Positions 1 to 64,000 of a stretch of DNA of 64,000 bases are shown in pieces; within the stretch, counting starts at the first letter, position 1; the number at the start of each line of letters is the position of its first letter. This DNA comes from Dokdonia sp. PRO95 (lineage in GTDB: Bacteria > Bacteroidota > Bacteroidia > Flavobacteriales > Flavobacteriaceae). Below the pieces are notes generated by a model. That model searched no databases, was not told the DNA's origin, and saw only the letters and a program-made list of their open reading frames with translations. The stretch covers positions 3,047,966-3,111,965 of the forward strand of contig NZ_CM001837.1 in the NCBI RefSeq assembly GCF_000355805.1. The letters are read 5' to 3'. Made by a program: the position numbers and the translations under genes.

Positions 1-1
1 T

Positions 2-1660
2 GATGCAGCGTCAAACAACTCTGTAGATGATATACGTAGTCTTATAGATCAAGTACGCATCCCGCCACAGGTAGGAAAGTACAAGGTGTATATTATTGAT
101 GAGGTGCACATGCTCTCTGCTGCGGCCTTTAATGCGTTTCTTAAAACACTAGAAGAACCTCCTAAGCACGCTATTTTTATACTAGCGACTACAGAAAAAC
201 ACAAAATCATCCCTACGATACTTTCTCGTTGTCAGATTTTTGACTTCAAGCGTATTACCGTAACAGATGCTCGCAAGCACCTTGTACAGATTGCGCAAGA
301 AGAAGGTATTGAAGCAGATGAAGAAGCATTACATATCATTGCTCAAAAAGCAGATGGTGCGATGCGTGATGCTTTATCCATTTTTGACCGCGTAGTGAGT
401 TTTAGTGGTAAAACGCTTTCGCGAAAAGCAGTGACAGAGAACTTAAATGTTCTTGACTACGATACCTATTTCACCACCACAGATTATTTACTTGCAAACG
501 ATATACCACAGGTACTCGTACAGTATAATGATATCTTGTCACGTGGTTTTGATGGACATCACTACATTGCTGGTCTAGCTTCTCATTTTAGAGACTTAAT
601 GGTTTGTAAAAATCCGCCGACGATTCATTTATTAGAAGTGGGCGATACAACTAAGAAGAAATACTACGAGCAATCACAAAAAACCGATATGGCTTTCTTA
701 ATGGAAGCTATCAATATTGCAAATGATTGTGATCTTAAATTTAGAACCAGCCGTAACCAGCGACTGCTAGTAGAACTTTGCCTCATGCAACTTGCCTCTA
801 TCACTTTTGATGGAGAAAAAAAAAATGACGGTCCGTTCTTAGTACCACCTTCTTATTATAAAGTAGATCATACACCGACTGGCGCAGCGCCACAAGCGCA
901 AACGGCAGTTGTATCAAATAACACTTCAGCTACACAAGCACCAAGTGCTACAAATGCAGCAGCAGTAGCAGCAGCTGTTACGCAAACGCCGAGTACTCCT
1001 ACTCCGCCGCCTACTGTACAGCAAAGTGTACCTGTACAAGAAAATACTGTTGCACCAAATACAAGTGCTCCACAAGCAACGCAAGCTCAAACGCAAAATG
1101 CAGCTCCTGCACAGAACACAGCAGCAACACCGCAAGCTGCTCCTGTAACGCCTCAAGCCTCACCTACTACTCCTAGCGTACCAGAATTATCATTGCGCAA
1201 GGATCGTGTGTCTGGGTTGTCACTTAAAGGATTACAGCGCAAAAAGGAGCTAGAGCTAAAGAAAGCTGACAAAAAAGTAGATGTAGAAAATCTACCTACA
1301 GAGCCATTTACAGAAATTGCAATGCAAGCTGCTTGGGCAGAGTATGTAAAACGTCTTCTTGCCAAAGGAGAACGTATTATCGCCTCTAACCTAGAAGCAG
1401 ATCAGCCGACATTGAATGGGACTACCATTGAATTAGAGTATCCTAACGAGACGATGAAAATTGAAGTAGAACGTGCTCAAGGGCCGCTACTTGAATTTTT
1501 AAAACGTAGTCTCAACAATTATGATATTACTTTAGGAATTACGGTAAATGAAGAAGTACAGCGCAAATATGCCTATACTGCTCAAGAACGATATGATAAA
1601 CTACGAGAACACAATCCTGCGCTAGATATCCTCAGGAAAACATTTGATCTCGACCTATAA
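2..1660 (+). CDS. dnaX: DNA polymerase III subunit gamma/tau (5' truncated)
   Basis: Clamp-loader ATPase that loads the sliding clamp for replication. The frame is open from base 2 and already reads conserved AAA+ sequence (DAASNNSVDDIR) before the first Met at 86, so the true start lies outside the window. Visible motifs are Walker B (IIDEVHM), sensor 1 (ILATTE) and LSRCQIFDF. A long Ala/Gln/Thr/Pro-rich linker (about 880-1180) leads to a C-terminal domain ending KTFDLDL, as in tau. A near copy of the TTTCGCGAAA palindrome (414-429) encodes LSRKA. The miaE-like gene follows after 11 bp, probably in the same operon. The Walker A region is not in view. Confidence 0.97.
   Translation, partial: DAASNNSVDDIRSLIDQVRIPPQVGKYKVYIIDEVHMLSAAAFNAFLKTLEEPPKHAIFILATTEKHKIIPTILSRCQIFDFKRITVTDARKHLVQIAQEEGIEADEEALHIIAQKADGAMRDALSIFDRVVSFSGKTLSRKAVTENLNVLDYDTYFTTTDYLLANDIPQVLVQYNDILSRGFDGHHYIAGLASHFRDLMVCKNPPTIHLLEVGDTTKKKYYEQSQKTDMAFLMEAINIANDCDLKFRTSRNQRLLVELCLMQLASITFDGEKKNDGPFLVPPSYYKVDHTPTGAAPQAQTAVVSNNTSATQAPSATNAAAVAAAVTQTPSTPTPPPTVQQSVPVQENTVAPNTSAPQATQAQTQNAAPAQNTAATPQAAPVTPQASPTTPSVPELSLRKDRVSGLSLKGLQRKKELELKKADKKVDVENLPTEPFTEIAMQAAWAEYVKRLLAKGERIIASNLEADQPTLNGTTIELEYPNETMKIEVERAQGPLLEFLKRSLNNYDITLGITVNEEVQRKYAYTAQERYDKLREHNPALDILRKTFDLDL
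414..429. repeat. near copy of 16-bp palindrome, in dnaX
   Basis: CGCTTTCGCGAAAAGC: the palindrome core is intact, but one extra A shifts the right arm. It encodes LSRK within dnaX, the only copy in this codon phase. Confidence 0.6.
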
Positions 1661-1671
1661 AAAAACACGCT

Positions 1672-2277
1672 ATGGAAAATAAAGAAGCTATCCAGATGCT
1701 CCACCTTAAATTACCTACAGATCCTCGCTGGGTAAATATTGTAGAAAAAAACATAGAAGAAATACTTACAGATCACGCCTACTGCGAGCAGAAAGCTGCT
1801 TCTAGTGCGATTTCCTTTATCATAGGTTTTCCAGAATACTCAGAGCTTGTTGCTGCGATGAGTGATCTTGCCATGGAAGAAATGAGCCACTTTAAAATGG
1901 TGCATGATATCATGATAGAAAGAGGATTACACCTAGGTCGTGAGCGCAAGGATGCCTACGTGCACAAGCTACGTTTCTTTTTCCCAAAAGGAGGATCAAG
2001 AGTAGAGAGCTTAGTCAACCGTTTGCTGGTTGCGGCGCTTATTGAAGGTAGAAGCTGTGAGCGTTTCCGCTTACTGTCTGAGGAGCTTGAAGATAAAAAG
2101 CTTGCTAAGTTTTATCGCAAACTCATGATAAGCGAGGCTGGACACTATACGATGTTCTTAAACTTTGCACGCCAGTATGGAGACAGAGCAAAAGTAGATG
2201 CGAAGTGGCAAGAGCTACTAGATTTTGAAAAGCAAGTAATGAAGGATCTAAGTGTTACAGAAACCATACACGGATAA
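1672..2277 (+). CDS. miaE: tRNA-(ms[2]io[6]A)-hydroxylase, MiaE family
   Basis: Ferritin-like non-haem diiron enzyme family that hydroxylates the isopentenyl group of modified A37 in tRNA. The 201 residues have the expected ligand pattern: Glu39 in DHAYCEQKAAS, E70-M-S-H73 in the second helix, and later EGRSCERF and SEAGHY (E-x-x-H). Length fits the family. It starts 11 bp after dnaX and is probably cotranscribed. Family assignment is firm; activity depends on ms2i6A synthesis genes outside the window. Confidence 0.9.
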   Translation: MENKEAIQMLHLKLPTDPRWVNIVEKNIEEILTDHAYCEQKAASSAISFIIGFPEYSELVAAMSDLAMEEMSHFKMVHDIMIERGLHLGRERKDAYVHKLRFFFPKGGSRVESLVNRLLVAALIEGRSCERFRLLSEELEDKKLAKFYRKLMISEAGHYTMFLNFARQYGDRAKVDAKWQELLDFEKQVMKDLSVTETIHG

Positions 2278-2314
2278 TATTTCCACTAGTTTTCTCAACT
2301 AAACATAAGCTTAT

Positions 2315-2779
2315 ATGCGCATACATATTCTTATCATTTCTTGTCTAGTAGTGAGCTGTATCGCTTGTAAGGAGAAAGCACCCGTACAAAAACCAACCAC
2401 ACCTTTTGATTATCTACTAGGAGACTGGGAGCGAACTAATAGTAAAGGCGGTAGTGAGACCTTTGAACACTGGAAAACGGTTACGGCTACAGAGCTACGA
2501 GGTCATGGTTACACCTTAGAAGACGAGGACACCGTTTTTAACGAGCGCATGCGACTTGTACAAAAGAAAAACGAGTGGCAACTGCAAATAAGTGGGCCAA
2601 ATGAAACGCCAACCGTTTTTAAAATCACTGAGAATGATGGCAAGTCATTTACGGCTGTAAATCCTGAAAATGAGTTTCCTAAGGTGATTAGGTATTCTTA
2701 CTTTGATGATGTGCTTACGGCAACTATCTCCTCAGAGGAAATGGAAATTCCGTTTATATTCTGGCGGATAGAAGATTAA
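2315..2779 (+). CDS. DUF6265-like lipoprotein
   Basis: Predicted small lipoprotein of 154 residues. A short hydrophobic signal ends in lipobox VVSC (Cys15; Cys18 is an alternative). The mature part begins with a Lys/Pro-rich linker, then FDYLLGDWER...ETFEHWK...LRGHGYTLE, the look of the lipocalin/FABP-like DUF6265 proteins common in Bacteroidota. No catalytic motif is visible. It converges with the thioredoxin gene on the other strand, and the two stop codons overlap by 4 bp. Function unknown. Confidence 0.8.
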   Translation: MRIHILIISCLVVSCIACKEKAPVQKPTTPFDYLLGDWERTNSKGGSETFEHWKTVTATELRGHGYTLEDEDTVFNERMRLVQKKNEWQLQISGPNETPTVFKITENDGKSFTAVNPENEFPKVIRYSYFDDVLTATISSEEMEIPFIFWRIED

Positions 2780-3348
2780 CCTTCGGTGAGGAGTTTATCT
2801 ATGATGGTTCTTATGCTATCGCTATTCCAGTCTGAGGCGCCTGTTTCTTTTACCACTATATTTCCTTCCTGATCGATGATGTAACTCGTAGGTATCGAGC
2901 GTTCAAAAAGTAACTCCGGTGTTTCCATCGCAGGTAAAACTGCTGGGAGGTCTAGTTCTCTTTTAGTCATAAACTTTTTGACTACTTCAGGATCTTCGTT
3001 TGTGATGAGCAAGAACGTAATCTTATCTCCATAATCTGCATGCAGTTCAGCTATAGATGGTAGTTCGGCAATACACGGAGGGCACCATGTTGCCCAGTAA
3101 CTTATAAAAGTGACTTTGCCCTTCCCTACGCCTACTTCGGCTGGGATTCCTTCTAGCGAGCTTACTTTATAATCAAAAGACTGGAGTTGAGTTTGGTCCT
3201 TTTTCGCGAAAGCGGACGGAGAAAATATCGCCACCTTCACCTTATTTATTGCCACCTGAATAGGAGTCCGCGTCTGCGGAATAATAAGCAGGAGAATCAC
3301 AATGATGAACAATATATTTTGCCAACTAAATCTTTTTTTCTGAGCCAT
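2776..3348 (-). CDS. TlpA-type membrane-anchored thioredoxin-like protein
   Basis: Periplasmic thiol-disulfide oxidoreductase anchored by one N-terminal membrane segment (NILFIIVILLLIIPQT). The redox motif is WATWCPPC, followed by the thioredoxin cis-Pro region SIPTSYIID. I chose the ATG at 3348 (MAQKKRF...). A longer reading from 3393 would begin inside the upstream terminator hairpin. The 3199-3214 palindrome variant encodes SAFAKK just after the membrane segment. Probable role is thiol reduction in the cell envelope; the partner is unknown. Confidence 0.88.
   Translation of the reverse strand: MAQKKRFSWQNILFIIVILLLIIPQTRTPIQVAINKVKVAIFSPSAFAKKDQTQLQSFDYKVSSLEGIPAEVGVGKGKVTFISYWATWCPPCIAELPSIAELHADYGDKITFLLITNEDPEVVKKFMTKRELDLPAVLPAMETPELLFERSIPTSYIIDQEGNIVVKETGASDWNSDSIRTIIDKLLTEG
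3199..3214. repeat. near copy of 16-bp palindrome, in TlpA-type gene
   Basis: 14 of 16 positions match CGCTTTCGCGAAAGCG and the right arm is complete. It lies in the coding sequence and encodes AFAK. Confidence 0.6.
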
Positions 3349-3349
3349 A

Positions 3350-3393
3350 GGGAATAAAAAAATGCGTGTGTACGATGAGTCGTACACACGCAT
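3350..3393 (-). terminator. intrinsic terminator of the triple-repeat lipoprotein gene
   Basis: A 14-bp perfect stem (arms 3362-3375 and 3380-3393, stem sequence ATGCGTGTGTACGA) with a 4-nt loop. On the minus strand it is followed by a run of T (plus-strand A run 3355-3362). It sits 21 bp beyond the stop at 3415. Confidence 0.9.
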
Positions 3394-3414
3394 TAAACTT
3401 ACGTTTTTTTATAC

Positions 3415-4491
3415 TTAATTACGAGTAACCGTCACAGGTTCTGATAAGTCAAAACAACCGCTTAGGTCATTTGCATTTGCACCCACCATAAGACCGGTAA
3501 GTCCTTCCTCATAACGCAGGTACCAGATAAGGCAAACGCCCGTTCCAGCATCATCAAAGTTTACGCCCTCTACCGCAGCCAGTGTAGGTGGTAATCCCAG
3601 GATCTCTCCAGTATCTGTAGTGATCACCCAGCTATTTAAAGCGCCTACGCTCTCTCCCGTAAGACCTAGCCCGCTTACCATATCTGGTGTGCCGTCTACG
3701 GTAAAGGTAAAAGGACCTCCAGTAATTTCGGCAGCGATTGCCTCGTTACGTACTACTTCTACAGGTTCAGATAGATCAAAAACTCCCGTAAGGTCATTTG
3801 CATTTGCTCCCACTTCTAGCCCTTCTAGTCCTGGCTCATAGCGTAGGTACCAGATAAGGCAGATTCCTGCTCCTGCATCGTCAAAGTTTACACCTTGCAC
3901 CGCATCTAGCGTAGGTGGTAATCCTAAAATTTCGCCAGTGTCTGTGGTAATCACCCAGCTTCTCTCAGATCCTACAGAATCACCCATAAGTGATAAACCG
4001 CTTACCATATCTGGCGTACCGTCTACACAAAACTCAAAAGGCCCTCCCACGATTTCGGCAGCAAGTGGTCCCGCGTTGCGGTTTACGACAAGAAAGTTAG
4101 AGAGCTCAAAATCTCCTGCAAAGTCATCAAGATTTTCGCCCGTTGTTAGTCCGCTCAAGCCATCTTGATACGCAAGGTGATAGATGTAACAGGCACCCAC
4201 ACCAGCATCGTCAAAGTTTACACCCTCCAGCGCCTCCAGCGTAGGTGGGATTCCTAAGATGTTTTTAGAGTCATCTGTCACTACAAAAGTAGTCACATCT
4301 CCCGCTAGTTCGCCAGTGAGTGTCACGCCCGTTACCATATCTGGCGCTCCATCTACAAAGAAGGTAAAAGGACCTCCTGCTAGCGTGCCAGCTTCTGGTG
4401 TGATTGCGTTTGTGGTGGTATCGTCGTCAGAGTCACACGATACAAGGATAGCTCCTAGAGCGAAGCATCCCATTAATAGTTGCTTTTTCAT
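3415..4491 (-). CDS. lipoprotein with three tandem ~109-residue repeats
   Basis: Predicted surface or outer-membrane lipoprotein of 358 residues, with lipobox ILVSC (Cys19) and an Asp-rich tether. It contains three tandem domains starting near residues 39, 149 and 258. Each begins GGPF.F.VDG.PDMV.G and includes GVNFDDAG and a conserved Cys before a YHL or WYL segment. Repeats 2 and 3 are the most alike. Similar repeats are common in large secreted flavobacterial proteins. No enzymatic motif is visible; a beta-sandwich binding or adhesion role is inference. A Crp-like palindrome lies upstream and a strong terminator follows. Confidence 0.85.
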   Translation of the reverse strand: MKKQLLMGCFALGAILVSCDSDDDTTTNAITPEAGTLAGGPFTFFVDGAPDMVTGVTLTGELAGDVTTFVVTDDSKNILGIPPTLEALEGVNFDDAGVGACYIYHLAYQDGLSGLTTGENLDDFAGDFELSNFLVVNRNAGPLAAEIVGGPFEFCVDGTPDMVSGLSLMGDSVGSERSWVITTDTGEILGLPPTLDAVQGVNFDDAGAGICLIWYLRYEPGLEGLEVGANANDLTGVFDLSEPVEVVRNEAIAAEITGGPFTFTVDGTPDMVSGLGLTGESVGALNSWVITTDTGEILGLPPTLAAVEGVNFDDAGTGVCLIWYLRYEEGLTGLMVGANANDLSGCFDLSEPVTVTRN

Positions 4492-4545
4492 TATTGATAG
4501 TTTTTTTTATTTAATAGTGTAAAACTAAAACCATCAAGATTGCTT

Positions 4546-4567
4546 AAATGTAAGCTAGCTTACATTT
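4546..4567. promoter_or_regulatory. candidate Crp/Fnr-type operator (22-bp perfect palindrome)
   Basis: A perfect 22-bp palindrome centred on TGTAAGCTAGCTTACA, with AAA and TTT flanks. The half-sites TGTnA-N6-TnACA match the general Crp/Fnr box. It lies 55 bp upstream of the triple-repeat lipoprotein start and just past the stop of a Crp/Fnr-family gene, so that regulator is the obvious candidate. There is no T run on either side, so it does not look like a terminator. Confidence 0.55.
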
Positions 4568-4574
4568 GGTGATT

Positions 4575-5240
4575 TTATGCCACTTTTATGCGAATTTCAT
4601 TGCGAGAAAATTCTAAAAACTGCGTTGCCTTGAGCTCGTTCATAATCGCATTAAGCGTAGGTCTTGAGGTGCCTATGAGACTTGCGATATCTTTTTGAGT
4701 GTATGGATGTTTAATCACGGTATCACCCGTATTTGGGCAGCAGTAGCCATAATCTTCGGCTAGTTCTGTCATAAATTCCTTTACACGTGTGGTTGCATCT
4801 TTAAAGAGTAGCAAGTCTAGACGGCGCTCTAACTTTTTAAACCTGATCCCGAGAAATTTATACACCTTAAGACTAAAGCTGTGGTTATTGCGCATTAACT
4901 CCTGCATCTGGCACACCGGCACGGGGCATACCGAGGTTTTTGCATCTATAGACTGTGCAAACTCACTGCGCGACTCCTCCCCTAGTATCGCCTTCTCGCC
5001 AAAGAGTTCGCCCTTAGTAAGTATCGCCCGCACCACCTCCTTACCATCCTCTGCATAGTAACCCAGCTTTACCTTACCCTTCTCTATCAAGTACACCTTA
5101 TTTGCCGCATCCTCCTCAAAGTAAATAAAGTCCTGCTTCCCGTATTGCGAGAAGTTATGCCGCTTTCTATAATGCTTTGTTTTATGGGGACACAACACGC
5201 TAAAAACATTTACATCTTCAAGAAACCAGATTTTTGACAT
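4575..5240 (-). CDS. Crp/Fnr-family transcriptional regulator
   Basis: Cytoplasmic DNA-binding regulator of 221 residues. The N-terminal cyclic-nucleotide-binding-like beta-roll (about 30-135) has the family pattern KVYLIEKGKVKLGYY...GELFGEKAILG. The C-terminal winged helix (about 160-221) contains YTQKDIASLIGTSRPTLNAIMNEL, the Crp recognition helix. No Fe-S-type Cys cluster is evident, so an Fnr-like oxygen sensor is less likely. The ligand cannot be told. Upstream, 5285-5298 carries CTGTAA-CC-TTACAG, a possible autoregulatory site with a short spacer. The 22-bp palindrome downstream is the best candidate target. Confidence 0.88.
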   Translation of the reverse strand: MSKIWFLEDVNVFSVLCPHKTKHYRKRHNFSQYGKQDFIYFEEDAANKVYLIEKGKVKLGYYAEDGKEVVRAILTKGELFGEKAILGEESRSEFAQSIDAKTSVCPVPVCQMQELMRNNHSFSLKVYKFLGIRFKKLERRLDLLLFKDATTRVKEFMTELAEDYGYCCPNTGDTVIKHPYTQKDIASLIGTSRPTLNAIMNELKATQFLEFSRNEIRIKVA

Positions 5241-5707
5241 AGCGCGTGTAGGATTTAATTGTTACACATCTGTCGGCAGCCGCTCTGTAACCTTACAGCC
5301 AGTAGGCGTTTATAGCATTGTGGGTGTAGTACGCTTACGCGAAAATGTCTCGCGTTATATCCATATGCTTTTATGAGCAATGTGTTTAGTGGGTGGTTGT
5401 TTTTAGTGACTGCTCGCGAAAAACTGATATCCTTTTTGAAGTAAAGTGACTTATTTTCAATTATTTCGCTATAAATGAGGATTACCGTATGGCAGTTTGG
5501 ATTTGAGGTGGTAGATTAGTGGTTTGCTTGTAGGTATTGATTCTTTACAGCAATAAATGGCAATCTTAAATAATATTTTATCAACTGATATTCATTGGTT
5601 TGTGGTTGGGGTTTTGGTAGATTGCTTATGTATTCAAGTTGTGCTTAATGTTAGAGAAACATCGTTACAAACGTTAAAATTTATTACATTTAAAAAAATA
5701 AAAACTT
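5241..5707. other. 467-bp intergenic region at the left edge of the accessory stretch
   Basis: No convincing gene. It contains the short inverted repeat CTGTAA-CC-TTACAG (5285-5298) and two eroded lookalikes of the TTTCGCGAAA palindrome (about 5332-5347 and 5403-5414). A 55-codon open frame (5557-5724) overlaps the next gene start and is not supported. Base composition becomes visibly more A+T-rich toward the right. Confidence 0.6.
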
Positions 5708-6046
5708 ATGGCAGTAAAAGTTGAGACAGTTGATATTCTGAAAAAATATTTTGAAGGAGTTACCAAACGAGCCAATCATCACGCACCAAACGTAAATGAT
5801 GTAATTTATGGTTTACTCGGAGTGATAATTCTAAAAAAAGACGATGGCACACACATAGAAGTTCGTGGTAGCGACGATGATAAAACTGGAAATATACTTT
5901 GGGTAACTATAGGTGGTATACGATACGCTTTTAGATATGAGCATTCAGATGGAACAATAGAAATAAGAAGAGACACATACAAAGGTCCTTTGGTTTTAAA
6001 AATTGATAATTCAACAACTCTTCAACAAGTTATTAATTGCTTTTAG
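5708..6046 (+). CDS. hypothetical protein, cassette-type
   Basis: A soluble 112-residue protein of unknown function. The N-terminal half is helical (VDILKKYFEGVTKRANHHAPNVNDVIYGLLG). The C-terminal half looks like beta strands (IEVRGSDDDKTGNILWVTIGGIRYAFRY...GTIEIRRDT). No signal peptide or catalytic motif. Similar small proteins occur, as I recall, in gene-cassette-like settings of marine Bacteroidota. First of a tight three-gene run, overlapping or abutting the next two, which suggests they work or move together. Confidence 0.7.
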   Translation: MAVKVETVDILKKYFEGVTKRANHHAPNVNDVIYGLLGVIILKKDDGTHIEVRGSDDDKTGNILWVTIGGIRYAFRYEHSDGTIEIRRDTYKGPLVLKIDNSTTLQQVINCF

Positions 6047-6051
6047 ATAAA

Positions 6052-6429
6052 ATGGAGTGGGCTAAAGTTTTCAATCAAGTATCTTCAATAAAAGTCAAAA
6101 GTGTAACTGACTCTTTGTTCAAATTTGGAACGTTTGGATTAATCATTGGAGTTGTTTCAGCAATTTTCTCTGACAAAGACTGGGTTGTAATCGTAGTCTT
6201 TTCTTTTTCAGCTTTATTTTATCTTATTGGTCTGTTTTTCTACTGTTTTTTTGCATTAAAAAAACCAGATTATCTTAGAAGTGAAGAATATCAAACTCAA
6301 AAACAAGCATTGGAATTGTTGGGCGACAACGAAAGAGCTCATAATCAAAATCTATCACACCTTCACCTAATAACAAACCCAAATGCACCAAAAAATGACA
6401 ACAATAGCGAAAATCCGTTAACAGAATGA
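6052..6429 (+). CDS. small two-pass membrane protein, unknown
   Basis: About 125 residues. Two hydrophobic segments (FGTFGLIIGVVSAIF and VVIVVFSFSALFYLIGLFFYCFFAL) are followed by a polar Asn-rich tail. I prefer ATG 6052; a TTG at 6037 would overlap the previous gene by 10 bp. The stop overlaps the next start as ATGA, so translational coupling is likely. Function is unknown; the layout of small soluble protein, membrane protein and small soluble protein would fit a toxin-immunity or stress module, but nothing proves it. Confidence 0.65.
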   Translation: MEWAKVFNQVSSIKVKSVTDSLFKFGTFGLIIGVVSAIFSDKDWVVIVVFSFSALFYLIGLFFYCFFALKKPDYLRSEEYQTQKQALELLGDNERAHNQNLSHLHLITNPNAPKNDNNSENPLTE

Positions 6430-6737
6430 ATTGGGATAAATTTTATATAATCACTTTGGACAATGATGGAATTCCCAGCTCATTTAATAAAAAAGTATTT
6501 CATAATCAACTGACTAAAACAAATGGAGTTATAGCGTGGTGGCATTATTTGGAATCCACCTACATTATTAAAGTTGGATATTCTGTGAATGCTGCTCATA
6601 TTGCTGAGTTAATGAAAGAAATTGCACCAAGTAAAAAGTTTTTCACATCGGAAATAAAATTTAATGATTTTAATGGTTGGCTACCTAACGAAGCTTATGA
6701 ATGGATACGCGAAAACACTAAGCACAACAACGTATAA
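6426..6737 (+). CDS. hypothetical protein, cassette-type
   Basis: A soluble 103-residue protein, coupled to the preceding gene by an ATGA overlap. It has an Ile/Val strand (FYIITLDND), a central aromatic motif IAWWHYLESTYIIKVG and a C-terminal FNGWLPNEAYEWIREN. Proteins with this W-W-H-Y and GWLP-W-I pattern recur as unknown small proteins in Bacteroidota. Its last codons (N-N-V-stop) lie inside the left arm of the attC-like inverted repeat, as in integron-style cassettes. Confidence 0.65.
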   Translation: MNWDKFYIITLDNDGIPSSFNKKVFHNQLTKTNGVIAWWHYLESTYIIKVGYSVNAAHIAELMKEIAPSKKFFTSEIKFNDFNGWLPNEAYEWIRENTKHNNV

Positions 6738-6919
6738 AAACAATAGGGCAATTGTAGCAAAACCGAATGGCTTGGGTGCATTTACGAGGTCGCCAAATTT
6801 TTAAATTTGGCTTATTTACAAGAAAAAATAATAAGAAAAATTTAAAAATTGGGCTTGTGGCTCAACCGAATGGATAGCGTGCAAATCCGCCCTACTGTTC
6901 TTATAGACAACCGTTGTGC
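6722..6919. repeat. attC-like imperfect inverted repeat at a gene-cassette boundary
   Basis: The ends are exactly complementary (GCACAAC 6722-6728, GTTGTGC 6913-6919). The pairing continues imperfectly inward: an ACGTATAAAAACAATAGGGC side to 6749 and a GCCCTACTGTTCTTATA side from 6889. An inner perfect hairpin, GCCAAATTT-TT-AAATTTGGC, lies at 6792-6811. The left arm overlaps the stop of the preceding gene. This resembles the long folded sites that separate one-gene cassettes in environmental Bacteroidota. No integrase gene is in the window, and the core is not the canonical RYYYAAC/GTTRRRY. Confidence 0.55.
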
Positions 6920-6936
6920 GTCATTAAAAAAAAACT

Positions 6937-8040
6937 ATGTCTGAAAATATAAATATTGACCAAGAATTAGAGAACTTAGAAGAATCTCAAGAGAATCAGG
7001 ATGACTATAATGAAAACCCACCTAATGATATTGTTGCATATAATGAACTTAGGTCTTGTGCCGATTTATTAAGAATGTACCTAGAGAACCAACTTGAAAT
7101 TCAACCAGATTTTCAGCGAGATGTAGTTTGGAACAAGGCTATGCAAACTAGATTAATTGATTCTTTAGTTAAACAATTACCTATTCCAAGTTTGTGTTTA
7201 AGTCTTGATTATAAAACACAAGAAAGATTTGTAATTGACGGTCTTCAAAGAATAGCAACTGTCGTCAATTTTTTAAATGTCAAATCAGAAGATGAATGGA
7301 AATTAGCAAGACTGGACGATATTGACGAGAGAATATCCGGCAAAACTAATTTAACAATAAAGAAAAAATACCCTGAACTTTTCAGTAAAATCCAAAATAC
7401 TGTTTTACCGATTACAGTATTGAGGTGTGACTATTCTAAAAAAAGCCATATGAATTATTTGTTTACAATTTTTCATAGACTAAATACTGGTGGCAGTAAA
7501 TTGACAAATCAAGAAATTAGAAATTGTATTTATAATGGCACTTTAAATAATTTTTTAAAGAATATAGTCAGCAGAGAAAACTTTATAAATCTATTTGACA
7601 TAAAAGCCAATAAGGTTTATCGCTTTTCTAATGAAGAATTAGTATTAAGATTTATTTCTTTTCACACAAAATATGAGGATTACAATGGTCGTTTAGCAAA
7701 ATTTTTAAATGACTTTATGGAGGATAATAAAAATGCCAATGATGAATTTATCGTAAATTTAGTTGACATTACAACTAGAACAATTAATCTATTATATGAA
7801 ACAATATTAAATAACGAACCCTTACCAAGACTAAGTAAAGCAACTACAGAAGCAATACTTGTTGGCATTTCAAGAAATATTGCAACATTAGAAAACAAAA
7901 ATGCTGCAGAATTACATAATCTATATATGGCATTGAGAAATGATGAATTATTTTCTGTAGAGAGCTTAAAAGAGGGCTTAGCTCAAAAGGATAGAGTAAT
8001 TGATAGATTAACAAGAGCAATAGAAATTTTCTCAGCATAA
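6937..8040 (+). CDS. DUF262-domain protein
   Basis: A stand-alone DUF262 protein of 367 residues. The ParB/Srx-like domain has IQPDFQRDVVWN (FQR at 59-61) and FVIDGLQRIATVVNFL (DGLQR at 101-105). The DGxQR motif is the nucleotide-binding or hydrolysis signature of DUF262 in GmrSD and SspE-type defence nucleases. No C-terminal DUF1524 HNH motif is visible; the rest is helical. An acidic, Asn/Gln-rich N-terminus (1-30) is probably disordered. Its stop overlaps the next gene by one base (TAATG), so it is coupled to a HEPN protein. Probable role in defence or toxin-antitoxin function is inference. Confidence 0.82.
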   Translation: MSENINIDQELENLEESQENQDDYNENPPNDIVAYNELRSCADLLRMYLENQLEIQPDFQRDVVWNKAMQTRLIDSLVKQLPIPSLCLSLDYKTQERFVIDGLQRIATVVNFLNVKSEDEWKLARLDDIDERISGKTNLTIKKKYPELFSKIQNTVLPITVLRCDYSKKSHMNYLFTIFHRLNTGGSKLTNQEIRNCIYNGTLNNFLKNIVSRENFINLFDIKANKVYRFSNEELVLRFISFHTKYEDYNGRLAKFLNDFMEDNKNANDEFIVNLVDITTRTINLLYETILNNEPLPRLSKATTEAILVGISRNIATLENKNAAELHNLYMALRNDELFSVESLKEGLAQKDRVIDRLTRAIEIFSA

Positions 8041-8537
8041 TGATAGCAAAATCATATATTAAGTCGACTTTAATAGAGTTAGACAAATTATACAATTCTG
8101 CATCTAGTCAAAAAAAAGCTATCTATTTTTCAAAACTTGCAGTAATTGAGTTATGCGGTTGGATTGAAGAAACTTTAGATGATATAATTATTAAACACGG
8201 TAATCGAAATCTTAAAAGTGCTGACAATAAGAACTATTGTAAAAATAAAATTGTAAATCCTAATTATGGATTTCAATATAATAATAACATTCGACCAATG
8301 TTAATAAGCCTACTGGGATTAATTCAGGTTGAGAAATTGGAACTAGAACTTGAAAAAACAGCTCAAATAACTCTCTTAAAAAGTAATCTAGGAAACTTAA
8401 AAAGCACAAGAAATGAAGCTGCCCATACTCATTTGAAAGGTGTTACTAGAATTTACAATGCACCTTCTAGGACACTTGGAGATTTTAATAGAATATCAAC
8501 GATTTTAGAAAAAATAGATAGTGAACTAAGGAAATAA
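8040..8537 (+). CDS. HEPN-type protein (putative RNase) coupled to DUF262
   Basis: A 165-residue, almost entirely helical protein with STRNEAAHTH near the C-terminus. R124-NEAA-H129 fits the R-x4-H catalytic motif of HEPN ribonucleases, placed in the last long helix region as expected. N-terminal helices include IYFSKLAVIELCGWIEETLDDII. It starts inside the stop of the DUF262 gene. HEPN toxins act as RNases in toxin-antitoxin and abortive-infection systems; here DUF262 would be the regulator, antitoxin or sensor. This protein-family call rests on the motif and fold pattern only. Confidence 0.65.
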   Translation: MIAKSYIKSTLIELDKLYNSASSQKKAIYFSKLAVIELCGWIEETLDDIIIKHGNRNLKSADNKNYCKNKIVNPNYGFQYNNNIRPMLISLLGLIQVEKLELELEKTAQITLLKSNLGNLKSTRNEAAHTHLKGVTRIYNAPSRTLGDFNRISTILEKIDSELRK

Positions 8538-8585
8538 CTATGCACAACATTGTGTGTAATTCAGTGCTAGTTATAGCCTACTTAC

Positions 8586-8605
8586 GAAAGTCCTCGCGGA
8601 CTTTC
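8586..8605. repeat. short hairpin in the gap after the HEPN gene
   Basis: Arms GAAAGTCC and GGACTTTC with loop TCGC, in the 150-bp gap that starts with GCACAAC (8542-8548), the same 7-mer that opens the 6722 repeat. There is no T run, so it is more likely part of a cassette-type boundary than a terminator. Confidence 0.5.
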
Positions 8606-8687
8606 TATCTGTGATTTATTTACTCACTTTAGTTCTGAAACACGCAACAAATCATATACAATCACGTTACCCACCATTTGAAAAAAA

Positions 8688-9698
8688 TTGAGAACTAAAA
8701 ATCCAAAAATTGCTAAACTTATTACAGATTGTGCAAAAACTGCTAAATCACAATCTAATAAGTGTATGCATCCAAATTGTAACGACAAAGCAATAAATTC
8801 TCATATTATGCAAAAGAATGGTATACTATCTTCAATTGCTGATAAAAATCATTTGTGGGAGTTATCTGTCGACCATTTTAAAGAGGAATACATTGGTTTC
8901 AAAAAGACTGGAATAAATAAAATTTACACCTTTACTGGATTTTGCAATAATCACGATACCTCAATTTTCAGCAAAATAGAAACTGAAGGGGAAATTGATT
9001 TTGAAGATTATGAATCCTGTTTATTATTTGCACTTCGAACAGCGTATAACGAAATCTGGGTTAAAGAAGTTGTTATAAAATTGCAAGAATGTTTGTTGTT
9101 AAATACGGAAATCGAAATTAATGAGAATGTTTTACAAAAAACTATTAAGCAAAACAGATTAGCATTAAAGGATATGGAATTTTATACAACTTCAATGTGG
9201 GAAGATTTGAATAGCCAATCTGAATCATTTGTATTTGAATTTCGTGAGATGGAATATCAAGAAATTTGCTTAAACTCGATTTATACTTATGATACTTCAA
9301 AAGAAATAATGGAGTATCAATATAAATATGGAAAGGATATGGAAAGACCAGCCGAGATTTTTATTTCGTTCTTTCCCTATGCATTTAAATCAATTTTATT
9401 AATGGGCTATCATAAAGATGATACTTCAAAAGTTAAGTCATTTGTAAATTTGTTTTTTAAAGAAAACAAAAAACGTACGAATAGAAGGTTATCAAGTTTA
9501 ATTTCTTTCAATTGTGAAACTTGGGTTTGTTCACCAGCATTTTATGAGCAAAAATTTAAAGGTTTGGACTCTGAATTTTTTAAAGCAATGCAATTTTCAG
9601 GAAGAAATGGTAACGAGAGAAAAACATTTGATGTTGATTTTTTTAAGCCTGACTTTAGAAGTAAATTCAAAACATTCATCGAAAAAAACGGTGGCTAA
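8688..9698 (+). CDS. unknown protein with Cys/His (treble-clef or HNH-like) zinc site
   Basis: A 336-residue protein from a TTG start; an in-frame stop lies three codons upstream and the first ATG falls inside the zinc motif. The N-terminal part has CMHPNC (Cys26, Cys31), SHIMQKNG (His39) and FCNNHD (Cys86, His89), a plausible metal site. The S-H-x-x-Q-K-N-G spacing resembles HNH-related domains in phage-defence loci. The remainder is helical and Glu/Phe-rich with no recognised domain. It is the last gene of the A+T-rich cassette-like stretch and ends in GGTGGCTAAC. Nuclease function is only a possibility. Confidence 0.65.
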   Translation: MRTKNPKIAKLITDCAKTAKSQSNKCMHPNCNDKAINSHIMQKNGILSSIADKNHLWELSVDHFKEEYIGFKKTGINKIYTFTGFCNNHDTSIFSKIETEGEIDFEDYESCLLFALRTAYNEIWVKEVVIKLQECLLLNTEIEINENVLQKTIKQNRLALKDMEFYTTSMWEDLNSQSESFVFEFREMEYQEICLNSIYTYDTSKEIMEYQYKYGKDMERPAEIFISFFPYAFKSILLMGYHKDDTSKVKSFVNLFFKENKKRTNRRLSSLISFNCETWVCSPAFYEQKFKGLDSEFFKAMQFSGRNGNERKTFDVDFFKPDFRSKFKTFIEKNGG

Positions 9699-9782
9699 CA
9701 AAGAACTGATTTAAAAAACAAGCCTACTTCTACCCTTCCATCCTCTATAAAACCATCACTAATCAACCTTAAACCCATCCTC

Positions 9783-10334
9783 TTGAGAATCTTCTTTGTT
9801 ATTTTATCGGTGTTCTTGGTGTCTCTTTCTTGTAAGAATGAAAAACAGCTTGCTCCTATCTTAGCACTGACTCATCAGGAAAACAATGGAATACGATGCA
9901 CAGATAATGGATGTAGTGGTTCATACACCGGAGCAGAGTTTATAAACGGACATGATATTGCGCATCAATTTTCTAACACCATGAGTAATGCCGTAGGCAA
10001 GAGGCTAAAAGAACTCTATCGTGAAGAAAAATATAGAAAAGTAGATTTTTCCTCCATTACCATGAGCACCCAAGGAATGGGAAGCGGTAAAGTCGTTTAC
10101 ATGCTTGTGATACCTTTTACTGCTGTTAATGAGCCATGCGATGCTTATACTTCTTTTGATCACGTAGGAGGCTGGAATCACAAACCTGCATTAGCTAGAA
10201 GAAAAAAAGAACTTGAAGGAGTGACTATGACAGGTCATAAATTAGCGATAAGTAAACTAATAACAACACCTGAGGGATTACAAGAATATTGGATCCAATG
10301 GAAAAATAAAACAACGCAAGCAGATTGCGAATAG
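9783..10334 (+). CDS. conserved flavobacterial lipoprotein
   Basis: A 183-residue protein from a TTG start, with signal FFVILSVFLVSLSC (lipobox SLSC). The mature part has a conserved-looking core: GCSGSYTGAEFINGHDIAHQFSN, MGSGKVVYMLVIPF, CDAYTSFDHVGGWNH and LQEYWIQW. Similar sequences are widespread in flavobacteria without a known function. The four Cys of the mature part could pair in the periplasm. No ATG is available before the hydrophobic segment, so TTG is the best start. Confidence 0.7.
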   Translation: MRIFFVILSVFLVSLSCKNEKQLAPILALTHQENNGIRCTDNGCSGSYTGAEFINGHDIAHQFSNTMSNAVGKRLKELYREEKYRKVDFSSITMSTQGMGSGKVVYMLVIPFTAVNEPCDAYTSFDHVGGWNHKPALARRKKELEGVTMTGHKLAISKLITTPEGLQEYWIQWKNKTTQADCE

Positions 10335-10451
10335 GGAATTGAGTTAAAGAGTGAGATTATTTCATTGTTTCTCAGCAGATGCCTACATCTACATTCCTAC
10401 CTGGCCTTAAGGTTTTCCGGATTTTGTTTTGCTATCTGCCTTATTTAGGAG

Positions 10452-10468
10452 GTAATTTTATAATTTGC
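10452..10468 (+). repeat. 17-bp motif shared by two lipoprotein leaders (copy 1)
   Basis: GTAATTTTATAATTTGC, 76 bp upstream of the lipoprotein start at 10544. An identical 17-mer lies at 11390-11406, upstream of the next lipoprotein, with partly similar flanks (TTAGGAG versus TTAGAGA). It may be a shared promoter or a duplicated leader. Confidence 0.45.
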
Positions 10469-10543
10469 GCTCGGTAAGGCTTATACGAGACTTTACTATC
10501 ACCAAACAACTAAGAAACCATTCATTACAATCAAAAATTAATC

Positions 10544-11323
10544 ATGAAAAAATTATTGTTTTTAGTACTCATTAGCTTGGCTTTTGTAGCATGTTCATCA
10601 GATGATAGTCCTACAATCTTAGAAGAAGAAACTAATGCTTCACTTAAGCTTTACAAAAGAACAAACAGTTATTACGATGGGGTATTATCTTCAACTCAAG
10701 AAGTATTTTACAATAGTGAAAACAAGATTGAATCTGTCACCTTAAATGAGGTTGATTATTTAAATAGAACTTTTACAGTTAATTACACCAATGGCAACGT
10801 AAGCGGAATTACTAGTTACACAGATGTAATTAATCCAAATGGAATAGATGAAACCATTAACTACAATGACATAACGCTAACCAATAATACCATAATTCTT
10901 ATCTCTGATGCCTCAGATAGAACCTTAGAAATTGAATTTTCTAACGGCTATGTAAACTCGACAAAGTTCTACCCAACGTCAATGCCAAGTAGCCTCTTCG
11001 AACAAATATTTACTCGTAATTCAAACAACCAACTTATTTCTAATACAACTGGTTTTGATAGTTTTGAATATTCAGATTTTGATGCTGACAAACAATTGGA
11101 TCCGTATGGAAGCGTCATGGAATATGAACACAGTACATTCTTTATGATATTTGGTCTTGAGGTATCGAGAGATAATCCTTTGACCGCCACTTACAATGGA
11201 AACAATGGAGAAACTTATAGTAATTTTTTAGAATATGACGAACAAGGTTACGTCACAAAAGTGAGTTATGATTCATCAAACTCAAATTCAAACTATTCTG
11301 AACACCAATATATTACAGAATAA
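10544..11323 (+). CDS. lipoprotein with YD-repeat-like beta content
   Basis: A 259-residue predicted lipoprotein with lipobox AFVAC (Cys17) and an Asp-rich tether SSDDS. The mature part alternates short beta strands with Asn/Thr turns (EVFYNSENKIESVTLNEVDY, NYTNGNVSGITSYTD, EYDEQGYVTKVSYD), like DUF4595/YD-type lipoproteins of Bacteroidota. No enzymatic motif. Gaps to both neighbours make a single-gene unit likely. Confidence 0.7.
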   Translation: MKKLLFLVLISLAFVACSSDDSPTILEEETNASLKLYKRTNSYYDGVLSSTQEVFYNSENKIESVTLNEVDYLNRTFTVNYTNGNVSGITSYTDVINPNGIDETINYNDITLTNNTIILISDASDRTLEIEFSNGYVNSTKFYPTSMPSSLFEQIFTRNSNNQLISNTTGFDSFEYSDFDADKQLDPYGSVMEYEHSTFFMIFGLEVSRDNPLTATYNGNNGETYSNFLEYDEQGYVTKVSYDSSNSNSNYSEHQYITE

Positions 11324-11389
11324 GCGGGTTCTAACCTTTGTAAGATGAGTAATAGACTTTCTGAAAATAAGATGCATTTTAATTAGAGA

Positions 11390-11406
11390 GTAATTTTATA
11401 ATTTGC
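11390..11406 (+). repeat. 17-bp motif shared by two lipoprotein leaders (copy 2)
   Basis: Exact second copy of GTAATTTTATAATTTGC, 36 bp upstream of the lipoprotein start at 11442. Confidence 0.45.
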
Positions 11407-11441
11407 ATCTCAATAGCCATTAAATACACTTTACAAATCGC

Positions 11442-12107
11442 TTGAAAAAAACATTTATCATAGCAATTAATATTTTGATTTTAGTTGGGTGTCAATCCAA
11501 AATCAAAAATGAGTTGACTACTGAAAGTCCTTCTGTGCAACTGAATGAAATCCGGAAAGAAACTAAAGTTTTTGGTGATAGTTTGAAAATAGTATATGAA
11601 TATCGTGGAGATACTGTGATTCAAGAAAGAATTGATCTAAAAAAAATATCAGAAGATAATTTTGATGATTCATTTACGGTGGTTTCTGTCTTTTCTCGTA
11701 AGGAAAAATCTAATTTGTCATGTACAGAAATTTTCAAAATGACAATTGACAGTATGGATTTCCAGTATTGCTATGATGATATATTTAGCAAATTAGAAGC
11801 TGATCTTCTTACAGCTAAGAACGCTGATAAACCTTCGAAAGTAGAAGGTCTTAATGAAACTAAGAGAAAAATAATTGATTATAAAAATGGTACAAAAACA
11901 GATTTAAAATGGATAAAACGTCACTTTGTGTTTGATTTAATATTAGACTTAGACTTTGATATTTACGACAATAAAAACAGATCAGAAATTGAAAGCATTA
12001 TCATCGAAAAGTATGAAACTAACTTTTCTGGAGGACACCAATATTATTTTTTAAACAAAGAACGGGATACAATTGTAACATATAATATTCGGGATTGGAT
12101 TATTTAA
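11442..12107 (+). CDS. lipoprotein of unknown function
   Basis: A 221-residue predicted lipoprotein from a TTG start (MKKTFIIAINILILVGC, lipobox LVGC at Cys17). The mature protein is Lys/Asp/Glu-rich and mixed alpha/beta. Two Cys (CTEIF and FQYCYDD) could pair. I do not recognise a family. It is A+T-rich like its neighbours. Confidence 0.62.
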   Translation: MKKTFIIAINILILVGCQSKIKNELTTESPSVQLNEIRKETKVFGDSLKIVYEYRGDTVIQERIDLKKISEDNFDDSFTVVSVFSRKEKSNLSCTEIFKMTIDSMDFQYCYDDIFSKLEADLLTAKNADKPSKVEGLNETKRKIIDYKNGTKTDLKWIKRHFVFDLILDLDFDIYDNKNRSEIESIIIEKYETNFSGGHQYYFLNKERDTIVTYNIRDWII

Positions 12108-12160
12108 TTCAAAAGAACATAAAAGACTAAAAATCAATTAAATTACACTCAACCACACCA

Positions 12161-13021
12161 ATGAAAACACTACTACTTCCCCTACTCCTAGTTGGAATTC
12201 TTATTGCAGGATGCACTCCATCTGTTGAGAAAAAAAATACGCTACAAGAGTTCTTCAGTTATACTGAGAATGGCGAGACCTTAATCAGTGCGCATCGCGG
12301 TGGTAAAAGTTATGCAGGCTACCCTGAGAACAGCTTAGAAACCATGAAATACATCAAAGAGTCTATTCCAAACGCGTTGTTTGAAATTGACGTGGCAAGT
12401 AGTGAAGATGGCGTTCTATTTCTTATGCATGACAGTTCGCTAGAAAGAACAACAACTGGCTCTGGAAGAGTTGATCAAAAAGATTGGGCAACACTCTCAC
12501 AACTCCACCTCAAAGATGATTTTGACTCCATCACTGATTATCAAATCCCTTTATTTAAAGATGTTTTAGACTGGGCAAAAAAGGAAAACGCCATCCTCAC
12601 GGTTGACATTAAGCGCAGCGTTGATCCAGAACTTGTACTCCGTTTTATAGAGGAAAACGATGCCTTAGCGCAATCGGTGATTATTACTTACTCCATGGAA
12701 ACAGCACAACAACTTTACAAGTTAAATCCTGAGGTTGTACTTTCTGTGAGCATTAGAAATATGAAAGAGTTTGATACAGCTGCTAGCTCTGGCATTCCAT
12801 GGAAAAATATGGTCGCTTTTACGGGAACTATAGAATCAGATCCATCATTGTATGCCAAATTGCATGAAAAGGGAGTGATGTGTATGCTAGGTACGTTAGG
12901 AAACCTTGATAAAAAGGCCAAAGCAAGAGGCGATGTGCTCTATAAAGAATGGACAAAGCTTGGCATAGACGTCTTTGCAACCGATAGACCACTTGAAGTG
13001 CAAAAAGCGCTTTCAAAGTAG
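12161..13021 (+). CDS. glycerophosphodiester phosphodiesterase-family lipoprotein
   Basis: A 286-residue lipoprotein (lipobox LIAGC, Cys18) with a GDPD TIM-barrel. The motifs are ISAHRGG and PENSLE (metal and substrate His-Arg and Glu), FEIDVASSEDGVLFLMHDSSLERTTTGSG (Glu-x-Asp and the catalytic His-Asp), later LTVDIK, and a C-terminal VFATDRPLEV. The family hydrolyses glycerophosphodiesters to glycerol-3-phosphate and an alcohol. The lipid anchor places it in the periplasm. Core residues look intact, so activity is likely; the exact substrate is unknown. Confidence 0.88.
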   Translation: MKTLLLPLLLVGILIAGCTPSVEKKNTLQEFFSYTENGETLISAHRGGKSYAGYPENSLETMKYIKESIPNALFEIDVASSEDGVLFLMHDSSLERTTTGSGRVDQKDWATLSQLHLKDDFDSITDYQIPLFKDVLDWAKKENAILTVDIKRSVDPELVLRFIEENDALAQSVIITYSMETAQQLYKLNPEVVLSVSIRNMKEFDTAASSGIPWKNMVAFTGTIESDPSLYAKLHEKGVMCMLGTLGNLDKKAKARGDVLYKEWTKLGIDVFATDRPLEVQKALSK

Positions 13022-13092
13022 CAAATCAACCACGAACACCTAGTATTAAAATAACCCAGTAACAGCATTTACGACCTTAGATTACCAAACCA

Positions 13093-13785
13093 ATGAACAG
13101 ACTAACACTTCTACTCCTTTCAATCGTATTAATTTCTTGCAATAACACCGAAAAGAAAGAACAGCTTCCAGAGAAAAAAGAAGTTGCACAACCCACAATT
13201 AAATCCATAGAGGAAGTCAAAAGTAAAATCAAACGTTTTAATGATTTCATCCCGAGCGATTATGAACTTGTGATTTCTAGAAATGAACTTAATAAAGTAA
13301 TGTCAGATTTTAATAAAGACGGCGTTTCTGATTATGCGGTATTACTAGCCAGCGGAAAAAACGACAGAGACTACTCAAACACAAAAGATGTGCGCCTTGC
13401 GATTTTTGAAGGACAAGCAGATGGTTCTTTTATACTCAAAAGCCAAACCGGAAATTTGACCTCGGCCTTTTTACATGTAAACCCTAACCGTAGGATAAAA
13501 GTTGCCAGAGCAAATGTGATCAGTGTGAAGCATGAATCGATGAGACATGACTATGAGTTAAAAATCAAATATGATAAAACATACAACGACTATATGCTCA
13601 TAGGCTCTGAATACAACAACTACGGCAACGCCGCAAAAGATGGAGCCGGTAACATAAGCTCAAATTTCATAGAAGGCAAAAGAGTGTCCACTATTGGTAA
13701 GAAGAAAACAACGAATTTAGATAAGAAGCTATTGCCTATTTCGGCAATTAGCGACGGTAATATTTATGAATTGATTGGTGGTTAA
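13093..13785 (+). CDS. lipoprotein with Ca-binding-like DxNxDG loop
   Basis: A 230-residue predicted lipoprotein (lipobox LISC, Cys16) with a Glu/Lys-rich tether. It has a DFNKDGVSDYAVLLA loop, the integrin/VCBS-like calcium-loop pattern, and later beta strands (DYMLIGSEYNNYG, ISSNFIEGKRVST). Proteins of this type occur in Bacteroidota without a known function. The gap after it holds the palindromic repeat and a gene fragment. Confidence 0.65.
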   Translation: MNRLTLLLLSIVLISCNNTEKKEQLPEKKEVAQPTIKSIEEVKSKIKRFNDFIPSDYELVISRNELNKVMSDFNKDGVSDYAVLLASGKNDRDYSNTKDVRLAIFEGQADGSFILKSQTGNLTSAFLHVNPNRRIKVARANVISVKHESMRHDYELKIKYDKTYNDYMLIGSEYNNYGNAAKDGAGNISSNFIEGKRVSTIGKKKTTNLDKKLLPISAISDGNIYELIGG

Positions 13786-13800
13786 TAATGTAAAAGCGAT

Positions 13801-13850
13801 TACTGTTTGATTGTTATGCTTTCGCGAAAGCGTAACAACCACTATAAGTA
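13801..13850. repeat. extended palindrome repeat, copy A
   Basis: Aligns with 15385-15434 at about 37 of 50 positions, including flanks outside the palindrome (TACTGT on the left, CACTAT on the right). The palindrome variant is at 13817-13832 (TGCTTTCGCGAAAGCG, 15 of 16). A fragment of the HD-hydrolase 3' end follows directly. Confidence 0.6.
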
Positions 13851-13856
13851 CTTTTT

Positions 13857-13916
13857 TATTTTAACAAAACACTGTCAACAAGGAATTTACGGTGTGAATT
13901 AGATACATTGAATTAA
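13857..13916 (+). pseudogene. 3'-end remnant of an HD-hydrolase paralogue
   Basis: The open end reads STRNLRCELDTLN-stop, almost identical to the C-terminus SNLRSELDTLN-stop of the intact gene at 15525-16139. At DNA level about 33 of 39 bases match around the shared stop, and similarity continues a little past it (GAATTAAGCA). No intact upstream coding sequence exists. With copy A of the repeat just upstream, this looks like a duplicated locus whose central part was deleted. Confidence 0.6.
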
Positions 13917-14005
13917 GCAGATACAAATATTAGGTTGGCTAATGCTATTAATGGGGAAACTAATCTATTAGAATTTTATTATAATATGTTACAACAATAC
14001 CACCA

Positions 14006-14749
14006 ATGAATACCTTCATAAAGAAATACATTATCGAAAAATGGTGGGTACCTCCATTAACTTTTATAGCATCGGTAATTATATTCTTTGCTACCATTGG
14101 AATTGACGTATTTCCTCCTAAGCTCTTCTTGATTTTTGGAGTTGCAGTACTATTTCTAGGAGGTGTTATTCAAATATTCAATAATAGAAGGCTTGTTGGC
14201 TTTTTGAATGTTGGCTTGTCTGTACTTATCCTAAGTTTTATAGCCATATTAGTATTTTCTTTTAACTCACTATATGGACCAACAGACTTATTTGCAAACG
14301 ACCTTGAGTTACCAGATAATGTACTATTAGAGAAGCCACTCAATGACAGATTTGATAATTCTCCTGCACTAATAAATCATGAAAATAATGGAGAAATTTT
14401 AACTCATAACATCAATTTCCAACTCTATAATTCATATCAACCAGGGCTATACGAGTATGACCTATGGATACAATCAGATCAAAGCGGAACTGTCTTTTTA
14501 AAGGTTTATGAAATTACTCAGGAGATTTTGCTTTCATCTTCGAGTGTTATGAATGAGTCAAGTATAAGAATAGAGAATACACAAGGAAAGATTAAAAAGT
14601 ATAGTTTTAAAGATGATTTTACCATTTACGAAGGAGACTGGGGTCAACCGTATGGAGCAAGATTTGAAGTTTGGTTTATCCCAGATGACAAAAATGGAGA
14701 GGAGAAGCTCGTTCAAAAAAATTATATCATTGAAGGATGGATGCGATAA
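14006..14749 (+). CDS. membrane protein with extracytoplasmic C-terminal domain
   Basis: A 247-residue protein. Three hydrophobic segments in the first 100 residues (VPPLTFIASVIIFFATIG, LFLIFGVAVLFLGGVIQIF, GFLNVGLSVLILSFIAILVFSF) are followed by a soluble beta-rich domain of about 150 residues (YEYDLWIQSDQSGTVFLKVYEIT, ARFEVWFIPDD). The C-terminal part resembles a jelly-roll binding domain but I cannot name a family. Function unknown. Confidence 0.65.
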   Translation: MNTFIKKYIIEKWWVPPLTFIASVIIFFATIGIDVFPPKLFLIFGVAVLFLGGVIQIFNNRRLVGFLNVGLSVLILSFIAILVFSFNSLYGPTDLFANDLELPDNVLLEKPLNDRFDNSPALINHENNGEILTHNINFQLYNSYQPGLYEYDLWIQSDQSGTVFLKVYEITQEILLSSSSVMNESSIRIENTQGKIKKYSFKDDFTIYEGDWGQPYGARFEVWFIPDDKNGEEKLVQKNYIIEGWMR

Positions 14750-14811
14750 TAAAATATAAGATGTATTTCTAATTTATTGAGAGATATCACTAGCCACCTC
14801 AAATAGTACAT

Positions 14812-15378
14812 ATGGAATTATATAAACGACTTATTGAAATAGTTGACGCAAATGTGATCAACTGTTTGATTCCAATGATTCTGACTTTGCTTTTTATCAA
14901 ACTCATATTCAAACAGAGATTTGAAGTTAAAAGAACATTGAATGTAATACGTTGGATAATTATCATCTATACAGTAATCACATGGACTTTTTATCTAATT
15001 GGGATGGCAACTACTAACAACCATGAAGAATATGCGTTTATCAACAGAGCAGCTGGCCCTTATGCTTGGGCTTATTGGTTAATGTTTCTATCTGCCTTAA
15101 TTTTACCCCTTACCCTACTCGTGCAGAAATTAGCATCAAACTTTTGGTATGTATTATTGGTCTCTTTTGCGATGAAAAGCGGGATATTCTTTGAGCGATT
15201 TGTAATCATTACAACTAATCTACAGAGTAATACTCTGTCTAAAAATGGCGACACCCACCTCATTGATATAATTACATCTAGCATTGGAATGGTATTCTTA
15301 CAAGGTGTTATTATTACCATCGTGATTTTGGGAATATTAGAGGTTTCAAAGAAGAATTCAAAGCTTACAGATTCTTAA
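14812..15378 (+). CDS. four-helix integral membrane protein, unknown
   Basis: A 188-residue protein with four predicted membrane segments (CLIPMILTLLFIKLIF, VIRWIIIIYTVITWTFYLIG, AWAYWLMFLSALILPLTLLV, GMVFLQGVIITIVILGILEV). The GPYAWAYWLMF motif is reminiscent of quinone-interacting membrane subunits, but length and context give no support. It follows another small membrane protein after 62 bp. Function unknown. Confidence 0.62.
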   Translation: MELYKRLIEIVDANVINCLIPMILTLLFIKLIFKQRFEVKRTLNVIRWIIIIYTVITWTFYLIGMATTNNHEEYAFINRAAGPYAWAYWLMFLSALILPLTLLVQKLASNFWYVLLVSFAMKSGIFFERFVIITTNLQSNTLSKNGDTHLIDIITSSIGMVFLQGVIITIVILGILEVSKKNSKLTDS

Positions 15379-15384
15379 ATTAAT

Positions 15385-15447
15385 TACTGTGTGGCTGTTG
15401 CGCTTTTGCGAAAGCGTATACTTCACTATGATTACTTGTATATTTAA
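15385..15447. repeat. extended palindrome repeat, copy B
   Basis: Contains CGCTTTTGCGAAAGCG (15401-15416, 15 of 16 palindrome positions) and flanks shared with 19057-19112 over 56 bp with few mismatches. The shared right flank reads TATACTTCACTAT and TTGTATATTTAA. It lies just upstream of the HD-hydrolase gene. Confidence 0.65.
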
Positions 15448-15524
15448 GCAACATATTTATAATAATAAGTTTCGAAAAAACATAGGTTGCTGTTTTAAGA
15501 GTATTTTGAAATAAATAGAATAAG

Positions 15525-16139
15525 ATGATGCTAAAAGAAAAATTTCTAAATCTTATAGAAAAGTATTCTGATGACAACAATTACAACTTAAAATGTTGGA
15601 ATGAGATAGAAAAAAACTATTCATCTAAATCTCGTCATTATCATAATCTGAAACATTTAGAAAACATGATTTCTGATTTGGACCATGTTGAATCTCAAGT
15701 TAACAACATAGACGCGTTACTATTTTCCATTTATTACCACGACATCGTGTACAAATCAACTCAAAGTGATAATGAACACAAAAGCGCGCTAGTTTTTAAA
15801 GAGAGAATTTCTGTAACCTCTTTTAATCATATAGAGGAATGCGTAGAGCAGATTGAGGCTACAAAAGAACACCTACTATCTTCATATAATGACATAAATA
15901 TTCTCTTAGATTTAGATCTATCTATTTTAGGCAAAAGTGAAAATAAATACAGTGAGTATTCACAAAATATCAGGAAAGAGTATAAAATCTATCCTGATTT
16001 CATGTACAGAAAAGGAAGGAAAAAAGTGCTAAATCATATGCTTGAATTAGAGTCCATATTTAAAAATAGTTTCTTTAAAGATAAATATGAAACCCAAGCA
16101 ATCAGTAATTTACGGTCTGAACTGGATACGTTGAATTAA
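15525..16139 (+). CDS. HD-superfamily predicted metal-dependent phosphohydrolase
   Basis: A 204-residue protein of the small HD-domain family often described as predicted metal-dependent phosphohydrolase. It has RHYHNLKHLENM (first His pair), IYYHDIVY (the H-D pair) and DNEHKSA, the usual motif order and spacing. Two adjacent ATG codons allow start 15525 or 15528. Likely cytoplasmic; substrate unknown. A decayed paralogue end lies at 13857-13916 and both loci carry the same upstream repeat. Confidence 0.8.
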   Translation: MMLKEKFLNLIEKYSDDNNYNLKCWNEIEKNYSSKSRHYHNLKHLENMISDLDHVESQVNNIDALLFSIYYHDIVYKSTQSDNEHKSALVFKERISVTSFNHIEECVEQIEATKEHLLSSYNDINILLDLDLSILGKSENKYSEYSQNIRKEYKIYPDFMYRKGRKKVLNHMLELESIFKNSFFKDKYETQAISNLRSELDTLN

Positions 16140-16471
16140 GCATTCAAAAACTAGACGTCAGCTAATATTAAATTCAAGATTTTAATAAAATTAGCAGATG
16201 GTAGGATCGTTGAGGGAGAAGCAACATCTGTAAATATTAAATAATGCGTTATACTATCTTATTGTAAAATGCAAATAAATGATTACTGATATCGCACTTA
16301 CAAGTGTAAGCCGTTTTAATTGAATAGATTAAAGTTTTTTTATAATATTTAGTTTAAGTAGATTTGATTAATTCATCACAATCATCAATCAAAAATTAAG
16401 ACTTCTCTTTCAATCAAAAAGTTAGTTCCTATAAATGCTAGCTTTACAAGAAAGTGGTCTTCTCTCTAATT
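16140..16471. other. 332-bp intergenic region before the subtilase gene
   Basis: No gene seen. It contains the inverted repeat CTTACA-AG-TGTAAG (16297-16310), otherwise A+T-rich sequence. The first 60 bp resemble the sequence following the gene remnant at 13917, consistent with duplication of this locus. A promoter for the subtilase gene is expected but not recognised. Confidence 0.5.
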
Positions 16472-18100
16472 ATGAAAAAAACATTTTCAAACATGCTACC
16501 CGTTCTGGTTGTAGTATTTGGCTTAGTAACCATCCATGCGCAAACAAATAAAAAGCTAACTAATGCCGAATTTAAACAATGGCACCATGCGGATCTGACT
16601 ACAGACTCTATTCTTGGGATTAGCACAGAAAAAGCTTATTCTTTCTTAAAAAACAAAAAGAATTCCCAAGTAATAATAGGCGTTATAGACTCGGGTATAG
16701 ATTTAAAACACGAAGATCTAAAAAACAAAATTTGGGTGAATCCCAATGAAATAGTAAACAACAATATAGACGATGATAAGAATGGATTTATAGATGATAT
16801 TAATGGCTGGAACTTTGCTGGTGATTTGACCTATCAGAACTTCGAACATGAAAGAATACTAATGAATCAGTCTCTTGCAGAAAATAAATCCATAATATCT
16901 AAAGCTCAAAAGACTTATAAATCTCGATTAAAGAGAGCTAAAAAGAATATCAAAGTCGTACAAAATAGATTAGTCAATCTTGAAAAATCACATGATGCAT
17001 TTTCCTCACATTTAGGAAAACCAGACTACACCTTAAAGGAAGTACTGGCGATAGAAACAACAAATGCAAACCTCAATAAAGAGATTGAGACGGTTAGAAA
17101 ACATATAGAAATTATTGAGAAAATAAGCCAGAAATATGCAAGGCATGAACCTATAAATATTGACATCCCTTATCATATAGTAAATCGTATAAAGTCTAAT
17201 AGAAGAGAATTAGAAATCGATAGTATTCTTATTTCTGGGAATAGCATAACAACAGATTTAAGAGCGACCCTAGGAGATAATCTTACCGACATAAAAGACA
17301 CACAATACGGCAGTAATAGTCTTAACAATAACATAGATAATGAAGAGCATGCTACGCATGTAGCGGGGATAATAGCTGCGACTAGAAATAATGAAAAAGG
17401 TATCAATGGAATAACTGATAACTGCCTTATACTGCCAGTACGATTAAATGGAGCTGATGGTGATGAGCATGATAAGGATGTTGCCCTTTCTATAAGATAC
17501 GCTGTAGACAATGGTGCTAAGATTATAAATGCCAGTATCGGGAAGGAATTCTCACCCTATAAAGAACTCGTTTATGAATCAATATTGTACGCTGCAAAAA
17601 ATGATGTCCTAATTGTCATTGCGGCTGGTAATGACAACATAAATCTTGATAAAAATTTTAAGTATCCTAATGATTCTAAAAATCTAAAAACTGAATTTTC
17701 AAATAATGTTATTGTTGTTGGTGCAACAAATAGTTATTATGGAGAAAATCTAGTAAGTATTTTTTCAAACTATGGGAAGCTTAATGTTGACATTTTTGCT
17801 CCAGGAAATTCTATCTACGCGACAATTCCTAATAATGACTACGATTTTAAAGACGGAACATCTATGGCTGCACCTATGGTAGCAGGTGTTGCAGGATTAA
17901 TACGTTCTTATTATCCAAGTCTAACAGCAACCCAAGTCAAGGAAATCATCCTCAATTCAGGAACAAAAATTAATATGCAAGTAAATGCTCCAGGTAGTTA
18001 TAACAAAAAAGTTGACTTCTCAGATCTTTGCTCTTCAAGTAGCATTTTAAATGCGCACAACGCAGTTATTATGGCTGATCAAATGACTAATAATAAATAA
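16472..18100 (+). CDS. secreted S8 family serine peptidase (subtilase)
   Basis: A subtilisin-type endopeptidase of 543 residues from ATG 16472. The start at 16454 would add six residues before the signal peptide (MKKTFSNMLPVLVVVFGLVTIHAQ). The catalytic triad is visible: Asp73 in GVIDSGID, His296 in HATHVAG, Ser464 in DGTSMAAPMVAG, with the oxyanion Asn in AAGNDN. A charged, coiled-coil-like insertion of about 200 residues separates Asp and His, as in several Bacteroidota subtilases. No C-terminal T9SS sorting domain is visible, so it is probably periplasmic. Confidence 0.9.
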   Translation: MKKTFSNMLPVLVVVFGLVTIHAQTNKKLTNAEFKQWHHADLTTDSILGISTEKAYSFLKNKKNSQVIIGVIDSGIDLKHEDLKNKIWVNPNEIVNNNIDDDKNGFIDDINGWNFAGDLTYQNFEHERILMNQSLAENKSIISKAQKTYKSRLKRAKKNIKVVQNRLVNLEKSHDAFSSHLGKPDYTLKEVLAIETTNANLNKEIETVRKHIEIIEKISQKYARHEPINIDIPYHIVNRIKSNRRELEIDSILISGNSITTDLRATLGDNLTDIKDTQYGSNSLNNNIDNEEHATHVAGIIAATRNNEKGINGITDNCLILPVRLNGADGDEHDKDVALSIRYAVDNGAKIINASIGKEFSPYKELVYESILYAAKNDVLIVIAAGNDNINLDKNFKYPNDSKNLKTEFSNNVIVVGATNSYYGENLVSIFSNYGKLNVDIFAPGNSIYATIPNNDYDFKDGTSMAAPMVAGVAGLIRSYYPSLTATQVKEIILNSGTKINMQVNAPGSYNKKVDFSDLCSSSSILNAHNAVIMADQMTNNK

Positions 18101-18323
18101 ACTAAGAACTATTACTATCAGCTCGCTTCACAAGATTATTGTAGAAATAAAAACTCATCGTCCATACCTCAAAACCACCATCTAATCACTCAACCTATTA
18201 AACCAATAGTTGTTTCACGCTGTATAAAGGGAGATTACGCTCAATGAAGATGAGCAATTAACTAACTACATATCAATGCTCTAAATATAGTTTTGTGTCA
18301 ATATAAATCATAAAACTTTTGAC

Positions 18324-18902
18324 ATGCCTACAGAAACAAAAAAATCAGACAACGTTCTTGAACAATTTTTAAGCGAATTTGAAACCTTAGTATCCGGAAT
18401 CACCGAGCACGCATTAAAAAATGCAGAGGACGAAGATGAAAAAGCGGTGATACAATCATTTGCTCCTTCACTTAATAATCAAATTTTTGAACTCAATCAG
18501 TTTATTAGAGAAGGTTCAAAAAAGTCATCAAAACAACAAGAACATGACGTTATTGAAGTTTTGAAAATTAGCTCAGGAGTATCACTTGCCAAAAATGCAA
18601 AAGGGATGTTCCCTAGCATAGGTTCCCTCGTAGGAAAACTTGGAATTGATAGAATTATCAAAGAAATTAAAAAGATTATCTACGCTATTCTTGATATGAT
18701 AGGTATCAAACTGCCTAAATGGTTGGATAAAATCATAAACCTTATTGATGAAATAATCGCATTTATCTTATCAGGAGGCTCTTCAAAAATGATGACTACC
18801 TTTTCTATTCAAGAGCAGAATTACTTGAACGAATTAACGCAGCTAGCCAAATTAGAGCAAGCGCACCAATTCAAGTTTCAAGAGGATGAAGATGAGGAAT
18901 AA
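18324..18902 (+). CDS. unknown protein with amphipathic helical core
   Basis: A 192-residue protein with acidic ends (NAEDEDEKA, EDEDEE). The central stretch is rich in Ile, Leu and Lys (IDRIIKEIKKIIYAILDMI, then LPKWLDKIINLIDEIIAFIL), with amphipathic spacing rather than clean membrane spans. No signal peptide. I do not recognise a family. A membrane-associated or pore-related role is possible but unproven. Isolated between two gaps of more than 200 bp. Confidence 0.55.
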   Translation: MPTETKKSDNVLEQFLSEFETLVSGITEHALKNAEDEDEKAVIQSFAPSLNNQIFELNQFIREGSKKSSKQQEHDVIEVLKISSGVSLAKNAKGMFPSIGSLVGKLGIDRIIKEIKKIIYAILDMIGIKLPKWLDKIINLIDEIIAFILSGGSSKMMTTFSIQEQNYLNELTQLAKLEQAHQFKFQEDEDEE

Positions 18903-19056
18903 GACATTAGAATAAAAAAGCTGCACTAAGCAGTTAGCGTTCTAGTCCATTACTACAAGCTTTTAATTCAATCTATGCCATTATAAACCTTTGGCTTGCG
19001 CTATAATTTGTGGCTCATGATTGTATTAAAAGCTTGTTTTTTTATAGATATTTCAA

Positions 19057-19112
19057 TGGCTGTTACGCTTTCGCGAAAGCGTATACTTCACTATAAATTC
19101 TTGTATATTTAA
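19057..19112. repeat. extended palindrome repeat, copy C
   Basis: 56 bp closely matching 15392-15447. It includes a perfect CGCTTTCGCGAAAGCG at 19066-19081. It lies 77 bp upstream of the GNAT gene. Confidence 0.7.
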
Positions 19113-19188
19113 TGTAAGATAAATTGCTATTCACTATTAACAGATTAGAATCCATAAAGTTCCACTTCCTAATCTTTGATTATTATTT

Positions 19189-19704
19189 ATGCTAGAAACT
19201 ACCAGACTAAGGTTTGAGCCAATATCTCCAAAACATCTAGAAGATGCTGCTGATATGTTTTGCACCAATAATCGGGTTATGGCATCTACACTAAAAGGCA
19301 GCGTTTTTACTAGAAGCGAATTTGATTCCTTACTTCATACAGATTTTATAAATGAGCAAGAGGCCGTATTTGGCTTCTGGTGCGTCTTATTAAAGGAGAG
19401 CAATCGTTTTATAGGAGTCTCTGGTATCCATAAAATCAATTATCAAGATAAAGAGTATTGTGAATTTGGCTTTATATTAAACGATAGTCACTGGGGTCAA
19501 GGTTTAGCCACAGAGATAGGTCACCACTGGATTTCATATGCAACGGAAACTCTAAAACTAGACCAGATTATAGCCACTGTAAGTCCGCACAACCTAGCAT
19601 CTAGAAGAGTATTAGAAAAACTTGATATGAAGTATATGGATCAAGTAACATCTGTAGATAGAGGCGACCGCATTATCTTAGGTAAGAACCTCTTTAAGCA
19701 CTGA
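19189..19704 (+). CDS. GNAT N-acetyltransferase, RimJ/RimL-like
   Basis: A 171-residue acetyltransferase. The N-terminus ETTRLRFEPISPKHLED is typical of the RimJ/RimL/SpeG-like subgroup. The acetyl-CoA pyrophosphate-binding loop is HWGQGLATE, preceded by the beta-bulge EFGFILND and followed by SRRVLEKLDMKYM. Predicted to transfer acetyl from acetyl-CoA to a protein N-terminus or small amine; substrate not predictable. Confidence 0.85.
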   Translation: MLETTRLRFEPISPKHLEDAADMFCTNNRVMASTLKGSVFTRSEFDSLLHTDFINEQEAVFGFWCVLLKESNRFIGVSGIHKINYQDKEYCEFGFILNDSHWGQGLATEIGHHWISYATETLKLDQIIATVSPHNLASRRVLEKLDMKYMDQVTSVDRGDRIILGKNLFKH

Positions 19705-19816
19705 TTATAAACAATTAAACCAAAAAGTATACGTATTATGAAAATGTGTATACAAGAAGTAAGGATAGCTACAACTAATTTTGCCCTCATAAATCTTAAG
19801 CTAAAAAGTAATAATT

Positions 19817-20776
19817 ATGAGTGCAAATATATTTGGTAAAGAAGGATGGACACCGGAGCGAATAGGTGACTTAACTAATCAAACGTTTTTAATTACTGGC
19901 GCAAATACTGGTGCAGGTTTTGAAGCAGCTAGACTGTTGTTAGAAAAAAATGCAAAAGTCGTTATGCTCAATCGGAACAGTAAAAAATCTGAAGATGCTA
20001 TTACTATTTTAAAAGATGAGTTCGGTGCTCAGGTAGACGTTTCTTTTATCAAAATGGATCTGGCAAATCTTGAATCTGTAAGGAAAGCTGCCTTAACTAT
20101 AAATAATAAGATTTCTAAAATTGACGCGCTTCTATGTAATGCAGCTGTCGCACAGCTTCCTAAACAAACATTTACAGCAGATGGTTTTGAGAGTCATTTA
20201 GGTATCAATCACTATGGACATTTTTTACTATGTGGTTTATTGTTTGATAAAATTGAGAGTTCAAAGGGGCGTATTGTAGTTGTAGCAAGTGAAGGCTATA
20301 AAATGGGGATTAAAACAATTCAGTTTGAAGATATGAATTGGAATAAGAATTATCATCCTAACAAAACGTACTGTCACAGTAAACTAGCTCAAATGATGTT
20401 TGCATATGAGCTTCAAGACAAAATTAAAGCTGCGAAAAAAAATGTAAATGTGTATGTATGCCATCCTGGAGCATCTGCCACAACACTAATTAAAAACAGC
20501 GGTGGCCTTAAAGATAGGATCATTTTTGGCTTAATGTCACTTACTCCACTAGTACAATCTGCACGAAAGGGTGCCTATCCAGAAGTTATGTGTGCTACAG
20601 AGGAGGAAAGACTACTAAATCTTAAAGGATATTATGGTCCTACAGGGAGAATGCAATGGACGGGACCTGTGGGTGAATGTACTCTAGAATCACATGCTCA
20701 AGATAAAGCAGTAATGAAACAATTATGGCAGGTATCAGAGAAAGCCACCAATTTTAAATGGGATCTAAAATCATAA
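19817..20776 (+). CDS. short-chain dehydrogenase/reductase (retinol-dehydrogenase-like)
   Basis: A 319-residue NAD(P)-dependent oxidoreductase. The Rossmann motif is TGANTGAG near the N-terminus, followed by NAA (LLCNAAVA), a catalytic Ser in VVVASEGYK and Tyr-x3-Lys in YCHSKLAQ. The late CHPGAS segment is also typical. The extended N-terminus (WTPERIGDLTNQT) matches the RDH/WWOX-like subgroup. An AraC regulator gene follows 129 bp later on the same strand and may control it. Confidence 0.87.
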   Translation: MSANIFGKEGWTPERIGDLTNQTFLITGANTGAGFEAARLLLEKNAKVVMLNRNSKKSEDAITILKDEFGAQVDVSFIKMDLANLESVRKAALTINNKISKIDALLCNAAVAQLPKQTFTADGFESHLGINHYGHFLLCGLLFDKIESSKGRIVVVASEGYKMGIKTIQFEDMNWNKNYHPNKTYCHSKLAQMMFAYELQDKIKAAKKNVNVYVCHPGASATTLIKNSGGLKDRIIFGLMSLTPLVQSARKGAYPEVMCATEEERLLNLKGYYGPTGRMQWTGPVGECTLESHAQDKAVMKQLWQVSEKATNFKWDLKS

Positions 20777-20905
20777 TAATCAATACATTATTTTAAAGAA
20801 GGTGTTATTTTCTGCGATACCATATCTTTAAAATGATTACTTTAATTACTTAAATTATAGACGGTTTATTGACTTTCGGATGTACCATTAATTTCACGAC
20901 TCATC

Positions 20906-21817
20906 ATGCAACATTTTAAAACACTATCTGCGTATTTAGAATATATAGAACTACCAATGCCAGAGCATCCTATGTTAAGCGTTTTTACTACACATGGAGA
21001 TGGGTTTTTACCTTGCCCAAAAGATAGTTCTCCTCCTATCACAAATGACTGTTATAGCATAAGTCTCAAAAAAATAATGAAAGGCGAGCTCAATTATGGT
21101 CGCACTACCTATGATTTTACAAATGGTGCACTTATATGTATCGCTCCCCGGCAGGTATTACAATGGGATAATAGCGTAGTATATGATCAAAAGGGATTTT
21201 CTATTAATTTTCATCAAGATTTTTTAAACGGTACAGAGCTAGCAAAGCAAATCAAATTGTATGGTTTCTTCTCTTATTCTGTAAATGAAGCTTTACACCT
21301 ATCTCCTAAGGAAGAAAAGCAGATGATATCCATTGTAGATAACATAGCGCTTGAATACAACAATAATCAAGATGCATTTAGTAAAGATATTATCATATCG
21401 CAACTAAGCACGCTCCTTAAATATGCAAACCGCTTTTATGAAAGACAGTTTATAAACCGAAAAAAACTATCTAATGATCTTCTTAAATTATTTAATAATT
21501 ACTTAAATCAATATTTTGAATCTGGCCAGCTACAAGAAAAAGGAATCCCTAGTATAGATGATATTGCGACCCATCTATCTGTATCAAAGCGCTACCTAAG
21601 TGATACGCTTAAAAAGGAAACAGGTAAAACCTCTACAGAGCACATACAACTTTACTTAATAGACGAAGCCAAGAATGTTTTATTAGATCCGTATAAGACC
21701 ATCTCGCAAGTAGCTTATGATCTTGGGTTTGAGTATCCAGCTTACTTCTCTAGATTATTCAAAAAGAAAGAAGGGATGAGTCCGAGTACATATAGACAAA
21801 AACACCAAATGAATTAA
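20906..21817 (+). CDS. AraC-family transcriptional regulator
   Basis: A 303-residue regulator with an N-terminal cupin-like effector domain (about 1-170) and a C-terminal double helix-turn-helix (about 205-303). The latter reads SIDDIATHLSVSKRYLSDTLKKETG and TISQVAYDLGFEYPAYFSRLFKKKEGMSPSTYR, the classical AraC signature. The membrane-protein gene downstream begins 1 bp after its stop, so the two are cotranscribed. The upstream SDR is a plausible target. Confidence 0.9.
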   Translation: MQHFKTLSAYLEYIELPMPEHPMLSVFTTHGDGFLPCPKDSSPPITNDCYSISLKKIMKGELNYGRTTYDFTNGALICIAPRQVLQWDNSVVYDQKGFSINFHQDFLNGTELAKQIKLYGFFSYSVNEALHLSPKEEKQMISIVDNIALEYNNNQDAFSKDIIISQLSTLLKYANRFYERQFINRKKLSNDLLKLFNNYLNQYFESGQLQEKGIPSIDDIATHLSVSKRYLSDTLKKETGKTSTEHIQLYLIDEAKNVLLDPYKTISQVAYDLGFEYPAYFSRLFKKKEGMSPSTYRQKHQMN

Positions 21818-21818
21818 T

Positions 21819-22325
21819 ATGGAAATTTTAAAAATTGCCATTGAGTGGGCAAAAGCTGAAGTCTTTTCTTCAAAATTTTTCATCCTTTTTGCCATACTGT
21901 TTATAGCTGGGAGCGTGGGATTTTGGCACCTAGGAAAAACAGAAATTGCAAAAGCATATATTATCCCAACTGCAGTAGCCGGAGCATTACTCTTGGTTGT
22001 AGGTACTGGTATACTCTATGCTAATAATAAAAGAATTACAAGTTTTGAAACGGACTATAACACCAATACTACAGCATTTATAGCATCCGAAATTAAGCGT
22101 ACAGAAAAGTCTATGAACGAGTACAAATTAATAGTTTTTAAAGTAATTCCTATTATTATAGTTGCTGCAGCTTTACTTATCGTATTCATTGACAAAAACA
22201 ACTGGAGGGCTATTTGCATTACAACTATTGCAATGATGCTTGTAATATTACTTATAGATAGTAACGCAAATGAAAGGTTAAAGGAATATCATAGACAATT
22301 ACAGATTGATGTTACACAGTCATAA
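21819..22325 (+). CDS. membrane protein cotranscribed with the AraC regulator
   Basis: A 168-residue protein with four hydrophobic segments in two pairs (FFILFAILFIAGSVGFW, IPTAVAGALLLVVGTGILYA; IPIIIVAAALLIVFI, ICITTIAMMLVILLI), separated by a charged soluble loop. It starts 1 bp after the AraC stop codon. Similar AraC-plus-membrane-protein pairs occur in Bacteroidota, so a functional link is likely, though the role is unknown. Confidence 0.75.
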   Translation: MEILKIAIEWAKAEVFSSKFFILFAILFIAGSVGFWHLGKTEIAKAYIIPTAVAGALLLVVGTGILYANNKRITSFETDYNTNTTAFIASEIKRTEKSMNEYKLIVFKVIPIIIVAAALLIVFIDKNNWRAICITTIAMMLVILLIDSNANERLKEYHRQLQIDVTQS

Positions 22326-22405
22326 ATTATAATCCAGCAATAATATACACCTCTATTAAGTTACTAGCATACTCGTATTCAAATACCATTATTTTACTAG
22401 TAGTA

Positions 22406-22421
22406 CGCTTTCGCGAAAGCG
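22406..22421. repeat. perfect 16-bp palindrome, intergenic
   Basis: Exact CGCTTTCGCGAAAGCG between the AraC-linked membrane gene and the MFS gene. Confidence 0.8.
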
Positions 22422-22514
22422 CACTAATCCATCAATAACTTCCATTAAAGACTGAAAGACATAATAAACGTATATTTATCGCTTTGTTATTATGTAAATA
22501 TCTTAATACGCTTT

Positions 22515-23834
22515 ATGCCATCATCTTCCCTCAATAAACTCTACAAGTACTTAAATAATGAAGGCGATGAGCGGGTTTGTAAAGGCATTACAGATGAGGC
22601 CTGTAAACATGTTGCTACAAACTACTTTAGTATACTCTTTACGCACACCTTTACAAAACTAGGTGATACACTAAGTAATCCTAAAACAGTGCTCACATGG
22701 CTCATGAATTATGTGGGAGCACCGGTTTTTCTCATAAGTCTCATTGTCCCTATACGTGAGTCTGGTGCCCTTATCCCGCAAGTTGCTATCTCAAACTATG
22801 TAAAAAGAAAACCCATACGTAAGTACATCTGGGTTATAGGTGCTATTATTCAAGGTCTTGCTATTGCTGCAATAGGGATTGTGGCATTACAATTTGAAAA
22901 ACAAACTGCGGGATGGTTAATAATTATATGTTTAATCATTTTTAGCCTTGCGCGTGCTCTAGCTTCTGTGAGTTCTAAGGATGTAAAAGGAAAGACTATC
23001 CCAAAAACGAGGAGGGGAAAACTAGGAGGGTATACTTCCTCTTTTGCTGGTGTTTTAGTTCTTGCTGCAGGCTTGTACATTACCTATAAGTCGAAAACTA
23101 ATGAGGATATACAGTTTTATACAAACCTCATATTCTTTGCAGCTTCCATGTGGGTCATTGCAGCGGTAATTTATGCATTTATCAAAGAATTCCCAACAGA
23201 CATTACAACAGACGAGAGTGAGCAAAACAGTATTTTAGATAATATTAAACTGCTTAAAGACGATAGCCACCTAAGAAACTTTGTCATTGCAAGATCATTA
23301 TTACTCTGCTCTGCCCTATCTGCACCGTTTTACGTTACGCTAGCGCAAAATAACGTTGAGGGAACTAGCTATCTTTTAGGGTTACTCATTATTCCAAATG
23401 GACTTGCCTCTATTGTGAGTTCGCCATCCTGGGGAAAACTGGCAGATAAATCTAGTAAAAATACGATGGCATATGCAGTTACGATAGCTTCGCTTTGCGG
23501 TATTATACTAGTCATTCTTATAAGTTTTTCAGCTAGTTTAAAAACACAATTATGGTTATACCCCACTGCTTTCTTTATCCTTGGTATTGCACACAGTGGC
23601 GTACGTCAAGGCAGGAAAACGTATGTTATAGATATGGCAAAGGGTAATGAAAGAACAAATTATGTCTCTGTAAGTAACACCATCATTGGGATTATTTTAC
23701 TTTTTACAGGAGGATTGAGCGCTGCGCTATCATTGATATCTGTAGAGATAGTCATTGTTGTACTATCTATTTTAGGCTTTTGGGGTGCCATAAAAAGCTA
23801 CCGCTTACCTAATGTCGAAAAAGAGAACGGGTAA
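22515..23834 (+). CDS. MFS transporter
   Basis: A 439-residue integral membrane protein with about 11-12 hydrophobic segments. The layout suggests a major-facilitator carrier: first half with APVFLISLIVPIRESGALIPQ and a cytoplasmic VKRKPIRKYIW loop, then a central charged loop (DESEQNSILDNIKLLKDDSHLR) and a second half ending FWGAIKSYRL. A hydrophilic leader of about 40 residues precedes the first span. Substrate not predictable. Confidence 0.82.
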   Translation: MPSSSLNKLYKYLNNEGDERVCKGITDEACKHVATNYFSILFTHTFTKLGDTLSNPKTVLTWLMNYVGAPVFLISLIVPIRESGALIPQVAISNYVKRKPIRKYIWVIGAIIQGLAIAAIGIVALQFEKQTAGWLIIICLIIFSLARALASVSSKDVKGKTIPKTRRGKLGGYTSSFAGVLVLAAGLYITYKSKTNEDIQFYTNLIFFAASMWVIAAVIYAFIKEFPTDITTDESEQNSILDNIKLLKDDSHLRNFVIARSLLLCSALSAPFYVTLAQNNVEGTSYLLGLLIIPNGLASIVSSPSWGKLADKSSKNTMAYAVTIASLCGIILVILISFSASLKTQLWLYPTAFFILGIAHSGVRQGRKTYVIDMAKGNERTNYVSVSNTIIGIILLFTGGLSAALSLISVEIVIVVLSILGFWGAIKSYRLPNVEKENG

Positions 23835-23897
23835 TTATGAGCCAACTTATTACTGAGTTCTCATGTAAAATCTAATTGCATGGGTTGATGCAAATCT

Positions 23898-23913
23898 AAT
23901 GTTCGCGAAAGCG
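23898..23913. repeat. half copy of the 16-bp palindrome, intergenic
   Basis: 12 of 16 positions match; the right arm TTCGCGAAAGCG is complete and the left arm is lost. Confidence 0.4.
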
Positions 23914-23998
23914 AATAATCACATCACATTTGGTTGCATACTAAAAAGCAAGTAAGTTTGTTATTCATCCAGAACATAGCAATTATAACCTACTTAAT

Positions 23999-24517
23999 AT
24001 GACACAAGACCTTACTAATCTCGCTTTTAACCTTCTACCTGCAGTGATTGTTGCGTTGCTGGCATATTACTTTTTTAGCCAGTACATAAAGGAGCAAGAT
24101 GGACAACGCAGATTTCAACTTCATAAAGCCAATCAGGCAAATGCGTTACCGCAAAAATTGCAAGCTTATGAGCGCATAACGCTATTTCTTGAGCGCATCT
24201 CCCCGGGCAATCTCGTATCGCGTGTAAAGCCTTACAGTGATGATGCAAATGATTATGAAGCGCTTTTATTACGCACTATTACAGAAGAATTTGAGCATAA
24301 CTTATCACAGCAAATTTATATTACTCAAGAGTGCTGGAACGTGGTGCGCACTGCCAAAAGTGCAACTGCAGCCCTCATACGTAAAACGAATATGAGTGAT
24401 AAAGTTGATACCAGTGATAAATTGCGTGAGACCATCTTACGTGATCTTATGGACACCCCAGCTCCTAGCGACACGGCTTTACAATTTATCAAGCAAAAAG
24501 TAAGCGAGATTATCTAA
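23999..24517 (+). CDS. conserved flavobacterial membrane-anchored protein
   Basis: A 172-residue protein. One N-terminal span (FNLLPAVIVALLAYYFFSQYI) is followed by a helical cytoplasmic domain rich in Gln, Arg and Glu (LPQKLQAYERITLFLERISPGNLVSR, EFEHNLSQQIYITQECWNVV). Conserved in flavobacteria as an uncharacterised protein. Its stop directly abuts the stop of the convergent M1 peptidase gene. Confidence 0.75.
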   Translation: MTQDLTNLAFNLLPAVIVALLAYYFFSQYIKEQDGQRRFQLHKANQANALPQKLQAYERITLFLERISPGNLVSRVKPYSDDANDYEALLLRTITEEFEHNLSQQIYITQECWNVVRTAKSATAALIRKTNMSDKVDTSDKLRETILRDLMDTPAPSDTALQFIKQKVSEII

Positions 24518-26614
24518 TTATAACGCTTTTATACGTTGCAAATAAGCGATTTCTTGATCTGAGAGGTCGCTTTTTATATTTAGAATCATAGCGGCTATTT
24601 TTGGATTTTTAAGGGCATTAGTAAGTAGCTTTCTTGCGCTTTCGCGAAAACGCCAAACGTGATGTACACTAGCTTCTAAAAGATTATGTAAGCTCTCCTC
24701 CTCATAAGATCCTAGCTGTCTTAAATAGTTAAATGCATTCTCCCGTAGCTGATACGGTTGAGATGGCGCTGTATAACCTATAAGCTCTTTATAACGGGCA
24801 AATGACTCTTCAGGCTTATATTGTGGTGTCGCGAGGGATAACGCAAGCCACAGCGTTCTTATATTGCCATCTGCAAAACCCAGCTGATTATCCATAAGAT
24901 CTAATACTTTACGCTGTGACTTAGGATCATTGCGCTGCTGGTGATATACCCACAATTTAATCATGGCCTGCTCACGTGTGATATAACTCTTATCACTAAG
25001 TAGCTCATAAAACTCAAGTACCAGGGCTTCTGGAACTTCCTCAAGCGAACTAGCAATAGCTTGTCTTATAAAAACATTCTCTGTTTCCATGGCGCTTTTA
25101 TATGCCGGAAGCGTAGCATTTATTGATTCTTGCGAGAGCTGGTAGATTGCCTCTGCGCCTAGATAATCGTTATTTGTAGCTATGGCATTCATAAGCGCTG
25201 TAAACTTAGAAGAAAGCGCTACTGCTCTACCCGACTGCAATTGGAAATACTGTTGCATAAATGTGTTTTCCCTGAGGGAAGCAAGCGCTTCCTCAGCTTG
25301 AAAGGCACTTTGATATAACCAGTTTTTCTTAAATGCAGTGAGATCTACGCTTGTTACTGCGGCTACTTCTGCCATAAATAGGTCTGTAGTGACATTATTA
25401 TAAGCATATTTGGTCAGGTAGTTTCTCACTGCGGTATCAAAAGCTCCAGCTCCTACTTGTTCTCGTAGTATATGCACTGCCCATGCGCCTTTTTGATAAT
25501 ATGTAAGGCTACTACCTCCAGCAGCCACGAGTCTCTGCCCTTTGCCCATATCGCTGAGTTCACGTAGCTGCTCTGCGGTTTCAAAGAGCTTGAAATAAAA
25601 ATAATCATCACCAAAAATCTCACGCTCTGCTAGCAATGCGTAATACGTAGCAAAACCTTCATGTAGCCAGTGATGCTCGCTGCTAGTCTCTGTTACTAAA
25701 TCTCCAAACCATTGATGTGCCAACTCATGTGCGTTTACATTGACATAATTGCGATCCGTGTAGCCTATCTCATCCACCATAAAACTATCTGAAAACACAG
25801 TGAGGCTTGCGTTTTCCATGCCTGCATACAGAAAATCCTTTACGGGGACTTGCTTATAATCTTGAAAAGGAAACGGCACTCCAATCGTGGTTTCTAAGAA
25901 GTCGAAAATCTCTTTAGAGTATTTGTAAGTAATCTCGACCTTAAGCGAATCTTCAGGACGGTAATAATATTCCAACGGAACACCAGAACTAGCAGTCTCG
26001 CTCTTCATGTCATAATCGCCCGCTACGAGGGCAACGAGATAGCTAGAAATAGGCTGTTGCATATCAAAAGAAGAAAACAGAGCACCATAATCCTTTAAGA
26101 CTCTATTACCTTTTCCATTTGCAATAATGGTCTTGCTATTATGTCCAGCTACTTTTAAGTCAAAAATGATCTTATCATTCATATCATCAATACTCGGTAA
26201 CCAGTGTGAGGTGTACTTTCCTTGCCCCTGCGTCCAGAATTCCTCTTTGCCATTATTATTTACAAAGTAAGCCGCTATTAATGGTTTCACTTGATAATCA
26301 AACTGGGCTTTGTAAGTTGTTCCTGCCTTAAATTCCCCAGTGAGCACAATAGTATTATCTGTAGCGGTTACAGTGATTGACGGTGTTTTATCTACAACCG
26401 TCATTGCCACGCCATCCATGACAACTTGATCTACATTTTGTAATATCGTAAAGGTCGTTTCAACGGTTCCTAAAATGGATTTACTGTCAAAATCTAAGGA
26501 CAATGACGCATTGATGGTCTTAAAATCAACAGCGGCGGTTTGTGCAGATATCTCTTGAGTATACGCTTTCGCGAAAGCGCAACAAGAGATTATAAACAGG
26601 AATAGGTATTTCAT
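24518..26614 (-). CDS. M1 family metallo-aminopeptidase, secreted
   Basis: A gluzincin aminopeptidase of 698 residues with a signal peptide (MKYLFLFIISCCAFA). Zinc motif HELAH (His296, Glu297, His300) with Glu319 in WLHEGFATYYA; the exopeptidase motif GMEN is at 265-268. A helical HEAT-like C-terminal half (from about 430) follows, as in the family. It likely removes N-terminal residues from peptides in the periplasm. Two palindrome copies are embedded: one in the signal peptide (encodes AFAKA) and one near the C-terminus (WRFRESAR). Tail-to-tail with the previous gene, zero spacing. Confidence 0.93.
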   Translation of the reverse strand: MKYLFLFIISCCAFAKAYTQEISAQTAAVDFKTINASLSLDFDSKSILGTVETTFTILQNVDQVVMDGVAMTVVDKTPSITVTATDNTIVLTGEFKAGTTYKAQFDYQVKPLIAAYFVNNNGKEEFWTQGQGKYTSHWLPSIDDMNDKIIFDLKVAGHNSKTIIANGKGNRVLKDYGALFSSFDMQQPISSYLVALVAGDYDMKSETASSGVPLEYYYRPEDSLKVEITYKYSKEIFDFLETTIGVPFPFQDYKQVPVKDFLYAGMENASLTVFSDSFMVDEIGYTDRNYVNVNAHELAHQWFGDLVTETSSEHHWLHEGFATYYALLAEREIFGDDYFYFKLFETAEQLRELSDMGKGQRLVAAGGSSLTYYQKGAWAVHILREQVGAGAFDTAVRNYLTKYAYNNVTTDLFMAEVAAVTSVDLTAFKKNWLYQSAFQAEEALASLRENTFMQQYFQLQSGRAVALSSKFTALMNAIATNNDYLGAEAIYQLSQESINATLPAYKSAMETENVFIRQAIASSLEEVPEALVLEFYELLSDKSYITREQAMIKLWVYHQQRNDPKSQRKVLDLMDNQLGFADGNIRTLWLALSLATPQYKPEESFARYKELIGYTAPSQPYQLRENAFNYLRQLGSYEEESLHNLLEASVHHVWRFRESARKLLTNALKNPKIAAMILNIKSDLSDQEIAYLQRIKAL
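24637..24652. repeat. near copy of 16-bp palindrome, in M1 peptidase gene
   Basis: 15 of 16 positions (CGCTTTCGCGAAAACG). It encodes FRES in the C-terminal helical region on the minus strand. Confidence 0.65.
26564..26579. repeat. perfect 16-bp palindrome, in M1 peptidase signal peptide
   Basis: Exact copy. It encodes AFAKA across the predicted signal-peptidase cleavage region. Confidence 0.8.
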
Positions 26615-26696
26615 ATTTTAAAAATAACAACTTTTAAGCCACTATCTTTTAAATATCAATTCGAAAATCTGAATTAAAGACCTTATTTTTACTTTA

Positions 26697-28799
26697 ATGA
26701 ATCCCACTTTTTTACAAACTCCCATAGATTACCTCAAAGGCGTAGGTCCTAATAGAGCAGACTTGCTCCGTTCTGAACTGGGTATTCATACATTCCAAGA
26801 CCTAATGCACTTGTTTCCTAATCGGTATATCGATAAAACGCAGTATTACAAAATAGGCGAACTAGAACGTAATAATGCCGATGTGCAAATAATAGGCAAG
26901 TTTTCAGGACTCAAAATGATAGAAGGAAAAGGGCGACGACTCGTTGCTACTTTTAAAGATGAAACTGGGCAAATGGAGCTTGTTTGGTTTAGAGGACACA
27001 AATGGATTAGGGAGAGTATAAAGCTCAATACGCCTTATGTGATTTTTGGAAAATGCAATTATTACAATGGTAATTTCTCTATGCCTCACCCAGAAATGGA
27101 GCTACTTGCAGATCATGAAAAAAGTATCAAATCTGCGATGCAACCGGTCTATCCATCTACCGAAAAATTGAGCAATCGAGGGATCACAAATAAGGTGATA
27201 AATGGTGTGATGCAAACCCTCTTTTTAGAGTGTAAAAGTCACCTGTTTGAGAGCCTCTCAAAACCCATAATTACGGAGCTCAAATTGATGCCAAAAAGAG
27301 AGGCGCTTTTGAACGTTCATTTTCCGCAATCTCAAGAGCATTTAGCAAGGGCACAATACCGCTTAAAATTTGAAGAATTTTTTTACATTCAGCTGCAATT
27401 AGCTTTCAAAAATGTTAACCATAAAACTAAAATAAAAGGGTATCCATTTGAAAAAATAGGACCTAATTTTACCACCTTTTACAATGACCATTTGCCCTTT
27501 GAATTAACGGGTGCACAAAAACGAGTGCTCAAAGAAATACGTCATGATCTAGGTACAAATGCCCAAATGAATCGTCTTTTACAAGGAGATGTAGGTTCTG
27601 GGAAGACCATAGTGGCACTCATGTCAATGCTCATGGCACTTGACAACGGTTTTCAAGCTTGTTTAATGGCGCCTACTGCCATCCTGGCAGTACAACACTA
27701 CCAAGGTTTAAAAGAATTATGTAAATACCTGAATACCAGTATTTCAATATTACAAGGTTCAACTAAAACTTCAGAACGTAAAATCATTCATGAAAAGCTT
27801 GAAAATGGCGAGTTAGACATCTTAATTGGTACTCATGCACTTCTAGAAGACAAGGTGAAATTTAAGAATCTTGGGCTTGCGGTAATCGATGAGCAACATC
27901 GTTTTGGGGTGAAACAGCGCAGTAAATTATGGCATAAAAATGAGTACCCTCCACACGTACTTGTGATGACCGCCACCCCTATTCCACGCACCCTTGCTAT
28001 GACCGTTTATGGTGATCTAGATGTGAGTGTAATAGACGAACTTCCACCGGGCAGAAAGTCCATAAAAACAGTGCATAGATATGATGCAAATAGACTCAAA
28101 GTTTTCAAGTTTATTAGAGACGAAATTGCACTAGGAAGACAGGTCTATATTGTGTACCCATTAATCCAAGAATCTGAGGCTATGGATTACAAAGATTTGA
28201 TGGATGGATATGAAAGTATTTCGCGAGAATTTCCCATGCCAAAATATCAAATTTCCATCGTCCACGGACAAATGAAACCAGCCGATAAGGAGATTGAAAT
28301 GAATCGTTTTATAAAAGGCGAAACACAAATCATGGTCGCCACTACCGTTATTGAAGTTGGCGTAAATGTGCCTAATGCATCTGTGATGATTATAGAAAGC
28401 GCAGAACGTTTTGGGCTAAGTCAGCTACACCAATTACGTGGTCGTGTAGGTCGTGGTGCAGAGCAGAGTTACTGTATTTTGATGACCAGTCATAAGTTGT
28501 CAAGTGACAGTAAAGTGCGTTTAGAAACGATGACACGCACTAATGATGGTTTTGAGATCGCAGAGGTTGACCTCAAGCTACGTGGTCCAGGAGATATTAC
28601 AGGAACTCAACAAAGTGGCGCACTAAACCTCAAAATAGCCGATATTATAAAAGATAATGATATTCTTAAAGTAGCCCGAAGTTACGCATGGGCTGTGGTT
28701 AAGGACGACCCTACCTTTAAAAAGGAAGAAAATCAAATCATTAGATTCATGTATGCCCAGATGATGAAGTTTAAGAACATCTGGAGTTATATATCGTAA
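26697..28799 (+). CDS. recG: ATP-dependent DNA helicase RecG
   Basis: Double-stranded-DNA translocase that regresses stalled forks and branch-migrates Holliday junctions. 700 residues, full length. An N-terminal wedge/OB region (YLKGVGPNRADLL...LMHLFPNRYID) is followed by helicase motifs I (GDVGSGKT), II (DEQHRFG), III (MTATPIPRT) and VI (QLRGRVGRG). The C-terminus has the RecG pattern LRGPGDITGTQQSG. Its stop abuts the stop of the convergent thioredoxin-lipoprotein gene with zero spacing. No promoter motif recognised. Confidence 0.97.
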   Translation: MNPTFLQTPIDYLKGVGPNRADLLRSELGIHTFQDLMHLFPNRYIDKTQYYKIGELERNNADVQIIGKFSGLKMIEGKGRRLVATFKDETGQMELVWFRGHKWIRESIKLNTPYVIFGKCNYYNGNFSMPHPEMELLADHEKSIKSAMQPVYPSTEKLSNRGITNKVINGVMQTLFLECKSHLFESLSKPIITELKLMPKREALLNVHFPQSQEHLARAQYRLKFEEFFYIQLQLAFKNVNHKTKIKGYPFEKIGPNFTTFYNDHLPFELTGAQKRVLKEIRHDLGTNAQMNRLLQGDVGSGKTIVALMSMLMALDNGFQACLMAPTAILAVQHYQGLKELCKYLNTSISILQGSTKTSERKIIHEKLENGELDILIGTHALLEDKVKFKNLGLAVIDEQHRFGVKQRSKLWHKNEYPPHVLVMTATPIPRTLAMTVYGDLDVSVIDELPPGRKSIKTVHRYDANRLKVFKFIRDEIALGRQVYIVYPLIQESEAMDYKDLMDGYESISREFPMPKYQISIVHGQMKPADKEIEMNRFIKGETQIMVATTVIEVGVNVPNASVMIIESAERFGLSQLHQLRGRVGRGAEQSYCILMTSHKLSSDSKVRLETMTRTNDGFEIAEVDLKLRGPGDITGTQQSGALNLKIADIIKDNDILKVARSYAWAVVKDDPTFKKEENQIIRFMYAQMMKFKNIWSYIS

Positions 28800-30050
28800 T
28801 TACTCAGCTAGCAACTGTGCTATAAATTTTTCAAACTCCTCTTTAAACTCAAGGTGCTTCTCCCCTGTCGCTGTACCATTATATCCAGTGTGGATGCGTC
28901 TCACAGCTCCTTTCTTGTCAATATAAATCGTAGTTGGATATGAAAGCACATGATTAAGCATAGGCAGCTTTTCGGCTGCTTTTTTCTTATCTGCCCCTTC
29001 TCCATACTGCGCAAGTAGTACTGGATATGGTAATTGCAATCTATCTGTAAGTCGGTTGATGCTCTTTACTGCTGTAGCTTCAGTCTTTGCATATTCAAAT
29101 GCTAGCCCCACAACCTTCAAGTTCTCATTAGGGTTGCCAGTGATGTAATCTCTATAAAAGATAGACTCTTCAAGACAATTAGGACACCAAGAACCCATTA
29201 TTTGTACAAGCACCACTTTATCCTTGTATTCCTCATCTTGCAAAGAAACTATACGACCGCTGGTATCTTTAAATGAAAAATCAAATCGATCATACCCTTC
29301 TTTTAAATACGTAAGCCCTTTTGCGTCTGGCAATTCGTAGTCATTATTTTTTATCGCTGTAAATGCTTCTTTAAAGTGGTTTCCGCTATAGAACTGCCCC
29401 TGCATCGTACTATCTGTTACAGTTGCCACAAAGAGAAAAGCATGCGCTCCGTCAAAAGTTGACAGCCTAAGTTCGTCACCATCTAATTTTCCTTCGAGAT
29501 AGCGATAATCACCCGTTGTAGTTCTAAAAGTACCCGTAACAATATCACCATCTGACTTAAAAGTACCTTTGGCGATATATCGATCTTTAGCATTATCTGG
29601 GCTAAAAACAGTCTCCCAACTACCATCTACATTCACACTTGCTGTATTCTCGCTTAATACTTCGGCTGAGGAAACAAAACGTTCTTTTACTCCGTAATTC
29701 ATTGTAAACGGTACCACTCGATCAAGACTTGGCTTTATAAAGGAGCCCGTTATTTGATTCCCGCTTTCGCGAAAGCGTCCTACAAAATATCCCTCAAAAA
29801 CAGGAGTTTGGATACGTATACTATCGCCATTAATCTCAATTTCATCCACTTCTATACGCTCCTCTGCGTTATAAATGGTTATGATTTCATCATCATTTAC
29901 CTCAAATACAAAAGGAAGTTCTTCTTGATCCTGAACAGCTAGTGTAGCTCTCCAAAAACCTGAATTCAACGTTTGAGGAGTGATTACTACCTTGTCTTGT
30001 TTGCAAGAAATAATGCTAATAAATGAGATGAGAATAAGTATGTGTTTCAT
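28800..30050 (-). CDS. lipoprotein with C-terminal TlpA-type thioredoxin domain
   Basis: A 416-residue predicted lipoprotein (lipobox IISC, Cys16). An N-terminal beta-rich domain of about 240 residues (lipocalin-like strands: FEVNDDEIITIYN, GTFKSDGDIVTGTFR) precedes a thioredoxin domain with MGSWCPNC and cis-Pro SYPTTIYID. Predicted periplasmic thiol-disulfide oxidoreductase. The domain order resembles Bacteroidota TlpA/ResA-like lipoproteins. A perfect palindrome copy encodes GRFRESGN inside the N-terminal domain. Confidence 0.85.
   Translation of the reverse strand: MKHILILISFISIISCKQDKVVITPQTLNSGFWRATLAVQDQEELPFVFEVNDDEIITIYNAEERIEVDEIEINGDSIRIQTPVFEGYFVGRFRESGNQITGSFIKPSLDRVVPFTMNYGVKERFVSSAEVLSENTASVNVDGSWETVFSPDNAKDRYIAKGTFKSDGDIVTGTFRTTTGDYRYLEGKLDGDELRLSTFDGAHAFLFVATVTDSTMQGQFYSGNHFKEAFTAIKNNDYELPDAKGLTYLKEGYDRFDFSFKDTSGRIVSLQDEEYKDKVVLVQIMGSWCPNCLEESIFYRDYITGNPNENLKVVGLAFEYAKTEATAVKSINRLTDRLQLPYPVLLAQYGEGADKKKAAEKLPMLNHVLSYPTTIYIDKKGAVRRIHTGYNGTATGEKHLEFKEEFEKFIAQLLAE
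29762..29777. repeat. perfect 16-bp palindrome, in thioredoxin-lipoprotein gene
   Basis: Exact copy within coding sequence, encoding RFRES. Confidence 0.8.
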
Positions 30051-30288
30051 AAATCAAAGATATACCAACACAGTCTCATTCTTTTAAAGCGCCTTACAGA
30101 AGTTTTAAATAGTAAGCCACGCATAAAGTCTCACCGCCTAATAATTATAAAATGATCACTACCTATAAAACAACCTTTATTGACACTTAATAGCGATGTG
30201 ACAAGTTGTTAAAACATAATTTTAGAAAACTAGTTTCTAATTCACTCCATGAAGCCTAAAAAAACTACTGAGATACTCGCTCATCTGC

Positions 30289-30319
30289 TTTGCTCACTAG
30301 CTAGGTTATTCTATCTTTG
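30289..30319 (+). promoter_or_regulatory. Bacteroidota-type promoter of pheT
   Basis: -33 element TTTG (30289-30292), a 19-bp spacer and -7 element TATCTTTG (30312-30319), matching TTG-N19-TAnnTTTG. The start codon is 24 bp downstream, leaving a very short leader. Confidence 0.7.
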
Positions 30320-30342
30320 ACGTCTTAAAATCGCAACGTTTT

Positions 30343-32769
30343 ATGAAGATTTCTTACAACTGGCTAAAGCAGTTTATCGATATAGATTGGAGTGCCGAAA
30401 AAACCGGAAACCTCCTTACAGACTTAGGTCTAGAAATTGAAGGAATAGACACCTACCAAAGTGTAAAAGGTGGTCTAGAAGGAATTGTAATAGGTCATGT
30501 ACTTACCTGTATGCAGCATGAAAATGCAGATAAGCTCAAGGTAACCACCGTAGATATAGGTGCAGATAAGCCTGTACAAATAGTATGTGGAGCTCCTAAT
30601 GTAGCAGCAGGACAGAAAGTACCCGTAGCAACTATAGGAACTACACTTTACACTGAAGAAGGTGAAGCTTGGAAAATAAAGAAAGGTAAAATACGTGGTG
30701 AAGAATCTCACGGAATGATCTGTGCAGAAGATGAGCTAGGATTAGGAAAGAGCCACGATGGAATTATGATTCTTGATGAGGATCTTATACCTGGAACACC
30801 AGCTGCCGATGTTTTTGACATAGAAAATGATCAAGTTTTTGAAATAGGATTAACTCCTAACCGTGCAGATGCGATGAGTCACTGGGGTGTTGCCCGTGAC
30901 CTTAAGGCCGGTTTATTACAACATGAGGTTAATAAAGGGCTTATCACTCCATCAACATCTTCTTTTAAAATTGAGAAGCGCTTGCACAAAATTGATGTGC
31001 AAGTACTAGATGCAGAAAAAGCGCCTCGCTATGCAGGAGTTGTAATTAGTGACTTAAAAGTGAGTGAATCTCCAGAGTGGTTAAAGCACAGACTTAAAGC
31101 TATAGGCCTCTCTCCTATTAACAATATTGTAGATGCAACTAATTATGTATTACATGATCTTGGACAACCGCTACACGCATTTGATTTAAACAAGATTGCA
31201 GGAGATAAAATTGAAGTGCGCACTGTTGAAGCAGGCACTAAGTTTACTACACTAGACGGTGTAGAACGTGAGTTACATGAAGACGACTTGATGATTTGTG
31301 ACGCAGAGAAACCTATGTGTATTGCAGGAGTCTTTGGAGGAGCGCATAGCGGAGTTACAGAAAACACCTCTGCAATTTTCTTAGAAAGTGCCTATTTTAA
31401 TCCCGTTGCTGTGCGTAAGACAGCAAAACGTCATGGATTAAATACAGATGCATCTTTCCGCTTTGAAAGAGGTATTGATCCGCATATTACTGAGTATGCT
31501 CTTACAAGAGCTGCGCTTCTTATTATGGAAATTGCTGGTGGAGAAATTACTAGCGAGATTGTAGACATCTACCCAAAGAAAATAGAAGATCAGCAGGTAT
31601 TTTTAAACTTTGATAACGCTACTAAACTTATAGGAGAAGAGCTTCCTAAAGAAGTTATTAAAGGAATATTGATGTCTCTAGATATTAAGATTAACAACGT
31701 TACAGAAAGTGGTATTGGGATGACTATTCCTGCTTTTAGAAATGATGTTACTCGTGAAGCAGACGTAATAGAAGAAATTTTAAGAGTGTACGGCTACAAC
31801 AATATCAACTTTGGCAATAAGCTCAACGCTACGGTATCTTCCAGTTCAAAATTTGACGATCACAAAGTAAGTGATGTGATAGGAAACCAGCTTGCGGCAC
31901 AAGGTTTTTATGAGATGATGGCAAACAGTCTCACTACGCCAGCATACACAGCACTTTCTGAGAACCTCAAGGAAGAACATCAAGTTGAGATGCTTAATCC
32001 GCTAGGGAAAGAATTGAGCGTGATGCGCCAGTCTATGCTATTTTCTGGGCTAGAAGCGATATCCTACAACGTAAACAGACGAAGAAGTAACATAAAGCTC
32101 TTTGAGTTTGGTAAAACGTACCACAACTACACTGAAGAGCGCAAAGAAGATAAGCACCTTGCCCTTTTTGTCACTGGAGGTCGTACAGAGGAGTCATGGA
32201 CTACCCCTAGCTCTCCTACTAACTTCTTTTACTTAAAAGGAATGGTAAGTGCTATTCTTGAAAAACTAGGAATTTCAAGAGTAAGATCTTCTGCGGTGAA
32301 GAACGATATTTTTTCTGAGGCTGTAGGGCTTTCACTAGGAAAGCAACAAGTAGTAAGTTACGGTATTGTAAAGAAAAGTATCCTCAAGAAATTTGACTTA
32401 TCACAAGATGTGTATTATGCAGATTTTAACTGGGATGCTATTTTAGAGATTGCGGCTCGTAATGATGTCAAGTTTAAAGACATTCCAAAATACCCTTCTG
32501 TGCGTCGTGATTTTGCACTTTTATTAGATACAAACGTGAAGTTTGAAGATATTAAAACCATCGCAAAGCAAACCGAAAAACAATTACTTAAAGACGTCAA
32601 CCTTTTTGATGTTTACGAAGGTAAAAATCTCCCTGAAGGAAAGAAAAGTTATGCAGTAAGCTTCTTGCTACAAGATGAAAAAAAGACACTTACAGATAAG
32701 CAAATAGACAAAACGATGAATAAACTGCAACAGCGTTTTGAAAAAGAGCTAGGAGCTACACTTCGATAG
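30343..32769 (+). CDS. pheT: phenylalanine--tRNA ligase beta subunit
   Basis: Beta subunit of the (alpha-beta)2 PheRS, needed for tRNA-Phe binding and editing. At 808 residues it is full length. Domains in order: N-terminal MKISYNWLKQFIDID, an EMAP-like tRNA-binding domain (about 40-150, GIVIGHVLTCMQHENADKLKVTTVD), B3/B4 editing (about 210-380, DATNYVLHDLGQPLHAFD), B5 (about 400-475), a catalytic-like core and C-terminal anticodon-binding FDX-ACB (YPSVRRDFALLLD...VSFLLQDEKKTLTDKQID). pheS is not adjacent, so the subunits are encoded apart. Own promoter upstream and a strong terminator follow. Confidence 0.97.
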   Translation: MKISYNWLKQFIDIDWSAEKTGNLLTDLGLEIEGIDTYQSVKGGLEGIVIGHVLTCMQHENADKLKVTTVDIGADKPVQIVCGAPNVAAGQKVPVATIGTTLYTEEGEAWKIKKGKIRGEESHGMICAEDELGLGKSHDGIMILDEDLIPGTPAADVFDIENDQVFEIGLTPNRADAMSHWGVARDLKAGLLQHEVNKGLITPSTSSFKIEKRLHKIDVQVLDAEKAPRYAGVVISDLKVSESPEWLKHRLKAIGLSPINNIVDATNYVLHDLGQPLHAFDLNKIAGDKIEVRTVEAGTKFTTLDGVERELHEDDLMICDAEKPMCIAGVFGGAHSGVTENTSAIFLESAYFNPVAVRKTAKRHGLNTDASFRFERGIDPHITEYALTRAALLIMEIAGGEITSEIVDIYPKKIEDQQVFLNFDNATKLIGEELPKEVIKGILMSLDIKINNVTESGIGMTIPAFRNDVTREADVIEEILRVYGYNNINFGNKLNATVSSSSKFDDHKVSDVIGNQLAAQGFYEMMANSLTTPAYTALSENLKEEHQVEMLNPLGKELSVMRQSMLFSGLEAISYNVNRRRSNIKLFEFGKTYHNYTEERKEDKHLALFVTGGRTEESWTTPSSPTNFFYLKGMVSAILEKLGISRVRSSAVKNDIFSEAVGLSLGKQQVVSYGIVKKSILKKFDLSQDVYYADFNWDAILEIAARNDVKFKDIPKYPSVRRDFALLLDTNVKFEDIKTIAKQTEKQLLKDVNLFDVYEGKNLPEGKKSYAVSFLLQDEKKTLTDKQIDKTMNKLQQRFEKELGATLR

Positions 32770-32790
32770 TAAGGTAGCTGTACTATTTTG

Positions 32791-32829
32791 AAGCTCTTAG
32801 ATACTTGATGTATCTAAGAGCTTTTTTTT
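32791..32829 (+). terminator. intrinsic terminator after pheT
   Basis: A 14-bp perfect stem (AAGCTCTTAGATAC, 32791-32804, pairing with 32810-32823) with a 5-nt loop and a T8 tract. Confidence 0.92.
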
Positions 32830-32894
32830 GGCTCATATTTTCTTAACTGTTTTGTTTAATTAATACATAAATCACCTAGTATCAATTATTCCCA

Positions 32895-32925
32895 TTGACA
32901 TTATCGCATTTGTATTGTATCTTTA
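32895..32925 (+). promoter_or_regulatory. probable promoter of the membrane-protein operon
   Basis: TTG (32895-32897), a 20-bp spacer and TATCTTTA (32918-32925), one base off the TAnnTTTG -7 consensus, 12 bp before the start codon. Confidence 0.5.
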
Positions 32926-32937
32926 AAAGAAAAAAAG

Positions 32938-33660
32938 ATGCTATTATCCAGAACCAACATTCACGAAAAGTTGCTTCGTGAGCGCAGTAAAAGTGAGCAA
33001 GAACAAGATATCCTAGCACAAGTACAACAGGTTTTTGATCAAGACCGCTTTCGCGAAAGCGGAATCCTCAAAACCCTAAAAGGAGCTTCTGAGGCAGGTT
33101 ATAACGAGTTTGACTTTGACTTACTTGAGACCTCAAAAATCTTCCACATTAAACAAATAGAGAAAATATGCGTAGACTATAGACTGCGTTTTCTCGACAC
33201 CAAATACTTTAAAGGAAAATATCCTCAAGAAGTACTTGACAATATTAAACACCTTGAAAACACACATCACACGGAACTTGATGGTTTTAAAATCATTGCT
33301 CCTTCTAAAATGTTTGTTCTAGAAAAGGCAGACGACCCATTATTATTTGCGCCTATGGGTAACGGCTATTACTATCTTATCCACCAGTGGGGTAATGATC
33401 TTAACCCTTTTAGAAAACAATGGGCATGGTCGTTTAAGTCTATTGAAAACTTAATAATTACGACAGTACTCATTAGCATAATCGCGACATTATTAACACC
33501 AGACGGTCTTTTTACAAAGAATCAAGATTTTGGTCAAGATATTATGGTATTTTTCTTTATGTTTAAGTCCATCGGAGCGGTAGTTCTATTTTATGCATTT
33601 GCACTAGGTAAGAACTTTAACAAAGCGATATGGAATAGCAAGTACGATAAAACAAGATAA
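32938..33660 (+). CDS. conserved flavobacterial membrane protein
   Basis: A 240-residue protein. A soluble N-terminal part of about 160 residues (with helical IHEKLLRERSKSEQEQDILAQV) is followed by two membrane segments (NLIITTVLISIIATLL and DIMVFFFMFKSIGAVVLFYAFAL). A perfect palindrome encodes DRFRESGI near residue 38. The next gene starts 17 bp later and encodes a DUF2007 protein; the pair is probably an operon. Function unknown. Confidence 0.72.
   Translation: MLLSRTNIHEKLLRERSKSEQEQDILAQVQQVFDQDRFRESGILKTLKGASEAGYNEFDFDLLETSKIFHIKQIEKICVDYRLRFLDTKYFKGKYPQEVLDNIKHLENTHHTELDGFKIIAPSKMFVLEKADDPLLFAPMGNGYYYLIHQWGNDLNPFRKQWAWSFKSIENLIITTVLISIIATLLTPDGLFTKNQDFGQDIMVFFFMFKSIGAVVLFYAFALGKNFNKAIWNSKYDKTR
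33046..33061. repeat. perfect 16-bp palindrome, in membrane-protein gene
   Basis: Exact copy, extended to 18 bp by flanking C and G; encodes RFRES. Confidence 0.8.
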
Positions 33661-33677
33661 CCTGACCAAAATAATAT

Positions 33678-34189
33678 ATGAGCATACTTCCAGACTCTCG
33701 TTATGAAAAAATCCACACTGGATCCATCATAGAAATAAAGAGATTACAAACCATACTTGAGGAAAAAGATATCCCGAGTATTGTAAGAGATGACAACGAG
33801 AGTGCTAAGCTCGCTGGGTATGCCCTAGGGTCTCCTGATCAATCTAGATTGCTTGTAGACAAAGAATATCTAGTAAAGGCCAAGCACATTGTAGAAACAG
33901 CGCTTGAAGATTTTTCTAATAATGCACTATCTGATGAGGAACTAAGTAACTTATCGCAGCAAGAAGCACCTAAAGCTACTATAAACAGGATCACGAGGCC
34001 TACACCAGAAAAGAAAAAGCCAGAATTATCTTCTGGCCGTATTCTCTTATATGTATTTTTTCTAGGACTCTCGATCTGGAGACTATTACCACTACTTCAA
34101 GGTGAAGAATTACCTACATTCCGTATTATAATAAGTGGAGGTCTTCTTGTCTTTTGTAGCTATATGCTTATTACACATTTCATGAACAA

Positions 34190-34202
<13 letters not shown>
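33678..34202 (+). CDS. DUF2007-domain membrane protein
   Basis: A 174-residue protein. The N-terminal DUF2007 domain (about 10-75: KIHTGSIIEIKRLQTILEEKDIPSIVRDDN, SRLLVDKEYLVKAKHIVE) is a small alpha/beta module often called putative signal-transducing protein. Two C-terminal membrane spans follow (ILLYVFFLGLSIWRLLPLL, IIISGGLLVFCSYMLI). Its stop codon lies in a hairpin shared with the convergent ABC-F gene. Molecular role unknown. Confidence 0.78.
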
Positions 34203-35833
<1,631 letters not shown>

Positions 35834-35937
35834 CTATTTTGAGCGTGCAAAAATACCTATAATTAAAGAAATTATAATGATAACAAACACAAAATGCTTT
35901 TAACGATATGTTAACAATATGCAAAAGTCATTAAAGT

Positions 35938-35945
35938 TACTTTTG
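35938..35945 (+). promoter_or_regulatory. possible -7 element of the lipoprotein gene
   Basis: TACTTTTG fits TAnnTTTG, 45 bp before the start at 35991, but no good TTG is found at the expected distance upstream. Confidence 0.35.
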
Positions 35946-35990
35946 GAAATAACACCATAAGCTATCTTATTCAGTGTAAATTGACCTTTT

Positions 35991-37394
35991 ATGAAGTACC
36001 TCCTACTCTTACTTATAGTTTCTACTACCCTTACTAGCTGCGTTTTTGAAGAAAATGATAAAGCTCAAGGAACATATTTAGGGGGACAGATTATTAACCC
36101 CGTACAGAGTTATGTATTGCTTCGCAAGGGCGAAGTGGTTACAGACAGTATTCCCCTAGATAGGAGAAATAGGTTTTTATACAAATTTGATGATTTCCAG
36201 CCAGGTCTTTATAGACTCGAGCACGGAGAACACCAACTTGTGCATATAGAAGAAGGTGACAGTATATTATTGAGAGTAAATACTAAAGATTTTGATGAAT
36301 CTCTTAGTTTTTCTGGCTATGGCGCAGATAAAAGTTCATTCTTACTTGACATGTATTTACACTGGGAAAGTGAAAATGAAAGCATCAAAAAAAAATATCA
36401 AAAAAACCCAAAGAACTTTCAGAAGACGCTAGATTCTATGGCGATTACTCATAAAGAGGAGCTCGATAAATTTTTACTTGATAAAGATTATTCGGATGAA
36501 TTTATTGAAATAGCCAGATCTGTAACAGAATTTGATAATTACCAGCGTAAAGAGTGGTATCCATTTGCACATTATGGAAAAGACAAGTTATCATTTATCG
36601 CTAGCTTACCTGATGATTTTTACAGCTTTCGCGAAAGCATAGATGTAAACAACCCTAATCTTGAAGAACTTTATAGCTTTAGAAGATATCTTTCTTCTTA
36701 CATTAATAATTTAACCTACCAACGCTATGGAAAGGAAAATGATTATAACCGTACCTCATACATACACAACCACCATCAGATAGCAGTAATTGACAGCCTT
36801 ATAACTAATAAAGAACTCAAGGAGAGACTTTTATCTCAAATGTCGCGTATTTTTATTGCTAATAGTAACAACTTAGAAGAAGTTGATAAGCTTTTTGACG
36901 AAATAAAAGAGGTCTCCACCTCTACCGAGACAGTTGCCCTGATTAATGCGTTATACGACAATAACAAATCTATGCAGGCGGGAAATATGATTCCAGATGT
37001 CATGATTATAGGCGCAGACTCTGGAATGAACACCTTGTCTAGTCGTATTACAAAGCCTACAGTATTATTTTTCTGGTCTTATTTAAGAATGGCTCACATG
37101 GATAACTCTCATGCAAAAGCACGTGAACTACAAGTAAAGTACCCAGAGTTCAATTTTATTGCCATTAACGTAAACACAGAGCATAATAAGTGGATGCTTC
37201 ACTTAAATAAAAATAATTTTGATGAGTCTAAAGAGTATAGACTTGCAAAACCAAAACAAGCTAGAAAACAGCTTGTACTCAATGACATTAACAAGACTAT
37301 CGTTCTTGACAAAGACGGAAAGATTTTAAATAGTCATGCAAACCTGCACAACTCAAAATTTGAAAACGAACTTCTGGCTTACTTAAATCAATAG
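35991..37394 (+). CDS. lipoprotein with redox-dead thioredoxin-like C-terminus
   Basis: A 467-residue predicted lipoprotein (lipobox LTSC, Cys17). The N-terminal part (about 30-110) is a beta-rich DUF4369-like region (GGQIINPVQSYVLLRKGEVVTDSIPLD). The middle is helical. The C-terminus (about 335-467) has a thioredoxin-like layout (TKPTVLFFWSYLRMAHMDNSHAKARELQVKYPEFNFIAINV...TIVLDKDGKIL). The position where CxxC would stand reads FFWSYLRMAH, so it cannot do thiol chemistry. A near copy of the palindrome encodes YSFRESID. Confidence 0.78.
   Translation: MKYLLLLLIVSTTLTSCVFEENDKAQGTYLGGQIINPVQSYVLLRKGEVVTDSIPLDRRNRFLYKFDDFQPGLYRLEHGEHQLVHIEEGDSILLRVNTKDFDESLSFSGYGADKSSFLLDMYLHWESENESIKKKYQKNPKNFQKTLDSMAITHKEELDKFLLDKDYSDEFIEIARSVTEFDNYQRKEWYPFAHYGKDKLSFIASLPDDFYSFRESIDVNNPNLEELYSFRRYLSSYINNLTYQRYGKENDYNRTSYIHNHHQIAVIDSLITNKELKERLLSQMSRIFIANSNNLEEVDKLFDEIKEVSTSTETVALINALYDNNKSMQAGNMIPDVMIIGADSGMNTLSSRITKPTVLFFWSYLRMAHMDNSHAKARELQVKYPEFNFIAINVNTEHNKWMLHLNKNNFDESKEYRLAKPKQARKQLVLNDINKTIVLDKDGKILNSHANLHNSKFENELLAYLNQ
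36624..36639. repeat. near copy of 16-bp palindrome, in lipoprotein gene
   Basis: 14 of 16 positions; the inner 14-mer GCTTTCGCGAAAGC is perfect. It encodes FRES. Confidence 0.65.
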
Positions 37395-37417
37395 GCTTTA
37401 TAACATTACAGCAATAG

Positions 37418-37453
37418 AAAAACCCCTTCTACTTTAAAGTAAAAGGGGTTTTT
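37418..37453. terminator. bidirectional intrinsic terminator
   Basis: Stem AAAAACCCCTT / AAGGGGTTTTT around an inner palindrome TACTTTAAAGTA, with T tracts in both directions. It separates the convergent lipoprotein and transaldolase genes. Confidence 0.9.
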
Positions 37454-37471
37454 TGTGGGCGTATACTAGTA

Positions 37472-38128
37472 TTAGTTATTACCCTTCTCGTAATCTGCTA
37501 AGAATTTTGCAAGGCCGCTATCTGTAAGTGGGTGCTTTAATAATCCTTCTATAGAAGATAAAGGTCCTGTCATTACATCTGCTCCTATTTTTGCACAATC
37601 TATTACGTGCATTGTATGACGTACGGATGCTGCTAGAATTTCTGTTTCAAACATATAGTTATCATATATGTGACGAATTTCTGCAATTAGGTTTAATCCA
37701 TCTGTTGAGATGTCATCTAGTCTTCCTATAAACGGAGAAACATATGTCGCCCCAGCCTTTGCTGCTAGTAATGCCTGCCCACAAGAAAATACTAGCGTAC
37801 AATTTGTACGAATTCCTTTATCAGAAAAATATTTTATGGCTTTAATTCCATCTTTAATCATAGGTACTTTTACTACAATTTGATCATGTAATGCAGCAAG
37901 CTCCTCCCCTTCTTTTACCATCTCATCATAAGTAGTTGCAATTACCTCTGCACTTACATCACCAGTTACAATCTCACAGATATCTTTGTAATGTTGTAAT
38001 ATGTTTTCACGTCCAGTAATACCCTCTTTGGCCATTAATGATGGGTTTGTAGTCACACCATCAAGAACTCCTAGATCTTGTGCTTCTTTAATTTGGTCAA
38101 GGTTTGCGGTATCTATAAAAAATTTCAT
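37472..38128 (-). CDS. fsa: transaldolase / fructose-6-phosphate aldolase family
   Basis: A small transaldolase of the MipB/TalC/FSA type (218 residues), converting sugar phosphates by a Schiff-base lysine in the pentose-phosphate pathway. I chose ATG 38128 ([16 protein letters not shown]), the family's typical start; a start at 38155 adds nine unrelated residues. Motifs: [29 protein letters not shown] (catalytic Lys region), TNCTLVFS and [11 protein letters not shown]. Transaldolase and F6P aldolase cannot be told apart by eye. A candidate -7 TACATTTG lies 25-32 bp upstream (38153-38160). Confidence 0.92.
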
Positions 38129-38208
38129 AGTCTTTTCTTTTATGATTATACACAAATGTAACTAAAAGTGATAAGTAGAAATTACAAGCGCGTTTAATTG
38201 TTTGTTAA

Positions 38209-39012
38209 CTAAAGTTTATAATGGTTAAGTAGTAGTTTTTCATACCAAGTATCTGGCAGTAAACGCTTGAGTGCAATACTAAAACGCTGCATAAAAAAGC
38301 CTACACGATAATGTACTTTAGGGTTTTTAGACTCCATCACGCGCTTTACTACTTTTGCCATGATTATGGTATCCATTCCTTCATCTACATGTGCATCCAT
38401 TAAGGATAGTGTATTCTTATAATTTTCTTTATATGGGGAGTTTTCAAGCACTGGTGCGTGGTAACGTCCTGCAGCAATATTAGTTGCAAAATCTCCGGGC
38501 GCAACGGTAGTCATTTTTACGTTAAACTCCTTAAGCTCCATTCGGTAGGCTTCAGTAGTAATACCAAGAGCTCCTTTGGTTGCAGAGTAAATACCTCTGT
38601 ATGGTAAGCCCATATAACCTGCTATCGAGGTAATATTAATAACCATACCACTGCGCTGTTTACGCATTGTAGGTAACACTGCTTTTATTACTTCTAATGC
38701 TCCAAAGTAATTAGTCTCAAAGACTCTTTTAATTTCGGCATCTGGTGTCTCCTCTAAAGGCCCTGTGATACCCATTCCAGCATTGTTAATTAAATAGTCT
38801 ATGCGCCCCTCTTTTTCTAATACAGATGATACTGCTGCTGTTATAGTCGCCGGTTTTGTAACATCTAGCGCAACCATATGCACTCCTTCTTCTATATTAT
38901 TTTTTGGGTTTCGACTTGTTCCGTATACAGTATACGACTGGTTTACAAGAAACTGAGCTATGGCTAAACCTATTCCTGAGGAAGCCCCAGTGATTAAAAC
39001 TACTTTTGACAT
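38209..39012 (-). CDS. short-chain dehydrogenase/reductase
   Basis: A 267-residue classical SDR. The cofactor motif is TGASSGIG near the N-terminus; then NNAG (LINNAGMG), a catalytic Ser in ITSIAGYMG and Tyr-x3-Lys in YSATKGAL. The C-terminal extension KVVKRVMESKNPKVHYRVG is typical of SDRs acting on lipid-like or steroid-like substrates. A TATCTTTG -7 motif (minus strand, 39032-39039) lies just upstream. Substrate unknown. Confidence 0.87.
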   Translation of the reverse strand: MSKVVLITGASSGIGLAIAQFLVNQSYTVYGTSRNPKNNIEEGVHMVALDVTKPATITAAVSSVLEKEGRIDYLINNAGMGITGPLEETPDAEIKRVFETNYFGALEVIKAVLPTMRKQRSGMVINITSIAGYMGLPYRGIYSATKGALGITTEAYRMELKEFNVKMTTVAPGDFATNIAAGRYHAPVLENSPYKENYKNTLSLMDAHVDEGMDTIIMAKVVKRVMESKNPKVHYRVGFFMQRFSIALKRLLPDTWYEKLLLNHYKL

Positions 39013-39115
39013 AAATCTATTTAAAGGTGGTCAAAGATAAGAAGTTCGTTTATTGTTAATTAATACATGTGAGTTTTTGTTGAGAGTATCTTTGTACAGC
39101 ATAATTTTAAGGTTA

Positions 39116-39131
39116 CGCTTTCGCGAAAGCA
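39116..39131. repeat. near copy of 16-bp palindrome, intergenic
   Basis: 15 of 16 positions (CGCTTTCGCGAAAGCA), next to the terminator of the thioredoxin gene. Confidence 0.7.
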
Positions 39132-39163
39132 TAAAAAAAACGCTCAGCATAGTGCTGAACGTT
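39131..39163 (-). terminator. intrinsic terminator of the thioredoxin-like gene
   Basis: Stem arms 39141-39149 and 39153-39161 (CGCTCAGCA / TGCTGAACG, one mismatch). On the minus strand it is followed by a T8 run. Confidence 0.85.
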
Positions 39164-39192
39164 TTCATATATAAAACTTATAAACTTGTAAC

Positions 39193-39639
39193 TTATCTAG
39201 AACGTCTTGCTTTATTAAAAAATGCATAGTACGGAGCTGTATCTCTAAGCATACTATATCCTGAAACTTCATCCTTTCTTCTACCATTTGAGTCAAGCAA
39301 CAATACGGTAGGAAAAGATTTGTCCTTATTATACTTATCTTGGAGCTTCAAATTCTTCTTCTTTTGCTCTGGAGAAATTATGTCTTCTCTAAAAGGGATA
39401 TCTACCTCAAGTAAAACAAAATCATCTGCTTGCTGTATAAACTTATCTGTACTCCAAAGATCTTTCTTAAGCATTTTACAAGGACCACACCAATCACTAC
39501 CTGTAAAATACATGATAATAGGTTTCCCTTGGCGTTGTGCTACCTTTTTTGCTTTGTCAAAATCAGTATGCCATTTGGCTTCCTGAGCTTGTAATGTTAC
39601 TGTTGAAATAAAAAATAATAAAAATGCTATATGTTTCAT
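39193..39639 (-). CDS. secreted thioredoxin-family protein (WCGPC)
   Basis: A 148-residue periplasmic protein with signal peptide (MKHIAFLLFFISTVTLQAQ). The thioredoxin motif GSDWCGPCKMLKKD and FPTVLLLDSNG (cis-Pro) match the DsbD-gamma/thioredoxin_7 type rather than cytoplasmic TrxA. A good -33/-7 promoter lies upstream and a terminator downstream, so it is a single-gene unit. Likely reduces envelope disulfides or takes part in stress protection. Confidence 0.87.
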   Translation of the reverse strand: MKHIAFLLFFISTVTLQAQEAKWHTDFDKAKKVAQRQGKPIIMYFTGSDWCGPCKMLKKDLWSTDKFIQQADDFVLLEVDIPFREDIISPEQKKKNLKLQDKYNKDKSFPTVLLLDSNGRRKDEVSGYSMLRDTAPYYAFFNKARRSR

Positions 39640-39661
39640 TGTACTAAAATTAGGGCTACTG

Positions 39662-39690
39662 CAAAGTTATAAACTTTTAGAAAATAACAA
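39662..39690 (-). promoter_or_regulatory. Bacteroidota-type promoter of the thioredoxin-like gene
   Basis: On the minus strand, TTG (39690-39688), an 18-bp spacer and TAACTTTG (39669-39662), matching the -33/-7 consensus, 22 bp before the start codon. Confidence 0.7.
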
Positions 39691-39736
39691 GAATCCTGCC
39701 ACAATATTGTAGTGCAGCCCTATATTCAATCGAAAG

Positions 39737-40369
39737 TTACAAATCAAGAACGGAATTGTCCAAAGATTTGCGCACTTTTTTCATAGTAGAAAACATGTCA
39801 CCTTCTGCTCTATACCCTACAGGCATTACTAAAACCGACTGTAAACCTTTATTAGTGAGATCAAAAAACTCATCATATCCCTCAGGTGAAAAACCTTCCA
39901 TGGGGCAAGCATCTATTTCTTCAAATGCACAAACTGTAAGTAAATTACCCATTGCTAGGTATGCCTGTTTTGAAGCCCACAAGTCATTCTCTACATCTGT
40001 CGCTTTCTTAAAATGATCAAGAAGGTAATTCTTAAATGGCTTTATGATTTCTTCTGGAGTATTTCTGATTTGCTTTACGTTATCAAAATAATTTTTAACA
40101 TAATCTTCATCTACTTGTTTTTCGATACAAAAAATGAGTACATGTGAGGCATCTGCTACTTGTCGCTGGTTCATTGTTAAAGGAACGAGTGCTTCTTGTT
40201 TCTCCTTATTACTTACCACTACTAATCGCACGGGCTGTAAGCCAAAGCTTGTAGCAGTAAGGTTAAAGGCGTTTTTGATTATTTCTATTTTTGACTCTGG
40301 TAGCATGCGTGTATTGTCAAACTTTTTAGTCGCATATCTCCATTTTAAAGCTTCTATTACTTGTGGCAT
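39737..40369 (-). CDS. NAD(P)H nitroreductase-family flavoprotein
   Basis: An FMN-dependent oxidoreductase of about 210 residues, NfnB/NfsB-like. I chose ATG 40369 (MPQVIEALKWRYATKKFD), the typical start with the RYATKKFD phosphate-binding motif; the upstream extension to 40420 is not conserved-looking. Other motifs: SFGLQPVRLVVV (FMN contact), MAMGNLLT-like AYLAMGNLLTVCAF, and DACPMEGF. Probable reduction of nitro compounds or quinones using NAD(P)H. Cytoplasmic. Confidence 0.88.
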   Translation of the reverse strand: MPQVIEALKWRYATKKFDNTRMLPESKIEIIKNAFNLTATSFGLQPVRLVVVSNKEKQEALVPLTMNQRQVADASHVLIFCIEKQVDEDYVKNYFDNVKQIRNTPEEIIKPFKNYLLDHFKKATDVENDLWASKQAYLAMGNLLTVCAFEEIDACPMEGFSPEGYDEFFDLTNKGLQSVLVMPVGYRAEGDMFSTMKKVRKSLDNSVLDL

Positions 40370-40459
40370 CTGTTCTATTTTAAGACCTTGCAAAGATACA
40401 CTTAGAAGTAAGCACTGCATATTTTTTGTCTATTAAATATGCAAAATGATTAAACAATT

Positions 40460-40855
40460 ATGATTACTCTCAAAGAACGCATTGAAAACTCAGAAACTCG
40501 CATCTTTAAAGCGGTCTTTCCCAACACAACAAATCATTATGACACTCTTTTTGGTGGGACTGCAATGCATATGATGGATGAAGCAGCTTTTATATGCGCC
40601 ACACGCTTTAGCCGAAAAAAAGTGGTTACCATTTCTACCAGTCAAATAGACTTCACTAAAGCCATTCCTCAAGGAACTATTGTAGAATTAATAGCTCGTA
40701 TAGAGAAAGTGGGCAATACAAGTTGCGTGGTACGCGTTGAGATTTACAAAGAAGATATGTACAATTATGACCGTGAGCTAGCCGTAGCTGGAACATTTAC
40801 TTTTGTAGCTATCAATGATGAAAAGAAACCTATTAAAATCATAGATAACGCCTAG
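40460..40855 (+). CDS. acyl-CoA thioesterase, hotdog fold (YciA/BACH-like)
   Basis: A 131-residue hotdog protein. FPNTTNHYDTLFGGTAMHMMDEAAFICA carries the family's N-x3-T-x-F-G-G and catalytic Asp-Glu region on the central helix. TISTSQIDFTKAIPQGTIVEL follows, as in hexameric acyl-CoA hydrolases. Predicted to hydrolyse acyl-CoA in the cytoplasm. Its TAG stop shares a base with the GTG start of the next gene (TAGTG), so the two are coupled. Confidence 0.9.
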   Translation: MITLKERIENSETRIFKAVFPNTTNHYDTLFGGTAMHMMDEAAFICATRFSRKKVVTISTSQIDFTKAIPQGTIVELIARIEKVGNTSCVVRVEIYKEDMYNYDRELAVAGTFTFVAINDEKKPIKIIDNA

Positions 40856-41523
40856 TGCTTAAACATTTAAAAAAAATAATTGCCGTCACTCTCGTTGGGA
40901 TTATCCTTCTTATTTGTGGAGTTTATGCGCTTTCTTACCACATTGAAGAAAGCACAAAAAAACAAACATTTACAGCTATTTCGCAGGTTCCAAAAGCTTA
41001 TACTGTAATTGTCTTAGGTGCTAGTGTACGAGCAAACGGCAATCTATCTACAATGCTAGAAGATCGTGTATCAAGCGCCCTTAGCTTATATAAAGAAGGT
41101 AAAGTCAAGCGTTTTTTACTCTCAGGAGATAATGGCACTGCATCCTATAACGAGCCGAAGGCAATGAAAGCATATCTCATGGATAGAGGTGTTCCAGAAG
41201 ATGATATCTTCCTAGATTATGCTGGTTTTGACACATACGACAGTATGTATAGAGCTAGCTCTGTATTTAATGTAAAGGAGGCTGTAGTGGTTACTCAAGA
41301 GTTTCACTTGCCACGAGCACTGTATATTGCAAATCAACTTGGCCTTACCTATTACGGCTTTGTGGGAGACCAGCGAACTTACCAAAGAGAAAGTGCAAAT
41401 AAACGCAGAGAATTACTAGCAAATGTCAAAGCCTTTCTTGAGCTCAGCATTAACAAAGAGCCTACATATTTAGGAGCAAAAATCCCTATTGATGGACCTC
41501 CGCAGTCAAGCTATCCTCAATAA
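40855..41523 (+). CDS. SanA/YdcF-like DUF218 protein
   Basis: A 222-residue protein from a GTG start overlapping the previous stop by one base. One N-terminal membrane anchor (IIAVTLVGIILLICGVYAL) is followed by a DUF218 domain: AYTVIVLGASVRANGNLSTMLEDRVSSAL, RFLLSGDNG, YNEPKAMKAYLMDRGVPEDDI and VVTQEFHLPRALYIA. This matches the SanA (vancomycin high-temperature exclusion) subgroup, implicated in envelope barrier function. Exact reaction unknown. Confidence 0.87.
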   Translation: MLKHLKKIIAVTLVGIILLICGVYALSYHIEESTKKQTFTAISQVPKAYTVIVLGASVRANGNLSTMLEDRVSSALSLYKEGKVKRFLLSGDNGTASYNEPKAMKAYLMDRGVPEDDIFLDYAGFDTYDSMYRASSVFNVKEAVVVTQEFHLPRALYIANQLGLTYYGFVGDQRTYQRESANKRRELLANVKAFLELSINKEPTYLGAKIPIDGPPQSSYPQ

Positions 41524-41578
41524 ATACCTTTTAAGAAACAAAAAACTACAGTAAATTTACTTTTAAAAATAATTCACT

Positions 41579-42316
41579 TTGTTCGCTATACTTAAAAAAG
41601 AAATATCCTCATTTTTTTCCTCGGCTATTGGATATCTGGTTATTGGGTTATTTCTCGTAGTTACCGGTTTATTTTTATGGGTTTTTGAAGGGTCTTTTAA
41701 TATCACAGAAACTGGATTTGCAGATCTCGCACCTTTCTTCCAGATTGCACCATGGATATTTATATTTCTTATCCCTGCTGTTACTATGCGTTGTTTTAGT
41801 GAAGAACAGAAAGTAGGAACCTTAGAACTTTTACTCACAAAACCTATCTCAAAACTACAGTTAACGATAGGAAAATTTTTAGGCGCATTCACGCTCATCA
41901 TACTCGCTATTGTACCCACACTTATTTATGTAGTTGCTATCTACCAGCTGGGTAATCCTGTGGGAAATCTTGATGTAGGAGTTACCATAGGCAGCTATAT
42001 AGGCTTATTGTTTCTAGCGGGCACATTTACAGCAATAGGAATATATGCCTCTAGCCTTACCAGTAATCAAATCATAGCTTTTATAATCGCAGTATTCTTA
42101 AGCTTCTTTCTATATTTTGGACTTGAAGGCATAGCAGCATATAGCACAATAAGCAGTGTGAGAGATTTTATTAATTTAATGGGTTTACAAGCTCATTACA
42201 GTAGCATAAGTCGTGGTGTTGTAGATACTAGAGATCTTATTTATTTTATTAGTGTAACCGTATTTTTTATCGTTATCACGGTATTAAACCTGCATAAAAG
42301 GAGTACACTTTCGTGA
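41579..42316 (+). CDS. gldF: gliding-motility ABC transporter permease GldF
   Basis: A 245-residue ABC-2-type permease with six membrane segments. The N-terminus FAILKKEISSFFSSAIGYLVIGLFL and FSEEQKVGTLELLLTKPISKLQLTIGKF match GldF, which with GldA and GldG forms the transporter linked to flavobacterial gliding. The start is a TTG; no better in-frame ATG precedes the conserved sequence. Stop and next start overlap as GTGA. The ATPase gldA is not nearby. Confidence 0.92.
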   Translation: MFAILKKEISSFFSSAIGYLVIGLFLVVTGLFLWVFEGSFNITETGFADLAPFFQIAPWIFIFLIPAVTMRCFSEEQKVGTLELLLTKPISKLQLTIGKFLGAFTLIILAIVPTLIYVVAIYQLGNPVGNLDVGVTIGSYIGLLFLAGTFTAIGIYASSLTSNQIIAFIIAVFLSFFLYFGLEGIAAYSTISSVRDFINLMGLQAHYSSISRGVVDTRDLIYFISVTVFFIVITVLNLHKRSTLS

Positions 42317-44007
42317 AAAATTTAAAACACATATCATACCTCCTAGTAGCAATCATAATATTGATTGCATTAAATATCATAAGCTCGCTAGCGCACAAAC
42401 GCTATGACCTAACGCAAGATCAACGTTATAGTTTAAGTGATCCTACGCTTGATTTATTAGATCAAGTAAATAGTCCGCTTATTATTGATGTATTTCTCGA
42501 AGGAAATTTTCCAGCAGAGTTTAAGAAACTTCAAAACGAGACGCGCTATCTGCTAGAGGAAATGCAAGCCTATAACGATAATATAAGGTTTGAATTTTCT
42601 AACCCAGTTGAAGAAGGAGAAAATGTAGCCGAAGTTGCGGGACAATTCAATGAATTTGGGATGACTACCATCCCTCTCAAAGTAAAAGAAAACGGAAAAG
42701 AAACCACGCAAACTATATTTCCTTGGGCTACCATAAACTTTAATGATAAAGCTCAACCCGTATCACTCGTAAAAAATGTAGTAGGTGCCTCTCCAGAACA
42801 GCTTGTATATGGCTCTATCCAAAATCTTGAGTACGCCTTTGCCGAAAGTTTACACAGCACTCTTAATGCAAAGTCTAAGCGTATTGCTGTTTTAAGAGAT
42901 AATGGCGAGCTACCAGATGCAAATATTGCAGATTTGTTTCGTAAACTAGGTGACACCTATAATATCGCTCCTTTCCCATTAGAATTTGCAAACCAAGATC
43001 CAGATAAGGCACTCAAAGCTTTACAAAACACCTTTGATCTAGTAGTTATTGCAAAACCTACAAAAGCCTTTACAGACAAGCAGAAGTATGTGATTGATCA
43101 ATATATCATGAATGGTGGTAACAGCCTTTGGATGCTCGATGCAGTAGCCATGGAAGATGATAGCTTGCGTAATGACCAAGGAAAAACCATTGCTTTTCCT
43201 AGAGATATTAATCTAGATGACCAATTATTTAAATACGGAATTAGAGTAGACCCATCCTTAGTAGTAGACCTCTACTCTGCCCCACTTAGCGTTGCATCTG
43301 GTGATGGCAGTGATGCTCAGTACATACAGTTACCTTGGTTGTACAGACCGCAAGTACCTAGTATGAATACGCATCCCATTAATACTAATATTGAAAAGCC
43401 TGTTCTTTTTAATTATGCAAACCCTATCACCTTATTAGACAACAATAGTGACGTAAATAAAACAGTATTACTACAGTCTAGTATTTATACCAAAATAGAA
43501 AGTACGCCACGAGAAATCTCTTTAGGCCAAGTAGATATTGAACCTTTAGAGAGTGATTTTCAAAATGGGCAACAACCACTTGCTGTTCTCCTAGAAGGCT
43601 CGTTTAATTCGGCTTTTACTAATAGAGTCTTACCAGATGGAAGTGATCGTAGTATTTTTCGCGAAAGCGCACAAAAAAATCCTAAGCTTATTCTCATAGC
43701 CGATGGTGATATAATCTCAAATAGCCTTGATGCACGGGGGCAACCACTAGAATTAGGTTTTGATTATTACACAAGGACCAGCTACGGGAATAAAGAGTTT
43801 TTACTCAATGCGATTAACTATCTTCTCGATGACAGTGGGCTTATTAACATAAGGACTAAAGAAATTGCACTTCCTTTTCTCGATATGAAAAAGACAGCGC
43901 AAAGTGTAAGCACGTGGCAAGTCTTGACTATTGGGCTTCCGCTGGTTATTTTACTTATCTTTGGACTCATCTACAACGCAATTAGGAAGCGTCGCTACGC
44001 GCGCTAG
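42313..44007 (+). CDS. gldG: gliding-motility ABC transporter substrate-binding protein GldG
   Basis: A 564-residue membrane-anchored protein from a GTG start overlapping gldF. An N-terminal span (ISYLLVAIIILIALNIISSLA), KRYDLTQDQRYSLSDPTLDLLDQVNSPLIIDVFLEGNFPAEFKKL, a large extracytoplasmic domain and a C-terminal span (WQVLTIGLPLVILLIFGLIYNAI) fit GldG. Part of the Gld ABC system; its precise job in gliding is unclear. A near copy of the palindrome encodes SIFRESAQ. Confidence 0.92.
   Translation: MKNLKHISYLLVAIIILIALNIISSLAHKRYDLTQDQRYSLSDPTLDLLDQVNSPLIIDVFLEGNFPAEFKKLQNETRYLLEEMQAYNDNIRFEFSNPVEEGENVAEVAGQFNEFGMTTIPLKVKENGKETTQTIFPWATINFNDKAQPVSLVKNVVGASPEQLVYGSIQNLEYAFAESLHSTLNAKSKRIAVLRDNGELPDANIADLFRKLGDTYNIAPFPLEFANQDPDKALKALQNTFDLVVIAKPTKAFTDKQKYVIDQYIMNGGNSLWMLDAVAMEDDSLRNDQGKTIAFPRDINLDDQLFKYGIRVDPSLVVDLYSAPLSVASGDGSDAQYIQLPWLYRPQVPSMNTHPINTNIEKPVLFNYANPITLLDNNSDVNKTVLLQSSIYTKIESTPREISLGQVDIEPLESDFQNGQQPLAVLLEGSFNSAFTNRVLPDGSDRSIFRESAQKNPKLILIADGDIISNSLDARGQPLELGFDYYTRTSYGNKEFLLNAINYLLDDSGLINIRTKEIALPFLDMKKTAQSVSTWQVLTIGLPLVILLIFGLIYNAIRKRRYAR
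43654..43669. repeat. half copy of the 16-bp palindrome, in gldG
   Basis: 13 of 16 positions, right arm complete; encodes FRES. Confidence 0.5.
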
Positions 44008-44125
44008 ATGTTGATAAGTTAATTATAAAAGCCGTCGCATTTAAAATATATTTGTAAGTAGTGAGTGAGGCATAAATAGCGTCACTTTTGATACCATTTT
44101 ATTGTATTGCAAAACCTAACTTTCT

Positions 44126-45244
44126 ATGAAATTTATAGTCTCTAGTACATACCTCCTTAAACAATTACAAGTATTGGGTGGTGTGATAAATAATAGCAAC
44201 ACCCTACCTATACTCGATAATTTCCTTTTTGAACTAGATGGAAATACACTAACAGTTTCTGCATCAGATCTAGAAACTACCATGACATCAAAGTTAGATG
44301 TAGAGTCTAGTGATAATGGTGCGATTGCGTTACCAGCTCGTTTACTTCTTGACACGCTTAAGACGTTCCCAGAGCAACCACTTACTTTTACACAACACGA
44401 AAACAACACCGTAGAGATAAGCTCTAATCATGGTAAATATGCACTAGCTTTTGCAGATGGTGCAGAGTTTCCTAATGCAGTATCACTAGAAGACCCTAGT
44501 GTTGTAAAAATACCTGGAAGTGTACTAGCTACCGCAATAAGCAATACTATTTTTGCTACTGGAAATGACGATTTACGTCCAGTAATGAGTGGTGTATTTT
44601 TTCAATTTGGCACAGACGGACTTACGTTTGTAGCAACAGATGCTCACAAGCTTGTAAAGTATGGTCGTACAGATGTAGTTGCATCTCAAGCGGCTGAATT
44701 TATTATGCCTAAGAAGCCTCTTAACTTACTTAAAGGAATACTTTCTACTTCTGATGATGAGATTGCGGTAGAGTATAACGAGAGTAATGCAAAATTTACT
44801 TTTGATAATGTGGAGCTTGTATGTCGTCTTATTGATGGTAAGTATCCTAACTACGAAGCAGTAATCCCAAAAGAGAATCCAAACAGACTTACCATAGATC
44901 GTAATCAGTTTTTAAACTCTGTACGTCGTGTTTCTATTTTCTCAAATAAAACTACACACCAGATTCGCTTAAAAATTGCCGGGGCAGAACTTAATATTTC
45001 GGCAGAAGATATTGATTACAGTAATAAAGCCGAAGAGCGTCTTACTTGTGATTATCAAGGTGATGATATGCAAATAGGATTTAACTCAAGATTCTTAACT
45101 GAGATGCTTAATAATATGAATGCAAATGATGTTTCTCTAGAGATGTCACTTCCTAATAGAGCAGGTATCTTAACTCCAGTAGATGGTCTTGATGAAGGTG
45201 AGCAAGTAACAATGCTTGTAATGCCAGTTATGCTTAACAATTAA
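44126..45244 (+). CDS. dnaN: DNA polymerase III beta subunit (sliding clamp)
   Basis: The processivity clamp of the replicase: 372 residues, full length, made of three similar clamp domains. Diagnostic segments: MKFIVSSTYLLKQLQVLGGVI, NTLPILDNFLFEL, FVATDAHKLVKYG, IDGKYPNYEAVIP and C-terminal VTMLVMPVMLNN. Located away from dnaA and followed by a strong terminator. A TATATTTG -7-like motif lies at 44047-44054 but lacks a well-spaced TTG. Confidence 0.97.
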   Translation: MKFIVSSTYLLKQLQVLGGVINNSNTLPILDNFLFELDGNTLTVSASDLETTMTSKLDVESSDNGAIALPARLLLDTLKTFPEQPLTFTQHENNTVEISSNHGKYALAFADGAEFPNAVSLEDPSVVKIPGSVLATAISNTIFATGNDDLRPVMSGVFFQFGTDGLTFVATDAHKLVKYGRTDVVASQAAEFIMPKKPLNLLKGILSTSDDEIAVEYNESNAKFTFDNVELVCRLIDGKYPNYEAVIPKENPNRLTIDRNQFLNSVRRVSIFSNKTTHQIRLKIAGAELNISAEDIDYSNKAEERLTCDYQGDDMQIGFNSRFLTEMLNNMNANDVSLEMSLPNRAGILTPVDGLDEGEQVTMLVMPVMLNN

Positions 45245-45266
45245 GATTTTACATCTTTAAAATAAC

Positions 45267-45299
45267 AAGGTCACTCTAGCAATAGAGTGACCTTTTTTT
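45267..45299 (+). terminator. intrinsic terminator after dnaN
   Basis: Perfect 12-bp stem AAGGTCACTCTA with loop GCAA, followed by T7. Confidence 0.92.
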
Positions 45300-45344
45300 A
45301 TATGTAGCATTTTGAGATTACTTGCCTATAATTGTGGTTAGTAA

Positions 45345-45360
45345 CGCTTTCGCGAAAGCA
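45345..45360. repeat. near copy of 16-bp palindrome, intergenic
   Basis: 15 of 16 positions (CGCTTTCGCGAAAGCA), between the dnaN terminator and the M28 peptidase gene. Confidence 0.7.
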
Positions 45361-45437
45361 AAAAAAACACACTACGCTATCTCATATTTTATCCAATTGA
45401 ATTCAGTACTTTTATCAGAATAAACAATTCCTTATAA

Positions 45438-46511
45438 ATGAAAAAATATTTTGCCCTAATGGGATTGGGACTTATTGCCCTTTCTTGTAACGAATCAAAA
45501 AAAGTAGTAGCACCTGCTGCTCCTTCTGAACCTGTACTTATAGATGTCACTGCTCTTGAAAGTAATGAGAATGACGTACGTAAATACACTAACACTATTA
45601 CTGCAAATGAGCTACAAGACATGCTCTACGTATTTGCAGGAGATGATTTTGAGGGGCGTAATACTGGAGACCCAGGACAAAAGAAAGCAGCTGCATACTT
45701 AGTAAATTATTATAAGCAATTAGAAGTAGCACCTGGAAATAAGGGAGATTACTACCAGATTGTACCTAAAACATTTTTTAGAAAAGGAAGTCATTTAAAC
45801 GACTCTGAAAACGTGCTAGCTTTTATAGAAGGATCAGAGAAGCCTGAGGAAGTACTTGTGCTCTCTGCACACCTAGACCACGTAGGAATGGACTCAAAAG
45901 GTAATGTCTTTAACGGAGCAGATGATGATGGATCTGGTACTGTGGCATTACTAGAGATTGCAGAGGCTTTTAAACAAGCTGTAAAAGACGAAAAAGGACC
46001 TAAGCGCTCTATACTCTTTTTACACGTCACAGGAGAAGAGAAAGGCTTATACGGGTCTAGATTCTACTCAGAAAATCCAGTATACCCGCTAGCAAACACC
46101 ATTGCAGACCTCAACATCGATATGATAGGTCGTAATGACGATGCACACTTAGAAGATAATAACTATGTTTATTTAATAGGTTCAGATAAATTAAGTACAG
46201 ATTTACACAATGTATCATCTGCCGTAAATGCAAAGTATTTTGATATTAACCTAGATTACCGATACAATGTAGAGAATGAGCCTAACCGTTTTTATTACCG
46301 CTCAGATCACTACAACTTTGCAAAGAAGAATGTGCCTATTATTTTTTACTTTAATGGAACACATGAAGATTATCACAAAATAGGTGATACACCAGATAAA
46401 ATCAATTACCCATTACTAGAAAAGCGTACAAAACTTGTCTTTGCAACTGCTTGGGAACTTGCAAATCGTAAGGATAGACCTGTAGTAGACAAAGCAGAGA
46501 AAGAAGAATAA
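45438..46511 (+). CDS. M28 family metallopeptidase, lipoprotein
   Basis: A 357-residue lipoprotein (lipobox IALSC, Cys17) with a zinc-peptidase domain. Metal ligands in order: SAHLDHVG (His-x-Asp), GADDDGSG (bridging Asp), TGEEKGLYGS (Glu-Glu), NIDMIGRN (Asp) and HEDYHKIGDTPDKI (final His). All are present, so it is likely active. Predicted aminopeptidase acting on peptides at the envelope. Flanked by terminators on both sides, so a single-gene unit. Confidence 0.92.
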   Translation: MKKYFALMGLGLIALSCNESKKVVAPAAPSEPVLIDVTALESNENDVRKYTNTITANELQDMLYVFAGDDFEGRNTGDPGQKKAAAYLVNYYKQLEVAPGNKGDYYQIVPKTFFRKGSHLNDSENVLAFIEGSEKPEEVLVLSAHLDHVGMDSKGNVFNGADDDGSGTVALLEIAEAFKQAVKDEKGPKRSILFLHVTGEEKGLYGSRFYSENPVYPLANTIADLNIDMIGRNDDAHLEDNNYVYLIGSDKLSTDLHNVSSAVNAKYFDINLDYRYNVENEPNRFYYRSDHYNFAKKNVPIIFYFNGTHEDYHKIGDTPDKINYPLLEKRTKLVFATAWELANRKDRPVVDKAEKEE

Positions 46512-46572
46512 ATTATTTTAAAAATTATTATGTGTTTTATTTAAGTAAATTCACCTAATAATCAACACTTTG

Positions 46573-46604
46573 AAAAAGGAGTGAGAAATTTCACTCCTTT
46601 TTTT
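46573..46604 (+). terminator. intrinsic terminator after the M28 peptidase gene
   Basis: Stem AAAAAGGAGTGA / TCACTCCTTTTT with loop GAAATT and a T tract. Confidence 0.92.
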
Positions 46605-46615
46605 ATTAGAAAAAG

Positions 46616-46645
46616 TTGCACATCTTCTAATATTATTTATCTTTG
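46616..46645 (+). promoter_or_regulatory. promoter of tRNA-His
   Basis: -33 TTG (46616-46618), a 19-bp spacer and -7 TATCTTTG (46638-46645), 17 bp before the mature tRNA. Confidence 0.75.
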
Positions 46646-46662
46646 CACTCGCAATTAAAATG

Positions 46663-46736
46663 GTGGTTGTAGCTCAGTTGGTTAGAGCGCTGGTTTGTGG
46701 TACCAGAGGTCGCCGGTTCGAACCCGGTCTTCCACC
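46663..46736 (+). tRNA. tRNA-His (anticodon GTG)
   Basis: Cloverleaf: D arm GCTC...GAGC, anticodon arm CTGGT-TTGTGGT-ACCAG with anticodon GTG, T arm GCCGG-TTCGAAC-CCGGT and discriminator C. G at 46662 precedes the acceptor stem as the expected G-1 of tRNA-His and faces C73. CCA is not encoded. Acceptor positions 5-68 and 6-67 read as U-U oppositions. An own promoter precedes and a terminator follows directly. Confidence 0.95.
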
Positions 46737-46743
46737 CTTATTC

Positions 46744-46774
46744 AAGTCTTCAGAGAAATCTGAAGACTTTTTTT
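46744..46774 (+). terminator. intrinsic terminator after tRNA-His
   Basis: 11-bp perfect stem AAGTCTTCAGA / TCTGAAGACTT with GAAA loop, then T7. Confidence 0.92.
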
Positions 46775-46823
46775 ATGCTCATAAGTTGACAACATATAGT
46801 TTAGCTGAAAACATTAAGCACAA

Positions 46824-46848
46824 GAAAGCCACCCGTAGGTGGCTTTTT
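46824..46848. terminator. hairpin between tRNA-His and a convergent gene
   Basis: Stem AAAGCCACC / GGTGGCTTT with loop CGTA and T6 on the plus strand. It also lies 22 bp past the stop of the minus-strand gene at 46871, so it may act in both directions. Confidence 0.75.
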
Positions 46849-46870
46849 TATAACTCAGAATATTTATTCC

Positions 46871-47227
46871 CTAGTTATTTAATGTGGTCTTATCTACTCC
46901 ATATATTCTTAAGTATTGCTTCGTGGTGGTATCTGGGATAACGACTGTCATCTCGTCATTTGATTTAACAGAATAAACCCTCATGGTATATGCTTTCTGT
47001 TTACTAGACGCAAGCTTTTCATCAACAATGAGATCTCCTGACATATCATATCTCTTAAGCAGTTGAGAAGTTAACTTCTTAAGGGTATCTAAGGTAGATA
47101 CATTTGGCAAGTGTTTGAAAGGTATCGAGGTAGGTATACTATCTAAATGAAACATAGACGTTTGACCTATCGCAACCACTCCGCACGTTAAAAAACAAAC
47201 AATTAAAATCCGTTGTATCATCACCAT
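46871..47227 (-). CDS. small secreted protein of unknown function
   Basis: A 118-residue protein with a signal peptide (MIQRILIVCFLTCGVVAIGQ, preceded by in-frame ATG-GTG). The mature part is Lys/Thr-rich and ends in beta strands (AYTMRVYSVKSNDEMTVVIPDTT). Its start lies 1 bp past the stop of bshB1, so it is the second gene of that operon. No family recognised. Confidence 0.68.
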   Translation of the reverse strand: MVMIQRILIVCFLTCGVVAIGQTSMFHLDSIPTSIPFKHLPNVSTLDTLKKLTSQLLKRYDMSGDLIVDEKLASSKQKAYTMRVYSVKSNDEMTVVIPDTTTKQYLRIYGVDKTTLNN

Positions 47228-47228
47228 T

Positions 47229-47945
47229 TTATTTTAAATCAAATAAACTTTCTACCGCTGGATAGCGCTCTACAGTAAAACCTTCTCCATATTCTGTACC
47301 TATGAGACGTCCAAGGTCTCTAGAGCGATAATTAATACTCTCCTTGAAGGTTTCGCTAGAAATTGGTGTATCACCATCTTTATTATTTGGATCGTGAAAC
47401 TGTGAGCTGTATGCAAAGACAGCATCATACTTTTTATCCATAAAACCACTTACATCTACCACTACATCCGGCTCGATGTGCTGCCATTGTATATAATGAT
47501 ATACCGTTTTAGGACGCCATTTTTCTTGAGCCTTCCCATCTACAGAGGTTTCTATTTTTTTTAATCCACTCAAGAAGCAAGCATCACTTGCAAGTTTACT
47601 TCCCTTTCCGTGGTCTATATGCCTGTCTGTAATAGCATTACAAAGCACTATTTCTGGCTGATACTTTCTTATTACTTCGATGATTTTGAGTTGGCTCTCT
47701 TTATCATTCACAAAAAAACCATCTGCAAGTGCAATATTCTCACGTACGGCTACACCTAGAATCTTTGCTGCAGCTGCAGCTTCCTCATCACGTATCTCTG
47801 CACTCCCTCGAGTTCCTAGTTCGCCTCTCGTGAGATCAAGTATTCCTACTTTCTTTCCATTTGCAATTTCCTTTGCTATGGTTGCACCACAGCCTAATTC
47901 TACATCATCTGGGTGTGCTCCTATGGCAAGTATATCTAGTTTCAT
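47229..47945 (-). CDS. bshB1: bacillithiol biosynthesis deacetylase BshB1
   Basis: A LmbE/PIG-L family zinc deacetylase of 238 residues, which removes the acetyl group from GlcNAc-malate in bacillithiol synthesis. Motifs: GAHPDDVELGCGA (His11, Asp13, Asp14), DLTRGELGTRGSAEIRDEEAAAAAKILG and AITDRHIDHGKGS. The sequence matches BshB1 of Bacteroidota closely. bshA and bshC are not nearby. The cell therefore probably uses bacillithiol as low-molecular-weight thiol. Confidence 0.93.
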   Translation of the reverse strand: MKLDILAIGAHPDDVELGCGATIAKEIANGKKVGILDLTRGELGTRGSAEIRDEEAAAAAKILGVAVRENIALADGFFVNDKESQLKIIEVIRKYQPEIVLCNAITDRHIDHGKGSKLASDACFLSGLKKIETSVDGKAQEKWRPKTVYHYIQWQHIEPDVVVDVSGFMDKKYDAVFAYSSQFHDPNNKDGDTPISSETFKESINYRSRDLGRLIGTEYGEGFTVERYPAVESLFDLK

Positions 47946-48075
47946 ATGTATGCTCGCTGTGCGAGTATCTTTTGTGTTATTGTTATATAGTCATCAAACT
48001 TACGTGTGAATGACATTTCCCTTTATTTAATTACCCACTTTTAAGAATAAATAAAAGGTTAAGCGCAATCGAGTT

Positions 48076-49251
48076 TTAATCTGCGACTAGTACTGTCTTT
48101 TTCAAAACAGCCTTAAGTGCTTGGTCTATATCTTCCATCAGGTCTGCCTTCTCCTCTATTCCTACAGAAAAACGAATTAAGCCATCTGCGATACCCTGTT
48201 TTGCTCGCTCTTCTTCTCCTAGTAATGAGTGCGAAGTTTGTGCTGGACATAACATCGTACTCTCTACACCTGCAAGACTCATAGAAGGTTTGATAAGTTG
48301 TAGGGCTTTCTGAAAATCTTCGGCATCAATATGTGCTGCTAGTTCAAATGACATCATCCCTCCAAAACCACTCATCTGCTCTTTGGCTAGTTTATAATCT
48401 GGATGAGATTTTAATCCTGGATAGTACACCTGACTTATCTCGTCTTTCTTATCAAGCCATTTTGCTATTTTCTTTGCATTTCTATTTTGTGCTTTTACAC
48501 GTAGAGCCATGGTTTTCATGCTACGCTCAAGCATCCATACGGTAAGATCACTTAGACTTCCTCCTAGATTTTTTGCTAGATTCCAGATGCGATCCATATG
48601 TTCTTGACTCGCAGCAATTGCTCCAGCACAGATGTCACTGTGCCCTCCCATATATTTTGTTGCAGAGTGAAGTATAATATCAATCCCAAAATCTGCTGGA
48701 TTTTGATTTACTGGAGAGGCAAATGTATTATCTATCATAGTCACAATGCCATGCTTTTTGGCAAGTGCAGCAACCATCTTCATATCTGTGACCTTCATAA
48801 GTGGATTAGAAGGTGTCTCAATGTAAATCACTTTAGTTTGTGGAGTTATCGCTTTCGCGAAAGCGGCTTCACTCAAATCCTCTGTAAATGAATATGTAAT
48901 ACCGTACTTTTCAAACTCCTCAACTACGAGGTTATACGTACCTCCATATAAAGTTTCTTGAAGTACAACATGGTCGCCACTTCTCAAAAAAGCCAGCAAT
49001 GCAGTACTTACTGCCGCCATACCACTACCAAAGATCATCCCCGCTTCTGTCTTCTCAAGAGCAGCAATTTTCTTACCCAATCCTTCTTGATTAGGAGTAT
49101 TAAAATAGCGTGGGTAGCGCTTTACATCTACATCCATAAAGGCATAAGAAGATGATAAGTAAATAGGAGATACAGCTCCCTGAAACTGCTCGTCTTTGAT
49201 TTCTCCTGTATGCGTACAAATGGTATTAAGACCTTTATGTGATTTACTCAT
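48076..49251 (-). CDS. metB: trans-sulfuration PLP enzyme (cystathionine gamma-synthase-like)
   Basis: A Cys/Met-metabolism PLP enzyme of 391 residues. ATG 49251 is chosen (MSKSHKGLNTICTHTGE); an upstream TTG at 49269 is less likely. The PLP lysine is in SATKYMGGHSD; cofactor contacts are FGSGMAAVSTAL, YGGTYNL and IDNTFASP, and the substrate loop is RFSVGIEEKADLMEDIDQAL. Gamma-synthase, gamma-lyase and beta-lyase are hard to separate by sequence. A perfect palindrome copy encodes EAAFAKAI. Confidence 0.85.
   Translation of the reverse strand: MSKSHKGLNTICTHTGEIKDEQFQGAVSPIYLSSSYAFMDVDVKRYPRYFNTPNQEGLGKKIAALEKTEAGMIFGSGMAAVSTALLAFLRSGDHVVLQETLYGGTYNLVVEEFEKYGITYSFTEDLSEAAFAKAITPQTKVIYIETPSNPLMKVTDMKMVAALAKKHGIVTMIDNTFASPVNQNPADFGIDIILHSATKYMGGHSDICAGAIAASQEHMDRIWNLAKNLGGSLSDLTVWMLERSMKTMALRVKAQNRNAKKIAKWLDKKDEISQVYYPGLKSHPDYKLAKEQMSGFGGMMSFELAAHIDAEDFQKALQLIKPSMSLAGVESTMLCPAQTSHSLLGEEERAKQGIADGLIRFSVGIEEKADLMEDIDQALKAVLKKTVLVAD
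48850..48865. repeat. perfect 16-bp palindrome, in PLP enzyme gene
   Basis: Exact copy within coding sequence; encodes AFAKA. Confidence 0.8.
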
Positions 49252-49602
49252 AGTGTATGTTTTTTTCAAATCTAAAAATACAAAAAAGGGTTACAGTAAA
49301 TCAGCCAATTTATTATAGATTAGAAGGGGACTTATCAAGAAAATTCTTACATTACTAACGTTCAATATTTTACATTTTTAATATGAAATTCTCCGCACAA
49401 TCTTAGATATATAATGAAGTAAAGTTCCTACCTTTAAGACGGTTAAAAGTACTATTAGAATTAAATCATTAAGAGATCCCTAAGCACATGGATCCAATTA
49501 CTTTTATCCAATTATAAAAAATAGCATATTTAATAATCACGAAAACCCCTACCTTTTTATAATGCGTTAAGTTATTGTCTCTATATACTTCCCCAGTAAA
49601 TA
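49252..49602. other. divergent intergenic region, about 350 bp
   Basis: Between the divergent PLP enzyme and the Cys/His protein gene. A minus-strand TAGATTTG (49267-49274) fits a -7 element for the PLP enzyme but has no spaced TTG. I see no riboswitch, small gene or repeat; the sequence is plain A+T-rich. Confidence 0.5.
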
Positions 49603-50205
49603 ATGATGCGCAGACGAAGGAATTTTATGATCATACCTAACTTTAACATTACACCAGGAAATACCGTAGGTGACATTTTTATTAATAAAGGAATAAGAAC
49701 ATTTTACGATGCTATACGTGCTATACATAATCTTCCATATGGTAGGTTAAAAAACCCCTTAGAATTGGGATCTGTGATTACCGAAGGGCAAGGCACATGT
49801 AGTACAAAGCACGCAACTTTAAAAGCACTCACAGATGAGCATGCGATCTATGGACTGCAACTAGAGCTCATAATTTATGCCATGGATAATACCAATACCC
49901 CAGGCATAGGTAATGTGCTTGAAAAGTATGACCTACCTTATATTCTGGAGGCACATACCGTACTGGCATATGATGATGAGATGTACGATTATACCTTTGC
50001 TGGAACATACAGTATGAAATGGAGAGATGCGGTACTTATGCAAACCACTATAGATACAGATCAGATACAGGATTATAAAGAAGACTATCACAAATCTGTA
50101 CTACAAGATTGGATAGAAAGAGATAATCTAGCATATAGTCTTGATGAAATATGGAAGATAAGAGAAGAGTGTATACAAGAACTAAGCGCTGTAAAATCAC
50201 ATTAA
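49603..50205 (+). CDS. conserved hypothetical with transglutaminase-like Cys/His/Asp pattern
   Basis: A 200-residue cytoplasmic protein; ATG 49627 is an alternative start that drops the basic leader MMRRRRNF. EGQGTCSTKHATLKALTDEH places Cys66 at a helix start, with His118 in EAHTVLAYDD and Asp129 in MYDYTF: the order expected for a papain/transglutaminase-like triad. No signal peptide. The GNAT gene follows after 30 bp on the same strand. Catalytic role is inference. Confidence 0.65.
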   Translation: MMRRRRNFMIIPNFNITPGNTVGDIFINKGIRTFYDAIRAIHNLPYGRLKNPLELGSVITEGQGTCSTKHATLKALTDEHAIYGLQLELIIYAMDNTNTPGIGNVLEKYDLPYILEAHTVLAYDDEMYDYTFAGTYSMKWRDAVLMQTTIDTDQIQDYKEDYHKSVLQDWIERDNLAYSLDEIWKIREECIQELSAVKSH

Positions 50206-50235
50206 AACAATCACAACTTTTACAAATCAATCACT

Positions 50236-50697
50236 GTGAACATCATTCCATACAATTCTCAATTTGCTGCAGACTTTAAAACTCTTAATATAGAATGGCT
50301 CGAGGCCTTTTTCTACGTAGAGCCTTATGATCTCAAAGTGTTGAGTAATCCTGAAGAATATATCATAAACAAAGGAGGTTTTATCTTCTTTGCATCAAAA
50401 GATGATCAAATTCTAGGTACGGTAGCGCTCATGCCTTCTGGAAATACGGGTGTGTTAGAACTCACAAAGATGGCAGTTTCACCTTCGGCGAGAGGGATGG
50501 GTATTGGGCAGCAATTGATTGCACATTGTCTCGCTTTCGCGAAAGCGCAACACCTCAACAAACTCATCTTATACTCACACCGTACGCTAGAAAATGCCAT
50601 TCATATCTATAAAAAATGGGGTTTTATAGAAATTCCTCTTGAAGAAGATGTGGTCTACAAGCGCGCAAACATTAAAATGGAACTCGTATTTAACTAA
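50236..50697 (+). CDS. GNAT family N-acetyltransferase
   Basis: A 153-residue protein from a GTG start. The acetyl-CoA loop is SARGMGIGQQLI (R-G-x-G-x-G), preceded by ELTKMAVSP and followed by LILYSHRTLENAIHIYKKWGFIEIP. Substrate unknown. Just after the CoA loop, the helix CLAFAKAQ is encoded by a perfect palindrome copy. Confidence 0.87.
   Translation: MNIIPYNSQFAADFKTLNIEWLEAFFYVEPYDLKVLSNPEEYIINKGGFIFFASKDDQILGTVALMPSGNTGVLELTKMAVSPSARGMGIGQQLIAHCLAFAKAQHLNKLILYSHRTLENAIHIYKKWGFIEIPLEEDVVYKRANIKMELVFN
50532..50547. repeat. perfect 16-bp palindrome, in GNAT gene
   Basis: Exact copy within coding sequence; encodes AFAKA in the helix after the acetyl-CoA loop. Confidence 0.8.
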
Positions 50698-50726
50698 TTT
50701 TTGTCATAATGTAACACACGAGACAA

Positions 50727-50734
50727 TAACTTTG
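50727..50734 (+). promoter_or_regulatory. possible -7 element before the MBL-fold lipoprotein gene
   Basis: TAACTTTG, with TTG at 50701-50703 giving a rather long 23-bp spacer; the start codon is 26 bp downstream. Confidence 0.45.
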
Positions 50735-50759
50735 TTAATGTAATCCATAAAACAATGTT

Positions 50760-51560
50760 ATGAAATATTTATGTACCCTCTTTCTTATCGCTTGTACGAT
50801 GAGTAGCTGTAAAGAAACAGTAAAAGAAACGGAAACCGTTACCACAGTAGAAGAAGTGGAAGAACTAACTACCACAACAGACTCAGAAGTTAAGGAGTTT
50901 GAAATTATCCCTATTGAGCACGCGTCTACTATTCTTAACTGGGATGGCAGAACCGTTTATGTAGATCCAGTGGGAAAACCTGAGCTTTATAAAGGTTATA
51001 AAAAGCCAGATCTTATTGTAATTACACACCTACACGGAGATCACCTCAATGTAAAGACGCTCGAAGGTCTAGACACCTCAACCGCAAGAATCGTTGTGCC
51101 ACAATCTGTAGCAGAAAAAATGCCGGAGGCTTTTAGCTCAAAGTTAGATATCTTAAATAACGGAGAAAAAGTAGAAATTTTAGGTATTACGACAAATGCT
51201 GTACCCATGTATAATCTAGGTCCAGTAGAGAAGCGCCGTCACAAAAAGGGATGGGGTAATGGCTACGTACTTGAGAAAGATGGTAAGAGAGTTTACTTTT
51301 CTGGAGATACAGAAGATATACCTGAAATGCGCAATTTACAAGATATTGACGTTGCCTTTGTATGTATGAACTTACCTTACACTATGACGGTGGAGAGTGC
51401 CGCTAGTGCAGTTTTAGATTTTAAACCTACACAAGTATATCCTTTTCACTATAGAGGATCTGACGGCCTAAGTGATGTTAGTACGTTTAAATCTCTTGTA
51501 AACAAAGGAAGTGATGCTATTGAGGTTGTACAGCTAGACTGGTATCCTAATCGTGACTAA
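50760..51560 (+). CDS. metallo-beta-lactamase-fold hydrolase, lipoprotein
   Basis: A 266-residue lipoprotein (lipobox MSSC, Cys17) with a Thr/Glu-rich tether. The MBL domain resembles the UlaG/YtkL group: IEHASTILNWDGRTVYVDP, ITHLHGDHLN (metal His/Asp), YFSGDTEDIPEM and PFHYRG. The zinc ligands look complete. The lipid anchor places it in the periplasm. Substrate unknown; a phosphodiester or lactone is possible. Confidence 0.88.
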   Translation: MKYLCTLFLIACTMSSCKETVKETETVTTVEEVEELTTTTDSEVKEFEIIPIEHASTILNWDGRTVYVDPVGKPELYKGYKKPDLIVITHLHGDHLNVKTLEGLDTSTARIVVPQSVAEKMPEAFSSKLDILNNGEKVEILGITTNAVPMYNLGPVEKRRHKKGWGNGYVLEKDGKRVYFSGDTEDIPEMRNLQDIDVAFVCMNLPYTMTVESAASAVLDFKPTQVYPFHYRGSDGLSDVSTFKSLVNKGSDAIEVVQLDWYPNRD

Positions 51561-51589
51561 AAAACTATAGTAACGTTTATAACAAAATA

Positions 51590-51622
51590 AACCCGCAATG
51601 GACCTAGGTCGCATTGCGGGTT
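51590..51622 (-). terminator. terminator of the coiled-coil gene
   Basis: An 11-bp stem AACCCGCAATG / CATTGCGGGTT around an inner palindrome GACCTAGGTC. On the minus strand it is followed by a T-rich stretch (TATTTTGTTA). Confidence 0.75.
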
Positions 51623-51647
51623 CTTACTTAACCTACTTAAGTATCTT

Positions 51648-52529
51648 CTATTTTAAACTGAATGATGTTTGAGCAATAAGTACTCCTTTATCAAACACGT
51701 TTACCTCATATTTTCCTTCAAGAAAATCCTTTGTTGTTTTACCTACATTCTCACAGATATCAAGTGCAGTGTTTTCATAGTAGAACTTAGAGATAGCACT
51801 ATAATTAACCACTTTACCGTCAAAGGCAACTTGCTTGTTTTCTCCTAATGTAGCTCCAGAAGGATCAATGATTTGTACATATAATACACGATCTCCAGCT
51901 TCTGCAAGTCTGTTTTGAGGTACTGTATAACAAGCCCTAAGTTTATCTACACGTCTATTATTAGAATTTTCGACTAGTTTACCAGAAGAACGCTCTATTA
52001 CTCCTACCGCTCTAAGCTTATTTGCTGCTAGTGCAGATCCTAATGTTACTCTTTCTGCAAGGGCGTTATTTTCTAGTGCAAGAGAGTCCCCTACCCCACG
52101 CTGTACTTCAAGTTCATAAGTAGTACTGTCTATACGCATAGCAAGCATCTGGTTACTTCCGCGTAAAGAATCATTTTGAGCAAATAAGAAATCACGCTCA
52201 TTACGTAGTTTAAAGACCTCAGCTCTATATTTTCCTAAACTCGCAATGGTTGCGTCTTTTGCATCAATATCGCCTATAAGTTTCTGGATTCTATCGCGTG
52301 CATCATTAAGTTCTGTGTCTTTAAGGTTATTCTCCTCAATAACTACATCATATTTACTCACCATTTCTTTAAGATCTGAGAGTACAACGTTCTTCTCCTT
52401 TGTGAGTTGGCTTTTTGTATTCTTCTCTTGGTTATACAGTTTTACAGCAAAGGCACCGGCTACGACAAGAAGTACCGCAAGAATTCCTGCAATAATCTTA
52501 ATTCCGTTTCCACTTTTTTGGTTATCCAT
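51648..52529 (-). CDS. membrane-anchored coiled-coil protein
   Basis: A 293-residue protein. One N-terminal span (GIKIIAGILAVLLVVAGAFAV) is followed by about 130 residues of heptad-rich coiled coil (SQLTKEKNVVLSDLKEMVSKYDVVIEE, NDARDRIQKLIGDIDAKD). A globular beta-rich C-terminus (about 190-293: RACYTVPQNRLAEAGDRVLYVQIIDPSG, KYEVNVFDKG) completes it. Conserved in flavobacteria; the periplasmic domain probably binds envelope partners. Function unknown. Confidence 0.75.
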   Translation of the reverse strand: MDNQKSGNGIKIIAGILAVLLVVAGAFAVKLYNQEKNTKSQLTKEKNVVLSDLKEMVSKYDVVIEENNLKDTELNDARDRIQKLIGDIDAKDATIASLGKYRAEVFKLRNERDFLFAQNDSLRGSNQMLAMRIDSTTYELEVQRGVGDSLALENNALAERVTLGSALAANKLRAVGVIERSSGKLVENSNNRRVDKLRACYTVPQNRLAEAGDRVLYVQIIDPSGATLGENKQVAFDGKVVNYSAISKFYYENTALDICENVGKTTKDFLEGKYEVNVFDKGVLIAQTSFSLK

Positions 52530-52934
52530 AATTTAATAGTTGTTTAATGGTTATACGTTTAATGCAAAGAATTGGATTTTATTATAAACGCTTTAGCGAA
52601 AATATTCTTTTTACCATACAATTAACGCCAACTATTAAAAAATGTTAAAACATATTATAGGTTTAGTTCGTAGAAGCTGAGCTTATTAAAATATTGCTCG
52701 ACATTACTCATGTATTGGAGCAACGTATGTACTTTATTTAGAACTAAACTTTAAAGTGCGTACTAAGACTTACATGTTCTGGTTAGTGGGACTATCCCTT
52801 GTAGGGTGATACTATAGAAGTCCTATTTCTATAATTTTTTACGCTTTCGCGAAAGCGTAATACTCTAAACACTAGTCACACTGTTAACTAATATTAAAAA
52901 AGAATCCTACTCAAACTATTTTACGGAAATTGCA
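52530..52934. other. 405-bp divergent intergenic region
   Basis: Between the divergent coiled-coil and DUF2254 genes. It holds one perfect palindrome extended to 22 bp by TTA and TAA (52839-52860). No open frame or RNA gene recognised. Confidence 0.55.
52842..52857. repeat. perfect 16-bp palindrome, intergenic
   Basis: Exact CGCTTTCGCGAAAGCG with symmetric flanks TTA and TAA (22 bp in all). Confidence 0.85.
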
Positions 52935-54227
52935 ATGATGAATAAAATTTACACAAAACTCAAGTTATTATATAGCCAGATTACTGGAAACATAGCGTTC
53001 TTCCCAAGTCTTATTGCATTAACCGGACTTGCCTTTGCTTTTTTAATGCTTTATATAGAAGAGCAAGGAGTTTCTAAATATTTCATGGAAAATATACCAT
53101 GGTTAGTAATCAATAACGCAGATACCGCTCGCACCTTACTGAGCACTTTTATAGGGGGAATCATCTCTCTTATGGTTTTTAGCTTCTCTATGGTGATGTT
53201 ATTACTCAATCAAGCCTCGAGTAATTACTCTCCTCGTATCCTCCCCGGACTTATATCAAATAAAAAGCACCAATATGTATTAGGGTTTTATATTGCTGTA
53301 ATCATCTATTGCATTATCGTATTGCTAAGTATTGTGCCTAGTGATGACAAGCATCAGTTACCTGGCTTTGCAGTGCTTGTGGGAATTATTTTGAGTATTC
53401 ATGTACTTGCAGCCTTTATCTATTTTATACATTCTATATCGCAAGCTATACAGATTAATAATATTACAGACCGCATCTTTTCTTCAGCTCACAAAAGGTT
53501 ACAAACATTAATTGATAAAGAAAGTGAAGTTCAAGGTTTAGAAGTTTTTGACGATATTTCTGAGTGGCATGGTTATAAAAGTACCTCATCTGGATATCTC
53601 AATGATATAGCATTTGACTCACTGTCTAAGCTGGCAAAAGACTGTGACATCTCTATAAAAATGCTGGTTTCTAAAGGAGAATTTGTACTAGTAGATGTTC
53701 CTATTGTAAAAGTGAATAAAGAACTAGACGAAGAAAATCAAGAAATGCTACAGTCATGCTTTGGATTTTCTCGTAGTGAGATAGTAAAACTCAATTATGT
53801 ACTCGGTTTTAAACAGCTCACAGAAATTGCAGTAAAAGCAATGAGTCCGGGAATTAACGATCCAGGAACTGCCATTACCTGTATTGACTATCTCACAGAA
53901 CTCTTTGCTTTGAGAATGCTTAAAAAAGATAATAGCTACGTAGTAAATGATAATAATAAAGCTGTTGTCTCCTTAGACACTGTTGATTTTGAAGAGCTTA
54001 TCTATTTCATTTTCGCTAGCTTACGTCAGTACTGTAAGTCTGATTTTATAATGATGACAAAAATGCTAACCTCACTATATTACCTAAAAAACGTAAAAAC
54101 CATAGACGATAATTATAAGGAGGTAATAGACTCCCAAGCACACCTCATTCTAGAAGATGCACAAGCATATATTAAAAATGAAACAGATTTAAAGAATCTA
54201 AAAGAGTTTAGTGAAAAATTTGAGTAG
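52935..54227 (+). CDS. DUF2254 membrane protein
   Basis: A 430-residue protein with four N-terminal membrane segments (FFPSLIALTGLAFAFLMLY, LLSTFIGGIISLMVFSFSMVMLLL, YVLGFYIAVIIYCIIVLLSIV, AVLVGIILSIHVLAAFIYFI) and a large cytoplasmic C-terminus (about 190-430). The motif VMLLLNQASSNYSPRILPGLISNKKHQYVLGFY and MSPGINDPGTAITCIDYL are typical of DUF2254. Function unknown; sometimes proposed as channel-like. Confidence 0.87.
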   Translation: MMNKIYTKLKLLYSQITGNIAFFPSLIALTGLAFAFLMLYIEEQGVSKYFMENIPWLVINNADTARTLLSTFIGGIISLMVFSFSMVMLLLNQASSNYSPRILPGLISNKKHQYVLGFYIAVIIYCIIVLLSIVPSDDKHQLPGFAVLVGIILSIHVLAAFIYFIHSISQAIQINNITDRIFSSAHKRLQTLIDKESEVQGLEVFDDISEWHGYKSTSSGYLNDIAFDSLSKLAKDCDISIKMLVSKGEFVLVDVPIVKVNKELDEENQEMLQSCFGFSRSEIVKLNYVLGFKQLTEIAVKAMSPGINDPGTAITCIDYLTELFALRMLKKDNSYVVNDNNKAVVSLDTVDFEELIYFIFASLRQYCKSDFIMMTKMLTSLYYLKNVKTIDDNYKEVIDSQAHLILEDAQAYIKNETDLKNLKEFSEKFE

Positions 54228-54425
54228 AATTAAATACATCACAACTACCCAATTAACTATCAAAACTAATAGTGTACGCTAGATTTGTAAAAATGTTTTA
54301 GCTACTAGCGATTATAATACTTGATAAAGTACCTTACGTTTGCGTATGCGTTGGTTTTTAGACTTTAACAGATTAAAAAAACGTAGTTAATGTAACAAAG
54401 TGAAATACTTTCCTACATATAGGGT

Positions 54426-54986
54426 ATGTATAAATCATTTTTTCAAAATATAGCGACAGAGCAAGGAGGTACTTTTTTATACCAAGATCAAGATACTAGC
54501 ATAGGTGGCGGCATACGCCTTCCTAAGGTTCAGTATTTATTAAAAATACCTGTAGGAAATACTGAGATGAATATCATTAATATCACTGGAAAAGAATTTT
54601 CTGGTCATATCTCTATGAAGTTACCAAAACAGCCAGAGAGTCACACTTTTGAACTCACTACAAACTCGCATATTAAGTCACTTTTCATAGGAAAATCAAA
54701 GCGCTTTAACATCAATAGCGACAGCTCTAAAATGACTGATTTTTTAAGAAACAATAGCCATATTGCAATCTTAAAAGAAATTGCTCAAGAAGACAGCTTC
54801 CAGCCTATAATTAAGGGTACAAACGAAGATGATCATTATCTATTGATAGCAAAATATCATCTAGAATTTGACAATTGGAACAGTCCTGTGCTTCCACTTA
54901 TAGATTTATTTAAAGAGTTGCACACACGGTTTGTGGTTAACAACGAGCGCTTTGCAAATGATGTTACTATCAGTATGGGGTCTTAA
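54426..54986 (+). CDS. hypothetical soluble protein
   Basis: A 186-residue protein with no signal peptide. An N-terminal stretch (FFQNIATEQGGTFLYQDQDTSIGGGIRLPKVQYLLKIPVGNTEMNI) and a late VLPLIDLFKELHTRFV helix are visible. No domain recognised. It stands alone with gaps on both sides; codon use resembles neighbours, so it is probably native. Confidence 0.6.
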   Translation: MYKSFFQNIATEQGGTFLYQDQDTSIGGGIRLPKVQYLLKIPVGNTEMNIINITGKEFSGHISMKLPKQPESHTFELTTNSHIKSLFIGKSKRFNINSDSSKMTDFLRNNSHIAILKEIAQEDSFQPIIKGTNEDDHYLLIAKYHLEFDNWNSPVLPLIDLFKELHTRFVVNNERFANDVTISMGS

Positions 54987-55087
54987 ATAACTCCTAACAC
55001 AATCTTAAACAATTACCGTCTAGCATAGTAATGCCATAGCTTTGTTACACTTGCCCTTTTATAAAGGATGAGTATAACAACCAATCT

Positions 55088-56827
55088 ATGAAACACTACG
55101 CCATAATAGGAGGAGGTCCCAGAGGACTTTTTGCTCTTGAAAGCCTTTTTACCGCGCTCTACAATAACGCTCCAGAAGCTCAAATAAAAGTCACCTTATT
55201 TGAACCTTTTAAATATCCTGGAGCAGGCTGGGTATGGAATCCTGAGCAAGTAGAAAGCAACTGGCTTAATATTACTGAGCGTGCCTTACAAGACTTACCT
55301 GGCAGACCAGAAATAAAACTAGGTGATGATATCATCCCTGCATTTCCCTCATACACGGAGTGGTTACCAGAAGAACAACAAAATCCACCAGCTACGCATC
55401 CAGATCAGTTTCCTCCACGGGCAAAGATGGGAACCTACCTTAATGCTCGTTTTGAGACTATTACTAGTGCGCTTAAGGGATTTGATTTATTAAATCTTGT
55501 TGAGGAAACTGTTACCAAACTCACCTATATCGCACCAGTATTCACAGCAATTACAAAAAATACATCAGTCACTGCAATAGATGAAGTAGTTCTCACAATA
55601 GGACATCAGGATACGGAGCTTTCAGAGCAGCTGCAAGAATGGAAAGATCACGTTGCACAAACGGATAACGCCCTGCTATTTACAGAAGCCTATCCCGTAG
55701 AAAAGATGATAAATGCAAACATTACCTCAGAGAGTGTAGTTGCTTTTAGAGGTTTTGGACTTGCAATGATTGATCAGATACGTGCGCTCACCTTGCAACG
55801 CGGAGCACATTTTGAGATACTTGATAATGATACCAAAGAAGTAGCTTTTCAGGCTGGAGAAAACCATCCGCAGCGGTTTGTTCCATTTTCCTTAGACGGA
55901 CTTCCTATGGTGCCAAAACCAATAAATAAAGCGGTAGATAAGTGGTTTATGCCAAGTGATGATGCTATAAACGCTTTCGCGAAAGCGATACATAAAGGTG
56001 CCTGCGGCGATCACCCAGCCAAGGATCAATATTTCTTACTAGAAGCAATGGCAACTGTTGTAGCCCCCCTGTTTTTAAAATTAGGAGACAAAGCCACACA
56101 ACACGATCTTACTGAAGAAGAAATTTATTTCTTGACGATAAATTACCTCAACAATAAATCACTTGCGCATCCCCTACTCTTATCCCATCAAAAACCTGTC
56201 TTGCAAATGATGCAACAGCAAGTGGAAATGGCAGTAGGAGAAGCACCGGTTAGCCTCGACTATTTTATAGGTCAAGTATGGCGACACTGCCAACCATCCA
56301 TCTACAGAGAGTTCTCATATCCAGCAAGCGCAGATGATGTGGTTGCCGAAGTTATTGCGCTAGACGAAGCATCAAAGCGATATTCTTACGGTCCACCTGT
56401 TGAGAGCATACAACAGCTTATCGCGCTTGCAAAAGCAGGATTATTAGATCTTGGCTTTGTAAATAATCCAGAAATCACTTGCGTAGACGGAGGCTGGCAA
56501 CTTGAATCTGATGGCAATAAAATTACCGTAGACATAATGCTTAACGCCGTACTGGACTCACCACAACTTGTCACCGTGGATACACCAATTATAAAAAACT
56601 TGCTTAGTAATAAAATGATTGAACCCAAACATACAGATCTAGGCATACGCACAGACGATTATGGTTATGTAGAAGTACCAGAAGGTAAAAGTTTTGTGCC
56701 ACTAGCGGTATTGGGCAGACTATCTAAGGGAAGTGTGATAGGTGTAGATGCAATTTTAGAGTGTTTTGGACCGCGTACTATAAGCTGGTCTGAGCGCAGT
56801 ATAGCCTTAATGAAGAACGAAAAATAA
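55088..56827 (+). CDS. FAD/NAD(P)-binding protein (HI0933-independent, NAD_binding_9 type)
   Basis: A 579-residue flavoprotein-like protein. The dinucleotide-binding motif IIGGGPRGLFALESL starts at residue 6, and VTLFEPFKYPGAGWVW follows as in the FAD-NAD(P)-binding family with N-hydroxylase-like architecture. A second nucleotide segment (VVAFRGFGLAMIDQIRAL) lies near residue 220. Predicted cytoplasmic oxidoreductase; substrate unknown. The Gre-factor gene starts 5 bp after its stop. A perfect palindrome encodes INAFAKAIH. Confidence 0.82.
   Translation: MKHYAIIGGGPRGLFALESLFTALYNNAPEAQIKVTLFEPFKYPGAGWVWNPEQVESNWLNITERALQDLPGRPEIKLGDDIIPAFPSYTEWLPEEQQNPPATHPDQFPPRAKMGTYLNARFETITSALKGFDLLNLVEETVTKLTYIAPVFTAITKNTSVTAIDEVVLTIGHQDTELSEQLQEWKDHVAQTDNALLFTEAYPVEKMINANITSESVVAFRGFGLAMIDQIRALTLQRGAHFEILDNDTKEVAFQAGENHPQRFVPFSLDGLPMVPKPINKAVDKWFMPSDDAINAFAKAIHKGACGDHPAKDQYFLLEAMATVVAPLFLKLGDKATQHDLTEEEIYFLTINYLNNKSLAHPLLLSHQKPVLQMMQQQVEMAVGEAPVSLDYFIGQVWRHCQPSIYREFSYPASADDVVAEVIALDEASKRYSYGPPVESIQQLIALAKAGLLDLGFVNNPEITCVDGGWQLESDGNKITVDIMLNAVLDSPQLVTVDTPIIKNLLSNKMIEPKHTDLGIRTDDYGYVEVPEGKSFVPLAVLGRLSKGSVIGVDAILECFGPRTISWSERSIALMKNEK
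55972..55987. repeat. perfect 16-bp palindrome, in flavoprotein gene
   Basis: Exact copy within coding sequence; encodes AFAKA. Confidence 0.8.
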
Positions 56828-56832
56828 AGAAG

Positions 56833-57336
56833 ATGAGCAGAGGATTTGTAAAAGAAGATGACCAAGAAGAAACTCCTATAATTCCGCCTAGGGCAGCACT
56901 ACCAGATGGTGTAACAAATTACGTCACTAAACACGGATTAACGCAGCTTAAGGAAGAGCTTAGTACGCTAGATAATAAAATCTCCACCCTAGATGAGACA
57001 GATGAGCGCGAGCGTAGGCGCGCACTTGCCGTACTTAATGGTAAGCGCAATTTACTTCTGGAACGCATACAGAGCGCAAGACTACTTGATCATATTAAGG
57101 ATGAGGGAGAAATACGTTTTGGCGCCACAGTCACCTATACTATCGCTGGTATGCCTAAGCCTATTACTATCCAGATTGTGGGCGTAGATGAGGCTAATGT
57201 AAAAGACAAGAAAATTGCCTTCACCGCTCCTATTGCTAGGGCACTTATTGGCAAAAAGGTGGATGAAACAACTACATTTCAGCTAGGTAATGAGGAGAAG
57301 AAACTCACTATTAAAAATATAGCCTACGTAGAGTAG
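56833..57336 (+). CDS. GreA/GreB-family transcription elongation factor
   Basis: A 167-residue protein with the GreB-like leader MSRGFVKEDDQEE. An N-terminal antiparallel coiled coil (about 35-80: LTQLKEELSTLDNKISTLDETDERERRRAL) has acidic tip residues (ETDERE) that would reach the RNA polymerase active site. A C-terminal FKBP-like domain follows (IRFGATVTYTI...KIAFTAPIARALIGKKVDET). Stimulates transcript cleavage by stalled polymerase. 5 bp after the flavoprotein gene, so probably cotranscribed. Confidence 0.88.
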   Translation: MSRGFVKEDDQEETPIIPPRAALPDGVTNYVTKHGLTQLKEELSTLDNKISTLDETDERERRRALAVLNGKRNLLLERIQSARLLDHIKDEGEIRFGATVTYTIAGMPKPITIQIVGVDEANVKDKKIAFTAPIARALIGKKVDETTTFQLGNEEKKLTIKNIAYVE

Positions 57337-57347
57337 TATGAGGTTTA

Positions 57348-57363
57348 CGCTTTCGCGAAAGCG
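57348..57363. repeat. perfect 16-bp palindrome, intergenic
   Basis: Exact copy with TTA and TAA flanks (22 bp, 57345-57366), followed by CAAA as at 58186-58211. Confidence 0.85.
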
Positions 57364-57445
57364 TAACAAAGACATTTAAATACAAGTACACATATCGTAA
57401 CTTTATAACCAAAAATAGAGCTACTTAATCCCTAATTTATCACCT

Positions 57446-58159
57446 ATGCAAACGATTCTATATAAAGCAAACACTCGAGGAAACGCAAACCACGGCTGGT
57501 TACAGAGTTTTCACACCTTTAGCTTTGCAAGCTATCATAACCCCAACCGTATGAACTTTGGAGCGATGCGTGTGCTCAATGATGACACCGTAGCGGCTGG
57601 TAGAGGTTTTGATATGCACAGGCATCTCAATATGGAGATTATATCTATCCCGCTTTCTGGTGATCTAGAGCATAAGGATAGTATGGGTAATCAGACGGTG
57701 ATACAGCAAGGTGACATCCAAGTGATGAGTGCTGGGACTGGAATAGATCACAGTGAGTATAATAAAAATAGTGATCGCGAGGTACAGTTTTTACAAATCT
57801 GGATTATGCCTAACCAGCGTCCAGTCTCGCCTCGATATGATCAGATTAAAATAAATGAACATCACCTCAAAAATGAATTTGTACAAATACTATCACCAAA
57901 TCAAGATGATGAGGGCGTATGGATTTACCAAGACGCTTGGTTTCATATGGGTGAGTTTACACAAGAGCAAACGCTTGTACACAAATTACATAAAAAAGGG
58001 AACGGCCTTTTTGTTTTTGTACTTGAAGGTAGCGCCCACGCCGCTGGCGAACTACTAGACAGACGTGATGCCATAGGAGTTTATGACATTGCCGAGCTAG
58101 AAATCACTGCACAATCTGATTCCAAAATATTACTTATCGAGGTGCCTATGCAGTTTTAA
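57446..58159 (+). CDS. pirin family protein
   Basis: A 237-residue bicupin. The N-terminal metal site has FDMHRHLNMEI (His58, His60) and GTGIDHSEYN (His, Glu), the pirin iron ligands. LQIWIMPNQRPVSPRYDQ is the family's linker motif. Related YhhW acts as a quercetin 2,3-dioxygenase in vitro. Likely cytoplasmic, with a stress or redox role. Flanked on both sides by palindrome copies. Confidence 0.9.
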   Translation: MQTILYKANTRGNANHGWLQSFHTFSFASYHNPNRMNFGAMRVLNDDTVAAGRGFDMHRHLNMEIISIPLSGDLEHKDSMGNQTVIQQGDIQVMSAGTGIDHSEYNKNSDREVQFLQIWIMPNQRPVSPRYDQIKINEHHLKNEFVQILSPNQDDEGVWIYQDAWFHMGEFTQEQTLVHKLHKKGNGLFVFVLEGSAHAAGELLDRRDAIGVYDIAELEITAQSDSKILLIEVPMQF

Positions 58160-58188
58160 GTAGAGGCCTCAGTTATTGTTTTACATTA

Positions 58189-58204
58189 CGCTTTCGCGAA
58201 AGCG
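58189..58204. repeat. perfect 16-bp palindrome, intergenic
   Basis: Exact copy with TTA and TAA flanks (22 bp, 58186-58207), followed by CAAAA. Confidence 0.85.
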
Positions 58205-58248
58205 TAACAAAACCATCTTAAAAGCTACTTACATACAAACTTATATAA

Positions 58249-58566
58249 ATGATTATAACAACTACAAACAGTATACAAGGCAGAGAGATCACACAGTACT
58301 TAGGTGTGATTACAGACTTCATCTATGCAAAGATTTACGATACTAAAGGGCTTAGTTTTCGAGATTCACTTAATAGTGACAAGATTTATGAGCGAAGTGA
58401 GGAAGGAATAGATGCTGCTAAACAAGAAGTACTCAAGAAACTGGAAGCCAAAGCTAAAGAAATGGGAGCTCACGCGATTGTAGGAGTTACAATGGATGTA
58501 GAGGTCATAAATGAAGGTCTTAAGTTGGGAATCTCTTCAATGGGAACTGCTGTAGTATTGAGATAA
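58249..58566 (+). CDS. YbjQ/UPF0145 family protein
   Basis: A 105-residue protein matching the heavy-metal-binding-domain family named after YbjQ. The pattern is N-terminal TTTNSIQGREITQYLGVITDFIYA, EVLKKLEAKAKEMGAHAIVGVTMDVE and C-terminal GTAVVL. Members form homopentamers; biological role unknown. Length is typical. Confidence 0.88.
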   Translation: MIITTTNSIQGREITQYLGVITDFIYAKIYDTKGLSFRDSLNSDKIYERSEEGIDAAKQEVLKKLEAKAKEMGAHAIVGVTMDVEVINEGLKLGISSMGTAVVLR

Positions 58567-58722
58567 GGATACATATAGAACACTGTAAGATTGGCGATTT
58601 TATTAATCGACAGCCTAGCGGTATCTGACGTTCTAAAATCTTAAATCTTTCCCATTTAATATGGCTTTAAGAGAGTTAAGCATTTTTAAGGATAATTTTA
58701 CGTAACCAACCAATCCAATAAA

Positions 58723-59823
58723 ATGAATTTCACTCTCAAAAACTTCTTGCAAGGTTTTGGCATCATTGCTGTCATTTTAACATTGTTACCTCTTATTGCC
58801 GTAGATTACTGGTGGATACGCATTTTTGATTTTCCACATGCACAGCTTACAGGATTAACGCTTATTGCGATTATCACTTACTTTATAAAATTTGACATCA
58901 AATATTATAATGATTATCTGTTTGTTTTTATTCTTATAAGCTGTTTTGTATATCAATTTAGTAAAATTCATGCCTACACACCTTTATCATCTTACGAGGC
59001 AAATGAAAGCACGATAACAGACACGGCAAATACATTAAACATATATACAGCAAATGTTTTACAGAAGAATAGGGAGTACCAACTCCTACTCGACCAAGTA
59101 GCCCAAAAAAATCCAGATATTGTATTACTCATGGAGACAGATGTGCAATGGAAAAATGCTGTACATAAAACCTTGTCTTCATCACACCCTTATTTTATGC
59201 TTGAGCCACTAGATAACACCTATGGGATGTTGCTATACTCACGCTTACCTATGTCTCAGAACAAAATTAATCATCTTGTAGACAAGGAAATTCCTTCTAT
59301 GGAGGCGATTGTTACCTTGGAGAGCGGTAATCAATTTCAATTATTTGCCATCCACCCTACTCCACCTATGCCACAGCATAATCCTATGAGCTCAGACAGA
59401 GATACAGAGATGATGACTACGGCACTTCGTGTATACAAAAGAGAAATGCCCGTGATTGTCATGGGCGATTTTAATGATGTTGCTTGGTCTGAGACAACCT
59501 CATTATTTAGAAAGACAAGTACATTACTTGATCCTCGAATAGGCCGTGGCTTTTACAACACATTTAATGCACAAAATGTGCTTATGCGCTGGCCACTTGA
59601 TCATCTATTTGTTTCTGAAGAGTTTCGTGTAAAGACACTAAACCGCACAAAAGACATCAAGTCTGATCATTTCCCGATGTACACAGAACTTACTTTTGAA
59701 CCAGAGAAAGCAAAAGAACAAAAAGCCGAAAAACCATCCAAGGAAATTCTCGAGAGAGCACAATCCCAATTAAAAGAACAGCATCTTCTTAATATGGAAA
59801 TGCCTACAATTTCTAGTGATTAA
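58723..59823 (+). CDS. membrane-anchored endonuclease/exonuclease/phosphatase-family protein
   Basis: A 366-residue protein. Three N-terminal membrane segments (FGIIAVILTLLPLIAVDYWWI, LTGLTLIAIITYFI, YLFVFILISCFVYQF) precede an EEP domain: NIYTANVLQKN, IVLLMETDVQW (catalytic Glu), LFAIHPTPP, VMGDFNDVAWS (Asp-x-Asn) and a final KSDHFPM (Ser-Asp-His). All catalytic motifs are present, so it is probably an active phosphodiesterase facing the periplasm. A charged Lys/Glu tail ends it. Confidence 0.9.
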   Translation: MNFTLKNFLQGFGIIAVILTLLPLIAVDYWWIRIFDFPHAQLTGLTLIAIITYFIKFDIKYYNDYLFVFILISCFVYQFSKIHAYTPLSSYEANESTITDTANTLNIYTANVLQKNREYQLLLDQVAQKNPDIVLLMETDVQWKNAVHKTLSSSHPYFMLEPLDNTYGMLLYSRLPMSQNKINHLVDKEIPSMEAIVTLESGNQFQLFAIHPTPPMPQHNPMSSDRDTEMMTTALRVYKREMPVIVMGDFNDVAWSETTSLFRKTSTLLDPRIGRGFYNTFNAQNVLMRWPLDHLFVSEEFRVKTLNRTKDIKSDHFPMYTELTFEPEKAKEQKAEKPSKEILERAQSQLKEQHLLNMEMPTISSD

Positions 59824-59857
59824 AGTTTATCTATATTTATAGTCTAACTCACTGTAT

Positions 59858-60955
59858 ATGCGCTTTATTATATTACTATTTGTATGCTGTATTTGTGTCG
59901 TTGCTTGCGATAAAACTCCTCAAGTAAAGGCTGCACTACATCAAAATCATATAAGGCATCAAGAGGATACTATCGGTTTTGCTCAATATTCATGGCAAAT
60001 GGATAGTATAATCAGTAGAATGGATGACGCAGATAAACTACCAAATTCTGAAACCTACAAAGCTGTAATATGCCCACATGATGATTATGGATATGCTGGA
60101 GGATTATATTACAAAACCCTCTCTGGAATAAAAGCCAAAACAATTATCCTTGTGGGCGTAGCTCACAGAGCAAGAAATTTTGACTTACAAGATCGTATCA
60201 TTTTTGGGAGTTATGATAGTTGGCAATCTCCCGATGGCATTATTCCTGTAAGTAACCTTAGAGATAAACTCCTCACTAAACTCAAAAAAGAAACATACGT
60301 CGTGCATGATTCTATGATGCAGTTAGAACATTCTCTAGAAGCTATAACCCCTTTTTTAAAACGCAAAAACCCTTCTCTAGAAATCATACCTATGCTCGTT
60401 CCTTACAACACATTCCAAAACATGCAGTTATTTTCTGATGATATAGGAAGTGGTATTGCTGCGCTAATGAAGGAAGAGAATCTAATATATGGTAAAGATA
60501 TTGCTGTCGTAATTTCTAATGATGCTATACATTACGGTTCTGAGGGCTGGGGAAGCGGTAATCTCGCTCCCTTTGGCACAGACAGTACAGGGACAGCTCA
60601 GGCTAGGCAGAAGGATCTTGATATTGTAAAGGAGACGCTACAGGGAGAACTCACCACAAAGAGGATTAAAAAGTTCAATGATATAACCATTATGGCTGAC
60701 GATTATAAGGCTTATAAATGGACTTGGTGTGGTAGATACTCCACTCCTTTCGGCTTACTGCTTGCAAATCGCATTGAGCAACTTACGGGAGCGTCTAATA
60801 AAGATGGAAAACTTCCGCACCTTACTGGTACGTTTATAGACTGGCGATCTAGCATACACAATACTCATATTAAGGTTGACGATTTACACATGGGGCATAC
60901 CGCACAGGCAGATAGCACGCACTGGGTAGCTTATGTAGGTATGTCTTATCAATAA
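59858..60955 (+). CDS. Memo-like (AmmeMemoRadiSam B) lipoprotein
   Basis: A 365-residue lipoprotein (lipobox VVAC, Cys17) with a Memo-type fold. ICPHDDYGYAGGLYYKTL replaces the usual PH-x-G-Y-x-Y-S-G pattern; VGVAHRA, the diagnostic MQLEHSLEAITPFL, VPYNTF and ISNDAIHYG follow. Memo proteins bind Cu or Fe with His/Asp/Cys ligands. Cytoplasmic homologues pair with a radical-SAM partner, but this copy is lipid-anchored and lacks those neighbours. It starts 34 bp after the EEP gene. Confidence 0.82.
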   Translation: MRFIILLFVCCICVVACDKTPQVKAALHQNHIRHQEDTIGFAQYSWQMDSIISRMDDADKLPNSETYKAVICPHDDYGYAGGLYYKTLSGIKAKTIILVGVAHRARNFDLQDRIIFGSYDSWQSPDGIIPVSNLRDKLLTKLKKETYVVHDSMMQLEHSLEAITPFLKRKNPSLEIIPMLVPYNTFQNMQLFSDDIGSGIAALMKEENLIYGKDIAVVISNDAIHYGSEGWGSGNLAPFGTDSTGTAQARQKDLDIVKETLQGELTTKRIKKFNDITIMADDYKAYKWTWCGRYSTPFGLLLANRIEQLTGASNKDGKLPHLTGTFIDWRSSIHNTHIKVDDLHMGHTAQADSTHWVAYVGMSYQ

Positions 60956-60993
60956 CGTTTTAATTTCTCGATGATGTAAAATGTTTGGTGTTA

Positions 60994-61009
60994 CGCTTTC
61001 GCGAAAGCG
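60994..61009. repeat. perfect 16-bp palindrome, intergenic
   Basis: Exact copy, extended to 18 bp by A and T, preceded by TT. Confidence 0.85.
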
Positions 61010-61102
61010 TACCTATTCTCAATACTAGCTTTAACATTAATCGAAATTATTTTAACCCGAGCTTAATACTAAACTACTATTTTATCTCCTATCTTACTGA
61101 TT

Positions 61103-61480
61103 ATGATATACTCAGATAAGACAGACAACAAAAACAACACATTTTTAACAGAAACAATCGAATATCTAGAAAACAAGGGATTCGAAAATATCAAGGCTGA
61201 TGCCGAAGGTTATGAGACTCCTATTTCGTTTAAAAGACAGGAAACGGGGAATTCTCTCACTCCAGATATCGTAGCCGAAAAACGTGGTATCAAATACTTT
61301 TTTGAAGTGAGTTTAAAAAGTTCCAAACCAAAATTATTAAAGTCAAAGTGGTTACTTCTAGATACCCTAACTAGAATGAAAGATTATCGTTTTAGAATCA
61401 TAACAACCAAAGGACATCTAAGCTTTACAAGAGATATGATTGCAGATACCAATCTCAATAAGGATTTCATTCGCATATAA
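61103..61480 (+). CDS. small PD-(D/E)xK-like protein
   Basis: A 125-residue protein without a signal peptide. LTPDIVAEKRGIKYFFEVSLKSS places a PD dipeptide, then E-V-S-L-K at the end of the next strand, the typical pattern of PD-(D/E)xK nuclease folds. It is followed by helix KWLLLDTLTRMKDY and strand FRIITTKGH. At this length it would be a minimal core. Whether it cuts DNA is unknown. Terminator follows at once. Confidence 0.65.
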   Translation: MIYSDKTDNKNNTFLTETIEYLENKGFENIKADAEGYETPISFKRQETGNSLTPDIVAEKRGIKYFFEVSLKSSKPKLLKSKWLLLDTLTRMKDYRFRIITTKGHLSFTRDMIADTNLNKDFIRI

Positions 61481-61503
61481 ATTTCAATACATCACAATCA
61501 TTG

Positions 61504-61539
61504 AAAGGGTCTTGCTTATATAAGCAAGACCCTTTTTTT
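61504..61539 (+). terminator. intrinsic terminator after the nuclease-like gene
   Basis: A 15-bp perfect stem AAAGGGTCTTGCTTA / TAAGCAAGACCCTTT with a 2-nt spacer, then a T7 tract. Confidence 0.92.
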
Positions 61540-61611
61540 ATTAACATACTTTAATAGTACTATGGCAACTATTTAGGAGAAAAGAGATGTACATTGAAAA
61601 AAATATTTCTT

Positions 61612-64000
61612 GTGAATAAAAGACTACTCTTCTTTAATAAAATGTTTGGCTTATCTATTGTATCTCTGCTATTTATAGCGTGTGCTGTACATCGCGATAA
61701 TTATAGAGATAAAGATAATAGTACTTTTTTTGACTCCAATTCTAGAGAATACACGAGCATATTTTCTATAGCCAATGCTGGTGCAGCCTTGAAAGGTCCA
61801 AATAGCCAATTAATCGTCTCATTAGAAAAAGAGTTTGCCACATTATCAAAAGAAGATGACTATCTCCTATTTCTAGGAGATAATCTACATAATAGCAATC
61901 TAGAGGATAGCCAGGTTTCATCTCAACTAGATGCACAATTATCGTTATCTACATCATTCAAAGGAACTTCATTATTTCTCACTGGAGAGCAAGAATGGAA
62001 CGAGAGAGGTGTAAAAGGTCTTGAAGATATTGAGACGTACATTGAAGACTTTTATAAGGAAGAAGATCACTTTCTGCCTAAAAATGGTTGTCCGCTGGAG
62101 GTAATAAGCGTGAATGACGAAATAGAGCTTATACTCATAAACTCACAATGGTATATTGAGGATTGGAGTAAAACGGACGGAATTAATGATAAGTGTGAGT
62201 TAAAGACAAGAGTACAATATAATACCTTGCTCGCTAGTGAAATGCGTAAAGCTCGTCACAAAACAGTGCTTATCGCTATGCATCATCCTTTATACTCAAA
62301 TGGTATTTATGGGGGAGAAATCCCGTCTACTGTTGTATATAAACCTACTTCTGAAAATGCATTTATACCACTTGCAGGAGCCTCGTGGTCATTTTTAAGA
62401 TCACAAGGAGGCCTTTCTAAGCAAGACCGATATAATCCTCTTATGAACGAGTTAATGTCTACCATAGAACTAGCTGCGTTTGATGTTCCTAAGGTAATTA
62501 TAGTTTCTGGTCATGAACGCTCTTTGCAGTATATAGATCACGGGGCTATAAAACAAGTAATTACGGGAACGGGAAGTAGTGTAAAACCTGCCCGTTTGAG
62601 TAAGAGAGGACTGTTTACCTCAACAAAGCCTGGATATACAGAAGTAAGAATTTATGAAGACAACTCATCATCTGTTCACTTCTTTACTTTGCAAGACGGT
62701 GCGTTTAAAGAAGCCTTTAGCCAGAGAGGTGTTCCTAGGCTGTTTCCTGGTGGGCAACCAGAACCTTATAACCTTGATTCTCTTACTACAGTATTTCCTA
62801 AAACAGTGAAGGCATCTGTGTATCCTGCAGAGGCTGTAAAGAAATCTGAGAAGTATGAAAAATTTTGGGGTAAACATTATCGATATGTATACGGAGTTGA
62901 TGTAGAAGCACCCGTTGTACTACTCGATACCCTGTACGGAGGACTTACTGTAGAAAGAGCAGGTGGTGGAAACCAGACTAACGGTTTGCGACTAGTAACA
63001 AAAGACGATAAAGAGTATAACATGCGAGCTATTGCAAAAGACCCAATCGCCTTTCTTAAATCTGCTGGATATAATGATCTTGATGGAGAGAGTTATTTTA
63101 AAGGAACTGTGCCGGCGAGTATCATTAAAGATTTTTACACCGCTGCACATCCCTATGGCGCTTTTGCTATCCCTAGACTAGCAGGCGCTATAAAATTACC
63201 ACATACGCATCCTAAATTATTTTATGTGCCTAAGCAAAAACTTCTAGGCAACTTTAATAAAACACATGGAAATCAATTATACATGATTGTCGAAAAACCT
63301 GATGGCGATTTTGATAATTCACATATGTTTAGGTTTAGTAAGGAAGTAGAAAGCACTCAGGATCTTTTTAAAGAACTACGCGAAGATGATCAAAATCAAC
63401 TTGATGAAAGAACTTATATAAGAGCTCGCATTTTTGATATGCTCATAGGTGATTGGGATAGACATGAGGATCAATGGCGCTGGGCACAAAGTCAAGTAGA
63501 TGAGAAAGAAGGAACTACCATATACACTGCTGTCCCTAGAGATCGCGATCAAGTGTTTGCAAAGTTTGATGGTTCATTTCTTACCTCAATGCAAAAAGTG
63601 ATGAGTGGTTTGAGACAGTTTGGTAATTACGGCCCAGATATTCCATACATAGAACAATTTAGCCAGAGCGCTATTAATCTCGACCGGGCCTTAGTGATGC
63701 ATTCAGATAAGTCTGTGTGGATAGAAGAGATGAAGTATATCCAGCAAAATATCACACCTGAAGTGGTAAAAAAGGCTTTTAGTGAGGCTCCAATTGAAAT
63801 TCAAGATGAGATATGGAAAGGTATTCAAACTGATCTTCTCTCACGTAAAGACAACCTAGAGGACATTGTACAGAGGTACTACAAGCACTTTCTAGAGTTT
63901 CAAGTGCTCAAGGGAACCGATAAAGACGACCATTTTGATATCCAGAATCTTGCTAATGGTGAGGTACGTGTAACGGGCTATAGAATTAAAGATGGTGAAA
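61612..64000 (+). CDS. large metallophosphatase-like lipoprotein (3' truncated)
   Basis: An open frame of almost 800 codons runs off the window. The start is uncertain: GTG 61612 gives NKRLLFFNKMFGLSIVSLLFIAC, a good lipoprotein signal; TTG 61594 and ATG 61642 are alternatives. The N-terminal part follows the calcineurin-like phosphatase plan, keeping FLGDN (61873), IAMHHP (62272) and VSGHERSLQ (62503). Two metal-site segments look altered: ANAG where GDAG is usual and GEQEW where GNHDW is usual. Farther on, DMLIGDWDRHEDQW (63436-63477) resembles the metal motif of atypical kinases. In relatives a C-terminal outer-membrane beta-barrel may follow; this is out of view. Confidence 0.8.
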   Translation, partial: MNKRLLFFNKMFGLSIVSLLFIACAVHRDNYRDKDNSTFFDSNSREYTSIFSIANAGAALKGPNSQLIVSLEKEFATLSKEDDYLLFLGDNLHNSNLEDSQVSSQLDAQLSLSTSFKGTSLFLTGEQEWNERGVKGLEDIETYIEDFYKEEDHFLPKNGCPLEVISVNDEIELILINSQWYIEDWSKTDGINDKCELKTRVQYNTLLASEMRKARHKTVLIAMHHPLYSNGIYGGEIPSTVVYKPTSENAFIPLAGASWSFLRSQGGLSKQDRYNPLMNELMSTIELAAFDVPKVIIVSGHERSLQYIDHGAIKQVITGTGSSVKPARLSKRGLFTSTKPGYTEVRIYEDNSSSVHFFTLQDGAFKEAFSQRGVPRLFPGGQPEPYNLDSLTTVFPKTVKASVYPAEAVKKSEKYEKFWGKHYRYVYGVDVEAPVVLLDTLYGGLTVERAGGGNQTNGLRLVTKDDKEYNMRAIAKDPIAFLKSAGYNDLDGESYFKGTVPASIIKDFYTAAHPYGAFAIPRLAGAIKLPHTHPKLFYVPKQKLLGNFNKTHGNQLYMIVEKPDGDFDNSHMFRFSKEVESTQDLFKELREDDQNQLDERTYIRARIFDMLIGDWDRHEDQWRWAQSQVDEKEGTTIYTAVPRDRDQVFAKFDGSFLTSMQKVMSGLRQFGNYGPDIPYIEQFSQSAINLDRALVMHSDKSVWIEEMKYIQQNITPEVVKKAFSEAPIEIQDEIWKGIQTDLLSRKDNLEDIVQRYYKHFLEFQVLKGTDKDDHFDIQNLANGEVRVTGYRIKDGE

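Follow-up and report, generated by a model that had tools for sequence, protein, structure and literature searches.

What does a perfect 16-bp palindrome do that is found again and again along a bacterial chromosome, within genes as well as between them? The question is raised by a 64-kb stretch (the window) of the 3.3-Mb chromosome of Dokdonia (Flavobacteriaceae). All twelve exact copies listed in a preliminary description of this DNA are present where it had placed them, and they divide evenly, as it had stated, into six within and six between the open reading frames of the window (Table 1). It had further counted about ten near copies. Ten copies with one to three mismatches are indeed found, but the one at 5332 is doubtful because it lacks the TTTCGCGAAA core, unlike the other copies with three mismatches. 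The chance mean for exact and further copies together is 0.08, and permuted palindromes yield only 0.8 copies at three mismatches per 464 kb.

Table 1 Copies of the palindrome in the 64-kb window, with their context and their state in other species (L numbers are our handles for the aligned species)
Position	Copy	Context	Other species
414..429	degenerate, 3 mismatches, TTTCGCGAAA kept	within dnaX-like gene	
3199..3214	degenerate, 2 mismatches	in thioredoxin-like (Redoxin/AhpC-TSA) gene 2776-3393 (-)	
5332..5347	doubtful, 3 mismatches, without TTTCGCGAAA core	intergenic	
13817..13832	intact 14-mer core	stop codon 32 bp before site	
15401..15416	one core mismatch	behind stop codon	
19066..19081	exact	intergenic	
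22406..22421	exact	intergenic, behind stop codon	
24637..24652	1 mismatch, peptide RFRES	aminopeptidase-like gene 24518-26614 (-)	exact in L049, L052
26564..26579	exact, peptide AFAKA	aminopeptidase-like gene 24518-26614 (-), near N-terminus	intact in 3/3 aligned (L049, L050, L056); in D. sinensis (L052) an insertion disrupts it
29762..29777	exact, peptide RFRES	gene 28800-30050 (-)	intact in 2/5 aligned; also absent from L052
33046..33061	exact, peptide RFRES	gene 32938-33660 (+)	intact in 8/8 aligned
36624..36639	intact 14-mer core, peptide SFRES	gene 35991-37394 (+)	intact in 7/8 aligned
39116..39131	intact 14-mer core	intergenic	intact in 3/3 aligned
43654..43669	degenerate, 3 mismatches, TTTCGCGAAA kept	within gldG	
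45345..45360	intact 14-mer core	intergenic, behind dnaN	
48850..48865	exact	Cys/Met metabolism PLP-enzyme gene 48076-49269 (-)	
50532..50547	exact	GNAT acetyltransferase gene 50236-50697 (+)	
52842..52857	exact	intergenic, between divergent genes	
55972..55987	exact	gene 55088-56827 (+)	
57348..57363	exact	stop codon 12 bp before site	
58189..58204	exact	stop codon 30 bp before site	
60994..61009	exact	stop codon 39 bp before site	

The palindrome is spread over the whole genome. On the whole chromosome, the exact 16-mer occurs 577 times and its inner 14-mer, GCTTTCGCGAAAGC, 794 times (0.24 per kb), with zero copies of the respective controls (for the 16-mer, its reversed form), and Markov models of order 0–5 predict 0.002–0.03 copies. 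The excess proposed in the preliminary description is therefore real: the count is far above expectation, and the copies are not limited to one recent mobile element family. In a sample covering 22% of the chromosome (nine blocks, 164 copies, 155 gaps), copies with 0 to 4 mismatches number 164, 15, 32, 46 and 154, against control means of 0, 0.05, 0.85, 14.5 and 137. This excess, declining with mismatch load, matches the prediction of drive, and a graded mismatch excess is described for uptake sequences in the portion of PMC1939737 used here for comparison. Each site carries about 39 bits of information, whereas 12.0 bits are needed for locating 794 sites in 3.3 Mb; a motif under drive would have no reason to remain minimal, which might account for the excess information. 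Core copies with one mismatch are scarce (15 vs 164 intact), presumably scarcer than in Haemophilus, and this scarcity points to each site being under strong selection, more than to a gentle drive.

The palindrome is the centre of a larger unit. Its reported extension to 22 bp by TTA and TAA has a true basis in the flanks of the intergenic copies (outward from the core, A 0.85, T 0.87, T 0.68), but the unit measures about 50 bp and not 16–22 bp, with 14 near-invariant base pairs and biased arms of 18 bp; read along either strand, the arm that precedes the core (5') is G/T-rich. The layout is G/T-rich arm – TTA – CGCTTTCG|CGAAAGCG – TAA – A/C-rich arm, the palindrome forming the core of a probable duplex site. 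Pairing between the arms is 0.324 observed vs 0.321 expected; the arms are thus independent, and their lack of covariation suggests that the site is probably read as duplex DNA rather than folded. A hairpin or cruciform was rejected for the same reason. The flanks of different copies are alike in composition only, and single deviations cluster at the outer bases of the palindrome, as they do in HIP1. The putative reader would be a protein with two-fold symmetry, such as a dimer.

The spacing of the sampled copies is strikingly even. Gaps shorter than 1 kb number 3 of 155 vs 32.5 expected, and the coefficient of variation of the gaps is 0.62 compared with a null mean of 0.97 (lowest of 2000: 0.78). 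Uptake sequences are evenly spaced as well and have a motif larger than their core; like them, the Dokdonia sites run through genes and spacers alike, and the palindrome makes the question of strand moot. The preliminary description had called for a plot of density against origin and terminus, and here no clear trend emerged, the density being 0.26 per kb around parS and 0.19 near the expected terminus. Across the nine blocks the density ranges from 0.10 to 0.35 per kb, and the intact 14-mer is missing from 13 stretches of 9.5–14.7 kb, some of them clipped at block ends. Genes contain 93/164 sampled copies, and 71/164 are intergenic (16.2 expected), so that spacers are favoured. The closest pair in the Dokdonia genome is 126 bp apart, both copies lying in one large gene; it was considered as a clue to autoregulation and dropped, as no binder is indicated.

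Comparison with related genomes showed that the signal is confined to few lineages: 6/397 genomes of the family are rich in the palindrome and the remaining 391 have 0–19 copies. Forcing the rich genera into one clade gives a p-AU of 0.425; they may have a single origin or several. Where window sites can be aligned they are conserved, with 20/24 species-by-site cells (five window sites) intact at 73–78% identity vs about 1% of control 14-mers; the count excludes D. sinensis (G206) and a further genome (G190), whose parts aligned by blastn contained no window site. Such conservation in place is equally compatible with a fixed architectural site. Three of the five in-gene sites viewed align to other genera without a gap and were hence gained by substitution. 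A fourth shows a two-residue length difference unlinked to the site, and the fifth is not alignable. At 36624..36639, for example, other genera have YDYRKN or similar and Dokdonia has YSFRES, again ungapped. The peptides fixed by in-gene copies are AFAKA, RFRES and LSRK. Phage genes are also present on site-bearing contigs, with an integrase in two loci.

Our best reading, to which we assign a probability of roughly 40%, is that the palindrome may be a self-DNA signal functioning in the manner of Haemophilus and Neisseria uptake sequences. Any part of the genome would need about one site per few kilobases, nothing would be gained from another one nearby, and place, strand and gene would scarcely matter; because the palindrome behaves in this way, we liken it to uptake sequences. 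A receptor would favour site-bearing DNA, transformation would replace poor sites by good ones, and the genome would fill by substitution until most fragments carried one site. In its full form, which we put forward still more tentatively, this would be a palindromic signal of about 50 bp, its duplex read from either direction by a symmetric protein of an unfamiliar family, and it would have filled, with about one copy per 4 kb, the chromosomes of a single flavobacterial lineage (or of more than one). With the USS of Pasteurellaceae and the DUS of Neisseriaceae the sites share the hundreds of copies, the graded mismatch excess and the gain by point mutation; they differ in being palindromic and in occurring in Bacteroidota, and their role in uptake would be one by analogy. 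We know of no palindromic uptake sequence.

An uptake signal would imply that Dokdonia is competent, that its uptake is biased and that a protein binds the sites; no competence of this genus is reported in the literature searched. ComEC, the sole gene sought, is present in 12/12 genomes examined, six rich and six poor alike. Since palindrome-free genomes also have it, it explains nothing specific and was rejected as a discriminating gene; a receptor gene for the signal was not found in this search. Riemerella columbina, placed in the Flavobacteriaceae by its authors, prefers its own DNA in uptake, and the table of its top 7–10-mers holds A/T-rich words only, so that, as far as the relevant sections of that paper go, this is a self-preference without a known motif (PMC7965970). 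The incomplete coverage of the Dokdonia chromosome, with its long site-free stretches and varying density, counts against the uptake reading.

A somewhat unlikely alternative is a nucleoid or chromosome-organising protein that would bind as a dimer at each site and structure the chromosome in steps of about 4 kb. A protein site of this kind had been proposed in the preliminary description and is plausible as such: the site is two-fold symmetric with independent arms, as fits a protein reading duplex DNA, and the copies are evenly spaced, conserved in place and without clear preference for any part of the chromosome. However, the known organisers MatP, Noc and SlmA each work through some tens of sites within defined domains, the palindrome is found on phage contigs too, and the information per site is far beyond need. 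As for segregation, the palindrome resembles the parS and Noc sites in being a perfect 16-bp palindrome with a CG centre and TTTC/GAAA, but it occurs in hundreds of copies everywhere, its half-site has one base fewer from TTTC to the centre, and parS itself is present as a separate canonical pair. Each of the six rich genomes has one ParB_N protein, and the four that were searched carry an exact canonical parS pair about 1.9 kb apart, although in 3/4 the one-mismatch counts of parS roughly equal those of the control. On the grounds of its copy number, an HTH alignment and the parS search, ParB was rejected as the reader: the genomes keep a canonical parS pair, with which the one ParB goes.

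An improbable reading is a two-way Chi-like signal, where the palindrome would have the correct orientation whichever end it is approached from, and the 3' tail for RecA loading would end in the G/T-rich arm. The density is close to that of Chi in E. coli (about one per 5 kb), and the presence of such an arm on the 5' side of the core in either strand would suit this role. On the other hand, known Chi sites have 5–8 bases and are not palindromic, whereas the Dokdonia site is palindromic and much longer; a 14-base palindrome would fold as a single strand, and the even spacing with scarce short gaps would be unneeded.

The comparison with HIP1 (GCGATCGC) made in the preliminary description is apt with regard to behaviour. 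Like HIP1 and the alternate HIPs of cyanobacteria, the sequence is a short, GC-richer palindrome, hugely over-represented and iterated across the genome in genes and spacers, lineage-bound, and with single deviations at the outer bases (for HIPs, in the sections of PMC4390886 on this point). Maintenance by a methyltransferase together with biased mismatch repair is nevertheless quite improbable. The density of 0.24 per kb falls short of the 1000–2000 per million nt given for HIPs in the same source, and a footprint of about 50 bp with 14 near-invariant bases is unusual for a methyltransferase and far exceeds the 6 bp of TCGCGA, which had been suggested as a methylation target. Moreover, none of the three methyltransferase families covered, PF00145 (C5), PF01555 (N6/N4) and PF02086 (Dam-type), is common to all six rich genomes, and one of these (G242) lacks all three at E 0.001. 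As far as these three families go, neither the methylation target nor a methyltransferase-driven HIP could be upheld.

A transcription-factor regulon or an RNA hairpin/terminator is very unlikely. The palindromic form would suit it, and 37/48 copies in co-directional gaps are closer to the upstream stop than to the downstream start. Yet more than half of the sampled copies lie inside genes, divergent gaps, where promoters would be expected, hold 10/69 classed copies vs 22% of spacer bases, and the arms do not covary. Intergenic copies also lie mostly just past stop codons, and the regulatory site considered in the preliminary description is accordingly unlikely. Insertion as REP/REPIN or another mobile repeat, which would likewise produce many dispersed palindromes, is hardly tenable, given the copies within genes, the ungapped in-gene alignments, flanks similar in composition only, and the absence of the RAYT-type Y1 transposase (PF01797) from two rich genomes (G000 and G190), for which RAYT was rejected.

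In the literature searched, there is no description of this palindrome, nor, as far as this search goes, of a genome-wide signal of such kind in Bacteroidota. A search by letters found the 14-, 16- and 22-mer in no paper and the 10-mer in ten, one of which, judging by its pertinent part, deals with words that genomes, the human genome among them, do not contain (PMC8034619). Some 800 evenly stepped sites, each of 14 near-invariant bases and paid for with fixed peptides in proteins, mean that something needs them. If they serve in uptake, no earlier signal of this sort is known to us in Bacteroidota, it would be palindromic, and gene exchange in these marine bacteria would be steered by self-recognition; if they are architectural, they would provide a regular molecular ruler for the bacterial nucleoid. 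Dokdonia-type DNA that has reached other genera or phages may moreover be recognisable by these sites, making transfers traceable, and the role of iterated palindromes, a question standing since HIP1, can now be put to the test in a genus that grows in culture. Finally, a survey of other iterated words took in 85 loci (80 plus five stretches), of which 80 were long enough, at a threshold that would miss sparse motifs; in these 80, the top 10-mers outside Dokdonia are A/T-rich, non-palindromic and found in at most six places.

The preliminary description had reported twelve exact and ten near copies of the palindrome in the window, which we confirmed as 22 matches at up to three mismatches against 0.08 expected. 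Across the single contig of the Dokdonia sp. PRO95 genome (3,305,093 bp), the 16-mer occurs 577 times and its inner 14-mer, GCTTTCGCGAAAGC, 794 times, with 0 copies of the reversed control for either. Markov models of orders 0 to 5, fitted on sampled stretches with the sites masked beforehand, expect 0.002 to 0.03 copies of the 14-mer. Further site statistics for this genome come from 723.5 kb of N-free stretches including the window (22% of the genome, 164 sites), where the density of 0.227 per kb compares with 0.240 genome-wide.

A PheT search over named genomes retained 80 loci. The nine closest, all from Dokdonia (8–22 kb), carry 2–7 intact 14-mers each; in the other 71, from other genera or further Flavobacteriaceae, neither the 14-mer nor even TTTCGCGAAA was found. 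By 14-mer count, only 6/397 genomes of the family are rich: PRO95, D. sinensis (G206, so identified from its PheT contig; 857 copies), three members of genus g11 (578, 664 and 609) and one of genus g191 (G190, 408). The remaining 391 hold 0–19 copies each, with at least one in 74. Phylum-wide, none of 296 genomes (PRO95 and some family members included) exceeded four copies except PRO95. In the PheT tree g191 groups with Dokdonia (support 100/99) and g11 is separate; a single clade of all rich genomes was not rejected on this gene (p-AU 0.425).

Within the 22% sample, the sites are spaced more evenly than under random placement: the gaps have a coefficient of variation (CV) of 0.62, compared with 0.97 when placed at random (minimum over 2000 trials, 0.78), and gaps below 1 kb number 3/155 against 32.5 expected. 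An exact parS pair at about 1.23 Mb probably marks the origin; site density is 0.26 per kb in that region and 0.19 around the expected terminus, with nine sampled blocks spanning 0.10 to 0.35. Thirteen stretches of 9.5–14.7 kb, some of which end at block borders, lack an intact 14-mer. A long site-poor stretch of the window is perhaps recently acquired DNA (see table). With ORFs called by length and not by a gene finder, 93/164 sites lie in ORFs and 71 are intergenic, against 16.2 expected. The stop is the nearer end for 37/48 sites in co-directional gaps, and divergent gaps hold 10/69 sites, yet 22% of the bases. Depending on frame, in-ORF sites encode AFAKA (55), LSRK (23) or RFRES (15); 23/93 fall within the first 120 nt of the ORF, where AFAKA would suit signal peptides.

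The element extends beyond the palindrome, whose outermost base accounts for 29 of the 32 copies at one mismatch from the 16-mer in the 464 kb first sampled. In a profile of 242 Dokdonia sites (PRO95, D. sinensis and eight other loci), each strand has a 5' flank enriched in T and G and poor in C as far as about -18, counted from the 14-mer. By -20 the information is down to 0.007 bit, and it does not exceed 0.056 bit from there to -30. Outward from the core, C (0.82), A, T and T are preferred, then weaker bases, with dips at -8 and -14. This bias is alike at genic and intergenic sites. Arms have a G+T share of 0.671, compared with 0.506 at 35–50 bp out, and at 10/164 sites this share is not above 0.5. 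Complementarity between the arms (0.324) matches that expected if they vary independently (0.321), which disfavours a hairpin or cruciform and favours reading of each half as duplex. Each site holds 29.5 bits in the 14-mer and 9.4 bits in the arms, against 12.0 needed. The core is identical in g11 and g191 (16 sites each); g11 shows a clear arm bias and g191 a weaker one, and in g191 the sites are also sparser and less evenly spaced (CV 0.76).

Mismatch classes 0–4 contain 164, 15, 32, 46 and 154 sites, against means of 0, 0.05, 0.85, 14.5 and 137 for 98 permuted palindromes. Five in-gene window sites were inspected in alignments with other genera (see table). Of the 16 intact sites in the window, five lay within parts aligned by blastn, and 20/24 species-by-site cells were intact in seven species at 72.6–77.6% identity, a count biased upward because an intact site can itself aid alignment; nearby control 14-mers were intact in 0–3.4% of draws. 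A near species (L054, 89% identity) kept 3/3 sites, but its controls reached 41%; D. sinensis and G190 contributed no aligned site. Other sites vary among species at constant density, so there is turnover. Two palindrome copies of D. sinensis are interrupted by a hairpin-like insert of about 26 bp (AACTTGTCCCGA...TCGGGA), a situation comparable to that of HIP1, which is the target of an inserted repeat in PMC4390886.

Selected sites and features (window coordinates unless a locus is named)
Feature	Location	Position	Observation
Site-poor stretch	window	5400-13800	several short ORFs
GmrSD-type restriction gene	window	6937-8040	within site-poor stretch
Site	window	24637	gap-free at site; exact in D. 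sinensis (L052)
Site	window	26564	N-terminus unalignable across genera; broken by insertion in D. sinensis (L052)
Site	window	29762	many other genera 1-2 residues shorter; length not tied to site, as Dokdonia species lacking it also have the longer form; absent in D. sinensis (L052)
Site	window	33046	gap-free at site; 14 bases kept in 8/8 species, adjacent codons changing
Site	window	36624	gap-free; YSFRES in Dokdonia, YDYRKN or similar in other genera
Inserted hairpin-like element	L052	2611 and 5314	D. sinensis
Same places	L346-L349, joined G206 stretches	54578 and 51875	
TolC-like gene	L038	2036-3334	about 27 extra residues where other copies read AFAKA
Palindrome-bearing efflux genes	L031-L034, L037, L038, L043, L044		several genera otherwise nearly palindrome-free
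ParB genes compared	L151, L203-L212, L171-L182		
211-aa ORF	L250, L254, L268, L292		viral loci; palindrome at its edge

We rate the palindrome among genome-wide iterated signal words. Their even spacing, indifference to strand and gene, surplus of information, graded mismatch classes and acquisition by substitution fit an uptake-like self-recognition signal on the cell's own DNA, a reading to which we give a probability of roughly 0.4. Most self-DNA fragments would have to carry such a signal, a second close site would be of little use, and strand and gene would be irrelevant. Uptake sequences are the known case (PMC1939737). Selective uptake in the group of Dokdonia is not far-fetched, because R. 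columbina, which the authors of PMC7965970 assign to Flavobacteriaceae, is a competent species with a preference for its own DNA. ComEC is present in 12/12 genomes examined, six rich and six poor ones alike.

The near rival, use of the sites by an architectural protein, draws on their symmetry, their conservation in place and the fact that Dokdonia is without known competence; we consider it rather unlikely. ParB_N yields one protein per rich genome. All four rich genomes searched have exact canonical parS pairs with a spacing of about 1.9 kb; in three of these genomes the one-mismatch total equals or is close to that of the control. In the ParB recognition helix, 6/6 rich and 2/12 poor genomes have GK[N/S]RS and the other ten poor ones GKKRS; exact parS reads GTTTCACGTG[A/G]AAC or its complement in four rich genomes and GTTCCACGTGGAAC in five poor ones. 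Helix and parS look like a co-varying pair.

A Chi-like signal appears improbable, and methylation, suggested earlier for the core, still more so. The methyltransferase link of HIP1 did not hold for the three families tested: among the rich genomes searched, C5 enzymes are absent from G242 and G190, N6/N4 enzymes from G206, G242 and G394 (PRO95 below cut-off), and D12 enzymes from PRO95, G010, G242 and G190. RAYT-type PF01797 is absent from PRO95 and G190. Among named phenomena HIP1 comes closest, with a different density and length; the palindrome is undescribed in the literature searched, also by sequence letters, a coverage with few subscription papers.

Viral contigs provided at least 120 stretches with the 14-mer, of which single matches may be chance, and six with the 19-mer form. 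These contigs may be free phages or proviruses with flanking host DNA. We scanned 20 ORFs from viral contigs carrying either multiple sites or the 19-mer. Matches for some of them are to a head maturation protease, terminase, portal, tape measure, transposase or integrase; six are without match and others match unknown families only. A recurrent 211-aa ORF (see table) had no PHROG match in L292, the only copy scanned.

Of the 74 low-copy genomes, 13 supplied eighteen stretches, picked mostly for clustered sites, in which 39/40 sites lie within ORFs. Five of six site-bearing proteins scanned are efflux proteins or P-type ATPases (OEP, AcrB-type, E1-E2 ATPase twice, CusB-like HlyD); the sixth had no match at 1e-10. 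The remaining site-bearing ORFs are of mixed appearance. We infer that copies in low-copy genomes came by DNA transfer from site-rich donors. Several genera share a TolC-like gene whose two sites are a constant 933 bp apart, and the extra stretch in its L038 copy is perhaps another insertion into a site.
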